From positions 1 through 64,000 of the forward strand of contig JAUZNZ010000023.1 of assembly GCA_030706735.1 (NCBI GenBank): a stretch of DNA of 64,000 bases. Direction: 5' to 3'. The translations under genes were made by a program, and so were the position numbers. The stretch comes from Bacteroidota bacterium. Lineage in GTDB: Bacteria; Bacteroidota; Bacteroidia; Chitinophagales; Chitinophagaceae. The notes beneath the pieces were generated by a model. It had not been told where the DNA came from. It was given only the letters and a program-made list of their open reading frames with translations, and did no database searches. This document shows, in pieces, positions 1 to 64,000 of the stretch (within the stretch, counting starts at the first letter, position 1; every line of letters starts with the position of its first letter).

Positions 1-47
1 AACAGCATCCTGAACTCGGCCCCTGCGATCCGTTTTATAGTTTTCAT
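1..47 (-). CDS. GldF-GldG fusion ABC permease, N-terminal fragment cut by window edge
   Basis: Only the first 15 codons are inside the window (the gene continues beyond base 1). They read MKTIKRIAGAEFRML, identical to the first 15 residues of the next permease (133-2445), so this is very probably a second copy of the same ABC-2 type permease fused to a GldG-like domain. The ATG overlaps by one base the stop codon of a short ATPase-tail remnant (47-106), exactly the arrangement seen at the intact ATPase/permease junction at 2445. The second exporter operon in this window also has two permeases after one ATPase, so a second permease here fits. Confidence 0.75.
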   Translation of the reverse strand, partial: MKTIKRIAGAEFRML

Positions 48-106
48 CAATTCGCTTTTTTACATTTGTTAAATAATTGTGCAAAGACCCCGTCCAGCGA
101 GCTCTT
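47..106 (-). pseudogene. 3' remnant of a duplicated ABC ATPase gene
   Basis: On the minus strand this reads 19 codons plus a stop (K-S-S-L-D-G-V-F-A-Q-L, then FNKCKKAN). It matches the last 19 residues of the ATPase at 2445-3386 with four substitutions. At DNA level 1-106 aligns without gaps to 2399-2504 with about ten mismatches, and similarity stops just upstream of base 106. No Walker or signature motif is present, so it cannot encode an ATPase. It is best read as what is left of an ATPase copy after a tandem duplication of an ATPase-permease pair and loss of most of the inner ATPase. Confidence 0.8.
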
Positions 107-132
107 CGGAAATAGTGATTTCTTCTTCCGGC

Positions 133-2445
133 CTACTTCCTCCTCCTTCTGATCAGCAACACCATGCACGCTGCCAATAGGATCCCCGGGATCACCACAA
201 AGAATGTGGTCTTGACTGCCGGAATACTGCTAAGTGTCGCGCTGAAATCATAATCGTTTGTCGGCAACGCATCCGTTTCCACCGGGAAAAGGCCATAATT
301 GAGCCATTTGAACAGCTCGGTCAAAAAGCCCGGGTTTCCCTCATTGAACGCACATACGGCACTCAGCATATCTGCATCACCCAGCACGATGATCCGCTGT
401 TCCCGGCCGCCCACCTGACGCGTTAACGCCAGCCCAAATGGCACCTGCGCCTTCCTGTCTCCGGCCGCGGAGTCATAGGTCTTCGGGATCGTGTCCAATT
501 CGTAATTGCCGGCTTTGTTCCAGGTGTTGCGGGGATCGGAGACGATCAACGGCGTGACCTTGAAGGGACCGTCTTTCTTATACTCCAATCCTACCGCCCC
601 GCTGAGGTACAGCTTTTTCAAACTATCCGGGTTTAAGAAATCCCGAAATTTCTCCTGATCGAACACTTCGCCAACCTGGCCGGAGAAGAGGCCCTTGATG
701 GTCGTCGGCCCATTATACTTGCCAGGCGAGATCATAACCCCGTCCTGCAACCGGACGCCCACCGACGCCAGCAGCGGATTGAGCAGGGCCTGGCGCGTCG
801 GTTCACCGGCAATGATCATGTTGCCGCCGGCCGCAATATATTGGTTGAGCCTGGTCATCTCCACGGCGCTCAATGGGCGCTTGGGATCGGATACCACCAG
901 CGCAGCAATATCCCTGGGGACATCCTGCCGGTCCAGGAAGACCGTATCGAAATCGAAGCCCTGGTTGATTAGCGCCTTACGGAAACCCGGCATAGCGCAT
1001 ATTGCATAGTATTCGACCGGGTCCCGGTGGATGATGCTGCGTTCATAGTCGCCGCCCGCAAATACGATCTTCGGGGGGGTGTCCGTCAGCCGGCGCATGG
1101 AGGCGATCACCTCATGCTCGAAGGGTATCATAGGATTCTCGTCGAATACACGGACAAAGCTCTTCTTTCCAGCCGCCTCCAACTGCCGGACGAACCGATG
1201 TTCTTCCAGCTCGAGGTCGATGGCCTGACGCTCCTGTTCAGGCGTCATGACTTCGCTCATCGAAAGACTGTTGGCGTCGATCATTTGTGGTCCCAGCACA
1301 GACACCGGCTTACCGGCATTTTGCTTCGTCCGGAATATGTAATGAAATGAAGTATCATAATAGATGTTGTATTTGAAGTCCATATCCCCCTTGAAACGCA
1401 CATATTTTTCCCAGAAATGGTAATCTTCATTCCTGTTCTGCGGCAGCCCAAGTTCGTCGCCTATCCCGAGCAGGTTGTCCCAGGCCGTGACGGTCAATGG
1501 CCCTTTTATTTTCTCAAGTACCTTCTGCGAATTGACCGAGATGGTCTGGGTCTTGTACCTGGTCATATCGTAATAAGCCGTCACCGAATGCCGGTTGCTG
1601 ATATAGCCCACCAAAAGGAAAACGACACTCAACCCCACATAACGGCTAATCATGACGAGACGGGGCCGCAACCGCCTGCCATCGTTCAGCCGCATGATCG
1701 TGATCGTAAGGAAAAGACCGATAATCAGTAGGAAATACAGGATGTCGGCGCTCCTGATCAACGCCTGGTTCATGTTATCGGAGGCCCTTCCTCTCACGGA
1801 CAGAAAATCGGTCAGCGCCCGCATAAAGGCGAACTCTTGTCCGATTTCCCCAACATAGTTCATGAAGGCCAGCACGGCGAGCGTGCTCAGCGCGGCCACC
1901 ACCTGGTAGGGCGTAAGAGAGGACATAAACAGCCCGATAGCAGAATAGGTCAGGACCACCAGGTAGGTGGCCACCAACGGCGGAATCAGCGAAACAAAAT
2001 CCAAATTTTTGACCATGACGTTTCCCATAAGACAATAAATGGCCATTACCCCGACGAACAACAGGCAATAGAGCATCATCGCACCGAATTTTCCCAGCAC
2101 GATTTGGCTGATCCGGATGGGAGAGGAGTACAATAGCTTGATCGAGCCGCTCGAAAGTTCCCGGCTCAAAAGCCCCATGGTCAGCAGCGGCACATAGAGA
2201 TACAGGTTTTGCTGGGTCTGGATGAAGATCCCATGCCGCGAGGTTCCGTAGATTATGCTGCTGAGCCCGCCGAACATTCGCGCAAGTGCATTACCGATGG
2301 TCTCCTGGCGTTGCATCCAAATCTCCAAATGATCCGAAAAATCGATGGAGGACGAGATAATGAAAATGATCATCACGATCCAGGCGATCGGCGAATAGAA
2401 CAGCATCCTGAACTCCGCCCCTGCGATCCGTTTTATAGTTTTCAT
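133..2445 (-). CDS. GldF-GldG fusion ABC transporter permease
   Basis: A 770-aa integral membrane protein. The N-terminal third is an ABC-2 type permease like GldF: a first membrane segment near residues 16-36, then several more, with the family stretch LYLYVPLLTMGLLSREL and SSGSIKLLYSSP. From about residue 265 it becomes GldG-like: a membrane segment, a long extracytoplasmic part with a GIFT/DUF4350-like fold (AAGGNMIIAGEP, VLGDADMLS), and a C-terminal membrane helix ending RRRRK. In Flavobacterium GldF and GldG are separate proteins; here they are one chain. The start overlaps the ATPase stop by one base (TGATG), so the two are translationally coupled. The substrate cannot be told from the sequence. 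Export of a protein or peptide, or a role in envelope function, is inference. Confidence 0.85.
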   Translation of the reverse strand: MKTIKRIAGAEFRMLFYSPIAWIVMIIFIISSSIDFSDHLEIWMQRQETIGNALARMFGGLSSIIYGTSRHGIFIQTQQNLYLYVPLLTMGLLSRELSSGSIKLLYSSPIRISQIVLGKFGAMMLYCLLFVGVMAIYCLMGNVMVKNLDFVSLIPPLVATYLVVLTYSAIGLFMSSLTPYQVVAALSTLAVLAFMNYVGEIGQEFAFMRALTDFLSVRGRASDNMNQALIRSADILYFLLIIGLFLTITIMRLNDGRRLRPRLVMISRYVGLSVVFLLVGYISNRHSVTAYYDMTRYKTQTISVNSQKVLEKIKGPLTVTAWDNLLGIGDELGLPQNRNEDYHFWEKYVRFKGDMDFKYNIYYDTSFHYIFRTKQNAGKPVSVLGPQMIDANSLSMSEVMTPEQERQAIDLELEEHRFVRQLEAAGKKSFVRVFDENPMIPFEHEVIASMRRLTDTPPKIVFAGGDYERSIIHRDPVEYYAICAMPGFRKALINQGFDFDTVFLDRQDVPRDIAALVVSDPKRPLSAVEMTRLNQYIAAGGNMIIAGEPTRQALLNPLLASVGVRLQDGVMISPGKYNGPTTIKGLFSGQVGEVFDQEKFRDFLNPDSLKKLYLSGAVGLEYKKDGPFKVTPLIVSDPRNTWNKAGNYELDTIPKTYDSAAGDRKAQVPFGLALTRQVGGREQRIIVLGDADMLSAVCAFNEGNPGFLTELFKWLNYGLFPVETDALPTNDYDFSATLSSIPAVKTTFFVVIPGILLAACMVLLIRRRRK

Positions 2446-3386
2446 CAGTTCGATTTTTTACGCTTGTTGGATAATTGTGCAAACACTTCGTCCAGCGAGC
2501 TCTTTTCTCTGGAAACCTCCACCGGTCTCCAACCCTTCTCCACGCTCATCCGGACCACCCGCTCGGAGATGTCCGGAGACCCGTCAAAACGCATCCGGTA
2601 AGTGTTCGTACCCAGCAGTTCCACCTTCGTGATCCCGGGAATGCGCCCCAGCTCCTGTAATGACGGCGGGGCTTCCATCTTGATGATGATGCTCTCCTGC
2701 GCGGCAAAATTGTTAAAGGCTTCCATGGTGTCGGCAAAGACCATCCTGCCCTCTTCGATCATGATCACGTCGCGGCAGGTGGCCTGTATCTCAGATAGAA
2801 TATGCGAGGAGAAGATGATGGCCCGCTCTTCGGCGATCTCGCGGATCAGCTTCCGCACCTCGATGATCTGATTCGGATCCAGCCCATTGGTGGCCTCGTC
2901 GAGCACCACCAGCCGGGGCTTATGTATGATGGCCTGCGCGATGCCGACGCGTTGGCGGTAGCCGCCCGACAGGTTTCGCAGCAGCCGGTTGCCGTATTGG
3001 GCAATGCCACACTTGTCCTTCACCTCGGTTACGGCCCTGGGAATTTGCTTTTCATCCATCTGGCGGAGATGCGCACAATAGGTCAGGTATTCATCGATCG
3101 TGAACTCCAGGTAGAGCGGCGCCGACTGCGGAAGAAAACCGATGAGGCGTTTGGCCTTTTCCGGTTCACGGCGCATGTTGATGCCGTCGATCAGGACATC
3201 GCCGGCCGTTTGGTTCAACACCCCGCAGAGGATATTCATTGTGGTCGATTTACCAGCGCCATTGGATCCCAGCAGGCCCAGGACACCCGTTTCGGGAATC
3301 TCGAAATTGATGTCCCGGATAGCCCAGTTCACCGTATAACGGTGCGAAAGGCCAGTGATCTTTACGATGCTCTTTTGTGCGATCAT
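2445..3386 (-). CDS. ABC transporter ATP-binding protein, GldA-like
   Basis: A 313-aa cytoplasmic ATPase that should power the permease encoded directly after it. Walker A is GSNGAGKSTT (residues 40-49), the signature is LSGGYRQR (139-146), Walker B is LVVLDEA with the catalytic Glu at 164, and the switch His is in SSHIL (about 195). Most relatives, including the paralogue at 34927-35859, have Pro after the Walker B DE; here it is Ala (LDEAT), probably harmless. The C-terminal 80 residues are the usual extension of this subfamily. Roughly two thirds of residues match the paralogue. The 200-bp region upstream contains a shared 29-bp element and a terminator-like hairpin. Confidence 0.88.
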   Translation of the reverse strand: MIAQKSIVKITGLSHRYTVNWAIRDINFEIPETGVLGLLGSNGAGKSTTMNILCGVLNQTAGDVLIDGINMRREPEKAKRLIGFLPQSAPLYLEFTIDEYLTYCAHLRQMDEKQIPRAVTEVKDKCGIAQYGNRLLRNLSGGYRQRVGIAQAIIHKPRLVVLDEATNGLDPNQIIEVRKLIREIAEERAIIFSSHILSEIQATCRDVIMIEEGRMVFADTMEAFNNFAAQESIIIKMEAPPSLQELGRIPGITKVELLGTNTYRMRFDGSPDISERVVRMSVEKGWRPVEVSREKSSLDEVFAQLSNKRKKSN

Positions 3387-3405
3387 GGTTTAGAATTTAA
3401 GTACT

Positions 3406-3437
3406 AAAAAGGGCAGCCGGTTTGCATAGTTCGGCTG
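3406..3437 (-). terminator. Terminator-like hairpin in the leader of the ATPase operon
   Basis: On the minus strand CAGCCG, a 12-base loop and CGGCTG form a six-bp stem (3414-3437), followed by CCCTTTTT. It lies about 20 bases before the ATPase start and downstream of the 29-bp element at 3513-3541. It may end transcripts from the sigma-factor gene upstream, or act as an attenuator in the exporter leader. The stem is short, so strength is uncertain. Confidence 0.45.
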
Positions 3438-3452
3438 ACTGCAAGATTGTTA

Positions 3453-3486
3453 CCTGGAAAGTTTTTTCTAAAAGGATGGTTGACCG
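3453..3486 (-). promoter_or_regulatory. Intergenic element shared with the SusC upstream region
   Basis: About 34 bases resemble 26602-26632. The core CTAAAAGGA[T/A]GGTTG followed by CCGG is common to both, with a related GGAA-GTT block just before it. Both copies lie downstream of a regulatory gene (ECF sigma here, FecR there) and upstream of the next transport gene. Function is unknown; an ECF-type promoter or operator is possible. Confidence 0.35.
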
Positions 3487-3512
3487 GAATCAGCAGGCGT
3501 GTCCGGGAATAC

Positions 3513-3541
3513 TGTACCCCAACCGAAGGCTTGATACTAGT
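3513..3541 (-). promoter_or_regulatory. 29-bp element, copy 1 (upstream of ABC ATPase)
   Basis: Plus strand TGTACC-N16-TACTAGT; on the minus strand this is ACTAGTA-N16-GGTACA, preceded by a T-rich stretch. Two more copies with the same 16-base spacing lie at 17964-17992 and 35940-35968, each upstream of a minus-strand gene. The layout resembles a -35/-10 promoter of an alternative sigma factor. Here it is about 127 bp before the ATPase start. Confidence 0.6.
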
Positions 3542-3586
3542 GGGAATAAAAAAAACTAAATTATTGTGAATGGGAAGTAGCCGCCG

Positions 3587-4153
3587 TCAGGTAAAGGCGG
3601 CGAGCACCAGGCGGAGATTGCGAAGCGAAAGTCGCAGCGTCCTGAGCGCTTTATTTATGTGATTGCGAGCAGTATGCGGCGATATATCCAATTGCCGGGC
3701 GATCTCCTCCACTGAAAGTCCTTCCCTGCGTCGCAACAGATAAACGACCTTGCACTGTTCGGGCAGCGATTCGATAACTCCATTTATATATTCTTCAAGA
3801 AAACGCGCCGTGATCGCCGACTCGTCGTCGGCAACGGTTACCGGCGCCAGATGCTCTGCGATCAGCTCCTGCCGGCGTCTCGTCCGCACCAATGACTTGA
3901 AAACACTGAATCTGACCGAGGTAGCCAGATAAGCCCCCAAATCCTGTATCGAGACCGCGCTACGTTTATCCCACAACCGGACAAAGATCTCTTGCAGAAC
4001 CTCTTCCGCGATGGTTTTGTCCTTACAGTAATGATAGGCAATGGCAAACAGCTTCTCCCAATAGCGCTCATAGATCGCGGTAAACGCTTGCTCGTCTCCC
4101 CCGGTCAGCAATGCCGCCAGGCGGGCATCGGAATATGTATCGTAGAGCCTCAC
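3587..4153 (-). CDS. ECF-family RNA polymerase sigma factor without an adjacent anti-sigma gene
   Basis: A 188-aa sigma-70 factor of the extracytoplasmic-function type. Region 2 is near residues 27-65 (AIYERYWEKLF, EEVLQEIFVRLWDKR) and region 4 near 133-180 with the HTH EEIARQLDISPHTARNHI. The start is GTG (4151-4153); no other in-frame start precedes region 2. Unlike the second sigma factor in this window it has no FecR partner beside it. It lies between the outer-membrane protein gene (56 bp upstream) and the ABC ATPase operon (200 bp downstream). It could recognise the 29-bp element found just after it, but nothing in the sequence proves that. Confidence 0.88.
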   Translation of the reverse strand: MRLYDTYSDARLAALLTGGDEQAFTAIYERYWEKLFAIAYHYCKDKTIAEEVLQEIFVRLWDKRSAVSIQDLGAYLATSVRFSVFKSLVRTRRRQELIAEHLAPVTVADDESAITARFLEEYINGVIESLPEQCKVVYLLRRREGLSVEEIARQLDISPHTARNHINKALRTLRLSLRNLRLVLAAFT

Positions 4154-4160
4154 ACTACCC

Positions 4161-4190
4161 TAAAGGTAGCAAAAAAGACATGGGAACAAA
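4161..4190 (-). promoter_or_regulatory. Candidate Bacteroidota-type promoter of the ECF sigma gene
   Basis: On the minus strand TTTG (4187-4190) and TACCTTTA (4161-4168) are separated by 18 bases, close to the Bacteroidota consensus TTTG-N19-TAnnTTTG with one mismatch. The start site would fall at or within a few bases of the GTG, giving an almost leaderless mRNA. CTACC and GGTAG around the -7 box form an inverted repeat that could be an operator. Confidence 0.35.
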
Positions 4191-4209
4191 ATTACCCACT
4201 GCATGGAGG

Positions 4210-6915
4210 TCAGGAAAATTTCTTAAAATGCCACAGCAGGCTTAGGAGCAAGATCCTTCCCGGGATCTCGCTTTGCGTCGTACTGAGGACTCCCGGTGCT
4301 ATAACCTGATTGATATTCTGCGCATTGTTCAATAGCCCGAACGCATCAAGCCTCAGCTCGAACGCCCGTTTCCGGCCTAACTCCTTGCTCGCACCGGCAT
4401 CCCACAGCGACACCGGCGGCGCCGGTAGTGTTCCCGACAGCCATTGTATCGAATAATAGGATGATATCGTCACTGCGCCAGGGAGCGTGTACCTTGCCTG
4501 GAGTGAATAGCCTTGTACCCAGCCAGTCGTGTTCTGAGCCGGATTGGCCGAATACCGGTTGGACGTAAATTTCACCGAGCCTTGCGCGTCGATGTACAAC
4601 TCTTCAATCGGGTGCAGATTGAGTTTGCCCTTCAGACCGCCTCCAGGCGAATACACTACGTTTTGCGTCCCATTCACAAAATTGACGCCCCGGCCATACT
4701 GACCGGTCAGCCCTACACTCGCATTCGCTTTCTTCTGATCCCCGACCGGAAATCCATAGCTCAATACAGCCGATGCATTCCATACCCCGCCTGCATTCAC
4801 ATATCCCTGCTGTTGTATCCCTCCGGCCAGTATAGTCGTTGATGGGACAATAGCGCGATCAGAAAAGCTGCCATTCAACCCCAGTTGCCAGTTTTGCGCG
4901 TTATGCGCATCGAAGGTCGAATAGTATATGGTTAGCATGCGGGTCAGCGTTTGCTCGAGCTTCGGGTTGCCTATGTGTACGAGGAAAGGGTTGGTTGGGT
5001 CGGTCACCGGTTGCAGCTGCTGTAGCGTTGGTATCGTCGTGTGCGTTGAAAAAACGAAATTAATACTTTGCCCCTTGCCCGGAGTATATAAAAGCGTGAT
5101 CAATGGGTACCAGGCGGTTTGCCGGATGCGTAACAGCGAATCATTCGACCGGTTCAGATTGTCGAGCGTCATGAATTGGCTTGTCAGCCCCGCCTGCAAC
5201 ACGAGCTTATCCGTTGTTATGTTATAGGCCATGCTAACGCGCTGGGTCGTACTGGTCGTTGTAAAATGATTGCTCGTTGTCGCATCGGGTTTATCATAGG
5301 CTCCGGTGACGCTGTCATAGTCGTTCGATGACCGGTCGCTGCGCCCGACAGACCGATCTACCTCATAATTGCCTATCAGTGAATGTACCTTGTCAAGACG
5401 CTGGTCCAAATACACCCCTGAAACAAAATCGTCATTGTGGCTGGTTTGCCCGATAACCTGATTGATCTGTGTTCTGCCCACAGGCCTCCCCGCACTATCG
5501 AATTGGACCAATTCCGAAAGGGTTGTCTGCGGCTGCCGGTTCCGGTCGCTGGTCTGCCTGACGTCGATCACCAGCATCCCCCCAGATCGCAACCGCTGAC
5601 GGAGTATTAACATGTTATTGAAATGAAAGTTCGTCGTTTGCGCTGTATTGGCAGTCTGACCCCGGTTTAAAGTATAGCTGTCCGGACCTTTCAGCGTAGA
5701 TAGCGTCGTGGAATCGCTACGATTGATATTGGACGAGTTGCCGGTCCAATCTGAAGTGAGAGAAAGGAACAGCAGGGAATCGGGCTGATACCGCAAATAG
5801 CCATCGCCATGCCAGGTCCGGCCCGAGCTGTTCGAACGGCTGGTCGTGTGGGATAAAAGGCTGGAATCAGTAAGCGCCGTCTGCGTAGTATTCACTTCAT
5901 CGAGTACAGTCCGGTTCCCGCTGGAGCCGGCATTGATCGTATATGGCAGGGGAGGATCCTGAGGTCCTGCCAGATCCAGCTCCAGACTGTTTAGTTGCTG
6001 TCTTCCCGCCCCTCCGGCGCCACTGTGCCGGTCGGTACCGACAAACTGATCATTGAGATTGTTGACATTACCCGACGCCATGATTTGGGTCTTGCCAAGC
6101 ATCATTGCGTCACCTCCCGCCGTATAACTTCCAGTCAAGGACTGAGGATTGGCTGCCGCGCCAGATCCGGTTCCCGCATACAGCTTCCCTACGTAACCCT
6201 GACGACGGTTCCTTTTCAGCCGGATATTTAGTGTCTTGGCCCCACTCATCTCCTTTATTCCGGCCATCTTCGCCAGGTCACTCTGGGTGTCGAAGACCTC
6301 CACCTGATCTATTATTTCCGCCGGCAACTTTTGCGTCGCTATCCTTGGGTCGCCCAAAAAAAATACTTTCCCATCGATATACACCTTATCCACCTTTTTA
6401 CCCTGCATCGTCACATTGCCGTCCTTATCGATCTCGATACCCGGCAGCTTGCGCAGCAGGTCTTCGAGCGTCGCATTTGGCGGCAACGGGTAGGCGCTTG
6501 TGTTAAAGGCAATCGTGTCATGCCGAACGTTGGCCGGTGGAATACGCGCCGTGACTACCACGGCCACCATGGCCGAATCCGATCGCTGCATCATAAGACG
6601 AATACGCGCCGTTCCGGCGGCGCCAAGCGACACGCGAATAGTATCTGGCCGGTACCCCAGGTAGGTTGAGACGATCCGGTATTCACCCGGGGAAAGCCCC
6701 CGGAACAGAAATCCCCTGGGGCCGTTGCGACGCACGGCAAAAAGTTTCGCCGGCCCGGAAGGGCCAAGCAAAAACAGATTTACGGTGGCATTTTCCATGG
6801 CCTCGTTACTCACGCTATCGCGCACCATTCCCTCGATCGCGCCTGCATCCTTTTGCGCCACTGCCGCACGGGTCAAGAATGTCCCGATGATAGCAAGGAT
6901 TAAAGCCCTTTGCAT
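4210..6915 (-). CDS. Outer-membrane beta-barrel protein with carboxypeptidase-like regulatory domain
   Basis: A 901-aa secreted outer-membrane protein. I use the ATG at 6913-6915, which gives a signal peptide (MQRALILAIIGTFLTRAAVAQ) and a 7-bp gap to the upstream peptidase; a longer frame to 6969 would overlap that gene. After the signal come a carboxypeptidase-regulatory Ig-like domain (about residues 26-105, GAIEGMVRDSVSNEAMENA), a TonB-plug-like domain (about 130-220, LEDLLRKLPGIEIDKDGNV and VDKVYIDGK) and a large barrel of the OMP_b-brl_3 kind to the C-terminus. No SusD follows it. Its position right after five peptidase genes suggests a role with peptide substrates or products, by inference. 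Confidence 0.82.
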   Translation of the reverse strand: MQRALILAIIGTFLTRAAVAQKDAGAIEGMVRDSVSNEAMENATVNLFLLGPSGPAKLFAVRRNGPRGFLFRGLSPGEYRIVSTYLGYRPDTIRVSLGAAGTARIRLMMQRSDSAMVAVVVTARIPPANVRHDTIAFNTSAYPLPPNATLEDLLRKLPGIEIDKDGNVTMQGKKVDKVYIDGKVFFLGDPRIATQKLPAEIIDQVEVFDTQSDLAKMAGIKEMSGAKTLNIRLKRNRRQGYVGKLYAGTGSGAAANPQSLTGSYTAGGDAMMLGKTQIMASGNVNNLNDQFVGTDRHSGAGGAGRQQLNSLELDLAGPQDPPLPYTINAGSSGNRTVLDEVNTTQTALTDSSLLSHTTSRSNSSGRTWHGDGYLRYQPDSLLFLSLTSDWTGNSSNINRSDSTTLSTLKGPDSYTLNRGQTANTAQTTNFHFNNMLILRQRLRSGGMLVIDVRQTSDRNRQPQTTLSELVQFDSAGRPVGRTQINQVIGQTSHNDDFVSGVYLDQRLDKVHSLIGNYEVDRSVGRSDRSSNDYDSVTGAYDKPDATTSNHFTTTSTTQRVSMAYNITTDKLVLQAGLTSQFMTLDNLNRSNDSLLRIRQTAWYPLITLLYTPGKGQSINFVFSTHTTIPTLQQLQPVTDPTNPFLVHIGNPKLEQTLTRMLTIYYSTFDAHNAQNWQLGLNGSFSDRAIVPSTTILAGGIQQQGYVNAGGVWNASAVLSYGFPVGDQKKANASVGLTGQYGRGVNFVNGTQNVVYSPGGGLKGKLNLHPIEELYIDAQGSVKFTSNRYSANPAQNTTGWVQGYSLQARYTLPGAVTISSYYSIQWLSGTLPAPPVSLWDAGASKELGRKRAFELRLDAFGLLNNAQNINQVIAPGVLSTTQSEIPGRILLLSLLWHFKKFS

Positions 6916-6922
6916 GGAGTTA

Positions 6923-9667
6923 TCACTTAAAGGTGACCGTAATCGGCTTCCTATGTTTGAGCGCATCAATAGTTTTTTGCGCAGCCGGCGTCAGCAGCCC
7001 CGGTCCAGGCTCAACGCCGGCCGGCTCCAGTTCCAGCCCGTCATCGACCTGTTTCATCGTTGCAGGGATGCCCTCCACCATCCATTTAGGCGCAGGAGCG
7101 CCTTTCAGGTAATGGTCGAAAAACTGTGTTGACCGGAGCAAATAGTCCAGTACCTCCGGACGGCTGAATTCTCCGTGTCCTTCCCTGTCATATTGCAGCA
7201 TCCAGACCTTCTTCCCCATCCTGCGAAGCGCTGTAAAAAAACCCAAACCCTGAGTAAACGGAACTCTGAGATCCTTTTTGTTTGCGACCAGCAATATTGG
7301 AGTCTTCACTTTATCAGCATAATAAATTGGAGAGTTGTGGATGTAATAATCAGGATGTTCCCATAAGGTCGTACCCATTCTACAAATACCGGTCTCATAC
7401 CAAAAATTTGGCATCATGTCATCAATCAATTCCAAATAATTACTCACAAAATCAGTTATCCCTGCCGAACCACAGGCTGCAGCAAAAGCGTTGGTATGAC
7501 TTACTAAAAAATCCGTTTCATAACCTCCAAAACTATGCCCCTGCAGCCCCATGTGTTTGCTGTCAACATAGGAAAGGGTTCTCAATAAGCCGACCGCGCC
7601 CATCACCGTTTGAAGCGCACGTTCACCGATCTTGCCCAGTGCATAATGAAAGTCCGGGGTAAATATCAGGTAGCCATGACTCGTGAACCAGGCTATGGCC
7701 AGATCGCTCATACCCCCTCCTGAGCCCAGATTTAAGGTATTGTGGTAGCAATTGAGAAAGTCGGTTTTGCGTTCGTAATAGTGAAAGATCACCGGATACT
7801 TCTTGCGCGGGTCAAAGTCCTCCGGCAAATAAAGCACGCCCTGTTCATCGCGTCCGTCCGAAGTCTTAAAGTTGATAAGTTTTGATCGTGTCCAATTGTA
7901 TGCCTTCTCGGGGTGCACTGCACTCACCGGCAGAAACGTTTTAAGATCCCGTGTGACAAAATAGTTCGGCGACTCCGATATGCTTTCACGGTTCACCAGG
8001 CAGACCGAGGCATCCGACGCCTTAACGATAGGTTTTCCAATGCCTGAGAACTGCGCGTAATAGCCATATTGCCCCATGGTCAGCTTTTGAGGAATTTGTT
8101 CCTTGTGAAGCACAATGCGACAAAATCCGTTGTCCTTATTCCGGTGGTTGAATGCAGCCAGGATCAACGTGTCGCCCATCAATCGTTGACCGGGGGGATA
8201 GCCGGTAGCCAGACAGAAGGTCGTATTTGTTTTTACTCCATCGAAATGCGTAAGATTGATCGGTGGCCTCTGGCCAAGCGGGTCCAATTCCCACAGGTCA
8301 TAGTAATCCTGAACAACTACGGCCTTATCATCCGGCAACCAGGCAATGATAAACGCCAATCGCGAGTTTATGTTACCTCCCTCATCATTCTCCAGTCTAT
8401 TGATCGAGATAGGAACTTTAGCAGTAAGAGAACGAATGATCCCGGTAGAAAGATCATAGATAGAAACTCCGGTTGACGGGTCAAACAGCTCCAGAAAACG
8501 TCCGGAAGGAGAAAAGTGAGACGCCCGATATTTATCGATACGCGCGGTTTTACCGGTACGAATGTCGAGAACGTCATATTGCCATTGGGCCGCTTCCGAC
8601 CAGCCCCTTTCGCCGAGTCCGCCCTGGGTCTTGTCCAACAATACGTATCTTTCATCAGGGCTGATCTTTGCTGAAGTTTGTCCTTCCTGCTGCAGCCGGC
8701 GGATCGGGAAATCACCCGTTAGCGATATGACGGCCAGATAATCCCGACTCCGCTGAAAAGCCACTTCGTTTAATTGCTCCGCCTGAAACTTAACGTCCCG
8801 ATAGCTCCAGACATCCACCGATACTTTATTGGGGTCCGCCTTTGGCGACTCCTTCGTTAGATTGAAGAACAGCATACTGCCGTCTTTGGAAAAGTTCAAC
8901 AGCTTCCCAATAGTAAGCCCGCTGTCGACGCCCTTAAATTCAGCATTCGCAATCTCCATCGCTTTATCCATGCCCATCTTGTAATAGCAAATTCGATTCT
9001 TACCTTCCCGATCTTTTGTACTGAACGCGACCTGCCCTCCATGACTATCCGTCACCCAGTCGGCAGTCGCCCCCCCGTCCCAGATGACATGCTCCTCCTT
9101 ATTTTCCAGATTGATCAGGCTAATCCTTTGGCGATCCCTATCTTGAATAGTCTTCTTCAGCAACCTTTTCCCGTCTGCGGAAAGCAGCCAGGCATCAACA
9201 TCATTATAACTATCCCCATTCCCCGCACTGCGAATATTCAGCTGTCTGGCGTTTTTCGAATAGTAAAGCAGGCATTCTTCACTACCTCTCATAAACAGCT
9301 GATAAGAGCTAACACCCGGGAGGTTCTCCTCGTCATCCGTACCCAATCTGGCTATATGCAGCGTCCCGTCCTTTTGGTAGACCACCCTCCGGCTGTCGGA
9401 TGTGAATTCAGCCTTTTCCACTCCTGGTAAGCGTTTCTCCCAGCCCGAAAAACAGGCTTTCAAAAAATAGACAGGATCCCTGTCAGGAACCCAACTTCTA
9501 TTTACAAGGTAGCCTGCGTAGCTACCATCCGGGGTCAAAATAGGCTTCTCATCTACAGACGGCCAATGATACAAAACACCTGTATCCAAAGCCGGCTTCT
9601 GCGCCAGTACCTCCCCGCAACTCAACATTACTACAAGGCTGCTATAAACAATTCTTTGCAATCCCAT
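6923..9667 (-). CDS. S9-family (prolyl oligopeptidase-like) serine peptidase, array member 1
   Basis: A 914-aa exported serine peptidase: signal peptide ending VLAQ, a long seven-bladed-propeller-like region (about residues 25-600), then an alpha/beta-hydrolase domain. The nucleophile is Ser712 in GHSFGG; Asp follows in NKKDLRVPF and His in REGHGEF, so the triad looks complete. S9 enzymes cut short peptides, often after proline; the exact specificity is unknown. It is the last of five tandem paralogues. Its start lies 5 bp after the stop of the next one, and its own stop is 7 bp before the outer-membrane protein gene, so it belongs to a tight operon. The first 20 residues match those of array member 2 almost exactly, while the propeller is much more diverged. 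Confidence 0.9.
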   Translation of the reverse strand: MGLQRIVYSSLVVMLSCGEVLAQKPALDTGVLYHWPSVDEKPILTPDGSYAGYLVNRSWVPDRDPVYFLKACFSGWEKRLPGVEKAEFTSDSRRVVYQKDGTLHIARLGTDDEENLPGVSSYQLFMRGSEECLLYYSKNARQLNIRSAGNGDSYNDVDAWLLSADGKRLLKKTIQDRDRQRISLINLENKEEHVIWDGGATADWVTDSHGGQVAFSTKDREGKNRICYYKMGMDKAMEIANAEFKGVDSGLTIGKLLNFSKDGSMLFFNLTKESPKADPNKVSVDVWSYRDVKFQAEQLNEVAFQRSRDYLAVISLTGDFPIRRLQQEGQTSAKISPDERYVLLDKTQGGLGERGWSEAAQWQYDVLDIRTGKTARIDKYRASHFSPSGRFLELFDPSTGVSIYDLSTGIIRSLTAKVPISINRLENDEGGNINSRLAFIIAWLPDDKAVVVQDYYDLWELDPLGQRPPINLTHFDGVKTNTTFCLATGYPPGQRLMGDTLILAAFNHRNKDNGFCRIVLHKEQIPQKLTMGQYGYYAQFSGIGKPIVKASDASVCLVNRESISESPNYFVTRDLKTFLPVSAVHPEKAYNWTRSKLINFKTSDGRDEQGVLYLPEDFDPRKKYPVIFHYYERKTDFLNCYHNTLNLGSGGGMSDLAIAWFTSHGYLIFTPDFHYALGKIGERALQTVMGAVGLLRTLSYVDSKHMGLQGHSFGGYETDFLVSHTNAFAAACGSAGITDFVSNYLELIDDMMPNFWYETGICRMGTTLWEHPDYYIHNSPIYYADKVKTPILLVANKKDLRVPFTQGLGFFTALRRMGKKVWMLQYDREGHGEFSRPEVLDYLLRSTQFFDHYLKGAPAPKWMVEGIPATMKQVDDGLELEPAGVEPGPGLLTPAAQKTIDALKHRKPITVTFK

Positions 9668-9726
9668 TTTGATCAGTTGAATATTAAAGTGATCGGCTTC
9701 CTATTCTTCAGCGCATCAACTGCCTT
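9582..9726 (-). repeat. 145-bp near-identical direct repeat across the member 1/member 2 junction
   Basis: Covers the start of array member 1, the 5-bp spacer and the end of array member 2. It matches 12341-12485 with about four mismatches over 145 bp, offset by 2759 bp. The flanking coding sequence on either side is far less similar. Confidence 0.85.
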
Positions 9727-12426
9727 CTGGGCCTCCGGCGTTAATAACCCCGGTCCAGGCTCAACACCGGCCGGTTCCAGTTCCAGCCCATCATCGACCT
9801 GTTTCATCGTTGCAGGTATTCCTTCCACCATCCATTTCGGGGTCGGCGCGCCCTTCAGGTAATGATCGAAGAATTGGGTTGAGCGCAGCAGGTAATCAAT
9901 GCGCTCTTTGCCGTCGACTCCATGCCCTCCCTTATCATATTGCAGCATCCAGACTCTTTTCCCCAGTCTGCGCAAGGCTGTAAAAAACTCGAGCCCTTGT
10001 GGAAAAGGTACATTCCCGTCCCGCTTGTTATCGACCAGCATCAAGGGGGTTGTTACCTTGTCGGCATAAAAGACCGGCGAGTTCTTAATATAGCGATCTG
10101 GCCGCTCCCAAAGCGTACTCCCCATGCGATCCTGGCCAAATTGAGCGTAGTCCGGCGTACTGGTTACAGAATAATCGACTGAAACCATGCTGCTCACCAT
10201 GTCGGAGACTCCGGACGAAGAGATGGCGGCAGCAAAAACATGCGTGTGCGTTATCAGGTAATTCGTTTCCGATCCGCCATAGCTATGACCTTGTATGCCC
10301 ATATGTCGGCCATCCACGAAAGGAAGGGTCTTTAACAGGTTTACCGCACCCATAATCGTTTGCACTACACTCTCGCCGGGTGAACCAAGAGCAAAGTGTA
10401 TATCCGGGACAAATACGAGGTAGCCATGACTCACGAACCACGGCACATTCAGCTCGCCATTGGACCCCTGCGCCGGAGGATACAGATGCAGTTCAGCTGT
10501 CCTCCGCTGGTAATATTGGAAGATCAGCGGATACCTCCTGTTCTGGTCAAAGTCTTTGGGCTGGTACAAGATCCCCTGCTCCAGACGTCCATCGGTCGTC
10601 TTGAATGAGATCAATTTGGAACGTACCCAGTTGTAATCCTTCTCGGGATACACATCGCTAACCGGGGCAAACGTCTTAAAATCCTTTGTCGCGAAATAGT
10701 TGGGCGACTCGTACACCCGCTCCCGCATAACCAGGAAAACCTTTGCATTCGCCGCCTTGACCATGGGAACTCCCGGGTTCAAATGAACCTCCTGATAGGG
10801 AATATAATAGGCATATGGCCCCATGATCAGCTTTTGAGGCACTTGCTCCCTGTGCAGTACGATACGGTAAAAACCGTTGTCTTTCGTTTGATGATCGAAT
10901 GCATTTAATAGCAAGGTATCCTCCTTCACGACCCGGCCCGGCGGATATCCGACGGCCAGCGTAAACGTCACCCCGGTTTTTGCTCCCACGAAATGCGTAA
11001 GATTGATTGGTGCCTTTTTACCCATCGGATCCAATTCCCACAGATCATAATAATCCTGAACCACGACACCCTCATCACCCGGCAGCCAGCCGATAATTCC
11101 AATTCTGCCATGAAAATCCTTATCATCACCCTCATCATCCGCGACCTTTGAACAAATGTCGACTTTTTCAGTAAGCGGACGGATGACCCCAGTGGCTAAT
11201 TCATAGGTAGAATAATCAGCGGTCCTCGTATTTAAGAGCTCTAAAAACCGTCCGCCCGGGGAAGAATGCACTATTCTGTATCCATCCAACCTTGTCCTTC
11301 TACCGGTCCGGGTATCCATCAGATCGTATTTCCATTGAGCAGCCGAAGACCAGCCCCCTTCCCCCTGCGGCCCGACACCTTGAATGCTGTCGAATAGCAC
11401 AAACCTGCCTTCGGCTTTCCCTGAAAGAGCTTCCCCATCCTTTTGCAGCTGCACAACCTTGAAATCCTGATCCAAGTGGAAAACGGACAAATAATTATGC
11501 TCCCGACGCAAGGCCGAGGCATTATCCTCCTGTTGACGGGATTGCAGCTTGGCATCCCTGTAGCTCCAGACATCCAACGCTACCATTTGGGGATCCGGCT
11601 TGGGTGATTCTCTTCTTAGGTCAAAGAACAACATGCTGCCGTCCGTCGAAAAATTCAATAGTTTCCCAATTTGGAGTTCAGGATCGATCCCTCTGAGACG
11701 ATTAACCCCGATCTCCGTCGCCTTATCCTGACCCTGTTTGTAATACCAGATATGGTTTCCTCCCTTTTCATCTCTTGTGCTGAATGCCACCCGCTCGCCG
11801 CTGTTGTCCATTAGCCAATTGTCAGGGGGGGCACCCTCCCATATCATATGTTCCTCTTTACTCTCCAGATTAACCAGACTGAGCACCTGGTCAGCGCTAT
11901 CATGAATGGTCTTTTTAAGGAATCGTTGACCATTTGCCGACAGCAACCATGCATCAACGTCATTATAGCTATCCCGCTTGCGAATGCCACGGATAGTCAG
12001 CTGCTTCCCCGCCTTTGAATAATACAATAGGGATTCCTCACCACCACTTTCGACCATTTGATAAGCATTGATACCGTCAATCTGCTCATCCTCGTCTGTG
12101 CCCAATGTGACAATATGAAGTGTCTCTTTTTGCATGTATATCGCCCTGTGACCATCAGATGTGAAGTCCGCCTTTTCTACACCAGGCATCCGTTTTTCCC
12201 AACTCGAAAAAGTCGCCTTAAAAAAATAAACCGGATTCCGGTTGGCAGCGAATTTATTGCTCACCAGGAAGCCTGCATAATTGCCATCGGAGCTCAAAAT
12301 AGGTTTCTCCTCTACAGATGGCCATCGGTATAGCACACTCGTATCCAAAGCCGGCTTCTGGGCCAGTACCTCCCCGCAACTCAGCATTACTACAAGGCTG
12401 CTATAAACAATTCTTTGCAATTCCAT
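9673..12426 (-). CDS. S9-family serine peptidase, array member 2
   Basis: A 917-aa exported peptidase with the signal sequence MELQRIVYSSLVVMLSCGEV and cleavage after VLAQ. The nucleophile is Ser715 in GHSYGG, with Asp in NKRDGNVPF and His in DKGGHGV. The last 60 residues (from HYLKGAP to the C-terminus) are nearly the same as in array member 3, while the propeller region is roughly 55-60% like member 1. The difference in conservation points to exchange between copies at their ends, or selection for varied substrate access in the propeller. It is 5 bp from each neighbouring peptidase gene. Confidence 0.9.
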   Translation of the reverse strand: MELQRIVYSSLVVMLSCGEVLAQKPALDTSVLYRWPSVEEKPILSSDGNYAGFLVSNKFAANRNPVYFFKATFSSWEKRMPGVEKADFTSDGHRAIYMQKETLHIVTLGTDEDEQIDGINAYQMVESGGEESLLYYSKAGKQLTIRGIRKRDSYNDVDAWLLSANGQRFLKKTIHDSADQVLSLVNLESKEEHMIWEGAPPDNWLMDNSGERVAFSTRDEKGGNHIWYYKQGQDKATEIGVNRLRGIDPELQIGKLLNFSTDGSMLFFDLRRESPKPDPQMVALDVWSYRDAKLQSRQQEDNASALRREHNYLSVFHLDQDFKVVQLQKDGEALSGKAEGRFVLFDSIQGVGPQGEGGWSSAAQWKYDLMDTRTGRRTRLDGYRIVHSSPGGRFLELLNTRTADYSTYELATGVIRPLTEKVDICSKVADDEGDDKDFHGRIGIIGWLPGDEGVVVQDYYDLWELDPMGKKAPINLTHFVGAKTGVTFTLAVGYPPGRVVKEDTLLLNAFDHQTKDNGFYRIVLHREQVPQKLIMGPYAYYIPYQEVHLNPGVPMVKAANAKVFLVMRERVYESPNYFATKDFKTFAPVSDVYPEKDYNWVRSKLISFKTTDGRLEQGILYQPKDFDQNRRYPLIFQYYQRRTAELHLYPPAQGSNGELNVPWFVSHGYLVFVPDIHFALGSPGESVVQTIMGAVNLLKTLPFVDGRHMGIQGHSYGGSETNYLITHTHVFAAAISSSGVSDMVSSMVSVDYSVTSTPDYAQFGQDRMGSTLWERPDRYIKNSPVFYADKVTTPLMLVDNKRDGNVPFPQGLEFFTALRRLGKRVWMLQYDKGGHGVDGKERIDYLLRSTQFFDHYLKGAPTPKWMVEGIPATMKQVDDGLELEPAGVEPGPGLLTPEAQKAVDALKNRKPITLIFN

Positions 12427-12485
12427 TTTGCTCAGTTGAATATTAAAGTGATCGGCTTCCTATTCTTCAGCGCATCAACTGCCTT
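12341..12485 (-). repeat. 145-bp near-identical direct repeat across the member 2/member 3 junction
   Basis: Partner of 9582-9726. It includes the start of array member 2, the spacer and the end of array member 3. The first 53 bases of each peptidase 3' end (9673-9725 and 12432-12484) are identical. Confidence 0.85.
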
Positions 12486-15173
12486 TTGCGCTTCCGGCGT
12501 CAACAAGCCTGGACCAGGTTCCACGCCCGCCGGTTCCAGTTCCAGCCCGTTATCGACTTGTTTCATCGTTGCAGGTATTCCTTCTACCATCCATTTCGGG
12601 GCCGGCGCACCCTTCAGGTAATGGTCGAAGAATTGTGTGCTCCGCACCAGACAATCGATTTGTTCGGGCTTGTGGAATTCTCCATGATCCTCCCGGTCAT
12701 ATTGCAGCATCCAGGCCTTTTTACCAAGCCGCCTTAATGCAGTAAAAAATTCAAGCCCTTGGGTAAAAGAGACATTCCTATCCCGCTTATTCGCTACCAA
12801 CAGGATCGGCGTCGTCGCCTTGTCGGCATAGAACACAGGGGAGTTTCGGATGTAATAGTCGGGGTTCTCCCATAAGGTAGTTCCCATCCTGCCCTGGCTA
12901 TATTGAACGAAGTCGGGAGTACATGTACCAAAAAAATCGATGGCGACCATGGCACTAACCCAGTCCGACGGTCCAGCAGAAGAGACCGCCGCCGCAAATT
13001 CGTGCGTATGCGTGACAAGAAAATTGGTTTCGAAACCCCCAAAGCTATGGCCCTGAAGACCCATATGTTTGCCGTCTACATAAGGGAAGCTCTTTAACAA
13101 TTTCAGAGCACCTTCCACCGTCTGCAATACGCTTTCCCCGGCGCTCCCCAACTTGTAATGAAAATCAGGTGTGAAGACCAGGTAACCGTGACTGGTAAAC
13201 CAGGGTATGTTCAAGTCACCATGATTATCCGTCGGCCGATGGTAGCCATTTAGATAGTCGGATTTCACCTCGTAATAATAAACGATCAGGGGATATTGCC
13301 GGCCCGGATCAAAGTTCTCCGGCATATAAAGCACGCCTTGCTCTTTGCGTCCCGCGACGGTTTTAAACAAAAGCAACTTCGTCCGCATCCAATTGAAGCT
13401 TTTCTCCGGATAATCATCGCTGACCGGATGAAATGCCTTGAAATCCGTCGTAACAAAATAGTTGGAAGCTTCGGAACTACTTTGACGTTTGACCATATAT
13501 ACCGACGCTTTGCTGGCTTTTACAAAAGGTTGAAGACCTTCGATGATCGTCGATGGAGCAAAATACGCATAGGGACCCATCGAAATTTTTTGCGGAACTT
13601 GCTGCCGGTGCAAAACAACACGGTAAAATCCGTTTTCCTTGGTGTCGTGGTTAAATGCGCTCAGGATCATGGTATCGCCGGACACCGGTTCGCGACGATA
13701 GGGTTGCGAGTTATAGAACGTCGTCTTTGTCTTTGCTCCTTGAAATGAAGTCAGATTGATCGGCGCCTTTCTGCCTGTTGGATCCAGTTCCCACAGGTCA
13801 TAATAATCGTTCACCAGTACGGCTTCATCTCCGGATAGCCAGCCTGAAATCCCCAACGATGCTCGGTGACCTATCGAGGCAGCGTCGTCATTTGCCAATG
13901 CCGGCGACACGGGTACATTGGCTGTTAATGGATGCAAGACACCTGTAGCCAGCTCGTAGACGAAATAATCTCCGGTCGACCTGTCATATAATTGCAAAAA
14001 CCGGCCGCGTGCGGAAAACCCCAGAAACCGGTATTTGCCAATCACAGATCTTTTTCCGTTGCGGGTATCGACTATCTCATACCGGAATTGGGACGCGCGC
14101 GACCATCGCGAGTCCATATCTCCTTGCGTTTCGTCAAGAACGACATAGTTTCCGTCGGCGCTGACCTTATCCATCTTTTCACCCTTTTGCTGCAGACGCA
14201 CAACGGTTGGATTTCGGTCGAGCCGGATAAGCGAGAGATAATCCCAGGTATGACGCCAGGCATTATCCTGGAGTTGTTCTGCTTGTATTTTCGGGTCGAA
14301 ATAACTCCATACGTCAACGGATATCTTATTGGGGTCCGGTTTCGGCAATTCTTCCACGAGATTGAAAAACAGCCTGCTCCCGTCTTTCGAAAAATTAAGC
14401 AGCTTACCGATCGTCAATCCCCGGTCTATTCCTTCGGAATGATCATTGGCGATGTCCGCGGCCTTATCCTGGCCTGCCCTGCAAACGAAAATATGATTTA
14501 GCCCAACCTGATCTTTTGTACTGAACGCAATCTGCCCGCCACTTTCACTCATCACCCAATCCTTGACCGGCGACCCTTCCCAAATAGTTTGACTTTCTCC
14601 TGTCCCAATATTTACCCGGCTAACAATCTGGCCCTCTTTATCATGATTCGACCGGATCAGCAAGGTCGTTCCATCGGAAGAGAGCAGCCAGCCATCGACA
14701 TCGCTATATGCCGTCTCGCGCCTATCTTCTCCTCGTATAACAACCTTTCTGTCAGCCTTAAAATAACAAAGCAGCCCTTCGTCATTACCTTTTTTAAATA
14801 GTTGATAGGCGCTAACCCCCGGGATGGCCTTGTCCTCATTGCTTCCCAACGTAATAATGTGCAATGTATCTCCTTGAATATAAGCCGCCTCACGGCTGTC
14901 GGCCGTAAACTGAGCTTTTTCCACGCCGGCAATTCGTTTTTCCCATGAACCATAGGTAGACTTTATAAAGTAGACGCGGTCCGCACTATACTCCGCACCA
15001 TACAATTTCGAGTCCGCGTACCCCGCATATTTTCCGTCGGGACTCAATATTCCTCCCTCTTCGACCAATCGCCAGTTGTTGATGGCCGTGGTGTCCAATA
15101 CAGGCTTTTGTGCAAGGACCCGCGTACTGCCCGGTATTAGCATGCCGGCCAGGAATAGTGAGCGATATTTCAT
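12432..15173 (-). CDS. S9-family serine peptidase, array member 3
   Basis: A 913-aa exported peptidase. The frame is open to 15341, but the ATG at 15171-15173 starts a proper signal peptide (MKYRSLFLAGMLIPGSTRVL) and sits 5 bp after the previous stop; the upstream part is the end of member 4 read in another frame. Its signal belongs to a different type from members 1, 2 and 4 and resembles member 5. Ser710 is in GHSFGG, Asp in NKRDRNVSF and His in REDHGEF. In the usual V-P-F motif after the Asp this copy has V-S-F. The C-terminal tail is almost identical to member 2. Confidence 0.9.
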   Translation of the reverse strand: MKYRSLFLAGMLIPGSTRVLAQKPVLDTTAINNWRLVEEGGILSPDGKYAGYADSKLYGAEYSADRVYFIKSTYGSWEKRIAGVEKAQFTADSREAAYIQGDTLHIITLGSNEDKAIPGVSAYQLFKKGNDEGLLCYFKADRKVVIRGEDRRETAYSDVDGWLLSSDGTTLLIRSNHDKEGQIVSRVNIGTGESQTIWEGSPVKDWVMSESGGQIAFSTKDQVGLNHIFVCRAGQDKAADIANDHSEGIDRGLTIGKLLNFSKDGSRLFFNLVEELPKPDPNKISVDVWSYFDPKIQAEQLQDNAWRHTWDYLSLIRLDRNPTVVRLQQKGEKMDKVSADGNYVVLDETQGDMDSRWSRASQFRYEIVDTRNGKRSVIGKYRFLGFSARGRFLQLYDRSTGDYFVYELATGVLHPLTANVPVSPALANDDAASIGHRASLGISGWLSGDEAVLVNDYYDLWELDPTGRKAPINLTSFQGAKTKTTFYNSQPYRREPVSGDTMILSAFNHDTKENGFYRVVLHRQQVPQKISMGPYAYFAPSTIIEGLQPFVKASKASVYMVKRQSSSEASNYFVTTDFKAFHPVSDDYPEKSFNWMRTKLLLFKTVAGRKEQGVLYMPENFDPGRQYPLIVYYYEVKSDYLNGYHRPTDNHGDLNIPWFTSHGYLVFTPDFHYKLGSAGESVLQTVEGALKLLKSFPYVDGKHMGLQGHSFGGFETNFLVTHTHEFAAAVSSAGPSDWVSAMVAIDFFGTCTPDFVQYSQGRMGTTLWENPDYYIRNSPVFYADKATTPILLVANKRDRNVSFTQGLEFFTALRRLGKKAWMLQYDREDHGEFHKPEQIDCLVRSTQFFDHYLKGAPAPKWMVEGIPATMKQVDNGLELEPAGVEPGPGLLTPEAQKAVDALKNRKPITLIFN

Positions 15174-15178
15174 TTCTA

Positions 15179-17935
15179 TCAGTTGAATGTTACAGTAATA
15201 GGTTTCCTGGTTTTTAGCGCGTTCACAGCCTTTTGAGCTTCCGGCGTCAACAGCCCCGGTCCGGGTTCTACATCTGCCGGTTCCAGCCCCAGCCCATCGT
15301 CCACCTGCTTCATCGTAGCAGGGATCCCTTCCACCATCCATTTCGGGGCCGGGGCGCCTTTCAGGTAATGATCAAAGAACTGCGTCAACCGAACCAGACC
15401 GTCCATGGCTTCTCTGCCGTCTTCTCCGTGACTACCTTTATCATATTGCAGCATCCATGCTTTTTTTCCCAGTCTCCTCAAAGCCGTAAAGAGCTCCAGC
15501 CCCTGGGTGAAGGGGACCCTGCCGTCCCTCTTGTTGGCGACGATCAACAAAGGGGTGGTTACCTTCTCTGCAAAAAAGATGGGCGAATTCCGTATATAGT
15601 TGTCCGGACGCTCCCACAACATCGTGCCCATACGGTGCTGGCCATATTGCTGATAGTCCGCGTTTGCAGTAATGCTCGGCCCCATTGGCGTTTCGGATGA
15701 CATATTGCTGATAAAGTCCGTGACACCGGCTGAAGATTGCGCTGCCGCAAAAGCTTGTGTATGCGTAACGAGATAAAACGTTTCCCACCCACCGAAGCTA
15801 TGCCCTTGTAATCCCATATGTTTGGTATCAACATACGGGAATGTTTTTAGGAGCCGTATCGCCCCTTCTACCGTTTGAAGCACACATTCTCCCGTTTTAC
15901 CCAGTATATAATAAAAGTCGGGAGTAAAGACGAGGTATCCATGGCTCGTAAACCAGGCAACGTCCAAATCACTTAGTCCACCTCCGGCGCCAAGATTTGC
16001 GGTGTTGTGATAAGCATGGAGATAATCCGACAGCCGCTCGTAATAGTGAAAAATTACTGGATATTTCCTGGTAGGATCAAAGTCCTCCGGCATGTACAAT
16101 ATTCCCTGGTCATCGCGCCCATCCGTGGTCGTGAAATTGATAAGTTTCGAGCGCGTCCAATTGTACTTCTTCTCGGGATATACGTCGCTCACCGGGGTGA
16201 AATTTTTAAAATCCCTTGTCATAAAATAGTTTGGCGACTCGGATATGCTTTCCCGATTTACCAGGAATATCGGGGCCCGGGACGCTTTCACCACTACTTT
16301 TCCAAGACCCGATAGCTGCGCATAGTACGCATAAGGGCCCATACTCAGTTTTTCAGGCACCTGTTCTTTGTGCAGTACGATCCGGTAAAAGCCGTTATCC
16401 TTGTTTTGGTGATTGAAGGCGCATAAAATCATGGTATCTTCCCTCACCAGCTGACCGACGGGATATCCGATAGCCGGGAAAAAGGTTGTCTTTGTCTTTG
16501 CCCCCACAAAATGGGTCAGATTGATTGGCGCTCTTTTACCCAGCGGATCCAACTCCCACAGATCGTAATATTCCTGGACCAATACCGCGCGATCATCGGG
16601 GAACCATCCTAATGGAAACACAAAACGCCTGCCTATGCTATTACCATCATCATTGCTGCTGACTTTAGAAATGGGCAGATTGACAGTCAGCGGCCGAATC
16701 ATTCCCGTAGATAGCTCGTACGTATAATTGTCGCCGGTCTTACGGTCGGAAAGCTCCAGGAATCGCCCACAGGGCGACAGCCGAAATACATTGTATCCAT
16801 CGATCTCCGATCTTTTACCCGTACGCGCATCAACCAACTCAAATTGATATTGCGATTCAGTGGACCAATGCGTTTCGGTCATGAAATCATCTGCACGAGT
16901 TTTTTTGAACAATACAAACGGACCTTCGGCCTTTCCGGATGGTTTTTCCCCCTCCTGCTGCAGCCGTGTGATCTCAATTCCCTGGTCTAACCGGACAAAC
17001 GACAAATAACTCTCTTCTCGTCGTTGAACTGCATCCTCGAGCTGTAGAGATTGCCATTGCACGTCCCGGTAGCTCCAGATATCCACTGCGACCATTTTCG
17101 GGTCCGGCTTAGGCAACGCTTTCGTAAGGTTAAAGAACAGCATACGGCCGTCTTTGGAAAAATTCAGCAACTTTCCAACGGAAAGTCCAGCGTCAATACC
17201 TTTGGATTGTTCGTTCCCAATCTCCACCGGCTTGTCCAGTCCAGCCTTATAATACCAAATATGGTTCGTTCCACTCTCGTCCCTGGTACTAAAAGCCAGT
17301 TGTCTTCCGCTATCATCCAAGATCCATTCAGCGGTCGGCCCGCCCTCCCAAATAATGTGCTCTTCTCTGCTTTGGACGTTTACCAAACTAAGCGTCTGAT
17401 GCTCTTTACCGTGAATGACCTTCTTGGCCAACATTTTTCCGTCCACCGAAAGTAGCCAGGCATCAACCTCGTTATAATCATCCTGCCTGCCACCAACGCG
17501 GATGGTCAACCGTCTCGCCGATTTCGAGTAATACAATAGGTATTCCTCACTGCCCATTCTGAATAAATGGTATGAACTGACACCAGGCACGACCTCATCC
17601 CCATCCGTGCCCAGCGCGACAATATGCAGTGTCTCGTCTTTCTCGTATAACGCCCTGTGCCCGTCAGCAGTAAATTCAACCTTTTCTACCCCTGGCAATT
17701 GTTTCTCCCACGACGAATAGGTGCCCTTCAAAAAATAGTCGACCTTTCGGTTCGGGTAGTTCCTATCGGTTACGACGTAACCCGCATAATTGCCGTCCGA
17801 ACTAAGGATCGGCCTCTCTTCTACAGACGGCCATCGATAGATTAGCCCCGTGTCCAACGCAGGTTTTTGCGCCAACGCTTCCCTGCACCCTAGTATTATG
17901 ATTAGGCTGCAATAAGCAATTCTTTGGAGTTCCAT
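15179..17935 (-). CDS. S9-family serine peptidase, array member 4
   Basis: A 918-aa exported peptidase. The frame extends to 18025, but the ATG at 17933-17935 begins the signal peptide MELQRIAYCSLIIILGCREA, aligned with members 1 and 2. The longer reading would run through a 29-bp promoter-like element and is not supported. Ser713 is in GHSFGG, Asp in NKRDGRVPF and His in DKGSHGE. It differs from the other copies by having its own 141-bp upstream region with that element, so it may head a separate transcript covering members 4 to 1 and the outer-membrane protein. Confidence 0.9.
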   Translation of the reverse strand: MELQRIAYCSLIIILGCREALAQKPALDTGLIYRWPSVEERPILSSDGNYAGYVVTDRNYPNRKVDYFLKGTYSSWEKQLPGVEKVEFTADGHRALYEKDETLHIVALGTDGDEVVPGVSSYHLFRMGSEEYLLYYSKSARRLTIRVGGRQDDYNEVDAWLLSVDGKMLAKKVIHGKEHQTLSLVNVQSREEHIIWEGGPTAEWILDDSGRQLAFSTRDESGTNHIWYYKAGLDKPVEIGNEQSKGIDAGLSVGKLLNFSKDGRMLFFNLTKALPKPDPKMVAVDIWSYRDVQWQSLQLEDAVQRREESYLSFVRLDQGIEITRLQQEGEKPSGKAEGPFVLFKKTRADDFMTETHWSTESQYQFELVDARTGKRSEIDGYNVFRLSPCGRFLELSDRKTGDNYTYELSTGMIRPLTVNLPISKVSSNDDGNSIGRRFVFPLGWFPDDRAVLVQEYYDLWELDPLGKRAPINLTHFVGAKTKTTFFPAIGYPVGQLVREDTMILCAFNHQNKDNGFYRIVLHKEQVPEKLSMGPYAYYAQLSGLGKVVVKASRAPIFLVNRESISESPNYFMTRDFKNFTPVSDVYPEKKYNWTRSKLINFTTTDGRDDQGILYMPEDFDPTRKYPVIFHYYERLSDYLHAYHNTANLGAGGGLSDLDVAWFTSHGYLVFTPDFYYILGKTGECVLQTVEGAIRLLKTFPYVDTKHMGLQGHSFGGWETFYLVTHTQAFAAAQSSAGVTDFISNMSSETPMGPSITANADYQQYGQHRMGTMLWERPDNYIRNSPIFFAEKVTTPLLIVANKRDGRVPFTQGLELFTALRRLGKKAWMLQYDKGSHGEDGREAMDGLVRLTQFFDHYLKGAPAPKWMVEGIPATMKQVDDGLGLEPADVEPGPGLLTPEAQKAVNALKTRKPITVTFN

Positions 17936-17940
17936 ATTAA

Positions 17941-17961
17941 TCAGTTGAATATTATAGTGAT
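17941..17961 (-). pseudogene. Remnant of an S9 peptidase 3' end before array member 4
   Basis: The minus-strand sequence ATCACTATAATATTCAACTG, running into TGA, matches the ends of members 2 and 3 (ATCACTTTAATATTCAACTG) with one difference. It sits 5 bases before the member 4 start, where an intact peptidase would end in the other junctions. The rest of that peptidase copy is gone and the 29-bp element abuts the remnant. Confidence 0.7.
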
Positions 17962-17963
17962 AT

Positions 17964-17992
17964 TGTACCGCAACCAACCCATCGCTACTAGT
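17964..17992 (-). promoter_or_regulatory. 29-bp element, copy 2 (upstream of S9 peptidase member 4)
   Basis: TGTACC-N16-TACTAGT on the plus strand. It is especially close to copy 3 (35940-35968): both also share ATATT before, CGCAA after TGTACC, and GTCGAC at the TACTAGT end. It is 28 bp before the start codon, so if it is a promoter the leader is very short. The two copies lie in different reading frames of the open extensions around them, which argues against coding homology. Confidence 0.62.
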
Positions 17993-18040
17993 CGACATAA
18001 AAAAACAGGTGACCAAATGGCGCATGCAGCTCGCCCACTC

Positions 18041-18068
18041 GAATAAGCAAACGATTTTTGTCTTATTC
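18041..18068. repeat. Inverted repeat between peptidase members 5 and 4
   Basis: GAATAAG and CTTATTC are perfect 7-bp arms around a 14-base centre, 8 bp after the stop of member 5. There is no T-run, so it is a poor intrinsic terminator; it may be an operator or a weak 3' hairpin. Confidence 0.35.
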
Positions 18069-18076
18069 TAAGGCTA

Positions 18077-20797
18077 TCACTTAAAAATGATCGTCATCGC
18101 CTTTTTATGCCCCAGGGCATCCACGGCTTTTTGCGCTTCCGGCGTCAATAGACCCGGACCAGGCTCCACGCCCGCCGGTTCCAGTTCCAGGCCATTATCA
18201 ACCTGTTTCATCGCAGCGGGGATCCCCTCGACCATCCATTTCGGCGCCGGTACTCCCTTCAGGTAGTGGTCGAAAAACTGGGTAGTCCGTATCAGGTAAT
18301 CAGTTGCATCTTTACCGGGCGGGACCGAATGGGTGCCATTGTCGTATTGCAGGATCCACGCCTTTTTTCCAAGTCTCCGCAGGGCTGTAAAGAATTCCAG
18401 CCCTTGCGTAAAGGGTACTCCATAATCCTTCTTATTCGATAGCATCAACAGCGGAGTGGTCACTTTATCTGCGTAGAATACCGGCGAGTTTTTGATATAA
18501 TAATCCGGATGCTCCCACAGGGTCGCTCCCATGCGCGATTGTCCATATTGCGCAAAATCAGGAGTGGAGGTTCCGGAATAGACCATTGAAGACATCCCAC
18601 TGATCTCATCCGAAGGTCCGGCTCCGCAACTTGCGGCGGCGAACAGATCCGTATGCGTCACCAGGTAATTCGTCTCCCAGCCGCCATAACTATGTCCCTG
18701 AAGCCCCATGTGTTTACTATCCACATAAGAAAAAGTCTTTAGCAATCGTACTGCTCCGACAGTAGTCTTTAACACACTTTGGCCGGGCTTACCCAACACA
18801 TAATGAAAATCCGGAGTAAATACCAGGTACCCGTGACTACAAAACCATGAAACGTCCAGGTCCCGTCCGACAATATCTGGTATATGATATTGATGAAGCA
18901 GATCTGATTTGAGCTCGTAATAATGAAAGATAACCGGGTATTTCTTGTGCGGGTCAAAATCCTCAGGCAAGAAAAGCACGCCTTGCTCGCTACGCCCGCC
19001 AAGGGTCTTGAAGTTGATAAGTTTAGACTGCACCCAGTTATAGCTTCTTTCCGGATAAATTTGGCTGATTGGTTTGAATGATTTAAAGTCCATCGTCACA
19101 AAATAATTGGGAGTTGCATTGATGTCTTCTCTTTGAACCAGATACACTGCTCCTGTACCTGATTTAATAACAGGTTCTCCCAGGCCGGAAGATGGTGCAT
19201 AATAGGCATATGGCCCCATTGTTAGTCTTTCAGGAGACTGTTGATGATGCAACCTGATCCGGTAAAAGCCGTTATCCTTATTGGAATGATCGAAACCACT
19301 GAGGATCAGTGTGTCGTCTGTCACGACGCGGCCTGGATTCTTAACAGCGGGTGTAAAAGTTATCTTCTCCTTTGAACCTTCTGAAAGGGTTAGGCTGATT
19401 ACCGGATTCTTCCCTAAAGGGTCAAGTTCCCATAGATCATAATAGTCGGCGACCAACACCCCGCGATCACCGGGCAGCCAGCCCTTAAGATCGATAGAAC
19501 CACGCCGCTTCAGATCACCAGCCTCGTCGTCACCTTTGGTATTGGATACCGGCACTTCAGCGGTCAGCGGACGGATTATCCCTGTTGCCAGTTCATAGGT
19601 TGACCAATCGCCCGTCTGATAATCGAGCAATTGAACAAATCGTCCGGACGGGGAAAAACCCAGGAATCCATACTTTTTTATGGTGTTTCTTTTCCCCGTT
19701 CGGGTGTCGACGAGATCATATCGGCATTGCTTTGGCGTCGACCAGTTGATTTCGTATTTGTCGCCTGGCGCCAGGTCGAAAATGACATAGTTTCCATCAG
19801 GGCTGATTGTTCTTGAGTAGTCGCTATCCATCTGCAAACGCGTCACCCGGTAGCCGTCGTCGAGGGACACTATCGCCAAATAGTTGTGTTCAGGGGTATA
19901 CTCTTGCAGTTGCTGAGACTGCAACACCGCATCTCTATAACTCCAGACGTCTACCGAAATCTTGTTTGGGTCCGGTTTGGGCAGTTGCCGCCTTAGATTA
20001 AAGAATAGCCGCTTACCATCCCTTGAAAAGTTCAGCAAATTGCCGATAGTAAGCCTGTGGTCAAAGCCTTTGCGTTGGTTGCCGGCTATAGCTATCGCCC
20101 GCTCGCCACCGGCTTTATAGTACCAAATCTGGTTTTGCCCGGTTTGATCTTTTGCGCTGAAAACGAGCTGTGTGCCGCTGTCATTTATTTGCCAGCCGGA
20201 AACCGGAGTTCCACTCCAGATTACCTTTTCCGCTTTCGTTTTAAGGTCTATCCGGCTAATGGTTTGGTTACCGGCATCAATATTCGTCTTCTTTGCCAGC
20301 GTAGACCCATCCGGAGATAGCAGCCATGCATCTACATTATTCAAGCTTTCCTTGTTTCCATTGCCCACGATGGTTAGCTGCCGACCTGTTTTGGAGTAAT
20401 AAAGCAAATATTCTTGATCGCCGGCTTTATACAGGCTGTAGGAACTGACATTCGGGATAAACTCTTCCTCATCGCTTCCCAAAGTCACAAAATTAAGCGT
20501 ATCTTTTCGTAGAAAAATCGCTCTGCGGCCATCTTGTGTAAACTCAACTCCCTCAACGCCTGAAAAGGTTTTATTCCAGTCGGAAAAGGTCGCCTTTACA
20601 TGGATCACCCTGCTGTCAAAAGCCCCTCCAAACGTCCGGACCGCGTAGGCCGCAAATCGGCCATCCGGACTAAGCATGGCATTTTCCACCATCGGCCATT
20701 TAGCTAATGCGCCGGTATCCAACACCGGCTTTTGGGCCAATACAACCACCGCAAGTGACATGAGCATGCCACTAAATAGGATCGTTCTCCATTTCAT
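18077..20797 (-). CDS. S9-family serine peptidase, array member 5
   Basis: A 906-aa exported peptidase, first in transcription order and the most diverged of the five. The signal is MKWRTILFSGMLMSLAVVVL, cut after AQ. Ser703 is in GHSYGG, Asp in NKKDYGVPF and His in NGTHSVPP. The C-terminal tail keeps the array consensus (KWMVEGIPAAMKQVDNGLEL) but ends KAMTIIFK. It follows the DUF4397 lipoprotein gene by 45 bp, so it is probably cotranscribed with SusC-SusD. The link to a SusCD pair fits a peptide-import locus like RagAB, where outer-membrane import is coupled to periplasmic peptidases. Confidence 0.9.
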   Translation of the reverse strand: MKWRTILFSGMLMSLAVVVLAQKPVLDTGALAKWPMVENAMLSPDGRFAAYAVRTFGGAFDSRVIHVKATFSDWNKTFSGVEGVEFTQDGRRAIFLRKDTLNFVTLGSDEEEFIPNVSSYSLYKAGDQEYLLYYSKTGRQLTIVGNGNKESLNNVDAWLLSPDGSTLAKKTNIDAGNQTISRIDLKTKAEKVIWSGTPVSGWQINDSGTQLVFSAKDQTGQNQIWYYKAGGERAIAIAGNQRKGFDHRLTIGNLLNFSRDGKRLFFNLRRQLPKPDPNKISVDVWSYRDAVLQSQQLQEYTPEHNYLAIVSLDDGYRVTRLQMDSDYSRTISPDGNYVIFDLAPGDKYEINWSTPKQCRYDLVDTRTGKRNTIKKYGFLGFSPSGRFVQLLDYQTGDWSTYELATGIIRPLTAEVPVSNTKGDDEAGDLKRRGSIDLKGWLPGDRGVLVADYYDLWELDPLGKNPVISLTLSEGSKEKITFTPAVKNPGRVVTDDTLILSGFDHSNKDNGFYRIRLHHQQSPERLTMGPYAYYAPSSGLGEPVIKSGTGAVYLVQREDINATPNYFVTMDFKSFKPISQIYPERSYNWVQSKLINFKTLGGRSEQGVLFLPEDFDPHKKYPVIFHYYELKSDLLHQYHIPDIVGRDLDVSWFCSHGYLVFTPDFHYVLGKPGQSVLKTTVGAVRLLKTFSYVDSKHMGLQGHSYGGWETNYLVTHTDLFAAASCGAGPSDEISGMSSMVYSGTSTPDFAQYGQSRMGATLWEHPDYYIKNSPVFYADKVTTPLLMLSNKKDYGVPFTQGLEFFTALRRLGKKAWILQYDNGTHSVPPGKDATDYLIRTTQFFDHYLKGVPAPKWMVEGIPAAMKQVDNGLELEPAGVEPGPGLLTPEAQKAVDALGHKKAMTIIFK

Positions 20798-20801
20798 CTT
20801 A

Positions 20802-20831
20802 TTAAAAAATTAAAGTGATGGTGATTTTTCC
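20802..20831 (-). pseudogene. Remnant of an S9 peptidase 3' end before array member 5
   Basis: The minus strand reads G-K-I-T-I-T-L-I-F-stop, matching the ITLIF ending of members 2 and 3 (the DNA ATCACTTTAAT-TT is shared). It lies directly before member 5, at the place a preceding array member would end. It suggests the array once extended further upstream. Confidence 0.55.
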
Positions 20832-20842
20832 TTACCGCCGGT

Positions 20843-21505
20843 TTAATAATTTTTAACCAGCAGAACTCCGGGAGCAGAAACCAGTCCACGAAATACGATC
20901 GTAACATTATTGAAGTAGGGCGTAGTCAAAGTGTAACTCGCCAAAATATTGCCCGTACCTACATCACGTATTTGAAACGCATAGTTGGGATTTGCCGCAA
21001 TGGCCGGGAATTTGATAAAACCGCTGTACTCCTTATAGGCCAGACTAGTTACTGCAGACCCATTGGCCTGTCCCGTCACATTCACGCTGATCGGATTACT
21101 ATTCGGCGATAGATTGATGAATCTTACGCCGCATGTGCTGTCGGCATAATTCGTGTAACTTTCCTTTATGAGAATGTCATCCACAGATGCAGGCGACGAA
21201 CCGGATAAGAACAAGGAATAGTTGTCACCCGCTGCTGTCTGGATAGTTTGATCATAATACGGGCTTTTGGGAGAGGCCGCCGGGTAAAGATTCAGCACGC
21301 TGCTACCCGCATTCATGGTAAGTTGGCTATAGTTATTATTGTTTACAGTCATCGTCGTGGTATTGTAGTTCAGCGCACTGCCGCCTACCACGACATTGGT
21401 CACGTTTACCGCGGCTAGCGGGACAGGTGTTATGCTCGATTTTTTACAGGCTTGAACTATAAATATAAGTGCAACCGCAACAATGGATAATAAGCGATGT
21501 TTCAT
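20843..21505 (-). CDS. DUF4397-type lipoprotein
   Basis: A 220-aa exported lipoprotein. The signal ends in the lipobox VQAC (Cys at residue 20), followed by KKSS. The rest is beta-rich and of the DUF4397 kind: about 100 residues of Asn/Thr-rich sequence, then the family-like stretch VRFINLSPNSNPISVNV near residues 127-143. DUF4397 proteins are commonly encoded next to SusC-SusD pairs and are thought to be surface accessory proteins. It lies 74 bp after SusD and 45 bp before the first peptidase gene, so it is probably the third gene of the SusCD operon. A substrate-binding role is inference. Confidence 0.75.
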   Translation of the reverse strand: MKHRLLSIVAVALIFIVQACKKSSITPVPLAAVNVTNVVVGGSALNYNTTTMTVNNNNYSQLTMNAGSSVLNLYPAASPKSPYYDQTIQTAAGDNYSLFLSGSSPASVDDILIKESYTNYADSTCGVRFINLSPNSNPISVNVTGQANGSAVTSLAYKEYSGFIKFPAIAANPNYAFQIRDVGTGNILASYTLTTPYFNNVTIVFRGLVSAPGVLLVKNY

Positions 21506-21579
21506 TTGTTATCTGTTAAATGTTACCTTTTAGCAGCCGTTTTATTGGCTGTTTAATGTCCTTGAATTTTCATTTCAAC

Positions 21580-23046
21580 TCAGTAACCCGAATTTTGAGT
21601 CAGGCTAAGGTTGGCCGTTAATTCTGTTGTCGGAATCGGATACCATTGCCAGTTCGTGCTCCAGGTACCACCTTTGGCGGCGCACGCTCCTCCTGCTCCC
21701 ATCACCGCATCGATCGTACCGGTCCGCTTGAGGTCGAACCAACGGTGCGCCCCCTCGGTAAAAAGCTCTACCTGCCTTTCATGAAGAATAGCCGTCTGAA
21801 AAGAAGCCGGGTCGGTTGCACCAACATACCCGCCCAGGCCGGCCCGTGTCCGAATCACATTCAGATCAGTAACCGCCGCTCCGGCCTTGGTTTCGTTGGC
21901 CTCTGCCTCCGCCCGGATCAGATACTGCTCCGCCAGTCGAAACTGGATCGAATACTCAATAAGGGTCGTATTTAGCCTTCCGGCCTGGTACTTATATGGA
22001 TAATAATAGGTCGTAACGCCAGCCGTGATGCTATTAACCCAGTTTGTCATTCGAAGGTCCCCAGGTTCAAAAGCATTCAAAACCGCATTGCTCAAATAGA
22101 CAGGATAGGTACCACTTGTATTGGGACCCGCAGCAGGAAGGTCGAATACCAGGCCTTCTCCCGTATTGGTTCGGATCCCAGTGCCAACCGGTTGTATGGC
22201 CCAGATGGTTTCGCTACTGTTTTTTGCGAATGCTCGCGTGCTGGTATTGCCATTCAGGGTACCGAGGCCAAAAAGCGAAGCATTTTGGATAAGCACTGTA
22301 GCAGCCGAGTCAGCCCCTGCCCAGTTTTTGGTATAGAGATATGAACGCGCCAGCAAAGCAGTTGCCGCCCATTGGGTAGGACGCGTACGGTCTGGCGTAG
22401 CACGAAGCAACGTACCATCCAAAAAACCATTGCTTAAAAGTCCCTGGGCAATATGCAGATCGCTGACGATCTGGTTCCATACCTGCGCCTGCGGCGTCCT
22501 CGACAACGATCCGTTGACTTTATAATTACTTGTCAAAGCCAGCGGCACGTCACCATAAAAATTCACCAGGTGAAAATAACAGTAAGCCCGGATAAAATAA
22601 GCCTCTCCGAGGAGTTGTTGTTTAACCGCCGGAGTCAGCGTGCTTGATCCGTTCAACCCTTCCAAAGCGGCATTGGCGTAGTAAATCATAAGATAATAGT
22701 TGCTCCAATAATTTACTCCAACGGGGGAAACAGCCAAGAGGGTATTTGTATAAAAAGGGCGATAGCTCGGGTTATTAAAATCAAATAAGGTTAATTCATC
22801 CGCTAACAGGGCCGGGTAAAAATAGAGGCTTCCCACCCCATTCCATCCATTGTCAGCCGTGCTCATCGCTGTGTAGATCCCTGTTACCGCCGCAATTGCG
22901 GTGGCGTCGTTGGAATAAACATTCGCCGAGTTCAGGCTATTTACCGGTGGCGGGATATCAACCAGCTTTTGACAAGCAGGAAGAGCTAAACAACACAGCA
23001 ACGACAAGACCGGTATATAAGCATTATTTCGTGTTTTCATGTTCAT
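21580..23046 (-). CDS. SusD/RagB-family nutrient-binding lipoprotein
   Basis: A 488-aa surface lipoprotein that forms the lid over the SusC barrel. The lipobox is LPAC (Cys near residue 25), followed by QKLVDIPPP. The TPR-like SusD N-terminal half carries YFIRAYCYFHLVNFYGDVPL, a hallmark of the family, and the C-terminal RagB domain includes HERQVELFTEGAHRWFDLKR. An ATG two codons further in (23040) is an equally good start. It lies 26 bp after SusC, the usual pairing. Because five peptidase genes follow, the likely ligand is a peptide rather than a glycan, as for RagB of Porphyromonas; this is inference. Confidence 0.93.
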   Translation of the reverse strand: MNMKTRNNAYIPVLSLLCCLALPACQKLVDIPPPVNSLNSANVYSNDATAIAAVTGIYTAMSTADNGWNGVGSLYFYPALLADELTLFDFNNPSYRPFYTNTLLAVSPVGVNYWSNYYLMIYYANAALEGLNGSSTLTPAVKQQLLGEAYFIRAYCYFHLVNFYGDVPLALTSNYKVNGSLSRTPQAQVWNQIVSDLHIAQGLLSNGFLDGTLLRATPDRTRPTQWAATALLARSYLYTKNWAGADSAATVLIQNASLFGLGTLNGNTSTRAFAKNSSETIWAIQPVGTGIRTNTGEGLVFDLPAAGPNTSGTYPVYLSNAVLNAFEPGDLRMTNWVNSITAGVTTYYYPYKYQAGRLNTTLIEYSIQFRLAEQYLIRAEAEANETKAGAAVTDLNVIRTRAGLGGYVGATDPASFQTAILHERQVELFTEGAHRWFDLKRTGTIDAVMGAGGACAAKGGTWSTNWQWYPIPTTELTANLSLTQNSGY

Positions 23047-23072
23047 TATTACTTTTATAGTCGATCAATTAG

Positions 23073-26000
23073 TTAAAAAGTCGCCCGCACGCCTATGGTG
23101 ATCACGCGTAAGGGCGGCAAAGTATACGTGTTATAAGATGTTGATGCGGGATCGAGTCCTTTGAACCTGGTGATGGTTAGTAGGTTTTGACCATTCGCAT
23201 AAAAGCGGCAGTTTTGCATGCCGGCCTTTTTGGACCAGTCTTGTGGCAATTGGTAGGAAACGCTTACGTTTTGCAATCTTATGTAAGACCCATCGGTAAA
23301 CATCAGGCTGCTGCTTGATGCATTGTCATATTTCAGATCATTGGTAGAAAACCGCTGTAATTTCGAACGGTCACCCGGATGCTGCCAGGTAAGACCGAGA
23401 ACCGAAGCTGGCTGATTGCCGATGGCATCAGAATTCGACGAAGCGTAGAACTCTCCCGGATAAAGCCCCATTATTCCAAAATTGTCAATAATTTTCTGTT
23501 GTACGAAATAGAAAGAAAAGTCCAACTGCAATCCCTTCCAGGAAAGGGTATTTTGAAGACCTCCGTAACATTTAGGGTTTAAGTTTTCCATCACTGTTCG
23601 GTCTGATGTAAAATTTGGAGTACCGGTCGGATCGCCGTGCGCATTGGCGACAGCATAGGCGCCTGTTGCCGGGTCAACGCCCAAATACTGGTAAACCATG
23701 CGGATATTGATCGGTTGTCCGATCACCAGGCTGGTTGCATAACTCGAGGCAGCGAGATTGGGAAAGGCAACCAACTTGTTTTCGGGGATTGTGAGGTTAC
23801 AGTTGGTACTCCAGGTAAAGTTCCTGGTTTTGAGATTGATCGTATTGAGCGTAAATTCCCAACCGGCATTCTGAACGGTGGCAGGAAGATTTTCCGTAAT
23901 ACTGCCAAATCCGGTGACGGTAGACAGTTGGTAGCCCATCAACTCATTGGATGACCGGTAACGAAAATAATCCGCAATTACATGAATGTGATCCTGGATA
24001 AAGCCCAGGTCAATTTTGGCATTCAGTTTCCGGGTTTCCTCCCACTGCAAATAGGGATTGGACAACCCTGTCGGCAGCAATCCCGTAATGCCCTGATAGG
24101 CATTCGATACATTTGACGTGACTGATCGGTATGTACTCAGGAATTGGTAGTCTCCAATCTTGTCATTTCCCGTAGTACCATAACTTATCGAAATTTTTCC
24201 AAAACTCATCATGGGCACTAGCCGTTTTATCGCAGGAGCCTGCGAAAAGAACCAGGTCCCGGCAACAGACCAGAAGTCGTGGAACCTGTTTTCCGGGCCG
24301 AAACGGCTGGTGCCATCACGCCGGACATTGAGGTCAACTTTATACGTATCCATCCAGCTATAGCTCAGCCTGCCAAAACCGGCCGAATATTTATAGGTAG
24401 ATGCTGCGGTGGTATTGCTCCTAACGGTAGCCGCCGAACTGACATCGCCAAGCAATAGATCCGAAGTAAACCCGTTGGCGGTTATTCTTTGTCCAAACAT
24501 AGTCGTTTGCATGGTCTCCATCCCTGCCAGAGCATCTAACTTGCCGCCGGAGATCCGGGCGCTATATACTAACTGCGGCGTAACGTTCCAGGTGCTTACG
24601 TCATTACGGGAAAAAATAGAAAACCTGTTATTATTAGAAGTACGGTTCTCCGGAGGATCGGCTGTAAAAGGGTATTGCTCATTGTCGATGTCTTCCATGT
24701 GCGTATAACCCATGTCTGCCTTAACCTGGAGGTTCTTAAAAAAATAGTATCCGACCGTAAGGTTGCCGATGAGATTGTTTGTCTTAATGATGTCGGGACT
24801 GAAAAAGATGGACAATGGGTTTTGCCAGGTAGAATTCCCGGTCGGACTCGGCGCCCAGTTCAAACTACCATCCGGATTATAGATTGCCGGGGCATCCGGA
24901 GGCGTCAACATGGCCGTACTGGTAAGGTCGCTGCCCGGCAATCGATTCTGGTCATATTCATAATTACCGGTCATGGCAACAATGAATTTGTTGTTGTTTG
25001 AGTTGTGCTGCAGGTTAAAATGCAATGCGCCTTTGGCATCGGAAAGTCCGTTGCTGGGGAAAATAGTGCCCTCGCGATGGTAGGTAGCACCCAACAGAAA
25101 CTGCGTGTTGACCGATCCACCTGAAACACTGGCATTCGCGTCCGTATAACCTGCCGTACCACCCAATAGTACCTTTTGCCAGTCGGTATTCCGGGTCGTA
25201 TCCCAGAAGCCGTTTATATCGTAATTGACATCAGAAGGTGTCGCCTTGATTGAGGGAACATTTAGTCCATCATTGGTATATGCCTGATGCCTCATTTGCA
25301 GGTATTGCTTTGTATTGAGCAGCTTAATTCGCTTAATGTCATTTCCCCAGCCGTTTTGAATATTCACCGTCACCCGGCTCTCCCCCGCCTTGCCCTTCTT
25401 GGTCGTGATCAGGATAGCTCCGTTGGCCGCACGGCTTCCATAGATCGAGGTAGCATCTGCATCCTTTAGGACGCTTATGCTTTCAATATCGTCCGGGTTG
25501 ACAAATGATAATAGTGATGGAGTGTTTTGAACCCCCGTGACGAAGTACGGCGGAATTGGGAAATAGTAAGGTACTCCGTCGATCACGTATAATGGATCAT
25601 TATTCTGCGCTATGCTGGTCAGCCCGATTACCTGCACAGACACCCCACTTCCCGGGAAGCCTGTGGCTTGTTTGATAAACAAGCCCGGCACCTGACCTTG
25701 CAACGCCAATAGAGCGTTTCCCACAGGCTGTTTTGCAATAACTTCCGCAGGTACCGTAGTGACATCCCCGGCAGAAACCCTTTCTGTCGTATTGCCATAT
25801 GCGACCACCTGCACCTGATCCAATGGGCTGGTGCTTTTTACCAGCTTGACCACCACTTCGGGCTTATCTCCTGTCCTGATCGTCTGCTGTGCATACCCCA
25901 TAAAAGATATTATCACCGTAGTCCCCTGAGTCAAGCCCTTGAACACCGCGCGCCCGCGCTCGTCGGTTTCCATGCCGCGGTTGCTCTCTTTTATGCGTAC

Positions 26001-26465
26001 GCTCGCGCCCGCCAATGGCTTGCCTTCGTCATCGAGCACAACAATAGTGATATCTGAAATGGGCGCCGCAGCAGGAGCCTCTGCTCCAGTGCTCACCCGC
26101 CTGCTGACCGCCACCGTATTTCCCTGTATCTCATAATTCAGGGGCTGACCGGCGAATAAGTTATCCAGCGCCTCTTTCAGCGGAATATCCTTCCACTCGC
26201 AAGTCACCGGCTTGCTGGTTTCCAATGCATCGGGGTTATAAAAAAAAAGATACCCCGTTTGTTCTTTAATTACGGAAAAGGCCTTTGTGAGTGGCACCCC
26301 CTTTGCACTGTAGGTAACCGTCTGCGCTATTCCGCGGGCTTGTACCTGCAGAAGACCGGCCAATAAAAGGATGGATGTCAGCTTCATAACCAGTAGCGTT
26401 TTGGTTAACATCTTCCGCCGGACAGAAGCCAATCGTCCCGACGGAAACTTTGCATTAAAATGCAT
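23073..26465 (-). CDS. SusC/RagA-family TonB-linked outer-membrane transporter with STN domain
   Basis: A 1130-aa TonB-dependent outer-membrane importer. Order: signal sequence (about residues 25-48), STN domain (about 52-125, TKAFSVIKEQTGYLFFYNP) which receives or sends a signal to the FecR partner, a carboxypeptidase-regulatory domain (about 138-210), the TonB-plug domain (LYVIDGVPY, ISVLKDADATSIYGSRAANG) and a 22-strand barrel ending in VRATF with a C-terminal Phe. The STN domain together with the upstream ECF sigma and FecR genes indicates trans-envelope induction by the imported substrate. A promoter-like sequence with an ECF-type -10 box lies 80 bp upstream. Confidence 0.93.
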   Translation of the reverse strand: MHFNAKFPSGRLASVRRKMLTKTLLVMKLTSILLLAGLLQVQARGIAQTVTYSAKGVPLTKAFSVIKEQTGYLFFYNPDALETSKPVTCEWKDIPLKEALDNLFAGQPLNYEIQGNTVAVSRRVSTGAEAPAAAPISDITIVVLDDEGKPLAGASVRIKESNRGMETDERGRAVFKGLTQGTTVIISFMGYAQQTIRTGDKPEVVVKLVKSTSPLDQVQVVAYGNTTERVSAGDVTTVPAEVIAKQPVGNALLALQGQVPGLFIKQATGFPGSGVSVQVIGLTSIAQNNDPLYVIDGVPYYFPIPPYFVTGVQNTPSLLSFVNPDDIESISVLKDADATSIYGSRAANGAILITTKKGKAGESRVTVNIQNGWGNDIKRIKLLNTKQYLQMRHQAYTNDGLNVPSIKATPSDVNYDINGFWDTTRNTDWQKVLLGGTAGYTDANASVSGGSVNTQFLLGATYHREGTIFPSNGLSDAKGALHFNLQHNSNNNKFIVAMTGNYEYDQNRLPGSDLTSTAMLTPPDAPAIYNPDGSLNWAPSPTGNSTWQNPLSIFFSPDIIKTNNLIGNLTVGYYFFKNLQVKADMGYTHMEDIDNEQYPFTADPPENRTSNNNRFSIFSRNDVSTWNVTPQLVYSARISGGKLDALAGMETMQTTMFGQRITANGFTSDLLLGDVSSAATVRSNTTAASTYKYSAGFGRLSYSWMDTYKVDLNVRRDGTSRFGPENRFHDFWSVAGTWFFSQAPAIKRLVPMMSFGKISISYGTTGNDKIGDYQFLSTYRSVTSNVSNAYQGITGLLPTGLSNPYLQWEETRKLNAKIDLGFIQDHIHVIADYFRYRSSNELMGYQLSTVTGFGSITENLPATVQNAGWEFTLNTINLKTRNFTWSTNCNLTIPENKLVAFPNLAASSYATSLVIGQPINIRMVYQYLGVDPATGAYAVANAHGDPTGTPNFTSDRTVMENLNPKCYGGLQNTLSWKGLQLDFSFYFVQQKIIDNFGIMGLYPGEFYASSNSDAIGNQPASVLGLTWQHPGDRSKLQRFSTNDLKYDNASSSSLMFTDGSYIRLQNVSVSYQLPQDWSKKAGMQNCRFYANGQNLLTITRFKGLDPASTSYNTYTLPPLRVITIGVRATF

Positions 26466-26544
26466 AATTTCGCATTGTTTGGGTTAATGAATAAGCAGTT
26501 ATACTATGCCTGTTTTTTGGGTTAACCTAAATAAGGACCGGGAC

Positions 26545-26568
26545 AGACGACCAATCTTGAGCCCGGTT
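26545..26568 (-). promoter_or_regulatory. Candidate ECF-sigma promoter of the SusC operon
   Basis: On the minus strand AACC (26565-26568) and CGTCT (26545-26549) are 15 bases apart, close to the -35 AAC and -10 CGTC boxes of many ECF sigma factors, and lie 80 bp before the SusC start. ACCGGG and CCCGGT form an inverted repeat around the spacer. The likely activator is the sigma factor at 27935-28525. Confidence 0.42.
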
Positions 26569-26603
26569 TTTTATTTTCGGCTTGCCACTTAGAAATTTTT
26601 TCC

Positions 26604-26632
26604 AGGAAGGTTGTCTAAAAGGAAGGTTGCCG
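26604..26632 (-). promoter_or_regulatory. Direct repeat and shared element downstream of FecR
   Basis: AGGAAGGTT occurs twice on the plus strand (26604-26612 and 26620-26628) with a 16-base period. The second unit with its flanks resembles 3467-3486 upstream of the ABC ATPase. Direct repeats at this spacing can bind dimeric regulators; function unknown. Confidence 0.35.
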
Positions 26633-26655
26633 GCCGTAGCCAATTATATTAGGAT

Positions 26656-27867
26656 TCAGTTTCCCGGCAGGATGATCAGTTTGTTTCCACCCTCGAGCCG
26701 GTAACGAACTTCTGTTTTTGCGAGAATTCTTAATAATTGCATCAGACTAAGGTTGCGCCCGATCTCACCGGAAAAACGCAGTGTGCTCTTATCGCTACCC
26801 CCTTCGTATACTACATCCACATTATACCACCGTGCCAGTTCCCGCAGCAAGTCCTGCAAATGGGCATTTTGGAACGAGAACCGCCCATTCACCCATGCCA
26901 CGGCAACGCTCGTATCGCATCGCGAAACCTGCATACCGCCCCCCGAAATAAACGCCGCTTGCTCGCCCGGCCGCAATACTATGTCATTTACCCGCACGGA
27001 ACCTTGAATGAGCGTCGTCACCGTCGCGGGCTCATCGCTATACCCATTTACATTGAAACGCGTCCCCAGGTCGGTAATCGTCTGCCCATTCACTTTTACG
27101 AGGAACGGCTTGGCTTCATGCTTAATTTCAAAATATACTTCGCCCGTCATCTCCACTACACGTTCCTGCCCCGAAAAAGCAGTGGGATAGGTCAAACTAC
27201 TCGCCGCGTTCAGCCACACTTTGGTACCGTCCGCCAACACCAGCTGGTATTCCCGCCCGCGCGGCGTACTCATGGTATTGTAGGTCACCGCCGCAGCCGA
27301 AACCGCGCCTGCCGCGTACGATACTTTATGGTCCTTCAGCGATATGGTAGTTGCCCCCTGTTTGGCAATCACACCATTCTGCAGGCTATCCAGCACATGC
27401 TTACTCCCGTCTGCCAGCGTCAATATGGCGCCATTGTGACCCGGCAATACATCGACTGCAGGAGCCGTTGGTTGCTCCACAACCGATCGGGGTACAGCTA
27501 CCGGCCCTTGTCGCAGCGACCACAACCAAGTCCCTCCCGCCACAACGAGTACTACGACCGCGACCCGCCAAATGTTCGAAAAATCCGTCCGAAGCCGTAC
27601 GACCCGTCCGGCGGAACCCTCGCCAATGGACAGTACCCGATTCGTTCCTCTGTCCAATGACAATATTTTTTCGAGCACCGGGCGCCACTTAGCTCGATCT
27701 ACCTCCTCCTCGTCAGACATCGACTTCAGCAATCCCTCCAACACCGCCTTGGTCATCACCCCATCTGCATCCCTTGCAATAAACTCCATCAGTTCTTGAA
27801 GTTCAGCTGGTTCCAGCGCATCGCGACGGTACGCATTCAGTAGATATGTTAATCGTTGCTCGTCCAT
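26656..27867 (-). CDS. FecR-family anti-sigma factor
   Basis: A 403-aa inner-membrane signal transducer. I use the ATG at 27865-27867 rather than a GTG two codons earlier. The first ~95 residues are cytoplasmic and should hold the sigma factor. A single membrane segment follows (about 100-120, IWRVAVVVLVVAGGTWLW). The FecR domain has the typical STPRGREYQLVLADGTKVWL and GEVYFEIKHEAKPF, and the C-terminal DUF4974/STN-contacting domain is near residues 320-400 (LQDLLRELARWYNVDVVYEG). It sits 67 bp after the sigma gene and 190 bp before SusC. Known pairs of this type keep the sigma factor inactive until the STN domain of a loaded SusC touches FecR. Confidence 0.93.
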   Translation of the reverse strand: MDEQRLTYLLNAYRRDALEPAELQELMEFIARDADGVMTKAVLEGLLKSMSDEEEVDRAKWRPVLEKILSLDRGTNRVLSIGEGSAGRVVRLRTDFSNIWRVAVVVLVVAGGTWLWSLRQGPVAVPRSVVEQPTAPAVDVLPGHNGAILTLADGSKHVLDSLQNGVIAKQGATTISLKDHKVSYAAGAVSAAAVTYNTMSTPRGREYQLVLADGTKVWLNAASSLTYPTAFSGQERVVEMTGEVYFEIKHEAKPFLVKVNGQTITDLGTRFNVNGYSDEPATVTTLIQGSVRVNDIVLRPGEQAAFISGGGMQVSRCDTSVAVAWVNGRFSFQNAHLQDLLRELARWYNVDVVYEGGSDKSTLRFSGEIGRNLSLMQLLRILAKTEVRYRLEGGNKLIILPGN

Positions 27868-27934
27868 ATTCACTCTATGAGACCATCATTTCGATAGTTA
27901 GAACCATCGGCTCGAAAAAATTTTCAAATGAAAT

Positions 27935-28525
27935 TCACAGCATCCAGGACAGGATCAAAGCAGGAAGAATGTAGCCGCTGTTCTCCAGCCGCTCGCGAAT
28001 AAATGCTAAGGCGTGACCAAGCGTATTCCGCACGGTATTCGGGGACAACCCTAAGCGGCCGGCAATCTGTTCGATCGATAACCCTTCCCGACGGCTAAGT
28101 TCATACACTTGCCTTCGACGATCGGGCATCGCAATAATCGCCTCGTTGACAATAGTCTGCAACTCCCTCATCGTCAACTCGGGCATTATTTCAGGAGTGG
28201 AATGATCGGATCGCCGGGCCACTTCAGCCATGACCCGCTCGCCAATCGCTTTTCTATGTAAATAATTAAATGCGACACCCGAGGCTATCTTATAGAGCCA
28301 CGCTCGCGGGCTCACGATCCCGGTCAGGCGGTCGCGATGCAGCCATACGCGGACGAATACATCCTGGATCAGTTCCTCTGTCGAAAGCTCCGACTTCGTG
28401 ATCTCGCGGATAAAAGGTACCAGTCTGGGGAGGTACCGGTAATAGAGATCGCCGAACGCTCCTTCGTCACCTCCGGCGATCCGGTTAAATAGTTCTTTGT
28501 CTTCATATAAGGGGTTGTCTGCCAT
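27935..28525 (-). CDS. ECF-family sigma factor paired with FecR
   Basis: A 196-aa FecI-like sigma factor. Region 2 is near residues 28-65 (LYYRYLPRLVPFI, TEELIQDVFVRVWLHRD) and region 4 near 135-180 with the HTH EQIAGRLGLSPNTVRNTL. A hydrophobic C-terminal tail (SGYILPALILSWML) is unusual for a sigma factor and could contact the membrane or its anti-sigma partner. It is followed by the FecR gene and SusC, the standard order of a cell-surface-signalling locus. A clear terminator (28612-28642) separates it from the exporter operon upstream, so it should have its own promoter. Confidence 0.92.
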   Translation of the reverse strand: MADNPLYEDKELFNRIAGGDEGAFGDLYYRYLPRLVPFIREITKSELSTEELIQDVFVRVWLHRDRLTGIVSPRAWLYKIASGVAFNYLHRKAIGERVMAEVARRSDHSTPEIMPELTMRELQTIVNEAIIAMPDRRRQVYELSRREGLSIEQIAGRLGLSPNTVRNTLGHALAFIRERLENSGYILPALILSWML

Positions 28526-28611
28526 GCCCCGTAAAAATATGAAGATTGGTGGAAACGGCGCACTCTCATTTAATAGTTAAACCAAGAGCTGCGAGACGAC
28601 GTCACCTGATC

Positions 28612-28642
28612 AATAAAAATGCCCGGAGGAAATTCTCCGGGC
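28612..28642 (-). terminator. Intrinsic terminator after the exporter/GH172 operon
   Basis: GCCCGGAG, a 6-base loop and CTCCGGGC (28621-28642) form a perfect 8-bp GC-rich stem; on the minus strand it is followed by ATTTTTATTG. It lies 128 bp after the DUF2961 stop and about 90 bp before the sigma-factor start. Confidence 0.75.
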
Positions 28643-28769
28643 GCCGACATGGATAGACGTATCCCTCGTCTTCCGGCAAACCAACCTGCTTATGGTAGCC
28701 GGCATATCGGCTAAATCGAGCATGTTCCTCCAAAATGCCCTCAGCTTTTGCGTTGAAATTCTTTTATTA

Positions 28770-30281
28770 TCAGTCAGTACCTGAGTAGTACAGGCTAACC
28801 GAGGTATACCTCGCAGGCACAGGCTCCCTCGCCGACTTCCCATGCTCGATTCCCTGCCAGATCGATCGCTCAAAAGGAATCTTATCACTAAGATAAAACC
28901 GGTATCCCCCGGTAAGCCGCCTCGTCTTGTTATAGTACATACACCCCGATATGGGAAAACTTCTTGCCGTATCCCATTTCCCATGCAGATCGTACCATCC
29001 CCCGTTAAAGTAATCTTCCGAGCCGGTCCCATGTATGCGGAAAATACCGTCGATCGCTGTCGAATCATCACCCTCAAAAAAGACCGGTAGTCCCGGGCGC
29101 TCCCCCTGTGCCCATAGCATCGTGCCCACATAATGGCCCTTGCCACTTGTGTCCAGGAAAACATGCCAGGGATCGTTTTCTGTCAGCGGATGGCTCACAT
29201 AGTGAACCCGGAACTTCCCCTCCAAATGCGGGTCTCTTCGTTCATTCGTATAGTACACCGTCGCGCTCAGCCGAATAGGCATCCCCGAACCCTTATAGAG
29301 CAGCCGTACCCGTATCTTCCGATCAAACGGCATCGGAAACCAACTGTAACAGGTATCGCCCCGTACGCCAGAAAGGACGGAGCGCATCGACGGTCTTCCA
29401 TCCGCGAAACCAAAAAAAGCAGCGACCGGTACTAACACTCCTGGTATACTTTCGTCATCCTGGCGAATTTCGACCCAAATATCCCTTACACTGTCTCCCA
29501 AAAGTTTCGCCCCGGTCAGTTCGATTCCCCGGATTCTGCCCGGCGCCCTCAGATTGACCAACAACTTCGATGCCCCTTGTGTTAACACAACCTCCGCGGC
29601 TTTTTTCTCACAAGACGGCGCGACTTCGTCATGAAAATCCCCTTCCTGTGTCCACGTCGTATGAACCATTTCGAAGGCCTTCTGTTCAACTTCATTCAAT
29701 TCAGGCCGGAGTGCCTGCACCACCGTACCGGTTGGAAACGTTTTATACTGCACCTGATAATATCGTAGCTTCTTTCCCCTATCTATAATACGGCAAAACC
29801 GTTGGAAAAGGATTGGGAAATAGCAATAATAGCCCCCGGCCCCCTGGCCGCACAGCGGTGAGAGAAAGGGTTTCACCTTCCCGCTGAACAAATCCATATA
29901 GCAAACCGACATGCAAGGCCGCGCCGAATCGTCAACGAAAATGTCCAATGTATCCGTCGTCGGCGTCGGCGTCCACATCCGGTTGATCACTCCCGCACCA
30001 TAAACCTCCGCCATGACCAGGCTGCTATCCGGATTCCGGCGCACGAAGGAATAACGTCCCGAACCGCCGTCGTCATTCCCACCCGTCGGGTCATATGAAG
30101 AGATTTGCCGTTCGGTACAGCCCGTAAGAAATACCGGCAGTTGCGCCGGGTCATACAGCGCTCTCAGCTCATGCGTAAGATCGATTATCTGACTATTCCG
30201 GCTCTCTAAAGGCCTTTCCTGGCATAATCCGGCTGCCGGCACCATAAGCGCCAGCAAGAGAATAACTTTAATATTATACAT
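28770..30281 (-). CDS. DUF2961 / GH172-type glycoside hydrolase, exported
   Basis: A 503-aa exported protein, using the ATG at 30279-30281 (a TTG two codons upstream is less likely). The signal peptide is MYNIKVILLLALMVPAAGLC. DUF2961 motifs are visible: GVINRMWTPTPT with GAGGYYCYFPI in the first half, and HGTGSEDYFNGGWY near residue 430, ending with ARYTSVSLYY. Characterised members (GH172) are oligomeric jelly-roll enzymes acting on furanosides such as difructose anhydride or D-arabinan. Which sugar is cut here is unknown. It is the last gene of the ATPase-permease-permease operon (28 bp after the permease), an unexpected partner for a transporter. Confidence 0.82.
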   Translation of the reverse strand: MYNIKVILLLALMVPAAGLCQERPLESRNSQIIDLTHELRALYDPAQLPVFLTGCTERQISSYDPTGGNDDGGSGRYSFVRRNPDSSLVMAEVYGAGVINRMWTPTPTTDTLDIFVDDSARPCMSVCYMDLFSGKVKPFLSPLCGQGAGGYYCYFPILFQRFCRIIDRGKKLRYYQVQYKTFPTGTVVQALRPELNEVEQKAFEMVHTTWTQEGDFHDEVAPSCEKKAAEVVLTQGASKLLVNLRAPGRIRGIELTGAKLLGDSVRDIWVEIRQDDESIPGVLVPVAAFFGFADGRPSMRSVLSGVRGDTCYSWFPMPFDRKIRVRLLYKGSGMPIRLSATVYYTNERRDPHLEGKFRVHYVSHPLTENDPWHVFLDTSGKGHYVGTMLWAQGERPGLPVFFEGDDSTAIDGIFRIHGTGSEDYFNGGWYDLHGKWDTARSFPISGCMYYNKTRRLTGGYRFYLSDKIPFERSIWQGIEHGKSAREPVPARYTSVSLYYSGTD

Positions 30282-30309
30282 CGTCAATCAAATCTAATCC
30301 AAACCTTCT

Positions 30310-32613
30310 TTACCGCCTTCTTCTGATCAACAACAACACCCCTCCCATGAAAAGCAATATCCCGGGAAGAATGAACAGCAGAACCGTTCTCATGCCCGCC
30401 ACCTCTCCAAGACTAATCGTCGTATGATTATCCGGCTCCGTCGCATGATAAATATCCAGTGGAAATTGCCCCTTCGAAAACCATTTGAAGATCTCCTTAT
30501 TCAATTCCCATAATTTCTTTGGGACGCCGCTAAACTCGCCATCACTTAACATATCTGCATCGCCCCATACCATGATACGCTGCTGCTTACCATGAATACT
30601 CCGCTCAAGCGTCAGCGCGATCGGAAAGGCTCCCTTTTGATCGCCATGGCTCGGGTCGTTGGCTATCTTTGCAGCCGTGGAATCGAAAGTGCCGATATGA
30701 TTCCAGGTATTAGCCGCATTGGTAATAATAAACGGCCTTATTTGAAATGGTCCCTTCGCGTCATATACAAGGCCAGCCGCTCCATGGGTCGTCAGTTGAG
30801 CGTCATCACCGATCAATTGTTTCAGCACCTTGGAATAACCAGCAGCCTCCGGCGCAAAATGTGTGATCAGAAAATCAGGAGTAAATTCCGGGTTATCGCT
30901 TTCCGCCAAAAGCCTGCCCTCCATGAACCGAACTCCCAGCGGATTGATCAATGGGTTCATCAGTTCCCGATGCGAAGGCTCACCTAAAATCCAGCAGTCG
31001 CCTCCACTATCAATATAGCGATGTATCTTACCCAACTCATTTGATTTCAACGGTAAGGTCGGGTCAGCGACAATCAATAATGAAATATCGTCCGGTATGT
31101 CCGCGCTATCGATATCGATTTGTCTGAAATCAAAGCCGTGATTGACAACTGACTGGCGTTCCACACTCTTATTCATCCTGCGGTTATAATCCCTCTCCTT
31201 GACTCCGTGCTCTTCAGCCACACGCTCGTTGTGGCCCGTAAGGAATGCAACACGCTGTGCCGGCACGGTCATCAGCTTAAAAGCATCCATCATCTCTTGT
31301 TCCCCCGGATCCACTTGCGGATCATCGAAAATCCCTACCAATGCGGTCTTATCACCTACCACAAACTGCCGCATGAACCGGTTGCCCCTTGACCTCAAAT
31401 CCAAAATTTTGTGGATAGAGTCAGGAGACAAAACGTCGCTCATATCGAATCCCTTACTATCTGCCGCAATTTCCGCCAGATCCTTCAGAGATACACCGGG
31501 ATGCTGTTTGAATAGCCATCCTGTCGCGGCGCAGGAATCGTAGTAGTAGGTGTAATCCACCATAAACCCATGTTGGAGGAACCGCTGATACTTTTCGTAG
31601 AACTTATAGTCGTCATTGCGGGCAGCCGGCATACCGAACCTGGCGTCATCGCCCAGTATGTTCACATAGGTATGTACGGTTATGGGGGGCATATCTTTAA
31701 GCAGGGCCTGACTCGTGGCTGTGATGGTCTGGGATCTTGTCCGGGTCGCATCGAAATACGCCATCAACGCAGGTCTTGCCGCAAGCCAGTTCAAACCGAT
31801 AGCCAAGAAAACCAAGCTCGTATAGAGAGCAGCCCGAAAAGAAAAAGGACGTTGATGACGCTGATAGTAAAGCCGCATATAGGTAAATCCCGTAAAAAGG
31901 GCGCTCATCGTCAAAAAATAGGCTATCTGCTTGGTCGAAATCAACCCTCTCATCATCTGATCGGTACGCCCTCTAATGGCCAAAAAGGAGGAAACTTCCC
32001 GAAACCAGGACATGTTCTGACCGATTTGCCCGATGAAATTCAATAAGGCGAGCGCTGCAAACGTATATAACGCCGCCACCGGCTGGTAACTGCTTAGAGA
32101 CGACATGAAAAGGCCAATGCTGGAATAGACAACGCACATCAGGAAAATCCCCAATATCCCGGACAATAAAAGACCGGTATTGGCATCGGGGAGATAGGAA
32201 GCCGAAACCAATACAAAGATCAATAGAAAGGAGATCAGCAACAAACAATAGCTAAGAATGGCGAGAAACTTTCCGGTGATAATCTCCACAATGCTGACGG
32301 GTGAAGAATATAATAACTTGATCGAGCCGCTGCTCGTCTCACGCCCGATCAACCCCATCGTCAATAACGGAATATAAAGATAAAGCCGGTTCTGCACTTG
32401 CGACAGCACTCCTTCACCCCTTGACCCTAGAAAAAGATATTGCGTCAGACCAGGTGACTTGCTGCCTAATGACGAGAACATTTGACATCGGGCAAGCTGA
32501 TCGGCAAGATCAAGTCCAGCTTGTATAATAAAAATAATGAGGACCAGCCACCCGATCGGCGAATAAAAAAGAGACCTAATTTCCGTACGGGCAATTCTTA
32601 TGATTGATTTCAT
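30310..32613 (-). CDS. GldF-GldG fusion ABC permease, second of a tandem pair
   Basis: A 767-aa membrane protein of the same build as 133-2445. The N-terminal ABC-2 permease part has YSPIGWLVLIIFIIQAGLDL as first membrane segment and ETSSGSIKLLYSSP. The GldG-like extracytoplasmic domain (DSGGDCWILGEPSH, VWGDADMLS) follows from about residue 265, and the C-terminal helix ends LLIRRRR. It follows its sister permease by 11 bp. Two fused permeases after one ATPase suggest a heterodimeric membrane domain, one copy each of two similar chains, with the ATPase used twice; this is inference from gene order. Confidence 0.85.
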   Translation of the reverse strand: MKSIIRIARTEIRSLFYSPIGWLVLIIFIIQAGLDLADQLARCQMFSSLGSKSPGLTQYLFLGSRGEGVLSQVQNRLYLYIPLLTMGLIGRETSSGSIKLLYSSPVSIVEIITGKFLAILSYCLLLISFLLIFVLVSASYLPDANTGLLLSGILGIFLMCVVYSSIGLFMSSLSSYQPVAALYTFAALALLNFIGQIGQNMSWFREVSSFLAIRGRTDQMMRGLISTKQIAYFLTMSALFTGFTYMRLYYQRHQRPFSFRAALYTSLVFLAIGLNWLAARPALMAYFDATRTRSQTITATSQALLKDMPPITVHTYVNILGDDARFGMPAARNDDYKFYEKYQRFLQHGFMVDYTYYYDSCAATGWLFKQHPGVSLKDLAEIAADSKGFDMSDVLSPDSIHKILDLRSRGNRFMRQFVVGDKTALVGIFDDPQVDPGEQEMMDAFKLMTVPAQRVAFLTGHNERVAEEHGVKERDYNRRMNKSVERQSVVNHGFDFRQIDIDSADIPDDISLLIVADPTLPLKSNELGKIHRYIDSGGDCWILGEPSHRELMNPLINPLGVRFMEGRLLAESDNPEFTPDFLITHFAPEAAGYSKVLKQLIGDDAQLTTHGAAGLVYDAKGPFQIRPFIITNAANTWNHIGTFDSTAAKIANDPSHGDQKGAFPIALTLERSIHGKQQRIMVWGDADMLSDGEFSGVPKKLWELNKEIFKWFSKGQFPLDIYHATEPDNHTTISLGEVAGMRTVLLFILPGILLFMGGVLLLIRRRR

Positions 32614-32624
32614 ACGTCCAGTTT

Positions 32625-34919
32625 TTACCTCCTACGGCGGATAAGGAGTAGCAATCCCCCCGAGAAAAGCAGCAGCAGAGGCAGACCGAATTGAAAAATT
32701 ATCCTCAATCTGGGCATGGCGTTGCGTGTGATTCGCAAGGTCGTATCCCGGGAAGGAGGCGTATCCGTATCGATGGGATAGGTGTCATTTGACAGCCATC
32801 CGAATAAGGATAAGGCCCAATCTGCATTTTGATCAGCGATATTCTGTTTTCTTAATACTCCACTGGAAAGACAGTCTGCATCGCCCAGTATGACTATCCG
32901 TTGCTGCCTGTCGCCAAAGATTCTTGTGAGGCCCATAGCCAAAATATACTGCCCTTTTTTATCTCCTTTGGCGGGATCAAAACTTACATAGCCACTGTCT
33001 GTATTCGTGGGTCCTGTCCGACTCCAAGCAGACGAATCCGATAACAGCAGAGGGTGGCTTTGAAAAAGGTGAATTGAATCTGCCTGTAGTACCGCCGTGG
33101 CTCCCGGCATCATAATGGGATATTCTCTTTCCATCAGCGGCATAAACCCCGGCGATAGCGAGCCCGTCAGGCGGTCGATGCGGCCCAATATGAGATCTGG
33201 TTCCAGCTTGTGAGAACCCTGCAATAGCTTGCCCTCTGCCAGTTGCACCCCAAGCGTCTGCAACAGCGGATTAAGAATAACCTGCCGTCCCGGCTCTCCC
33301 GCGATCAGCAGATTGCCGCCCGCATCGATATAGCTTTTTATCCTGGCTTCCGCCACCGGAGAGATATCCGTTTTTGGATCGGCGATCACCAACACTTTTG
33401 CCGTAGCAGGGATATCCGAATGATCCAGATCAAATTCTTTGATGTCAAATCCCTGATTGATCAGGGCGACACGGTTATAAGTTTGTGTAGAGAACTGTTG
33501 ATAATTTTGTGCAGCCGGGTTGGTAAACCGGCGCTGCTGATTATTGGTCGCTACTGCCACCTCGACAGGACCTGCCAGCAACGCTTTTATGGATGCGGCT
33601 ACCTCATTCTCCAAGGGGATGGTCATCGGATCACGGAACATCCTGAGCCAGGATCTTTTGCCATTGAATTCAATAGACCGCACAAATGTGTTCTTTTCTT
33701 CCGAAAGATTGAGTTGTGACCGAATGGCAGCCGGAGAAAGGATGTCCGAAAAGGGCACCCCCGTACTCGCCGCAATACCGCGGACGATGGCCGAATCAGA
33801 AAGCCCTCTATGGGAGGACCGGAGATCGAGCGTATTTTCACAGCTATCATAGTAGTACACGTAGTTAATATCCAACGGTCTCCGTAAGAATCGCTGATAC
33901 TGCTCATAAAAAGCGAGGTCTTCATTCTTTGCTTTTGGCAGACCATAATGGGACATCGGGTCCATGAGGTTTACATAGGTATTGATCTTCAATGGGCCGT
34001 TCACTGATTGGAGGATTCCTTGCGAAGTTGGTGAAATGGTTCGCATCTTGCTCGCAGTCATATCCAGGTAATAAATGTGTCCCGGTCTCGAAGTCATCCA
34101 TCCAAGGCTAAGTATGACGACACCCAAGAGACTGTAATAGGCTATCCTTTTTGTCATCGGTATCCGATATTGTCGAAACCGAAAATAGAATATGCTGATA
34201 CCTATGGCACAGGCGCTGATCAGCAAATAATAAATAACGTCCTTCGAGCTAATGATCCCCTGTATAAAATGAGTCGATCTCCCGCTAATGGCAAGAGTAT
34301 TGGTTATGTCACGTAGAAAAGGAACCGATTGCCATAGGCCGCCGATATATTGCAAAGCGGCCAATACGGTAAAGGAGGATATCGCGGCGATCACCTGGTA
34401 AGAGGTAAAGCCCGAGATCATCAGCCCAATTGCGAAATAGGCACAGATCACCAGGTAAACCCCTAATATACCCGACAGCAGATATGCAAAATCTGCGTGA
34501 ACAATGACGCCACAGGCCGCCAGTGCAATTAGGAGCAATATCAGAATAAAGCTGAGACCGAAAACGGCGATGCCCAAAAACTTCCCGAGAATGATTTCAG
34601 TGTAGCTTACCGGAGAGGATTGCAGCAACTTTATAGAGCCGCTGCTCGTCTCACGGCTAATCAGCCCCATCGTCAGAAGGGGCACGTAGAAATAGAGGTA
34701 CTCTCTTACATTGGCAAACACGCCCGATGACCCCCCAAATACTACCTGTGTAATTTCAGCCTCGGACACATGTAGCTTTATCTGGGATACAACAAATTGC
34801 AAATGATCCAGAAAGGACATGGAAACCTGAAAGGCAAAAACGGTGAGAGCTACCCAGGCGATCGAGGAGCAGAACAAAACTTCCAGTTCTACTTTGGCGA
34901 TCTTGACTATTGTTTTCAT
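32625..34919 (-). CDS. GldF-GldG fusion ABC permease, first of a tandem pair
   Basis: A 764-aa permease. The frame extends to 34970, but the ATG at 34917-34919 gives MKTIVKIAKVELEVLF, matching the N-termini of the related permeases, and leaves a 7-bp gap to the ATPase stop; the longer form would overlap it. Membrane segments occupy the first ~260 residues (YFYVPLLTMGLISRETSSGS), then the GldG-like part with AGGNLLIAGEPGRQ and VILGDADCLSSG, and a C-terminal membrane helix ending RRRR. It is clearly diverged from the downstream sister copy, so the pair was not made recently. Confidence 0.85.
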   Translation of the reverse strand: MKTIVKIAKVELEVLFCSSIAWVALTVFAFQVSMSFLDHLQFVVSQIKLHVSEAEITQVVFGGSSGVFANVREYLYFYVPLLTMGLISRETSSGSIKLLQSSPVSYTEIILGKFLGIAVFGLSFILILLLIALAACGVIVHADFAYLLSGILGVYLVICAYFAIGLMISGFTSYQVIAAISSFTVLAALQYIGGLWQSVPFLRDITNTLAISGRSTHFIQGIISSKDVIYYLLISACAIGISIFYFRFRQYRIPMTKRIAYYSLLGVVILSLGWMTSRPGHIYYLDMTASKMRTISPTSQGILQSVNGPLKINTYVNLMDPMSHYGLPKAKNEDLAFYEQYQRFLRRPLDINYVYYYDSCENTLDLRSSHRGLSDSAIVRGIAASTGVPFSDILSPAAIRSQLNLSEEKNTFVRSIEFNGKRSWLRMFRDPMTIPLENEVAASIKALLAGPVEVAVATNNQQRRFTNPAAQNYQQFSTQTYNRVALINQGFDIKEFDLDHSDIPATAKVLVIADPKTDISPVAEARIKSYIDAGGNLLIAGEPGRQVILNPLLQTLGVQLAEGKLLQGSHKLEPDLILGRIDRLTGSLSPGFMPLMEREYPIMMPGATAVLQADSIHLFQSHPLLLSDSSAWSRTGPTNTDSGYVSFDPAKGDKKGQYILAMGLTRIFGDRQQRIVILGDADCLSSGVLRKQNIADQNADWALSLFGWLSNDTYPIDTDTPPSRDTTLRITRNAMPRLRIIFQFGLPLLLLFSGGLLLLIRRRR

Positions 34920-34926
34920 GTGGGGA

Positions 34927-35859
34927 TTATGCTTTACCGCGTTTTGAAAGCCGGGCAAATACCTCATCAAGAGAATATCTTTCCAAATGTATTTCCCACA
35001 ACTGCCACCCGAGTTCTACGCTGAGCCTCACCAACGTCTCGCTGATGTTCCTGGGCTGCCCATTGAACCATATCCGCATCGAATCATGGTCTACTGCCTC
35101 AACCTGTCTGATTCCATGGATAGCTGCCAATTCCGAGGCGAGCGGGGGGCGACTGAAACGGACTACCAGGCTATCCGGCATGATATAGTTATTGAAAGCA
35201 TCCATGGTGCCGGCGAACACCATTCTGCCCCCTTCGATCATTTTCACCTCCTGGCAGGTCGCCTGTACCTCGGATAAGATGTGCGAGGAAAAGATGACGG
35301 CTTTATCTTTCCCGATCTCTTTGATGAGATTGCGCATTTCATAGATTTGAACGGGATCCAGACCGTTGGTAGGCTCGTCCAGAATAACCAGTTTAGGTTT
35401 ATGGATAATGGCCTGGGCAATGCCGACCCGCTGACGGTAGCCGCCCGAGAGGTTCCGGATCAGCCGCTTGCTGAAATGAGCGATCCCACAGCGCGATTTC
35501 ACCTCTGCAAGCGCATCCGGGATCTTCCCGGCATCCATTTTTCGCATAAAGGCGCAATGGATCAGGTATTCGTCCACCGTCAGGTCAAGGTGCAAGGGCG
35601 GCGTCTGGGGCAGGAATCCGATCATTTTCTTTGCCTCCTCCGGCCTCTTCCCCAGGTCGATGCCGTCGATGAGGACGCTGCCTTCGGTCTGACTAAGCAC
35701 CCCGCTCATAATGCTCATAGTTGTGGACTTCCCGGCTCCGTTAGACCCCAGCAGGCCCATGACCCCCGTCGTTTCAATGTCAAAATGAATATCTCTTATG
35801 GCCCAATCCCTGGTATACTTGTGCGACAAATGCTGAACCTGAACGATAGTATTTTTCAT
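34927..35859 (-). CDS. ABC transporter ATP-binding protein, GldA-like (second copy)
   Basis: A 310-aa ATPase. I use the ATG at 35857-35859 (MKNTIVQVQHLSHKYT), which lines up with the N-terminus of the paralogue at 2445-3386; the open frame to 36009 runs through the 29-bp promoter-like element and is unlikely to be coding. Walker A is GSNGAGKSTT, signature LSGGYRQR, Walker B LVILDEP and the switch His is in SSHIL. It heads an operon with two permeases and the GH172 gene. The element at 35940-35968 is 81 bp upstream, and the same element precedes the other ATPase gene. Confidence 0.88.
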   Translation of the reverse strand: MKNTIVQVQHLSHKYTRDWAIRDIHFDIETTGVMGLLGSNGAGKSTTMSIMSGVLSQTEGSVLIDGIDLGKRPEEAKKMIGFLPQTPPLHLDLTVDEYLIHCAFMRKMDAGKIPDALAEVKSRCGIAHFSKRLIRNLSGGYRQRVGIAQAIIHKPKLVILDEPTNGLDPVQIYEMRNLIKEIGKDKAVIFSSHILSEVQATCQEVKMIEGGRMVFAGTMDAFNNYIMPDSLVVRFSRPPLASELAAIHGIRQVEAVDHDSMRIWFNGQPRNISETLVRLSVELGWQLWEIHLERYSLDEVFARLSKRGKA

Positions 35860-35939
35860 GCTTACCCTTTTCATTTGCCGATTATATATGCATCCCGCTT
35901 TTAAATAACACCTTGGGTCGGCTGGCATACCTGCAATAT

Positions 35940-35968
35940 TGTACCGCAAACAAGCCGTTAATACTAGT
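35940..35968 (-). promoter_or_regulatory. 29-bp element, copy 3 (upstream of second ABC ATPase)
   Basis: TGTACC-N16-TACTAGT on the plus strand, with ATATT before it and CGAC after it as in copy 2. On the minus strand it reads as ACTAGTA and GGTACAATAT with 16 bases between, positioned like -35 and -10 boxes 81 bp before the ATPase start. Confidence 0.62.
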
Positions 35969-36125
35969 CGACTTGAAAATTCCGACATCATTCGCACCTT
36001 TCTGGTCATACAATAGCTACCTTACCTCCTGAAGGAGCGTACAACATTGACTCACGTGTATTCGACGGATAAAGACAAACGGGAAAGCTAAAACAACTAT
36101 TCGGGCGCAAAATATTTCCACCCGT

Positions 36126-36152
36126 TCAATCAAATGTGATCGTAATCGGCTT
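36126..36152 (-). pseudogene. Remnant of an S9 peptidase 3' end after the phosphodiesterase gene
   Basis: The minus strand reads K-P-I-T-I-T-F-D-stop, which matches the KPITVTFK or KPITVTFN endings of peptidase members 1 and 4 and shares most bases with the end of member 1. It lies between the phosphodiesterase stop and the exporter operon, about 15 kb from the array. Nothing else of a peptidase gene is present around it. Confidence 0.6.
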
Positions 36153-36177
36153 GTCCAACAACTGTCTCGCGACGACT

Positions 36178-37539
36178 TCAGTCCTTCAATATCCCCCGCA
36201 CCAATTTCCCATCCGGACACTTAAACTCGACGCCCAGCAAAGCAGCAATCAACGGCGCAATGTCCGGCTCAGATAGCCCCTCAATATGCGAATGCGAAAG
36301 GACCCCTGCCCCGAAGGCGATAAAACCCGTATACATCTCCTGCAAATTCGGGTCATACCCATGATGCCCGCCACGCGTACGAAAAAACACACCCTCGAGC
36401 GGATTCTGCTGGATCGACGTACCCGGCCCATTATTCGTAACCTGCGCTTTTTTCACTGCACTGCTGAAAACCAAACCCGGCACGGCAGCCAGCGCCAGCA
36501 TTGCCGAAGAATCCGCCCCCATGGCATCCAATTCAGAGCGATCGACGATCCGGAACAACCTACGTTTTTCTTCTGGTAGTTTATCCAATTCTCGTACCAC
36601 CTGTTTGACTACGGACGAATCAACCCGGCCCAACCCACTATCTCCATATAGAAAAGCGCTTCCCCCCGCTGCGATGAAATGCGCATGCAGTGCCCCTAGT
36701 AAGATATTCGGCCGGAAAACTTCATGGATATCTGAAAAACCATGATCTCCCAACACGATCACCGTCGTCGAATCCCTCAGCCCGCTCTGGAAGATAGCTT
36801 GCAGCACATCCCCGATCGCCCGGTCGTCGGCCTCCAGCGCCAGCCGGACACTATCATGTTCGCGGCCGTATTCGTGCTCCATCCCGTCTACGCAAGCAAA
36901 ATGTAACGCGAGAAATGCCGGTCGGTGCTTTCGGATGAGATATGCCGCCATACGTCCCGCATTCTCATCCAGCGTAAAATATTCGTCGTTCATGGAAGTG
37001 CTATCCAGCCGCCCCGTCGCACCCATCTCGATCTCCTCGTAGATCCCCTTCGGCCGGGCATGCTGCCGCACCACCGTCGCCCTGTCGTCCGGATGATCCT
37101 TATCCCAGATCTCGGAGAGGTTGTAGGTGATGTCCCCGTCGACCGTATTTGGCCACATGACAGCGGCTGTAGTCAGTCCCGCCTTTCTAAATGCCGCCCA
37201 TATCGTCGGCGCCTTAATGGAATCGTAGTACCAGTTCCATTCTCCCTTGCTGTTCTTAGGTTGATTGTAGACGATCCCACTTCTCGCAGGCAGCGCCCCG
37301 GTCTCCATCGCCGCATGCGACGGATGGGTGTAAGCGGGAAAAACACTTTTCAGATGATCTGCATAAACCCCATTTTTCATTAACCATCGGAGATTGGGAC
37401 TCGGCCATGAAGCGTCGAGATACATCTCCGGCCGCAATCCGTCGATCGAGATCAGCACGACATGCCTCCCCTGTGCATGACTCGCCCGCCCGAAGCAAAT
37501 CGCCGCCATCAAAAAGAAAAGGTGAAGCCATTTTCGCAT
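36178..37539 (-). CDS. Exported alkaline-phosphatase-superfamily enzyme (nucleotide pyrophosphatase/phosphodiesterase type)
   Basis: A 453-aa exported hydrolase. Signal peptide of about 23 residues ending SHAQ, then the NPP-like core: metal ligand Asp33 in ISIDGLRPEM, nucleophile Thr71 in PAYTHPSH, further metal ligands in DGMEHEYG and LGDHGFSD and a late His in GGHHGYDP. NPP enzymes split phosphodiester or pyrophosphate bonds, for example in nucleotides or phospholipid headgroups; the substrate here is not clear. It is the first gene of the long minus-strand block and diverges from the ROK regulator across 398 bp. Confidence 0.85.
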   Translation of the reverse strand: MRKWLHLFFLMAAICFGRASHAQGRHVVLISIDGLRPEMYLDASWPSPNLRWLMKNGVYADHLKSVFPAYTHPSHAAMETGALPARSGIVYNQPKNSKGEWNWYYDSIKAPTIWAAFRKAGLTTAAVMWPNTVDGDITYNLSEIWDKDHPDDRATVVRQHARPKGIYEEIEMGATGRLDSTSMNDEYFTLDENAGRMAAYLIRKHRPAFLALHFACVDGMEHEYGREHDSVRLALEADDRAIGDVLQAIFQSGLRDSTTVIVLGDHGFSDIHEVFRPNILLGALHAHFIAAGGSAFLYGDSGLGRVDSSVVKQVVRELDKLPEEKRRLFRIVDRSELDAMGADSSAMLALAAVPGLVFSSAVKKAQVTNNGPGTSIQQNPLEGVFFRTRGGHHGYDPNLQEMYTGFIAFGAGVLSHSHIEGLSEPDIAPLIAALLGVEFKCPDGKLVRGILKD

Positions 37540-37937
37540 ATAGTCAGGATTTTACCAATTAAGACAATCCAACTCGTTGAAATGCTTATTGCTTAGGAAA
37601 TTTTTTGCGTAAACTGCCTCTCCGGGTGCACTTCCGCCTGCCTTATCATCGTCAAGTTATCGTTAATTCTCCCGTCGCGTTTGTTTTAATCGGCGAAATG
37701 AATTTATATTTACAGCGCTTTATCGTTTGCATACAAGACAGGGAAAACGGGCCTGGGTCTTGACCGCAATCGACGGGATCGCGATGGAGCGCAGATCTTT
37801 CCCCGTTGCTTCACAGTTGATTCCTGGGGATTATTCTGTAACGGCTTAGTTTGTGCCAGTTTGGCGAGGGCCAAACCATGGCCATGACCGTACATTGACG
37901 TCACAGATAGATGGGCCGATGGCGCAGATAAAATCAT
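37540..37937. other. 398-bp divergent intergenic region
   Basis: Separates the minus-strand phosphodiesterase gene from the plus-strand ROK gene and must hold both promoters. TTTG at 37681 followed by TATATTTA at 37706 is a loose Bacteroidota-type promoter for the plus strand, about 230 bp before the ROK start. I see no RNA gene and no conserved reading frame in it. Confidence 0.5.
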
Positions 37938-39110
37938 ATGGTTGGTAAAAAATCATTATACAAGAATAGCATCATAAAGCAATTATATTTCGCTGGTTCC
38001 TTATCCTGCTCCGATTTGTGCAGACTGACGAAGATGAGCTTGCCCCTGACGACCCAAGTGCTGAATGAACTACTGGAGATGAATACTGTCGTGGAGGTGG
38101 GCCATGCTGCCTCTACGGGTGGGCGCAGGCCCATATTGTATTCGCTTAGGCCGGATGTAATGTACGTCGTTGCCGTGGCCATGGACCAGTTGTTCACGCG
38201 GATTGTGATTATGGACATGCAGAAGAATTATGCCGGCGACGTCGAGATTTTCGAATTGCATCTCGCCGGGAACCCGGAAGCGCTGTCGATTCTTGAAGGG
38301 AAGATCGAGGATGTTATAGAAAGTTCCGGGATGGAGAAAGACAAGGTCGCAGGGATTGGCATTGGCATGCCTGGCTTCGTCGATGCGAAGAAAGGGGTGA
38401 ATTATTCGTTCCTGGACGCCGGAAATGGAAGTATCACCAGGCGCATTAAGGATAAAATGGGCCTGAAGGCATTCATCGAGAATGATTCCACCCTGATCGC
38501 CATGGCGGAGTTCCGATTCGGGGCAGCACGCAAAAGGCAGGACGCGATGGTCGTGAATTTAGGTTGGGGGACCGGCCTGGGTATGATCTTGAATGGCGAG
38601 CTTATCAGGGGACACAATGGCTTCGCAGGGGAGTTTAGCCATTTACCGATATTTGCTAATAACAAGCTTTGTACTTGTGGAAAGATGGGTTGTCTTGAAA
38701 CGGAGGCTTCTCTGCTGGCGGTGATGCAGAAAGCGCAGGAAGGGATCGGGAACGGACGTACGTCGATTCTCAAGGATCTTTCCAAGGTGGATTTCGACAA
38801 GGCGTCGTGGGCTGTGATCCATGCCGCAGAAAAAGGGGACCAGTTCGCAGTGGGGTTGTTGACGGACGCGGGTTATCATATCGGGAGAGGAATAGCAATC
38901 CTCATCCACCTGTTGAATCCGGAGGCAGTCATTCTCAGTGGCCGCGGTTCGTCTGCGGGGAAGATCTGGAAGATATCGATTCAGCAAGCCCTCAATGAGC
39001 ATTGCATCCCGAGGCTGGCAGCAGGTACGGATATAGAAATCTCGGCGCTCGGTTATGGTGCGGAATTACTCGGAGCTGCGGCGTTGGTAATGGATCACTA
39101 TGGGAGCTAG
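37938..39110 (+). CDS. ROK-family transcriptional regulator
   Basis: A 390-aa protein with an N-terminal winged-HTH (about residues 5-60, KNSIIKQLYF, SCSDLCRLTKMSLPLTTQVL) joined to a ROK sugar-kinase-like domain. The zinc motif CTCGKMGCLE, the GEFSHL segment and Asp183 in ENDSTL (the catalytic-base position of ROK kinases) are all present. NagC/XylR-type regulators of this build repress sugar-use genes until a sugar or sugar phosphate binds; the ligand here is unknown. A stop codon six bases upstream fixes the start at 37938. Divergent transcription from the phosphodiesterase gene makes that gene a possible target. Confidence 0.88.
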   Translation: MVGKKSLYKNSIIKQLYFAGSLSCSDLCRLTKMSLPLTTQVLNELLEMNTVVEVGHAASTGGRRPILYSLRPDVMYVVAVAMDQLFTRIVIMDMQKNYAGDVEIFELHLAGNPEALSILEGKIEDVIESSGMEKDKVAGIGIGMPGFVDAKKGVNYSFLDAGNGSITRRIKDKMGLKAFIENDSTLIAMAEFRFGAARKRQDAMVVNLGWGTGLGMILNGELIRGHNGFAGEFSHLPIFANNKLCTCGKMGCLETEASLLAVMQKAQEGIGNGRTSILKDLSKVDFDKASWAVIHAAEKGDQFAVGLLTDAGYHIGRGIAILIHLLNPEAVILSGRGSSAGKIWKISIQQALNEHCIPRLAAGTDIEISALGYGAELLGAAALVMDHYGS

Positions 39111-39243
39111 CGGGGTCACTGCCGGCTTCAGCATAACGGTCGATAAGATGTCGGCGGGTGGAACGGGCGCACTAAATCCTGCTGGATTGGTCAGGGCGCC
39201 GGTCAGGCTTGAGATAACGATGGCTCGATTGATTTACAAATAG
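39100..39243 (+). CDS. Possible small ORF after the ROK gene
   Basis: An ATG overlapping the last 11 bases of the ROK gene opens a 47-codon frame (ends ARLIYK, stop TAG). It contains no motif I recognise and there is no clear ribosome binding site. It may be a chance frame or the tail of a decayed gene in the 188-bp gap between two converging genes. Confidence 0.2.
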   Translation: MGASGVTAGFSITVDKMSAGGTGALNPAGLVRAPVRLEITMARLIYK

Positions 39244-39298
39244 TTCGGGAACCGCTGCCCGTTGGTATATGGGTGAGCTCCAGTGAAAAAACCCAGTT

Positions 39299-41959
39299 TT
39301 ACCAAATATGTATAGGAATCAATGGCTTTACCCAGCTGATCCGAAAAAACAGCCTGAGCGAGTTGGCCTGCAGTGTGGCCCCAATCGTCCGCAGCGATGG
39401 GGTATACTGGAGACCAGCGCCGAGATCGAAAGGCAAATCTTTCAACCCCCAGTTATAACTGATGCCGGGAGAAAAGATTTGCGCCAAAGTGATCTTGGAA
39501 GGAAGCGATCCGGAGTCCTTGGTTAAACGATAGTTGATCGGCGCAATAATATCAAAAACCTGAAGAAAGAGACTATGGCTTACGCCGGTCAGATAGTGGG
39601 TGTTCCCGTTCTTATCCAGATAGACATGCTTGGTAGCCTTGTCGGCCCCCTTTGCAAAAGACCACTCCAGCCCAATCGGGGCGGTTAAGCCAACATTCGG
39701 CCGGATGGTGCTGAAAATGTTATTGTTGTCGGATTCCGCCGCCCCAATCGCCCCAACCATAGCGGAAATGGTCAGGGTATTAACGGAGGACCTTTGTATC
39801 GAAAAACTTCCCGACGGCATGACGTACGTCTTGATCACCGTCTTCAGGTCCTCGGAGCTTTGCGCATTGGCGACCAGTGCAACAATTTTCCCGTATTTGT
39901 AGATTGTGGCAGCAACCTTCAGCACCCGGTTAAAAATGACACTGTTCGCCTTTAAGGTGTCATTGACGCGATCCACCAGACCATTTAACCCATTGATAGC
40001 TATATTGACTGCGACCTTCGAAGCTGAATCCATCGCTTTATATTCCGGGAGCGCCCTTATTTGTCTATCCAATACATTTTTATCGATACCGTCACTGTTG
40101 ATGCACGCTACGATAATGGGAATCAACGTGGGCGCATCGATCTTTGCTTTAGCCAACGCCACATACACCAAATTGTACGCATCAAGTAATGATGCCGCTA
40201 ACGCCAGCGGGTCCGATCCATGAAATATAATTGTATTCGACTTCGAGATCAGGATCGAAAACTTTTCTATCGCATTGTCACAGGCGGCCTTCGTACCCTG
40301 ATCCACTATACTATTGTACCCGACGGCTGCTTTGGCCGCATCCAGCAAGTTCTCGCCCAGAACGCCTTGGCCGGTCCAATTGACGGTGACCAGTTCCGTA
40401 AACGCTTCCAGGTTTACATTGGCCTTTCCGCCAGCGGCAAGGATAAGATTGTAGTCAGCCATCATCGCGGGCAGGCATCCCGCGAGCAGAGAGGCAAAAT
40501 TATGGTTTCCGGCGATCGAGTCGATCAATTGCAGGCTATTATCGATCAGTGCGGGGTAGTTCTTCGCAACTACGTCTTGGTAGAGGGTATAGCCCATATC
40601 CCCGTAACCCAGGTACTTGGCGATTTTGCCCGTTAGTTGGGGATCGACGCCAAACTTTGTCAGCAAGGAATTAGTTTGCTTCAGAATGCCCAGAACGTTC
40701 TTGATATAAGTGGAGATCAGTTCAGTTGAATTCTGTTTTTGGCTCTTTGCCTGGTTGATGTCTGTCACGCTATTTTCCACCTGGTTGAGCAGGATAAGAA
40801 GATCCGGAAAATAGCCAAGGGCCTTTTTAAGTGTCGCCGGCTCGTTCTTAAGGATGGCGGTTTTTATCTGATTGCCAAGTTGTCTAGGCTCGTCAAAAAA
40901 GCTGCGGTCTTGTTGATACAATAGCGCAAAAAAATAAAGCTGCTCTTTGGGAGTGTTCAATTCCTTTAGCTGGTTAAAACTTATCCAGGCATTTGATCCG
41001 TTCGATCCCTTCGCTTTAGCGGTATCTTGAAGGCCAGCCTGCAACATGTTAACGAAGTGGATGATCCCCTGATATTCATCCAGCGATTGGATAGCCACGT
41101 TCTGAGTGTATTGCTTATCCAGGGTTTCTAGAATTTCCAGCGGATGATATCCCTTCACCAGCAGCTGCAAAATATCCACGGAATAGCTGTAGTAGGTAAA
41201 GAAAGGGGTCCGGTTTAGCTTTCCGTACCAGGTATTGCCCGGGCCGTTCTTAATGAGATCGCGAAAACTCGCCGGAAGCACCTGGACATCGCTTTCAAAA
41301 GCCTGCTTCCAGGAATTGCCCAGGTCGTTGAAGTTAAAGGGATCAAGCTTACTGATTTTATCATAGCTCTTGGGGAATAAGCTAATGAACTCAGGATATT
41401 TCTTCAATTCGTCCTGGGCCTTTGAAAAAAAGGTATATACAGCATCCTGCTTGAAGCTTTCCGCAAGATAGGTTGCCGTCGCATCTATGAGCATACTCTG
41501 AAAATCCGTAGACGAAAGCCGGGAGAGGGCATTTCCCAATCCCCCTCCACCCGGAGTTGCCACGGGTAAGCTGTTATCGCTTGTGAACCCTAGGCCCTGC
41601 TGAGCCATATCCACAGTAACAGCCAGCTTTGCGAGTACCTTTCTTAGCAGCGGAGTATTGAGGAGATCCCGTTGCAGTTCATTAGAAAAGAGGTGGCCGG
41701 AAACATCGGCCTTTAAGAAATCATTACAGGCCTTCATCGTAGCGATTTCCTCTTCCGACAGGTCGCCCAGCTTTGTTGCCCTCTTAGTATAAGTTGCTTT
41801 CTGGTCCGCCGTCATTTGATTGGCGTCGGTCAGAAAAAGCGCCAGATCATTTTTTTGGTTGGGAGTCAACGACGCCAGGTACTGGGCATCGTAAAAGTTA
41901 TTTTGGCCAGCGGTGACCAGCACGCTGCCAAGGAGCAGCGCCAGCAGGATTGATCTCAT
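39299..41959 (-). CDS. Large exported protein of unknown function
   Basis: An 886-aa protein I do not recognise. The start is the ATG at 41957-41959, giving a signal peptide MRSILLALLLGSVLVTAG; the frame upstream to 42031 would overlap the previous gene. Residues about 20-720 look almost entirely helical, with TPNQKNDLALFLTDAN at the start and repeated Leu/Asp/Lys helices. The last ~150 residues change character to short alternating strands (RPNVGLTAPIGLEWSFAKG, GVSHSLFLQVFDIIAPINYR) and end IPIHIW, as in an outer-membrane-anchored C-terminal domain. The metallopeptidase-like lipoprotein gene is 17 bp upstream in the same operon, so the two probably work together in the envelope. Confidence 0.7.
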   Translation of the reverse strand: MRSILLALLLGSVLVTAGQNNFYDAQYLASLTPNQKNDLALFLTDANQMTADQKATYTKRATKLGDLSEEEIATMKACNDFLKADVSGHLFSNELQRDLLNTPLLRKVLAKLAVTVDMAQQGLGFTSDNSLPVATPGGGGLGNALSRLSSTDFQSMLIDATATYLAESFKQDAVYTFFSKAQDELKKYPEFISLFPKSYDKISKLDPFNFNDLGNSWKQAFESDVQVLPASFRDLIKNGPGNTWYGKLNRTPFFTYYSYSVDILQLLVKGYHPLEILETLDKQYTQNVAIQSLDEYQGIIHFVNMLQAGLQDTAKAKGSNGSNAWISFNQLKELNTPKEQLYFFALLYQQDRSFFDEPRQLGNQIKTAILKNEPATLKKALGYFPDLLILLNQVENSVTDINQAKSQKQNSTELISTYIKNVLGILKQTNSLLTKFGVDPQLTGKIAKYLGYGDMGYTLYQDVVAKNYPALIDNSLQLIDSIAGNHNFASLLAGCLPAMMADYNLILAAGGKANVNLEAFTELVTVNWTGQGVLGENLLDAAKAAVGYNSIVDQGTKAACDNAIEKFSILISKSNTIIFHGSDPLALAASLLDAYNLVYVALAKAKIDAPTLIPIIVACINSDGIDKNVLDRQIRALPEYKAMDSASKVAVNIAINGLNGLVDRVNDTLKANSVIFNRVLKVAATIYKYGKIVALVANAQSSEDLKTVIKTYVMPSGSFSIQRSSVNTLTISAMVGAIGAAESDNNNIFSTIRPNVGLTAPIGLEWSFAKGADKATKHVYLDKNGNTHYLTGVSHSLFLQVFDIIAPINYRLTKDSGSLPSKITLAQIFSPGISYNWGLKDLPFDLGAGLQYTPSLRTIGATLQANSLRLFFRISWVKPLIPIHIW

Positions 41960-41976
41960 GTCGCTAATGTTTTGGT

Positions 41977-43110
41977 TTATTTTCGCTTGTATCCGGCTAT
42001 GTAAGGAACGCCGTTCGGATATCTCGCCCAAATGACATTTTTTTTATCCAGGACATAGTCACTGAAAGAGGGCCGTTCGGCAGTTAGCGCGCTCATCGGT
42101 TCCAATTTGGCGTCCTTCAAGGCTTCGCCTTTGCCATTGATGAGTTGATTGTTACTATTTTGAACAAGAGGTAGTTCATCCCCCCGAAGATTGATGACCG
42201 CGGTATCGCCACTAACTCGGGTCGCATAGCTCTGAATGGCTTGGATAGCCGATAAAGATTGCTTCGCGATGGCAGATTTGAAGCGATTGCTCATGGTTCG
42301 AACGTAGGAACCGCTAGTGCCGGAGAACAACTGGATAGCCAACTGTGGGTTTTTGTCTATGGCATTCAAGAATTCACATGTTTGCTTTGAATATTCTTTG
42401 GCGGTATTCCAACCATTGGTGAACGATGCTATGCGGGTCTCCTTCTTTGGATGGGTGTCTGTATCTGCGGAATCACCAAACTGCTGGTAAACGACAAGAC
42501 AGGAGTCGAGCGATAAATGCCGGGTTATGCTCAGCTCATAACACAAATAACCGGCAAAAGAGTCGGCGCTCAATTCGGCCTGTCTCCGCGCTTCCGGCAT
42601 ATTGCTATCCATGAAATTGTCTCCGTTCAAATGATGCGAAATTTCGTGCGCCAATAGGGTGTATACGCCGGCGTTCGAGCAACTAGCCCGCACAGCAGTC
42701 AAGAAGGTTGGCGAACAGATGATAAACCGGTGAATGATCAGGTAGGTGTTGTTGATCACTATGGGTTTAGGGGCCGCCACAGCGTTCTGCACTTCATCGG
42801 ATTGACCGAGATAAAAATTTCGATTCGCACTGTCCAGGTGCATTCCCGTAACCTCCAGAACCTCTTCTACTATTCTGGATACAGCAGAATCTGGATCCTG
42901 AATATTAACTGGAAAGGAGAAATTGCGCAATTTGGCGAAGCCGCACGGATTGACTCTTAGCTTTAAGGCTGTGGAATCAGTGGTTGTCGCCACAGACGAA
43001 TCTACCTTGGCCGAAGATGTTCCCGCATTGTTACAACAGATGGCGAGTACGCAACAACTCAAAGTCAATCCCATATTAAGAAATAATAGTTGAAGGATTT
43101 TAGGAGGCAT
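41977..43110 (-). CDS. M48-like zinc metallopeptidase lipoprotein
   Basis: A 377-aa exported protein. The signal runs into CCVLAICC (a lipoprotein-like Cys near residues 25-26) and a Ser/Thr-rich linker. The zinc site is HEISHH (His155, Glu156, His159), with a third ligand likely at Glu179 in the downstream helix RRQAELSADSFAGY, the pattern of M48-type peptidases. The region after residue 200 has no motif I know and ends with YIAGYKRK. It is shorter than, and otherwise unlike, the usual M48 proteins HtpX or BepA. It precedes the unknown 886-aa gene by 17 bp and should be cotranscribed with it. Confidence 0.72.
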   Translation of the reverse strand: MPPKILQLLFLNMGLTLSCCVLAICCNNAGTSSAKVDSSVATTTDSTALKLRVNPCGFAKLRNFSFPVNIQDPDSAVSRIVEEVLEVTGMHLDSANRNFYLGQSDEVQNAVAAPKPIVINNTYLIIHRFIICSPTFLTAVRASCSNAGVYTLLAHEISHHLNGDNFMDSNMPEARRQAELSADSFAGYLCYELSITRHLSLDSCLVVYQQFGDSADTDTHPKKETRIASFTNGWNTAKEYSKQTCEFLNAIDKNPQLAIQLFSGTSGSYVRTMSNRFKSAIAKQSLSAIQAIQSYATRVSGDTAVINLRGDELPLVQNSNNQLINGKGEALKDAKLEPMSALTAERPSFSDYVLDKKNVIWARYPNGVPYIAGYKRK

Positions 43111-43139
43111 AGAGCGTGTCGAGGCCAGGAGTTTTTTGG

Positions 43140-43172
43140 CAGATGTAAGCTACGCGAGCCTGCCCTTTCAAA
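43140..43172 (-). promoter_or_regulatory. Candidate Bacteroidota-type promoter of the metallopeptidase gene
   Basis: On the minus strand TTTG (43169-43172) and TACATCTG (43140-43147) are 21 bases apart, one mismatch from TAnnTTTG. It lies 30 bp before the start codon. The rest of the 236-bp gap to the flippase gene shows nothing clear. Confidence 0.35.
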
Positions 43173-43346
43173 AAAAGGTGTTTTAACGGTATTTGACGTA
43201 TCTCGCAGGCACTATCTTGAAGCAAAAACTCTGTCCAACAACTGAAAGGCTCCATTGACAAATTGCGAAAGAAAAGGCATGCCAAATAAGCCAAGCTACA
43301 CCGGTATTAACTTGCGTGGAAAATAATCCCATCCGTGCAGCCGGCG

Positions 43347-44831
43347 CTATTTGATAAATATCGCCTTCAACCCTTTCCACTCAAAACACAATGCTCCGAG
43401 GCCAAATAAGGCCAACAACCCATTTCCCACAAATACATTACGTTTAAACACATAGAAAGATAAATAAACGAGCAAGACCGATATGACGATATAGGCAAGG
43501 TTTTTCGTGAGACGGTACGGTATAGGGAAGTTTTTCTGTCCCCAAACGTATGATAGGATCATCATGATAGTATAAGCTATCAACGAAGTCCATGCCGAAG
43601 CCATATAACTGTACCGGGGAATAAAAAGAACATTTAACAGGATCGTCGTAACGGCCCCGATACCTGAAATATATAGGGCATAATGGGTTTGATCTGATAG
43701 TTTATACCAAACTGACAGATTCATGTAAATACCTAAAGCAACGTACCCGAACAACAAGGGAGGCACTACGTCCAATCCTACCCAATAGGCCTTATTGGGC
43801 ACGTAGTATTTCAGCATGTCGATATTCGCTACTACCCCCACGAACATAAGGCACATGGTGACCACGAAATAGTCCATGATGCGGGAATAGGTCTGGACGG
43901 CATTAGGGTTTTTGGCGTGGCTGAAAAAGAACGGCTCGGCGCCCATTCGAAAGGCCTGGTTGAAAAGGCTGAGGAAGATGGATAGCCTGGCGCAGGCGGA
44001 ATAAACTCCTACTTCATGTTCGCTGACATTTGCCGGCAGCAGCTTGCCCAGCAAGATCTTGTCAAGGTTCTCATTGACGAGGTACGATAAATTGGCAATG
44101 AGCACAGGCCAGCTATAGGTTAGCATGCCTTTAAGCATGGTTCTGTCGAGTCTTGCCCGCAGTTGCAGCCATTCGGGTAGCAGCATCAGTAACGTGACAA
44201 AGCTGGCCACGAGATTGGCCAGAAAGACATAAGCGACCCAGCCATGCACAAACCATCCCGCCATCCATTGGCTACCGGGCAGGTGACGTTTGATCCACCA
44301 GGGAATTCCCAGTATGAAAACGACATTTAGCGTTACCGTAACGGCAATATTGATCAGCTTGATTACCCCATAACGGACGGGCCTGCCATCGGCCCGGAGC
44401 TTAGCAAAGGGAATGACACACCATGCGTCGAGGACGAGCACGGCAATGAAATAGCGGATGTATAACTGGAATTCAGTCTGTGGGATGTCATTCCCGATCT
44501 TAATCCAGCCGGCAAGGGTATGCGTGAAGGGAATGGTGCTGAGCAGGAACAGGAGGGACACCATGAAGGTGACACCGAAGCCGTTATTGTACACCTCGCG
44601 GCGCTTATCGGGGAATTTGTTCAGGTAACGGAAGAAGGTCGTCTCCATGCCGAAAGCCAGCAGCGCCTGCAAAATGGAGGCGTAACTGAACATGGTGCTA
44701 AAAATGCTGTAGGTCTTCGGAAGATAAGCCCTGGTATAGAGCGGAGTAAGCAGAGAGCTCAAAAGCCGTTGCACAACGGTACTTAACCCATATATCGCAG
44801 TTTGTCCGGCGAATTTCTTAGCTGTTGACAA
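43347..44831 (-). CDS. Wzx-like polysaccharide flippase (MOP superfamily)
   Basis: A 494-aa inner-membrane protein with about 12-14 hydrophobic segments. The N-terminus STAKKFAGQTAIYGLSTVV, with PLYTRAY soon after, is typical of Bacteroidota flippases that move lipid-linked oligosaccharides across the inner membrane. The start codon is TTG (44829-44831), with an in-frame stop six bases upstream, so no ATG alternative exists that keeps the conserved N-terminus. It is alone on its strand; no glycosyltransferase or polymerase gene lies nearby, unlike flippases inside polysaccharide clusters. Confidence 0.87.
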   Translation of the reverse strand: MSTAKKFAGQTAIYGLSTVVQRLLSSLLTPLYTRAYLPKTYSIFSTMFSYASILQALLAFGMETTFFRYLNKFPDKRREVYNNGFGVTFMVSLLFLLSTIPFTHTLAGWIKIGNDIPQTEFQLYIRYFIAVLVLDAWCVIPFAKLRADGRPVRYGVIKLINIAVTVTLNVVFILGIPWWIKRHLPGSQWMAGWFVHGWVAYVFLANLVASFVTLLMLLPEWLQLRARLDRTMLKGMLTYSWPVLIANLSYLVNENLDKILLGKLLPANVSEHEVGVYSACARLSIFLSLFNQAFRMGAEPFFFSHAKNPNAVQTYSRIMDYFVVTMCLMFVGVVANIDMLKYYVPNKAYWVGLDVVPPLLFGYVALGIYMNLSVWYKLSDQTHYALYISGIGAVTTILLNVLFIPRYSYMASAWTSLIAYTIMMILSYVWGQKNFPIPYRLTKNLAYIVISVLLVYLSFYVFKRNVFVGNGLLALFGLGALCFEWKGLKAIFIK

Positions 44832-44873
44832 TAGTTAGGCGCATTTTAACGATAGGATTAGTAAAATAAAAAT

Positions 44874-44892
44874 AAGATTTATTATTTATCTT
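44874..44892. promoter_or_regulatory. Inverted repeat in the flippase/small-protein divergent promoter region
   Basis: AAGAT and ATCTT flank nine A/T bases in the 84-bp gap between the divergent flippase and 182-aa protein genes. TATCTTG here is also a weak -7-like box for the plus-strand gene. Possible operator; weak evidence. Confidence 0.25.
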
Positions 44893-44915
44893 GCCCCACA
44901 ACAAAATTTCGACTC

Positions 44916-45464
44916 ATGACGACAAGTAAAGCAATGAGGGGCCTGTTCCTGCTTTTTATTCCGATCCTGTCTATCCCGGCGATCGGCTTTGCCCAGCAGA
45001 AACTGCGGAAATTGGAGGTTTTTAATGGCAGCCTGGAGTTGATGGCGCCTGCTGCTTTGTCCGCCATGTCGGAAAACGCCTGGACAACCAAATATTCAAA
45101 TCGTAAAATGCCTGAACTCGCCATCAGCGATGCGAATGGAGAGGTGAGCCTGGTGGGTTTGATGACCCCGCAACCGGCCTCGGAGGGCCAGCTGGGCGAT
45201 TTCAAGAATTTCCAGAAAGAGGAGTTGAAACGGAAGCGCACCGACATTGAATGGCTGAGCGACGGGGTCCTAACGGTAAATGGGAAAAAGGTTGGATATA
45301 TTAAATTCCTTTCTACGGCCGTAGATCAAAAAGTGTACAACGAATACTTCTTCCTCATTATCCATGGTAAGATCGCTTTTTTTACCTTCAACTGCACAGA
45401 AAAACTACGCGGCGAATGGGAAAAGGCCGGCGATGAACTGATTAGCTCTATCAAGGTTCACTAG
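44916..45464 (+). CDS. Small exported protein, possibly PsbP/DUF1795-like
   Basis: A 182-aa exported protein with a signal peptide (MRGLFLLFIPILSIPAIGFAQ if the second Met, at 44934, is used). The mature part has the pattern of PsbP-like/DUF1795 domains: an opening strand around FNGSLELMAPAAL, a central stretch asking about the change of a protein property (VLTVNGKKVGYIKF), a paired strand FFLIIHGKIAFFTFNCTE, and an ending helix-strand DELISSIKVH. I am not certain of the family. It stands alone, divergent from the flippase, and is followed by 186 bp without a gene. Confidence 0.65.
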   Translation: MTTSKAMRGLFLLFIPILSIPAIGFAQQKLRKLEVFNGSLELMAPAALSAMSENAWTTKYSNRKMPELAISDANGEVSLVGLMTPQPASEGQLGDFKNFQKEELKRKRTDIEWLSDGVLTVNGKKVGYIKFLSTAVDQKVYNEYFFLIIHGKIAFFTFNCTEKLRGEWEKAGDELISSIKVH

Positions 45465-45650
45465 GCGACATTTGTTCTGGCATGCCCATGCCGGACGTCC
45501 GCTGCGGCTTTCCCACCCACTTACACAGCAATCCCCCCCAACTAATAGCTGCCCCTTGCCAAACACCGCGGCAAATGGGAGATTTATCTTCCGATCCAAT
45601 TCCAAACCGATTCTGGAAAGATTTTTCAGTCACGCCGAATTAACACGCTT

Positions 45651-47516
45651 ATGACGAAGTTTTTAGGTACCCCATCACAGAAATACCTGTTCCCCGCCCT
45701 CTGCACCTTATTGTTGTCGGCGAATGCTATAGCACAGGATCTTACTCTTGTGAAAGAAGTCAATCCGACGGGCAGCTCATTCCCTCACAATTTTACGGTC
45801 TGCGCAGGCAAACTCTACTTTATTGCCATGGATAATACCAATTTCAATACTGTCTGGGTGACGAGTGGGACGGATGCCACGACACAACGCATCGGCCCCA
45901 TCACCGGAGTCTCCAATAGCATACAAAATCTTGTTACCTACAATAACAAATTGTTCTTTTCCTTCGATGATGGCAGCGGCACGGGCCAGGAACTTTGGGC
46001 AAGCGACGGAACCGAAGCCGGCACTTCCTTGTTAGCCGACCTCAATCCCGGGACCGGGAATTCCACGCCCCAGGTATTTACGGTATGTAATGGCAAGCTC
46101 TTTTTCGCCGCGGTGGATAACACCGGGCTTTTCGAGTTGTATGTTTCAGACGGAACGCCCGGTGGAACGGTAGGCCTGCGGCATGTAAATGTGCTGGGCG
46201 GCTCCACAAATTTTGCCGCACTGGGCAACTCCATTTATTTCATCAGCGATAACGGAAGCGGATCCGGCAACGGCCTGTGGAAAACGGACGGCACCCCGGG
46301 TGGAACCGTTCTGTTAAAACCGGATATTGTCGCCGTAACCGCTATACCCGGGTTTTCCGCGGTGCTGAACGATAAATTGTACTTCCAGGCCGCAGATGCC
46401 GTTGCAGGGAACGAACTCTGGGTGAGTGACGGGACTTCAGGGGGTACCCAACTGGTAAAGGATATCGGCATAAGCGTTTCCGGCGATCCCCAGGATCTTT
46501 GTGTCTATAACAACAAGATTTACTTTGCCGCGCGGGACGACGATCATGGGATAGAAATGTGGGTCACAGATGGAACGGGCGCCGGCACTCAGCTGTTCAA
46601 AGATATCGCGCCGGGTTCCGGAAGCAGCCAACCCAGACAATCCGTTGTTTACAATGGCCTGCTCTACTTCACCTGCTGGGGAACCAGCGAACTTTGGAAA
46701 ACCGATGGCACGGATGCAGGCACACAATTGGTAAAAAGTGGCATGGACTTCCCAAAAGTTGCCGCCCAATGGAACAATAAGTTATACTACCTTTTTGGCG
46801 CTTCGAATATTATTTGGGAAAGCGATGGAACGTCCGCGGGAACTAAGCTCTTTCAGCCGGAAAACACAACGAATGCCCTAACCACCTACACCGATTTCGG
46901 CAGCGACGATCATTTTACCGAATACAACTCCGAACTGTATCTAAATGGTCAGAGTCTGGGCATCGCCAGTGGTTTTGAACCCGTAAAACTTACCTCCCTC
47001 AATCCCTTGCCCCTGACCTTTGTGGATCTCCGCGCAGAATGGATATCGAATGGACAAGCCAACGTGAGCTGGGTAGTGGCTTCGCAAGAGAATGTAAACA
47101 CCTACACCGTACAGCATAGCGCAGACGCTGTCCATTATTCGGACGCCTGCCGTGTCGTCGCTTCCACTGCACAAAATTACCACTGCACCGTACCGGCGGG
47201 GTCCAGGAACTATTTCCGGGTCGTTGAAACGGACCTGGATGGCAAACAACATTTTAGCAAGGTGATCTCATTGCAAGCCACAGCTCCATCCGCAACAACG
47301 GTTTTCCCCAACCCGGCTACCGATATCTTAAATATAAAAGAATTAATGAATTACCAGTCCGCACAAGCCATTGACCTGGCAGGACGGGTCGTTCAGCAAT
47401 ATATCATAGGGTATGGAGAAACCACCCTCAATATTACCTCCCTGGGCAAGGGGATCTATGCCTTAAAGCTTTTCGGCCGGAATGAGAGCCGTACAGTCTA
47501 CTTTATAAAAAATTGA
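45651..47516 (+). CDS. ELWxxDGT-repeat secreted protein with T9SS sorting domain
   Basis: A 621-aa secreted protein. After the signal peptide (ending AIAQ) come about eight repeats of the ELWxxDGT type (ELWASDGTEAGT, LYVSDGTPGGT, LWKTDGTPGGT, ELWVSDGTSGGT, MWVTDGTGAGT, LWKTDGTDAGT), which build beta-propeller-like blades. A fibronectin/Ig-like stretch follows (about 450-530), and the end (VFPNPATDILNI to VYFIKN) is a type A T9SS C-terminal sorting domain, so it is exported by type IX secretion to the surface. It is the first gene of a plus-strand run that ends in a two-component system. Molecular role unknown. Confidence 0.85.
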   Translation: MTKFLGTPSQKYLFPALCTLLLSANAIAQDLTLVKEVNPTGSSFPHNFTVCAGKLYFIAMDNTNFNTVWVTSGTDATTQRIGPITGVSNSIQNLVTYNNKLFFSFDDGSGTGQELWASDGTEAGTSLLADLNPGTGNSTPQVFTVCNGKLFFAAVDNTGLFELYVSDGTPGGTVGLRHVNVLGGSTNFAALGNSIYFISDNGSGSGNGLWKTDGTPGGTVLLKPDIVAVTAIPGFSAVLNDKLYFQAADAVAGNELWVSDGTSGGTQLVKDIGISVSGDPQDLCVYNNKIYFAARDDDHGIEMWVTDGTGAGTQLFKDIAPGSGSSQPRQSVVYNGLLYFTCWGTSELWKTDGTDAGTQLVKSGMDFPKVAAQWNNKLYYLFGASNIIWESDGTSAGTKLFQPENTTNALTTYTDFGSDDHFTEYNSELYLNGQSLGIASGFEPVKLTSLNPLPLTFVDLRAEWISNGQANVSWVVASQENVNTYTVQHSADAVHYSDACRVVASTAQNYHCTVPAGSRNYFRVVETDLDGKQHFSKVISLQATAPSATTVFPNPATDILNIKELMNYQSAQAIDLAGRVVQQYIIGYGETTLNITSLGKGIYALKLFGRNESRTVYFIKN

Positions 47517-47545
47517 CCCAGTTAATAAACCCAAAAAACAGGATT

Positions 47546-48067
47546 ATGAAATTTAAGAGTATCCGGAACGCGTTCGTGGTCGTCCTCATCTTACAGCTGT
47601 CAAACAGCGGTTGCAAAAGCAAGGCCCAAAACGACGCTTTAGACCAGGCAAACGCTATCCAGTCCGAAATTAAGAAGACACAGCCGGGAGGCATTGCTAC
47701 ATCGGAGGACGGATGGATGATGAAAGCCAAAATAAATGGCAAGGACTGGCAAGCCACTTCCATGCTGTCGCCCGATCATGCAGGGCGCATTTACGGAGAA
47801 AATAACGGCGAATCCATTTCGCTACCCTATTATGACAGGAGAAGTTTCCTGGCCAGCGCAAAGTCGAAATTGGATAAAGGCGTAGATATGATGCTCAATG
47901 ACGACATCAAGTTATGGGGGTCCAAAGAGGGCGAAATGGAAATCACCAAAGTAGACGACAACTGGGCCGAAGGGAAATTCTCCTATACGGCAACCGGATT
48001 CCAGTCTGACAAAACCATCCAGGTGACTGACGGCTCTTTCAGGATCTCGATGGCAACCAAGCATTAA
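47546..48067 (+). CDS. Small exported lipoprotein, paralogue of the next gene
   Basis: A 173-aa protein; the ATG at 47546 gives a signal with lipobox-like SNSGC. The core AKINGKDWQATSMLSPDHAG, with KEGEMEITKVDDNWAEGKF and TDGSFRI, also appears in the gene that follows (KINGKA, KGEMEITKVAGQWVEGKF, TNGFFRI). The A-K-I-N-G-K-x-W motif is common in small secreted Bacteroidota proteins of DUF6252-like type; I would not go further on function. It follows the T9SS protein gene by 29 bp. Confidence 0.7.
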   Translation: MKFKSIRNAFVVVLILQLSNSGCKSKAQNDALDQANAIQSEIKKTQPGGIATSEDGWMMKAKINGKDWQATSMLSPDHAGRIYGENNGESISLPYYDRRSFLASAKSKLDKGVDMMLNDDIKLWGSKEGEMEITKVDDNWAEGKFSYTATGFQSDKTIQVTDGSFRISMATKH

Positions 48068-48081
48068 TTCATCAAATCAAA

Positions 48082-48552
48082 ATGAAACAAATATCGTCCT
48101 TAGCCCTGGGCGGCCTACTCGCCCTGGCATCATTGAATGGCTTCTCGCAAACGCACACAGCAGCTACCCTCCCTCCCGGGGCAATTCCTGTAACCGCTGG
48201 CGGAGCGTCCATGACAGCCAAAATAAACGGAAAAGCCTGCACGGCACATGCCATGATGCCTCCGGATCAGGCGGGTGAAATTGTCGGGTTCTACGACGGC
48301 GATAAATATATCGGGCTTCCTTACAAAAAACGAAATATGGTAGCGGGAAAGAAAATAAACTTCAGCGACGAAAATGCGGACCTCACCACACACGACCGGG
48401 TGCAGGTATGGGGCGGCAGAAAGGGAGAAATGGAAATTACAAAGGTCGCTGGCCAATGGGTGGAAGGGAAATTCTTTTTCACTGGTTACAGCTATGATAA
48501 TAAACAAACAATCGAAGTGACGAACGGCTTCTTCCGGATACAGCTTAAATAG
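48082..48552 (+). CDS. Small exported protein, paralogue of the previous gene
   Basis: A 156-aa exported protein with signal MKQISSLALGGLLALASLNG and cleavage after FSQ. It has the same core as its neighbour but Cys replaces Trp in the AKINGKxW motif (AKINGKACTAHAMM). No lipobox is present, so it should be periplasmic or released, whereas its neighbour looks lipid-anchored. It starts 14 bp after that gene. The pair most likely arose by tandem duplication, and the two have since diverged strongly outside the motifs. Confidence 0.7.
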   Translation: MKQISSLALGGLLALASLNGFSQTHTAATLPPGAIPVTAGGASMTAKINGKACTAHAMMPPDQAGEIVGFYDGDKYIGLPYKKRNMVAGKKINFSDENADLTTHDRVQVWGGRKGEMEITKVAGQWVEGKFFFTGYSYDNKQTIEVTNGFFRIQLK

Positions 48553-48561
48553 CTCAAACAA

Positions 48562-50451
48562 ATGATGCAAAAACTAATTCCCCTGCTTGTCCTCCTTTCC
48601 CTGCGCCAGGTATGTCAGGCACAGATCTTTAAAAAGATCGGCCAGAAGGCAAAGGACGAAGTGGAGTACCGTGTGCAAAGAAAAGCGGGTCAAAAGATCG
48701 ACCAGGGCCTTGACAGCGCCCTGGCCATGCCGAAAAAGATCATTGATAAAGAAAATGTAAAGAAAAATACAGGCACCAACAGCCTGAATGCATCCGCTGA
48801 AGATCCCGAAGACATGTCACAAAAGGACGGCTTCGTTAAGTTTGAACTATCCGCCACGACCTTATTTGCAGGAGGAGTATTGTCCATAACGGGGGAAAGC
48901 GTAAAGTATAAGAACTATAACCAGGTAGAAGTAACCGTGAGCGGCCGATCGGTAAAGGATGTAAGATCGGTACCCCTGGCAGCAGATGGAAAATTCGCAA
49001 CCGCCTGGTATGCACCTGACAAAGCAGGGAATTATACGGCAACGGTCAAGGGAAGCGATAAAAAGTCAGCACAATCGATCGATTTCACAGTATATGACCT
49101 GCCGAAAATGAGTTCCTGGTGCGATGAGAACATTTCAGTTACCAATAAGGCCTACGATCAGCTAAAAGAGGCAGTCGAAGAAGTAAAGACAGGCATTGGC
49201 TCAAAGGATAAAGAAGAACTGGATCAAAAACTGGAAGAGGTCAAAGAGAAAGTCGACAAGCTGCTGAAATTGTACAAAGACCTGAACACGGCCGGAAAAG
49301 ACCTTGCCGCCCTGGCCAAAACAGGGAAAAACCTCTCGCCAAATCTGGCCGGAAATCTTTCAGACCTGAATAACAGACTGGCAGAGCAGAGGAGGAAAAT
49401 GAAGCAGATCGAAGAATACAGTAATCACAAACCTGCCGACAATACGGTTTGCGAATACCTGGTCATGGCAAACGAGGCCTGCGCGGCATTTTCCGTTTAC
49501 ACAAACATAGAAGGCATTGCCCTTAAAGGCATCCTCCAAAATATCATGCTGGATAAGGGCGTTCCCCTGGCAGTCAGCACGGTGAATCAAAAGGCAGGCG
49601 GCCTCTCACAACCCAATGACTTTGCCATCAAGGAGCCTGCAAAGATCTTTTCGACCGCATTGCTTGATGTGAACGGGCTGAATTCAAAATTAGGCACCGC
49701 AGGCTTTGCAGGGGACATCGCCCAGTTCGCTACCGATTTCTTAATGAAAAAATATTGCGGCGTTTTTAAAGGCAGATTGATACACGATTACAGCATCGAA
49801 TTCAGGAACAGCAAACAGGAGAACTGGTGGACCTATGGCGTGCAGGTTAAAGCGGCGCTTTACCTTCGTTATCCAAAAGACAAAGCGGGAGGAAACATCA
49901 TCAAGATGAAGGGAAACCTGGAAGGGAATGGTACTAAATTCAGCTTTTTTGAAGATATTGAAAAAGAGGACGGGTTCCAGGACGGCAGCAAGGGAAAGAT
50001 CGAAGTGGTGCCGATAAAGGCGTACACCCCCTTCTCGGTATCACAGGCGACAAGCGAACTGGATGTAATGGGCTTTGGCGCTATTGCAAGAGGCCTGGCA
50101 ACCCCGGCCTATTTCAATATTCCCCTGGATGCCGAGTATGACGTAAACGCCAATAAGATCAAAATATTCCTGAACGCCCCGATCATTGACTTTTCCCCGG
50201 CTGTCAGCAACCAGCTGGTATTTCTCCTCATCGGGGGCGATCTCCTCCCCTACGTCAAAAGAATGAGTTTCCCGATACATAAAGTTTTCCGGACGCTGGG
50301 CTCAGTGGTAAGGAGCAATAACGAATTTGAGGTAAAGAATGACAAGACCGGGAATTTGAGTTTTACCGGCAAAGCAAATAAACATTTAGGCAGTAAAGCG
50401 GATAAGATCGAGCATGACCTGAACTTCACCATCACGGCAACGAAGCAATAA
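48562..50451 (+). CDS. Exported protein of unknown function with Ig-like and coiled-coil regions
   Basis: A 629-aa exported protein I cannot name. The signal ends CQAQ, followed by an amphipathic basic stretch (KKIGQKAKDEVEYRVQRKAG) that resembles the N-termini of some Bacteroidota OmpA-like proteins. Residues about 95-180 look like an Ig-like domain (LFAGGVLSITGES, GNYTATVKGSD). Residues about 200-300 form a Lys/Glu-rich coiled coil (KEELDQKLEEVKEKVDKLLK). The last half is beta-rich. It lies 9 bp after the small-protein pair and 65 bp before the sensor kinase, so it is probably part of the same unit and might be sensed or controlled by that kinase. Confidence 0.7.
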   Translation: MMQKLIPLLVLLSLRQVCQAQIFKKIGQKAKDEVEYRVQRKAGQKIDQGLDSALAMPKKIIDKENVKKNTGTNSLNASAEDPEDMSQKDGFVKFELSATTLFAGGVLSITGESVKYKNYNQVEVTVSGRSVKDVRSVPLAADGKFATAWYAPDKAGNYTATVKGSDKKSAQSIDFTVYDLPKMSSWCDENISVTNKAYDQLKEAVEEVKTGIGSKDKEELDQKLEEVKEKVDKLLKLYKDLNTAGKDLAALAKTGKNLSPNLAGNLSDLNNRLAEQRRKMKQIEEYSNHKPADNTVCEYLVMANEACAAFSVYTNIEGIALKGILQNIMLDKGVPLAVSTVNQKAGGLSQPNDFAIKEPAKIFSTALLDVNGLNSKLGTAGFAGDIAQFATDFLMKKYCGVFKGRLIHDYSIEFRNSKQENWWTYGVQVKAALYLRYPKDKAGGNIIKMKGNLEGNGTKFSFFEDIEKEDGFQDGSKGKIEVVPIKAYTPFSVSQATSELDVMGFGAIARGLATPAYFNIPLDAEYDVNANKIKIFLNAPIIDFSPAVSNQLVFLLIGGDLLPYVKRMSFPIHKVFRTLGSVVRSNNEFEVKNDKTGNLSFTGKANKHLGSKADKIEHDLNFTITATKQ

Positions 50452-50516
50452 GACGCCCATAACAGATGTGTCGAAAAAAAGCCCCTGTTTCTGTATATTC
50501 TTTGTTAGCTTTAAGC

Positions 50517-53500
50517 ATGACCCGGTGGCCGTCTCTAATACTCCTGCTTCTGCCAATTTTTGCAAAAGCACAGCCAAACAGCCAATACCTGTTCCGACAC
50601 ATAGATCAGCAAGAAGGGCTATTGCACAATAAAGTGACCTCAATCGCCCAGGATAAGGATGGGTTTATTTGGATTGCAACCGCCAACGGCATCCAACGTT
50701 TCGACGGCTTTCGTTTCGTCAACTACGAAAACCAATTAAAAGCTTTTTCCTATTCTCCCATGATAAGGAATATTTATCCCGACACCAGCAACAACATCTG
50801 GATCACGAGCTCCCAGTTGGCCTGTATTAATACGATCTCCGGCAAATCTTCAGTCTATACGGAAGAACAACTATTGAAGGACCCCCGATTTCAATTCGAA
50901 GCCTATACAGATGGTCGTCACCGAAAGTGGCTATTAAGCAATTTTGCGTTGTTCTATGCCGATTCCGCCAGCGATAGACCGAAATTATTCTCGACCTATG
51001 CACCCCGGGAGACTTCCCAGCTCGGCAACACCATTTTCACCGACACGTTCCGACATTGCATTTGGGTGACCAATCACAATAACCTGATGCTGTTTGACAA
51101 GAGAACTAAGACAGTTTACACCGCGGAGCATAATCCAATCAATAACCCCATATTGAAGTGCTTTGCAAATAAATCCATTTCCTTTCTGTTAATTGACAAG
51201 GCGCATAATATCTGGGCCGCCGAATGGAATAGCGCGATCAATAAGTATGATGAGCAGTCGGGAACATCCACGCGGTATTATCCGCTCCATCCGGATCAAA
51301 AAACTGCCCCGGTGACAAATAGCGAAACGACCATAACCACGCTCTGCATCTACCAGGATTCAAAGGGTTCCATTTGGATGGGCAATGACTATCCGGGGCT
51401 TTACCGGTATAGCCAAAACAATGACCGGTTTGAGGCGATATCCGAGAGGAACAACGAGCAAAAAGGACTGGAATATAATTATTTTATTCAGAGCATCACG
51501 GAGGACCGGGATGGGAATATATGGTTGGGCACCGACAAAGGCATCAGCGTCTTTAATCCGCACCAGCAATATTTCTATAGCATTTCGCATCAAAAGAACA
51601 ACCCCTCATCCCTGCCTGAAAAGGAGATCACTTCCTTTCTCCAGACCAGGATTGGGACGCTATATGTGGGCACCTGGGGTGGAGGATTCAGCCTCTACGA
51701 CAGTAGTTTAAAGTTCAAAGAAACAATCATCCCGAAAGGGGTCTTTGAGCTTCCCCTGATCTGGTGTCTTATTGAAAATCAGGATGGCAAGGTCTGGGCG
51801 GCGGCCCAACATGGATATTTGCATATCTATGACCCGGTGACCCGAAGCCTGGAAACCCTGCATCCTCCGGAAATGGAAAATAAGACCATTCGCTATATGA
51901 AAAAGGATGTCGACGAGAACATCTGGTTTGGACTTAACAATGGCAAAATAGTGAAATGGGACAAAGCATCAGGGACTTTTTACAGGCAGCCTGAAAACGG
52001 TTTGAAAAATCAATGGCCCATAAGGAACATCTTTATTGACAACCACAAACAATTCTGGGCCTGTACGGATGACGGCCTTCTTCTATTCGATCCGTCAACT
52101 CTTCGTTACCTCGGCAGGTACCGGCCGTCCCTCGACGGTTCGAACGATGCCAGTCATGAAATGCATGGAGTGGAGCAGGTAAACGATTCAATATTTGCGG
52201 TTGGCACCATGCGCTTCGGCCTTTACCTCTTCAATACGCACACAAGGCAATTTACACGGCATCCTGCTTTTTTAACGTTCCCTGCAACCAATATCTTTGC
52301 CCTTAAAAAAGACGCGGACAATGATCTGTGGATGAGCAGTGACTATTACATCTACGAACTTCATGCCAGGGACGGCAAGCTGATAAAACACGACCTTCCT
52401 GCCGGACTCGTCAATTCTGCATTTGAAATGTTCGATTTCTACACCCTGCAAAATAGCAAATGGCTTACGGCCTCAAAAACAGAAGCCGTGATCTTCGATC
52501 CCGCCGCGATAAATTCCGGACATGGTCTGACTAAAAAAGTAACTCTTACGGGCCTGAAGGTCTTTGACAAAGAGGTCCCGATAGACTCCGTGGTTTATTA
52601 TCATCGGCCGATAAGATTGAATTATAAACAAAACTTCATTTCGTTGGAGTTTACCACGCTCTCCTATTTCGGAATTACGCAGAACATCAATTATGAATTA
52701 ACAGGTGTGGATAAAGACTGGGTAAAGGCAAACGAAAAGGCCGTTGCCTCCTATACAGATCTTTCCCCGGGGGAATATGTCTTTAAGACCAAGGCCGGGG
52801 ATCAAAATAATGAATCAGGAATTGCATCTCTCACCATTATTATAACTCCCCCATTTTACCTCACGTGGTGGTTCCGGACCCTCGCGGTTTCAGGAGCAGC
52901 CATTGCCATTTATCTTGTTGGAAGAAAACGAATTCAGAACATACGGCACAAAGCTGACCTGAGGCATAAGATTGCCGAAACAGAAATGATGGCTCTTCGA
53001 AGCCAAATGAATCCTCACTTTATTTTTAACTGTCTTAGCGCTATTGATAACCTGATCCAAACCAATCAGCCCGATAAAGCAACCACTTACCTGGCGCGAT
53101 TTGCCAAGCTGATCCGGTCCGTTTTGGAAAGCACAAAGAACAACCTGGTCCCATTCTATAAGGATTTTGAGTCGCTTCAGTTATATGTAGAGCTGGAACA
53201 ATTCAGGTGTGGCAGCAAATTCCTGTACCAGCTGACTGCAGACGACGAATTGCTGAATGGGGATTACAAAGTGCCTCCATTGATCGTGCAACCCTTTGCG
53301 GAAAACGCCATTCACCATGGCCTGCTGAATAAAATGGAGGGTTCCCGGACACTGGTCATACGGGCGACCCTCCGCGATAATTATATCTGCTATACGATTA
53401 CCGATAATGGCATTGGAAGAAAGAAGGCCATGGAAATAAAAGACCGCAACAAGCCAGGGCAGACTTCTTACGGGCTCGGAATTACGGAAGAGCGAATTCA

Positions 53501-53639
53501 TTTGCACAATCAAAAATATACGACTGTCGTCAACGGATCTGCACCGCAAGGATCCGGTAATATTGGTTTTGCAGATCTTATGGAAAACGGCAGGCCGGCG
53601 GGGACGGAGGTAACTGTTCAGATCAAATGCGATCACTAA
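50517..53639 (+). CDS. LytS-type sensor histidine kinase with Reg_prop propeller and Y_Y_Y domain
   Basis: A 1040-aa membrane sensor, using the ATG at 50517, which gives the signal MTRWPSLILLLLPIFAKAQ; an earlier ATG (50466) is possible. The periplasmic part has Reg_prop repeats (GLLHNKVTSIAQDKDGFIWI, ITEDRDGNIWLGTDKGISVF) making a two-propeller sensor, then a Y_Y_Y domain (about 700-780, LSPGEYVFKTKAGDQNNESG). A single membrane segment is near residue 790. The kinase is LytS-like (His_kinase), with the phospho-acceptor His834 in NPHFIFNCL, followed by an ATPase domain (NAIHHGLL, DNGIGRKK). It is followed by a LytTR response regulator 30 bp later. Unlike hybrid two-component systems of Bacteroides, the receiver is a separate protein. 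Confidence 0.9.
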   Translation: MTRWPSLILLLLPIFAKAQPNSQYLFRHIDQQEGLLHNKVTSIAQDKDGFIWIATANGIQRFDGFRFVNYENQLKAFSYSPMIRNIYPDTSNNIWITSSQLACINTISGKSSVYTEEQLLKDPRFQFEAYTDGRHRKWLLSNFALFYADSASDRPKLFSTYAPRETSQLGNTIFTDTFRHCIWVTNHNNLMLFDKRTKTVYTAEHNPINNPILKCFANKSISFLLIDKAHNIWAAEWNSAINKYDEQSGTSTRYYPLHPDQKTAPVTNSETTITTLCIYQDSKGSIWMGNDYPGLYRYSQNNDRFEAISERNNEQKGLEYNYFIQSITEDRDGNIWLGTDKGISVFNPHQQYFYSISHQKNNPSSLPEKEITSFLQTRIGTLYVGTWGGGFSLYDSSLKFKETIIPKGVFELPLIWCLIENQDGKVWAAAQHGYLHIYDPVTRSLETLHPPEMENKTIRYMKKDVDENIWFGLNNGKIVKWDKASGTFYRQPENGLKNQWPIRNIFIDNHKQFWACTDDGLLLFDPSTLRYLGRYRPSLDGSNDASHEMHGVEQVNDSIFAVGTMRFGLYLFNTHTRQFTRHPAFLTFPATNIFALKKDADNDLWMSSDYYIYELHARDGKLIKHDLPAGLVNSAFEMFDFYTLQNSKWLTASKTEAVIFDPAAINSGHGLTKKVTLTGLKVFDKEVPIDSVVYYHRPIRLNYKQNFISLEFTTLSYFGITQNINYELTGVDKDWVKANEKAVASYTDLSPGEYVFKTKAGDQNNESGIASLTIIITPPFYLTWWFRTLAVSGAAIAIYLVGRKRIQNIRHKADLRHKIAETEMMALRSQMNPHFIFNCLSAIDNLIQTNQPDKATTYLARFAKLIRSVLESTKNNLVPFYKDFESLQLYVELEQFRCGSKFLYQLTADDELLNGDYKVPPLIVQPFAENAIHHGLLNKMEGSRTLVIRATLRDNYICYTITDNGIGRKKAMEIKDRNKPGQTSYGLGITEERIHLHNQKYTTVVNGSAPQGSGNIGFADLMENGRPAGTEVTVQIKCDH

Positions 53640-53669
53640 CCACCATTTTCATGGTTTAATTTCATTGAC

Positions 53670-54416
53670 ATGCTCAGAGCTATACTGGTAGATGATGAAG
53701 AAAGCAATATTAGTTCGCTTAAGGAAAAGCTCAACCGTCATTGTAGTCAGGTTGAAATAATCGCAACCTGTAACAGTGCGGAAAAGGCAATTGAATCGAT
53801 TCATTCTTTAAGGCCGGGCATTGTTTTTCTGGATATTGAAATGCCCGTCATGAACGGCTTTTTGATGTTACAGCAACTGGAGTTCAGGGACTTTGAACTG
53901 GTCTTTACCACGGCCTATGATCACTATGCAATCAAGGCAATCCGTTTCAGCGCCCTCGATTACCTGGTAAAACCAATCGAGATCGAAGATCTGAAGGTCG
54001 CGGTAGCGAGGGCGGAGACAAAACGAGCCAATCTTACTTCCGCCAACCAGTTGGAATTGCTGTTGGAAAATTTATTGGCAAGGAAGGAAAATTTTCAAAA
54101 GATCGCGATCCCCACCACGGACGGGCTACAATTTGTTAAAGTAAATACGATCATATACCTGGAGGCGAATGCGAACTACACGCATATCTTCCTGGAAGAC
54201 GCCAAAAAATATATCGTTTGTCATACCCTGAAAGAGTTTGAGGACATCCTGCCTGCCGACACGTTTGTGCGCGTACACAATTCGTATATCATCAATAAGA
54301 ACTTTGCCGAGAAATACATCCGCGGAGAGGGCGGTCAGGTGGTGCTGAGCAATGGTTCGGTTATTGATATTTCGAAAAGGAAGAAGACCGATTTTTTAAA
54401 GGCCTTTGGCCATTGA
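53670..54416 (+). CDS. LytTR-family response regulator
   Basis: A 248-aa cytoplasmic regulator. The receiver domain (residues 3-115) has the acidic pair DDE (8-10), phospho-acceptor Asp55 in FLDIEMP, Thr in FTTAYD and Lys in YLVKPIE. The LytTR DNA-binding domain (about 145-245) includes YLEANANYTHIFLED and FVRVHNSYIINK. LytTR proteins bind pairs of direct repeats upstream of their targets. It is the partner of the preceding LytS-type kinase, and its likely targets include the secreted-protein genes upstream in the same run. Confidence 0.92.
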   Translation: MLRAILVDDEESNISSLKEKLNRHCSQVEIIATCNSAEKAIESIHSLRPGIVFLDIEMPVMNGFLMLQQLEFRDFELVFTTAYDHYAIKAIRFSALDYLVKPIEIEDLKVAVARAETKRANLTSANQLELLLENLLARKENFQKIAIPTTDGLQFVKVNTIIYLEANANYTHIFLEDAKKYIVCHTLKEFEDILPADTFVRVHNSYIINKNFAEKYIRGEGGQVVLSNGSVIDISKRKKTDFLKAFGH

Positions 54417-54444
54417 TCGCCGTATATTTGCAAGAAGAAAGTTT

Positions 54445-55134
54445 ATGTCACCCATAACGATCAGGCAGGGATCCCTCGATTTCCTGAAGCGTCTCGCCAG
54501 GAACAATAACCGGGACTGGTTCAATAAGAACAAAGACAAATACCTCGAAGCACGCGACAATCTCATCGCCTTTGCCGATGCCCTGCTATTCGAAATGAAT
54601 AAACATGACCGGATCGAGACCTTGTCCGGCAAGGACAGCCTGTATCGGATCTATAAGGATGTACGATTCTCAAAGGACAAGACGCCCTACAACACGCACT
54701 GGAGCGCGGCATTCAAGAGAGCGACCCAAAAATTACGCGGGGGGTATTATTTTAAGATCAAGCCGGGCGGTTCTGGATTGGCGGGCGGTTTTTGGGGGCC
54801 CGGGCCGCAAGACCTTAAAAGGATCAGGCAGGACATCGATATCAATTACCACGACTGGCGAAAGATGCTCAACGGTAAAAAATTGGTCACGGCCTTTGGA
54901 GGGATCTTCGGTGAACAGGTCGGCTCGGCTCCCCGCGGCTATACCAGGGACCATCCGGCCATCGATCTGCTCCGGTATAAGCAGTTTCTCCTTCGGCGGG
55001 AGTTTACCGATGCCGAGGTCTGCAGCCGCCGCTTCCTATACGAGGTCAACGATTCATTTAAGCAAATGCGCCCCTTCCTCAATTACATGAGCGAGGTACT
55101 GACCACGGATGCGAACGGGGAGTCCCTGATTTAA
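54445..55134 (+). CDS. DUF2461-family protein
   Basis: A 229-aa cytoplasmic protein; the ATG at 54445 (MSPITIRQGSLDFLKRLARN) gives the normal start of the family, the earlier frame to 54406 would overlap the response regulator. Family signatures are NNRDWFNKNKDKYLEAR, YRIYKDVRFSKDKTPYNTHW and GGGYYF-like GGYYFKIKPGGSGLAGGFWGP. DUF2461 proteins have no established activity. It follows the response regulator by 28 bp but is probably not part of the signalling unit. Confidence 0.85.
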   Translation: MSPITIRQGSLDFLKRLARNNNRDWFNKNKDKYLEARDNLIAFADALLFEMNKHDRIETLSGKDSLYRIYKDVRFSKDKTPYNTHWSAAFKRATQKLRGGYYFKIKPGGSGLAGGFWGPGPQDLKRIRQDIDINYHDWRKMLNGKKLVTAFGGIFGEQVGSAPRGYTRDHPAIDLLRYKQFLLRREFTDAEVCSRRFLYEVNDSFKQMRPFLNYMSEVLTTDANGESLI

Positions 55135-55178
55135 TATTCATTAACTATCTTGCACAGACGACAATCAACTTCCATGTT

Positions 55179-55976
55179 ATGAGAGTGGCCATCCTGTTCG
55201 CTATTTTGCCCGCCCTGGCCTGCACGGAATCTGCCGTGGCCCAGGACACGACCTATCAGAACGCCAAATACGGTCCAAGCACCCCGGATCGGGCAACCTA
55301 CTACCGGGTCAAGGCCCGGACGGATTCCGGGTGGCGTGTCTCCGAGTACCGGATGTCCGGCAAGCCCCAATCGATCATAAACTATAAGGACGATTCGCTC
55401 AAGGTCCGCCAGGGGGAATTCATCAGCTACAACGATAAAGGCGTGGTCGTATACCGCACGAGTTTCCTGGACGGAAAAGCTGACGGGAACGAAACCTATT
55501 TCTATGAGACCGGTCGGTTGCGTGCAACCGGCCTCCGAAAAGGCGGCGACTATGAGGGCGAATGGGTCGGCTATTTTCCTTCGGGCAAGCTGGCTGGAAA
55601 GGCAACTTTTGTGCATGGCAAAGAGGTGTCCGGCGAATTCTTCCATGAGGACGGGTCGCCCAACAAAGAGGTCACTGAATTTTTCCATGAATCGACCTAT
55701 CCCGGGGGAGCACCGGCATTCATGCGCTTCCTTAACAAGTCTATAAAATATCCGAAAGAGGCCATCAAGAGGGATACCCAGGGAACGGTCGTCGTGCAAT
55801 TCGTTGTCAATAAGGATGGCACCGTATCCGATCTGGAGGTCTATAAATCCGCCGACAAATACCTTGATGAAGAAGCGCTTCGGGTGCTCGGGCTTATGTC
55901 CAATTGGGAGCCGGCGATGATGGCGGGTATTCCACTGAAAAGTTATAAGAGGCAGCCCATCGTATTCAGGTTTTAG
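55179..55976 (+). CDS. TonB C-terminal-domain protein with MORN-like repeats
   Basis: A 265-aa exported protein: signal peptide ending AVAQ, then MORN/YwqK-like repeats (about residues 65-160, GEFISYNDKGVVVY, GEWVGYFPSGKLAGKATF), then a TonB C-terminal domain (about 180-265, YPKEAIKRDTQGTVVVQFVV, EALRVLGLMSNWEPAM). It has no N-terminal membrane anchor like a true TonB, so it probably does not energise receptors from the inner membrane. Proteins of this shape are common in Bacteroidota and poorly understood. It lies alone between DUF2461 and the phosphatase-fold gene, with 44 and 41 bp gaps. Confidence 0.8.
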   Translation: MRVAILFAILPALACTESAVAQDTTYQNAKYGPSTPDRATYYRVKARTDSGWRVSEYRMSGKPQSIINYKDDSLKVRQGEFISYNDKGVVVYRTSFLDGKADGNETYFYETGRLRATGLRKGGDYEGEWVGYFPSGKLAGKATFVHGKEVSGEFFHEDGSPNKEVTEFFHESTYPGGAPAFMRFLNKSIKYPKEAIKRDTQGTVVVQFVVNKDGTVSDLEVYKSADKYLDEEALRVLGLMSNWEPAMMAGIPLKSYKRQPIVFRF

Positions 55977-56017
55977 CGTCCGGCCTCCTTCGGAAACAAT
56001 AACTTAATCCTCCGGTA

Positions 56018-57145
56018 ATGATCCGGTCACACGGATGGGCTAGTTTTGACAAACCCATTAATGTGAAACATTACCTCATTCTCGTGCTGTCCTGTTATGC
56101 AGGCGTCCTGGCAGCGCAAACTCATCCTCCGACCGAACATATATTCATTATCACGACCGACGGATTCCGTTGGCAGGAGGTCTACTATGGAGCGGATCCC
56201 GGGATGCTCGGCGATCCGGCCTTCGTGAAGGATCCCGTCCTCATGCGGAATACCTATGCTGATTCCACGGCTGCGGGAAGACGTAAGAAATTACTGCCCT
56301 TTTTCTGGAATACCATTGCCAGCGAGGGTCAGCTGTACGGTAATCGTTCCTTGCACAACAAAGTAAGCATGAGCAATCTCTATCGCATCTCCTACCCCGG
56401 CTACAATGAGCTCCTTACCGGGTATCCCGATCCCCACCTGAACCCCAATCTCCGTCTGAACAACCGCAACAGGAATATCCTGGAATTGCTGAACGGCCGG
56501 GCCGATTACAAAGGCAAGGTCGTCGCATTTGGCTCCTGGAACGTCTTTCCCTATATCTTCAATAGGAAAAGAAGTAATATCCCTGTCGATTGCGGTTACC
56601 GCCATACGCGTCATGATCAGGTGACATTCGCCTGTGCGAAGGACTACATCTTCAAACGCCATCCCCTCGTCGTTTTCCTCGGATTCGGAGAAACGGACGA
56701 AGAGGCCCACGCAGGTCACTACGACTCCTACCTCCAAAGTGCAACTGCGGTGGACGGGATGATCGGCGAACTATGGGACCTTGTGCAGCATGACCCGGAA
56801 TACAAGGATCATACGACATTCATCATTACCACCGACCATGGACGGGGCAGGAATGCCGAAACCTGGCATACGCACGGCCCTTTCACCGGCGGATCGGGAG
56901 AGACCTGGATCGCCTGTATCGGACCAGGCATCAGCCCGGAGGGAGAAATGCAACAAGACGAACAGATCTATGGCAAGCAGCTCGCCGCCACGGTGGGTCG
57001 CCTTCTGGGCATAGACTTCCAGACCGGACATCGGATTGGCGATGCGATCGCTTTGCCCAGGACGAAGCCGGCTGCTTTATTCGTGGCGATGGCTGCCGCT
57101 CCCGCGTCCCCACCCGTTGTTGCCAAGGGAGGCGAGGGAAAATGA
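56018..57145 (+). CDS. Exported alkaline-phosphatase/sulfatase-fold hydrolase
   Basis: A 375-aa protein of the alkaline phosphatase superfamily. The fold is recognised by ITTDGFRWQEVYYG (first metal ligand Asp), SYPGYNELLTG (nucleophile region, Ser or Tyr position), GFGETDEEAHAGHYDSY and ITTDHGRGRN with a late HTHGPF His. The signal peptide is VKHYLILVLSCYAGVLAAQ if a GTG at 56063 is the true start; the ATG at 56018 adds 15 residues. The substrate is unknown. Its last four bases overlap the GtrA gene (ATGA), so the two are translationally coupled and may both act on a lipid-linked or surface glycan. Confidence 0.78.
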   Translation: MIRSHGWASFDKPINVKHYLILVLSCYAGVLAAQTHPPTEHIFIITTDGFRWQEVYYGADPGMLGDPAFVKDPVLMRNTYADSTAAGRRKKLLPFFWNTIASEGQLYGNRSLHNKVSMSNLYRISYPGYNELLTGYPDPHLNPNLRLNNRNRNILELLNGRADYKGKVVAFGSWNVFPYIFNRKRSNIPVDCGYRHTRHDQVTFACAKDYIFKRHPLVVFLGFGETDEEAHAGHYDSYLQSATAVDGMIGELWDLVQHDPEYKDHTTFIITTDHGRGRNAETWHTHGPFTGGSGETWIACIGPGISPEGEMQQDEQIYGKQLAATVGRLLGIDFQTGHRIGDAIALPRTKPAALFVAMAAAPASPPVVAKGGEGK

Positions 57146-57558
57146 TCCGGATCCTTTCCTATATAAAGGCTCAGGCCGTATTTACCGTCGCCTCCTTCAC
57201 GGATTATGCCGCCACGTTCTTTCTTGTCGAAGGCTGGCATGCTCCTTACCTGGCCGGCAACCTGGCGGGAAATATCTTCGGCGCCCTGACCCAATTCATG
57301 CTCTGCCGTCATTGGGTGTTTCGTGCCGGAGGCAAGGACGCCCCCGCCCAATTGAGCAGGTTCATCCTGGTTTATGTGGGGGACCTTGCTCTCTCGGCTG
57401 CCGGAGTATGGTTGTTCACCCACTGGATCGGACTGTATTACATCGCCTCCAAGCTCATTACCTCTGTGACCCTTGGCATGACCTACAACTACCTTCTCCA
57501 GAAACGATTTGTTTTCCATGCCGCACCGAATGCAGCACCAACCCCGGGGGCGGCATAG
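57142..57558 (+). CDS. GtrA-family membrane protein
   Basis: A 138-aa inner-membrane protein with four hydrophobic segments and the GtrA signature: an N-terminal FTVASFTDYAATFFLVE, NLAGNIFGALTQFMLCRHWVF in the middle and a C-terminal TYNYLLQKRFVF. GtrA proteins help move undecaprenyl-linked sugars across the membrane for glycosylation of surface polymers. Short and complete for the family. It overlaps the phosphatase-fold gene by four bases and faces the minus-strand esterase gene, with only 30 bp between them. Confidence 0.88.
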   Translation: MIRILSYIKAQAVFTVASFTDYAATFFLVEGWHAPYLAGNLAGNIFGALTQFMLCRHWVFRAGGKDAPAQLSRFILVYVGDLALSAAGVWLFTHWIGLYYIASKLITSVTLGMTYNYLLQKRFVFHAAPNAAPTPGAA

Positions 57559-57588
57559 GATCCGTCCCCGGAGGCCACAGCCGCGCGA

Positions 57589-59886
57589 TCATAGCTTGAT
57601 CAGTTTCTGGCTGCTCACCCAATCGCCGATCTGCACGCGCACAAAATAGGCGCCCGCGGCAAGACCATGGGCATAGAGGTCGAACTGCCCGGAAATCCTG
57701 TCCTTATTAAATAGATAGGAACGCCGTACGGATCCCGAGGCGTCAACCACCTGGACATTCATCCTGCCTGTATGGGGCGTATTGACCTCAATCAGGAAAT
57801 GATCCTGGATCGGATTGGGGTAAACTTGCAAGGATATTCCGGTGACCGGCTTGTCCGCCGTGCCGAATACTGCTCCGGCAGCCTCTGACGCGACTCCCGG
57901 GACCACCGCCGCGGCGGCATTCCCCTGTCCGAATTCCGTAAGCACGAACCCGTTGATATAATTATAACTATTAAGTGCATTGATACTGACCACGATCTGG
58001 CCCTGCGCATTCGCCTGCAGATTGTTGAGGTCCGCCGGATGGTTGAGATTGTCGAAAGTGCCCACAGCCGCGGTCTCTCCGCCCGCAGAGAATGCGGTGG
58101 AATTGCCGGGATTCAGACCACGGCTGGCATAGAGCTCGAGCGAATAGGTGGCCGATGGGTTCAATCCGACGATGTATAATTTGCGGTCGGCGTCGGAGTA
58201 GCTGGTATAACGCAGCACTTCTGCCGGCGCCATGCCCTCTCCGTAGCCATCCGAATTATCGGCCAGCGATTCATTGTAGGTCAGGACCGCGCTGACCGAA
58301 GAGGGTGTCCCATCCGAATAATTCAGGTAGTCGGACTCCGCGGAACCATTCACGTTCCAATTATTCCATTCGTTATTGTTATATGGATTGTCCCCGCCAT
58401 ACAGGTTCACCTTAATATATTTGGCCGGGCCCGAAGAGTTGCCGTTGCCGTTCCCATTTCCATTGTCAGTCCCGCCGCCGGATTTGGAACCGACAGGGCC
58501 ATCGAACTGCATCCAGTTGATATTCCAGTTGGCGTCGCTGACGGAGATCAACCGGAGTGTCTGCACGCCTGCCGGCAGATTTACCGAAGCAGTGACCGTC
58601 TGCCAGGCCTGGAAGTCCCCGGTGTTCGGAAGGTCGACGGTTGTAAGCACCGTACCATCGGAGGCCCGGAGCTGCAAGGCTGAACCCTCTTCGGGCGTGG
58701 CGACGCGAAAGCTCACATTATAGGAACCGGCCGAAGCTGCATTGATCACATAATCCATCCAATCCCCGTTGTCGATCCAGCCGACATTGAGGCCGGCGTC
58801 ATCGGACGTGCCCTGGGTCTGTACCCCGAACATATTGTCATAATTTTCCGCTTCGATCTTTCCGGGGATTGCCTTGGCATTTCCTATGGGCGGCGGTGGC
58901 GGCGCAACAGGCTGGACCGGCGGCGGAGGGGGTTGCTGGACAGCCGGCGTGCCCCCCTTTCGGCTGAGCAGCATCCACTCATAAATATTCAGGCTATCCT
59001 GCGTGACGCCGCTGCCCGTTACCGGGCTGCCGTTATTTCCATTGGGCCAAAAGGGGGCGTCCATACTGTTTGTTCCATAGTAGTTGACGCTGGGCCGCCA
59101 ATTCGGATCATAGGCCTGACCCCATCCCGAGTGACCGATCTGGGAAATATCCGTGAATTTGCCCGGTTTAGCAGGATGCGCCCGGTTGAACCCGTCCATG
59201 TATTCGAAGGACGTGATATTCAGGCCATCGTTCTGGGTAGTGATCGTCCAGGCATTGATGCCGTCCTTTACCTCGATGCCCGCATCCACATTGGCTTTGA
59301 TCTGCAGGTCGGTCAGTCCGTTGGCAGCATCTACCCCGGCCGTATTCACCGTGACGAATGCCGCGAACTGACTGGTAAACGCCACATCGGCCGATCCCAT
59401 GACGGTCCATACGCCGTCTCCACCGGCCGACAATCCGGTAATGTAAACACGGGAAAGATCCACGCGGTACCTGCTCAGGATATCGGGTACGATATATTTC
59501 AGTTGGTCATAGTTAAAGGACCAACCATTGGAGGTTTGTGGAGAGATCACGATGAACTCATAGGTCTTTCCATCCAGGGGGTTTTTTGCCGTGGCGTTCC
59601 ATCCATTGGCGATCCGTTCCGGCAAGGCCGGCGGCGACTGGGTGATCAACTTGTTCAGGTCATTTACACTACTGCCCCCTTCGCCTACCCCATGCAGAAA
59701 AATGATGAGCGGGTATTGGGTAGAACCCGAGCTATTATAATCGGTTGGGAGCCAGGTAAGGGCGTACGACTTATCGCCCCATTGATCCGATTTGAACTGG
59801 TCGACCTGCTGACGGCCGATCGTCGCCTGGCCATGAACAATACGACTACCAAGCAACAGCGCTAACAGTGTACATTTTATTCTCAT
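57589..59886 (-). CDS. T9SS-secreted esterase with CBM6 module
   Basis: A 765-aa secreted modular enzyme. Signal peptide ending VHGQ, then an alpha/beta-hydrolase (about 25-310) of the carbohydrate/PHB-esterase kind with oxyanion-hole FLHGVGEGG, nucleophile Ser153 in GLSAGG and His in IGHSGWGQAY. A Pro-rich linker (QQPPPPPVQPVAPPPPP) leads to a CBM6 (about 335-465, IEAENYDNM, VGWIDNGDWMDYVI). A Gly/Asn linker (NGNGNGNGN) leads to a second beta-sandwich (about 490-660, WNNWNV) and a T9SS type A sorting domain (VYPNPIQDHFLIEV to KLIKL). It probably removes acyl groups from plant or fungal polysaccharide at the cell surface. It is 141 bp after the GH9-epimerase fusion gene, on the same strand. 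Confidence 0.85.
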   Translation of the reverse strand: MRIKCTLLALLLGSRIVHGQATIGRQQVDQFKSDQWGDKSYALTWLPTDYNSSGSTQYPLIIFLHGVGEGGSSVNDLNKLITQSPPALPERIANGWNATAKNPLDGKTYEFIVISPQTSNGWSFNYDQLKYIVPDILSRYRVDLSRVYITGLSAGGDGVWTVMGSADVAFTSQFAAFVTVNTAGVDAANGLTDLQIKANVDAGIEVKDGINAWTITTQNDGLNITSFEYMDGFNRAHPAKPGKFTDISQIGHSGWGQAYDPNWRPSVNYYGTNSMDAPFWPNGNNGSPVTGSGVTQDSLNIYEWMLLSRKGGTPAVQQPPPPPVQPVAPPPPPIGNAKAIPGKIEAENYDNMFGVQTQGTSDDAGLNVGWIDNGDWMDYVINAASAGSYNVSFRVATPEEGSALQLRASDGTVLTTVDLPNTGDFQAWQTVTASVNLPAGVQTLRLISVSDANWNINWMQFDGPVGSKSGGGTDNGNGNGNGNSSGPAKYIKVNLYGGDNPYNNNEWNNWNVNGSAESDYLNYSDGTPSSVSAVLTYNESLADNSDGYGEGMAPAEVLRYTSYSDADRKLYIVGLNPSATYSLELYASRGLNPGNSTAFSAGGETAAVGTFDNLNHPADLNNLQANAQGQIVVSINALNSYNYINGFVLTEFGQGNAAAAVVPGVASEAAGAVFGTADKPVTGISLQVYPNPIQDHFLIEVNTPHTGRMNVQVVDASGSVRRSYLFNKDRISGQFDLYAHGLAAGAYFVRVQIGDWVSSQKLIKL

Positions 59887-60027
59887 TGAGTCACATTTTG
59901 CACAATAGGGTTCCTTTTCCCCACATCGGGAAGGCAGGCATAGGTTAGAAATTGTTTGATGGGAAATCAGCTCCTCACAAATTCATGCAGCGATAGTCTA
60001 ATATGCAAAACGTGTGCCCCTGAAGGC

Positions 60028-63000
60028 TTATTCCTTACCGCGAAGCCTGTCGATGCAATTGACGAGGGCGCGGTAGTTATGGTAGGTCGCTTTCCAGATC
60101 TGGCCTTTCAGGGCCTTGCTGCGTTGCGGCGATTTGTCGAGGCCTTCATCGTACCAGTCCCCGTGTTCATGGTCGATCAGCCAGGTCTGGATATAGTTCC
60201 ATTGTAAGAGAAATTTGTCGAAATAATTCATGGGATCGTTAGGGAATTTATCCGACATCAGCAGCAGGGAATTCAATCCTTCCGCCTGAGCCCACCAGTT
60301 CTTACTGTTCAGGGTAATGCTGATGTGGTCATCCCCTTTAAAATAATATCCTTCGTCATAGAAACCTCCCGCCACGCTGTCCCATCCATTTTGCAGCGCG
60401 TCGTCCACCATTTTTTTTCCAAGGATCAGGATCTCGTCATGATCTTCATTGCCCAATGCCCTGGACGCCTCCAGCAAGAGATAGGCGGTTTCCACGTCAT
60501 GGCCGAAAGAGGCATGATCGAGACCCCGGTGACGCATGATGACCTCCCGGCTGGAGTCGCGAAAAGAAACAGGAGTCCAGTCGGGTTGGAAGAATAAGGT
60601 GAGGTTGCCTTTCTTATTCACGATCTTATGGCGAAGGAGCCAAACCATCTCCCGCAGCCGCTCGCGCAACAGATCGTCCTTCCATACGGAATACAGTTCG
60701 GTGAACGCCTCGAGCAAATGGATCGAACTGTTCTGGTCCTTATATCCCGTTTCCGCGGTCGAAGGGACGTCGGCAGTCCGCCGGATCGGCGTGCCATCCC
60801 GCTGCATATGCTGGAAGTATCCTTTGTTTACCGGATCATGGCTATGTCGCTCCAACCAATAAAAAGCCTTCTTCGCCAGGTTCAAAGCCGCGGTGTCGCC
60901 GGAGGCATGGTAGTAGGCGGATAGGGCATAGATCCCGAAGGCGTTCCCATAGGCCTCCTTGGGAGCAAAGCCTCCCTTCTTTACCTGACCGGTCTTATCG
61001 ACGAGGGTATAGAAGCCGCCAAATTCCTTGTCCCACATGAACTCCCTGAGGAATTCGAAACCGTGTCTGGCGCTGGTCTTGTAATAAGCCAGGGCCGGAT
61101 ACCGTTCCGAGGCCTTTGCATTCACCCATACATGCCGCGCTTGTGTCACGATCATCTTATCCTGTGAGCCGACCGGTTTAAAATCGTAGCTGAAGCTGCT
61201 GAGAAAGCCACCGTCTTTTTCGTCGACGGCTTTCGGGTACCATATGTCCAACAGTTCCTTCCTCAGGGAATGCTCCATTTCTTCCGCGATCCGCCGCTTC
61301 GTACTGTCCGCCGGTTTCGAAGCGGCAGGGGCCAACGCGGTGACCGGTCTCGGGGGAGCGGCCGGACTCGCGTCGCCCGCCGACAACATATGATCGGCCG
61401 CGAGGATAAGGAACAGGTAGTCGGTCGTTCCTCCTCCCAGCACATATTCGCCCTGTTGCCAGAAAAAGGGCCACTTCATAAGCTCGGGGAAGTCAGGCCG
61501 TATCAGCGCCGTTCCCGAAGTGACCCCGCCGGGAATATAGGACCAGTCAGCCCGATTGAAACCGTACGCCGTCGTCATGGATCGCGCGCCCACACCCGAA
61601 GTAAATGAGGAGGTGTTGGAGCCCGGATGACAGCCCAGGACAAAATTGATGGCATCCAGCATATATTCATTTCCCACGATCTCCGGAAAATAGCGGTTCA
61701 AAAAATACTGGGTATACCCAAAATGCTGAATATCCCAACCCGCGCCCCAGATATTGGGTCGGTACGGCACCCCGTATGGCGTTTTAAGGCCTTCGGTCCG
61801 TATCCTTGAATACAGGCCTTTCACGGCGCCGGTGATCACCTGCCGGTAATGCGCATCACTGATCAACGGCATGGTCCTGGCGACGACCCACCCGAAGCGC
61901 TGAATGCTTGCCGCAATTCCATCGGCATGGGCGATCAGGAAATCGGCATAGCGACGTTCACCGGTGGTGACCAGCAGGTCCACGGCGAGGGGTATGCGCT
62001 GCATCGAGTCCCGCTCCCGCGTCCCTTCCCATACCGAACGGGCGATGTCCAGGCATTGCTGCGCAAGGGTATCGTTATATCCTTTCATTACGCGGCTGGC
62101 GGCTGCGAGGGCTGCGGCCGTTTCCAGCGACCTGCGCGGATTGTCTTCGGTAAATACCCAACGGTCGTCCGCGGACCCGGGCAAGCCAACCGGCGGCGGA
62201 TCATTCCCGGCCCGTGCCGCCACGTAGGGCTGATTATCCGTGATGTTGGCGGGATCGCCCAACACCGTATACTGCCTTAGCGTGGGCTCGATGATGCCGC
62301 GATAGAATCGTCCCATGGAACGATAACCGCCGACGATGGATAGCAAGCCGTGCTCGATCTGCTGCAACATATCCGGCTTACCGTCCGGCCGCTGGATCTC
62401 GACGACATGCGTCGCCTGGTCGATGCTGGTATTGTCGTATTGTACATTGAATTGCTCGTAGGCCAGCGTCAGCCCCAGGACGGTCTCTGCCTGGGACTCG
62501 ACCCGGAGATCGAAATCACCGGCGTCATGCCAGGCCCCCCGATCCAGCAAGGGAACATGGTCTCCCGGATGAAAGTTCGTCAGCGTGGACGGGCCCTGTA
62601 TGTACCCGTCAAAATGATTCGAATCTATCGGCGCCATCCTGGCGTCGTCCATGTGACAGAACCCATGCCATACCCGATATTTATCGTTCACCCGCATATG
62701 GCACATCTGAACGGGCAGAAAGTACTCCAGCGTCGGCTGCCAGACATCCTGCCGGTATACATCCTCACCAATCTTAAAAGGCTCCGACTTGTACGGTCCG
62801 TATGCCACGAGATACATGCCCGGAGCTTTAACCAGGCTGAAATCAAATTGCAGGTAATGATAGCGCAGGAAATCGCCCCAGTCCTTTCCCGGTGAAGATA
62901 AAACCGCCTCCATGCCTCCATTTTCCGAGATCCGCATCAGTCTTACCGGCAACCTTCTTGCATCTTTTGCGTCCAATTCGATCACTGCCACTTTTTGCTG

Positions 63001-63873
63001 CGCGGGATGATAACCTACCTGGGAGACCTGCACGACCGGGTCTGACTTCCATCCTTCCACGGCATGGGGGCTTACCAACCATTCGATAGCCTGCCTGGTG
63101 GCGCCGGCCGGCACCAGCGACCTGACCACATACCAACCGTTCGTATGTTTACCGCGGCCGTCAAGCAACTGCAGCTTATCTCCTTTTATGTTCTCGATCG
63201 TCATGCGCTGGTCCCCGGACTCGGGGGCTATGACCAGACGCCTGCCGGTAGCCATCGGCATGACCTGAAGTTCTCCGTCCCGATCTCTATAGACCTGATC
63301 ATAGGCCTGCTGCGGGAAAATGCCGGAATGATCGTCCATATACCAGGTCTTCCCAAACAGCGAACCGGGGAAGAGTTCCAGGTTGAAGCCCACTTTTCCG
63401 ATCCAATCCGCAGGCAGCGGCTCGTCCAGGTCTACGGTGATCCTGAATGCTTTTCCCTCCGGCCTCACCCGGATCGTGTACCCAAAATGCAGATCCGGGT
63501 AGATGACCGGGTTAAAGCCTTTCCGGTTTATGGCTGAATCGGGAAAGGCCATGTGGACGCTTACTTCCTGGCGCTGCCAGTCTACAACCCGCTTGCCCAC
63601 TTTGGGGATCGGCGACCACTGACCCGGAGTAGGTTCCAGTCGAAGGTCGCCGTTCGTGGCGACGCGCTGGCCGTTCTGAATGATCCCTACTCCACCCTGA
63701 TGGCCTTCGGGATAAAAATCATGCGCAAGCATTACATTCACTCCCTGGTATTCCAGGTATTCCTGCTTGTTGAGGAACATCTTCCCTGTCGCAGCCTGTT
63801 GGGCCTGGAGCGGTTTCGATGAACAGACCATTGACGCTGCCATCGCGATAATGAACGACCGATTAAAATTCAT
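60028..63873 (-). CDS. GH9 glycosidase fused to a cellobiose/N-acylglucosamine 2-epimerase-like domain
   Basis: A 1281-aa exported two-enzyme fusion. Signal peptide ending LQAQ, an N-terminal beta-sandwich (about 30-270), a cellulase Ig-like domain (about 275-370, VVQVSQVGYHPAQQKVAVIE), then a GH9 (alpha/alpha)6 barrel (about 380-830) with the catalytic HDAGD motif (Asp450, Asp453) and general-acid candidate Glu809 in QGEYVLGG. From about residue 858 a second (alpha/alpha)6 barrel of the AGE type follows: QARHVW (His914), SIHLLEAFTELYSVW, FGHDVETAYLLLEA (His1125) and YHNYRAL (His1265), matching the conserved histidines of cellobiose 2-epimerases. It could cut beta-glucan or mannan and epimerise the reducing end. 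Known epimerases of this family are cytoplasmic, so a secreted one is unusual. Confidence 0.85.
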   Translation of the reverse strand: MNFNRSFIIAMAASMVCSSKPLQAQQAATGKMFLNKQEYLEYQGVNVMLAHDFYPEGHQGGVGIIQNGQRVATNGDLRLEPTPGQWSPIPKVGKRVVDWQRQEVSVHMAFPDSAINRKGFNPVIYPDLHFGYTIRVRPEGKAFRITVDLDEPLPADWIGKVGFNLELFPGSLFGKTWYMDDHSGIFPQQAYDQVYRDRDGELQVMPMATGRRLVIAPESGDQRMTIENIKGDKLQLLDGRGKHTNGWYVVRSLVPAGATRQAIEWLVSPHAVEGWKSDPVVQVSQVGYHPAQQKVAVIELDAKDARRLPVRLMRISENGGMEAVLSSPGKDWGDFLRYHYLQFDFSLVKAPGMYLVAYGPYKSEPFKIGEDVYRQDVWQPTLEYFLPVQMCHMRVNDKYRVWHGFCHMDDARMAPIDSNHFDGYIQGPSTLTNFHPGDHVPLLDRGAWHDAGDFDLRVESQAETVLGLTLAYEQFNVQYDNTSIDQATHVVEIQRPDGKPDMLQQIEHGLLSIVGGYRSMGRFYRGIIEPTLRQYTVLGDPANITDNQPYVAARAGNDPPPVGLPGSADDRWVFTEDNPRRSLETAAALAAASRVMKGYNDTLAQQCLDIARSVWEGTRERDSMQRIPLAVDLLVTTGERRYADFLIAHADGIAASIQRFGWVVARTMPLISDAHYRQVITGAVKGLYSRIRTEGLKTPYGVPYRPNIWGAGWDIQHFGYTQYFLNRYFPEIVGNEYMLDAINFVLGCHPGSNTSSFTSGVGARSMTTAYGFNRADWSYIPGGVTSGTALIRPDFPELMKWPFFWQQGEYVLGGGTTDYLFLILAADHMLSAGDASPAAPPRPVTALAPAASKPADSTKRRIAEEMEHSLRKELLDIWYPKAVDEKDGGFLSSFSYDFKPVGSQDKMIVTQARHVWVNAKASERYPALAYYKTSARHGFEFLREFMWDKEFGGFYTLVDKTGQVKKGGFAPKEAYGNAFGIYALSAYYHASGDTAALNLAKKAFYWLERHSHDPVNKGYFQHMQRDGTPIRRTADVPSTAETGYKDQNSSIHLLEAFTELYSVWKDDLLRERLREMVWLLRHKIVNKKGNLTLFFQPDWTPVSFRDSSREVIMRHRGLDHASFGHDVETAYLLLEASRALGNEDHDEILILGKKMVDDALQNGWDSVAGGFYDEGYYFKGDDHISITLNSKNWWAQAEGLNSLLLMSDKFPNDPMNYFDKFLLQWNYIQTWLIDHEHGDWYDEGLDKSPQRSKALKGQIWKATYHNYRALVNCIDRLRGKE

Positions 63874-64000
63874 GGCGCTAAAATAAGCATAAACGATTCA
63901 AAAACCGTCCTTACCTTCGTGATGCAAAACCCACCGGGCGGTCATTCGCAGCCTTTCCTCTGTGCTCCTTCCCCGACTTTCATTAACGCTGTTGCCTGGT
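63874..64000. other. Upstream region of the GH9-epimerase gene
   Basis: On the minus strand TATTTTAG lies about 12 bp before the ATG, one mismatch from the Bacteroidota -7 box TAnnTTTG, but no TTTG is found at the right distance. No gene is visible up to the window end. Confidence 0.3.

Follow-up and report, generated by a model that had tools for sequence, protein, structure and literature searches.

A 29-bp element, TGTACC-N16-TACTAGT, recurs in a Bacteroidota genome ahead of two ABC transporter operons and a run of S9 peptidase genes, raising the question of what reads it and whether these genes share a regulator. The element lies in a stretch of 64,000 nucleotides, here called the window (positions 1-64,000 of contig JAUZNZ010000023.1, labeled C17, from Bacteroidota bacterium assembly GCA_030706735.1). 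As predicted from sequence, the element is very probably a promoter read by RNA polymerase carrying ECF1, the ECF sigma factor encoded beside copy 1, within a four-promoter regulon in which a FecR protein would hold the sigma and a SusC protein would bring about its release. The first-pass annotation had placed three copies at 3513-3541, 17964-17992, and 35940-35968, and these coordinates are exact. The genome-wide search it had proposed (5.05 Mb, 100 contigs) returned no fourth exact match, and each of the three sites lies ahead of a minus-strand gene; the reversed motif, used as a control, had 0 matches in the 5.05-Mb genome.

The conserved part of the element extends beyond the 13 bases first reported. 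On the minus strand, the three window copies have in common C-N-ACTAGTA-N3-A-N4-T-N-G-N-TTG-N-GGTACA-N-TAT, whereas the 12-base spacer after ACTAGTA differs among them at nine positions. With up to three mismatches allowed, ACTAGTA-N12-TTG-N-GGTACA-N-TAT finds only these three copies in the window, nothing in 100 dinucleotide shuffles of the window, and one additional match in the whole genome, copy 4 on contig C2 (Table 1). For the loose form, comprising the 13 fixed bases with as many as three mismatches, the window's 11 matches do not clearly exceed chance: shuffles average 6.6, and 9 of 100 reach 11. A sequence-only model trained on the four copies necessarily recovers these and adds a single weak, partial match in the genome (E 0.32), in a scan whose first pass scored 150 of 594 candidates. 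The distance from GGTACA to the start codon is 126 bases for copy 1 (ATG 3386, ABC ATPase), 28 for copy 2 (ATG 17935, S9 peptidase), and 65 or 80 for copy 3 (ATG 35874 or 35859, ABC ATPase). The listed open reading frames starting at 18025 and 36009 read through the element and are too long.

Table 1. Features of the window and of contig C2 discussed in the text (positions refer to the window unless C2 is given).
Feature	Position	Strand	Basis or remark
Window contig end	1..141		Shares its 141 bp exactly with the start of contig C2
permA, ABC-2/GldG-like permease	133..2445	-	Pfam; 73%-identical partner on contig C2
ABC1, ABC ATPase	2445..3386	-	Pfam
Copy 1 (-35 ACTAGTA, -10 GGTACAGTAT)	3509..3541	-	45 bp past the sigma stop codon
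ECF1, ECF sigma factor, helix SPHTARNH, proposed reader of the element	3587..4153	-	Pfam Sigma70_r2, r4_2; homologs; helix
TACCTTTA, like the housekeeping -7 box (TAnnTTTG)	4161..4168	-	By eye; 7 bp ahead of the ECF1 GTG
Outer-membrane beta-barrel protein (OMP_b-brl_3)	4210..6915	-	Pfam; start re-examined
S9 peptidase	6923..9667	-	Pfam
S9 peptidase	9673..12426	-	Pfam
S9 peptidase	12432..15173	-	Pfam; start corrected from 15341
S9 peptidase, first after copy 2	15179..17935	-	Pfam; signal-peptide-like start by eye; start corrected from 18025
Copy 2	17960..17992	-	Heads the S9-S9-S9-S9-OMP run ending ahead of the sigma gene
Window's other FecR	26656-27873		
ECF2, second ECF sigma	27935-28525		
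DUF2961 protein, last gene of the copy 3 run	28770..30287	-	Pfam
GldG-like permease	30310..32613	-	Pfam
GldG-like permease	32625..34970	-	Pfam; ATG 34919 likelier start
ABC3, ABC ATPase, first after copy 3	34927..35874	-	Pfam; start corrected from 36009
Copy 3	35936..35968	-	Heads ABC ATPase, GldG-like permease, GldG-like permease, DUF2961
LytTR response regulator	53670-54416		
Copy 4	C2:5115-5147		3 mismatches; T-rich stretch ahead

The three reported copies are thus real, but the count fell short by one. Copy 4 ends 8 bp, and its GGTACA 12 bp, ahead of a gene for a protein with FecR and FecR_C domains that has no adjoining sigma gene. This FecR gene is followed by those for SusC (with an STN domain), SusD, an S9 peptidase, a DUF4397 protein, a thioredoxin-like protein, and another S9 peptidase, a set that nearly matches the window's own ECF2-FecR-SusC-SusD-DUF4397-S9 run. 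The C17/C2 overlap is exactly 141 bp, like that of eight other contig pairs, so all four copies probably fall within one same-strand stretch of ~41 kb. Both ends of 40 of the 100 contigs, 80 in all, were compared; among the matches listed, with self-matches of one short contig removed, 141-bp exact overlaps form nine one-to-one end pairs, C17/C2 included, and two other pairs overlap by 36 and 44 bp; the C17/C2 join sequence was found at no other contig end among those 80. With the join, the gene order reads S9 run, OMP, ECF1, copy 1, ABC1, permA, permA', two MutS-domain genes, copy 4, FecR, SusC, such that a transporter operon and the two MutS-domain genes lie between the sigma and FecR genes, which are ~8.6 kb apart across the overlap. 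The products of these two consecutive genes between the transporter genes and copy 4 (L039:2338-3747 and 3744-5072) match MutS domains III and V only.

The sigma gene next to copy 1 had been described as an orphan and a candidate activator, and our comparisons favor the second description over the first. ECF1 is a 188-aa protein with Sigma70_r2 and Sigma70_r4_2 domains above their cut-offs, which places it among ECF (group IV sigma-70) factors. The ECF1 homologs fetched first, 40-56% identical and drawn from 20 loci in 19 family genomes, are directly followed by a FecR homolog in every case (20/20), and the best match of these FecRs is the C2 FecR in 16 loci, the window FecR in three, and split in one. 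The first 60 residues of FecR are the part expected to hold the sigma. Over these 60 residues the C2 FecR outscores the window's other FecR in 18 of the 19 loci with a readable FecR (L082 has none), with L092 slightly reversed (53 vs 55); whole-length scores likewise favor the C2 FecR in 18 of 19, the exception being L080. ECF1 is therefore probably not an orphan, with the C2 FecR on the overlapping contig as its likely partner. Among 33 genomes of its own genus, no ECF1 homolog above 46% identity was found besides ECF1 itself. The TACCTTTA box ahead of ECF1 resembles the housekeeping -7 consensus TAnnTTTG given in the cited sections of PMC9723704 and suggests constitutive sigma expression; as the GTG start follows this box directly, the sigma is probably always made.

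A different ECF sigma, such as ECF2 or a paralog on contig C28, might instead read these promoters, given that the genome contains 18 ECF-like matches and that ECF2 lies within the same gene set. However, the element is missing from the gap after ECF2, the C28 sigma (helix SSKSVEYY) is followed by a gap with a variant of its own, TTTAGGGAT...GTGTAC, and copies 1 and 4 respectively start 45 bp past the ECF1 stop codon and precede a FecR resembling the partners of the ECF1 clade. This survey of own-genome gaps took in 15 of the 18 loci as listed, among which L029 is a loose match at a different spacing, and we regard a reader other than ECF1 as improbable.

The argument for ECF1 draws chiefly on its relatives, where the clade forms sigma-FecR units, often with SusC/D, with the predicted promoter between the sigma gene and FecR. 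Most of the first 20 relatives' gaps contain an element of the kind (C)TAAGGGTA or CAGGGTA followed by (T)GGGTACW at the spacing seen in our genome. Seventeen of the 20 gaps score above 98% of shuffles, the exceptions being L078, L090, and L079, in the last of which the FecR start is misplaced inside the element; the score and its weights, for this set and for a later 93-locus set alike, were fixed after inspecting the gaps. A wider homolog scan of named genomes covered the best 80 of 287 loci, from genomes that, judging by their titles, we take to belong to Chitinophagaceae, Sphingobacteriaceae, and Dyadobacter, with the Dyadobacter loci carrying the element with a variant -10. Despite a score penalty on that distance, the boxes lie 20 nt apart in 33 of the 34 loci in the 93-locus set that score at least 20. 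In this set, the gap of Chitinophaga filiformis reads CTAAGGGGT...TATGGTACT.

Among the matches listed, the wider set comprised 160 distinct sigma loci, of which 144 belong to relatives. Of the 109 loci of helix class xE[ASGY][HY], 35 have AGGG and GGTAC separated by 16 nt and 15 have them separated by 15 nt, and no other separation between 5 and 40 nt is seen more than three times; the 35 loci with other helices yield a single case at 15 nt and none at 16 nt. The element in its strict form is found in 57 of the 109 loci, against a mean of 1.2 and a maximum of 5 in 200 mononucleotide shuffles, and is missing in the other 52, many of which keep AAGGG with another -10. When the GGTAC nearest FecR was located blind to the -35, AGGG lay 22-23 nt upstream in 45 of 48 xE[ASGY][HY] loci, a test that left out the 86 of 138 loci with no GGTAC in the gap as well as 6 of 144 with no readable FecR start; of two GVEAN-helix loci with GGTAC, one has AGGG and one does not. 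Judging from these gaps, several ECF recognition-helix classes appear to be served each by a distinct -35/-10 pair ahead of FecR, and the sigma-FecR gap may reveal the promoters of many Bacteroidota ECF sigmas. By eye, the same gap in loci with TVENQ or TVDNQ helices shows GTGGGGGAT or GTAGGTGAT with an ACTTAT-like -10. In the closest relative, L077 (G062:C480), we also noted by eye that a ~100-bp stretch before the sigma gene (1782) recurs, slightly changed, after the sigma stop at 2348 and before the FecR promoter.

A matrix made from 34 relatives alone performs poorly on our own copies, its best hit among them being copy 3 at 1.5 bits (rank 5), with the others outside the best 14 listed. 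This failure would be expected if our genome's -35 has changed, and what ties our element to that of the relatives is therefore its location, its spacing, the -10, and a portion of the -35. The difference lies where the sigma itself differs: the ECF1 helix is SPHTARNH, as against SPKTVESH and similar helices in relatives, and the -35 core is AGTA at all four of our sites but mostly AGGG in relatives, where helices of the form TVE/TAE-x-H pair with AGGG. TARNH recurs in just one other sigma of the set, that of G050, which has GGTA at the same distance (ATTGGTACA vs ATTAGTACC in copy 4) and is present in one of six genomes of that genus, and G062, with helix TATNH, has AGGA. Three species with deviating helices and without AGGG, set against 45 of 48 loci with it, give a Fisher p of 0.001 uncorrected for kinship; in these three species, then, the predicted -35-reading helix is different where the -35 box is different. 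Taken together, the four copies heading genes of a single linked set, the same element in the relatives' gaps, and the match between helix and -35 make the element most likely the ECF1 promoter. They also strengthen the -35/-10 reading of the first-pass annotation, with the same spacing and -10 recurring between sigma and FecR in relatives, and its proposal of a regulon shared by exporters and peptidases.

These same observations bear on whether the element could serve as an operator, bound by the LytTR protein or some other regulator, and not as a sigma promoter. ACTAGT is palindromic and a LytTR gene is indeed present in the window, but relatives keep both the spacing and the sigma-FecR location without the palindrome (CTAAGGG), the altered box tracks the sigma recognition helix, and 17.7 kb separate the LytTR gene from the closest copy. 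An operator is, if anything, a shade less probable than another ECF reader, and LytTR, previously listed as a second candidate activator, gained no support. Least probable of all, and very unlikely, is that the copies are mere remnants of recent duplication of promoter-bearing segments with no common regulation: the ABC/permease operons do resemble one another in kind, and a duplicated segment would bring its own promoter, yet spacer and flanks differ across the four copies while both boxes are kept, and copy 2 heads an S9 gene instead of an ABC gene.

Under the ECF1 promoter reading, the size of the regulon sets our genome apart from the relatives tested. Eight relatives from two genera were searched for their local version, CAGGGTA-N13-GGGTACA. 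Seven have a single exact site, which lies between sigma and FecR, and the eighth carries it there with one mismatch. Outside the gap, sites with one mismatch number 28 in the eight relatives, vs four for the reversed control, with one more in our own genome. Of these 29, 22, including the one in our own genome, have assigned loci and seven have none; 21 of the 22 overlap open frames of at least 150 codons, for which reason these are taken as chance, although the exact gap site L275 was also flagged as overlapping a frame, owing to a FecR frame extending upstream. A single site appears to be the state of the relatives tested, to which our genome would have added the S9 peptidase run and two ABC operons; one site looks to be the rule in the two genera examined, and four here an expansion. 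Copy 1, after the sigma gene, occupies the usual place of the FecR promoter, although the next gene is an ABC gene instead of FecR, and copy 4 directly precedes FecR; the transporter operon between them looks to have been inserted along with a promoter copy.

In the family, the own-copy model R1 gave matches at E of 0.01 or below in seven of 393 other genomes, all partial (best E 0.0026), under strict filters that may lose weak matches. The exact own pattern, searched across 33 genomes of the genus, had one match each in three others, which we judged to be chance; two lie inside long open frames, and the third, in G019, is intergenic and lacks the extended bases. AAGGGTA-N13-TGGTACW was also tried on 394 family genomes, where its 34 matches in 32 genomes are, by eye, close to the ~31 of the reversed control and hence uninformative, the pattern being too strict for many relatives.

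From these observations we infer sigma binding, signal, substrate, and operon extents as follows. ECF1 would be made from its housekeeping-type promoter and held by the FecR encoded on the overlapping contig, acting as anti-sigma. When the STN-bearing SusC meets its substrate, probably peptides, FecR would be relieved, and the freed ECF1 would fire four promoters, each consisting of a -35 of ACTAGTA or ATTAGTA and a -10 of GGTACA, with the start codon 12-126 bp past GGTACA. Its putative targets would be the FecR-SusC-SusD-S9-DUF4397-Trx-S9 genes, the S9 peptidase run ending in the outer-membrane protein, and the two ABC/GldG-like transporter operons. Since gaps within the S9-S9-S9-S9-OMP run are only 5-7 bp and the run stops 56 bp ahead of the sigma gene, transcription perhaps reads on into that gene, which would add a positive loop. 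We further propose, tentatively and with slightly less than even confidence, that the sigma helix and the -35 changed together at four sites, insulating a private regulon, that an exporter operon came in between the sigma and anti-sigma genes, bringing a promoter with it, and that, more broadly, the sigma-FecR gap reveals many Bacteroidota ECF promoters whose -35 the region 4.2 helix may predict.

Judged by its predicted parts, the system is of the FecI/FecR type; its promoter is defined, its sigma and anti-sigma genes are split apart, and its regulon is enlarged. A FecR-domain partner is indicated by the domains and N-terminal likeness of the C2 FecR, an STN-bearing TonB-dependent receptor is present in the C2 SusC, and copy 4 is the predicted promoter ahead of the regulator and receptor genes; adjacency of sigma and FecR is absent. 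The FecI/FecR/FecA system of E. coli likewise combines an ECF sigma, a FecR-domain regulator, and a TonB-dependent receptor, with a sigma-dependent promoter ahead of transport genes. In the cited sections of PMC9249621, fecIR are in tandem, with promoters ahead of fecA and fecI, whereas here a promoter would precede FecR, a transporter operon separates sigma and FecR, and four target promoters are predicted. The ECF/anti-sigma/SusC units of B. thetaiotaomicron, as described in the cited part of PMC3878776, similarly bring together a sigma, a two-domain anti-sigma, and a SusC-like porin; the same part calls prediction of ECF-controlled promoters challenging and in need of transcription start data. 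Unlike in those units, comparison between genomes leads us here to propose a promoter, and the genes are peptidases and transporters. ECF sigmas can be numerous in Bacteroidota genomes; B. thetaiotaomicron has 50, of which SigW-1 also acts outside its own sigma/anti-sigma unit, with candidate promoters showing TGTT near -10 in place of our GGTAC (both from passages of PMC12596196). The SM6 promoters of Flavobacterium psychrophilum are another Bacteroidota class ascribed to ECF sigmas, with a CGT box at -10 in the cited sections of PMC9723704 and GGTAC here. Our results would thus give a concrete promoter for a sigma clade of Chitinophagaceae and Sphingobacteriaceae, with a variant -10 in Dyadobacter, offer a route to such promoters from sequence, and supply natural helix/-35 variants on which specificity could be tested. 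One expanded regulon would also tie nutrient uptake, peptidases, and exporters together.

Several other features of the region stood out. Five S9 peptidase genes form a tandem array (window 6923-20797), and the near-identical starts of three of them, M[EG]LQRI[AV]Y[CS]SL, suggest duplication. The gene for a 910-aa protein at 39299-42031, which had no Pfam match at E of 0.001 or below, adjoins an M48-like peptidase gene. Finally, a leader of ~170 nt is conserved between the FecR-SusC gaps of two paralogous clusters (window 26466-26655, minus strand, and L039:6293-6476), and the predicted folds of both place a hairpin at the same position. The folding energy is no better than that of shuffles for the window leader (z 0.24) and mildly better for L039 (z -1.8), and the window leader had no Rfam match at E of 1 or below. 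The first bases of this leader (CAACC-TCCTTTTAGA) appear again near 3475, between copy 1 and ABC1.
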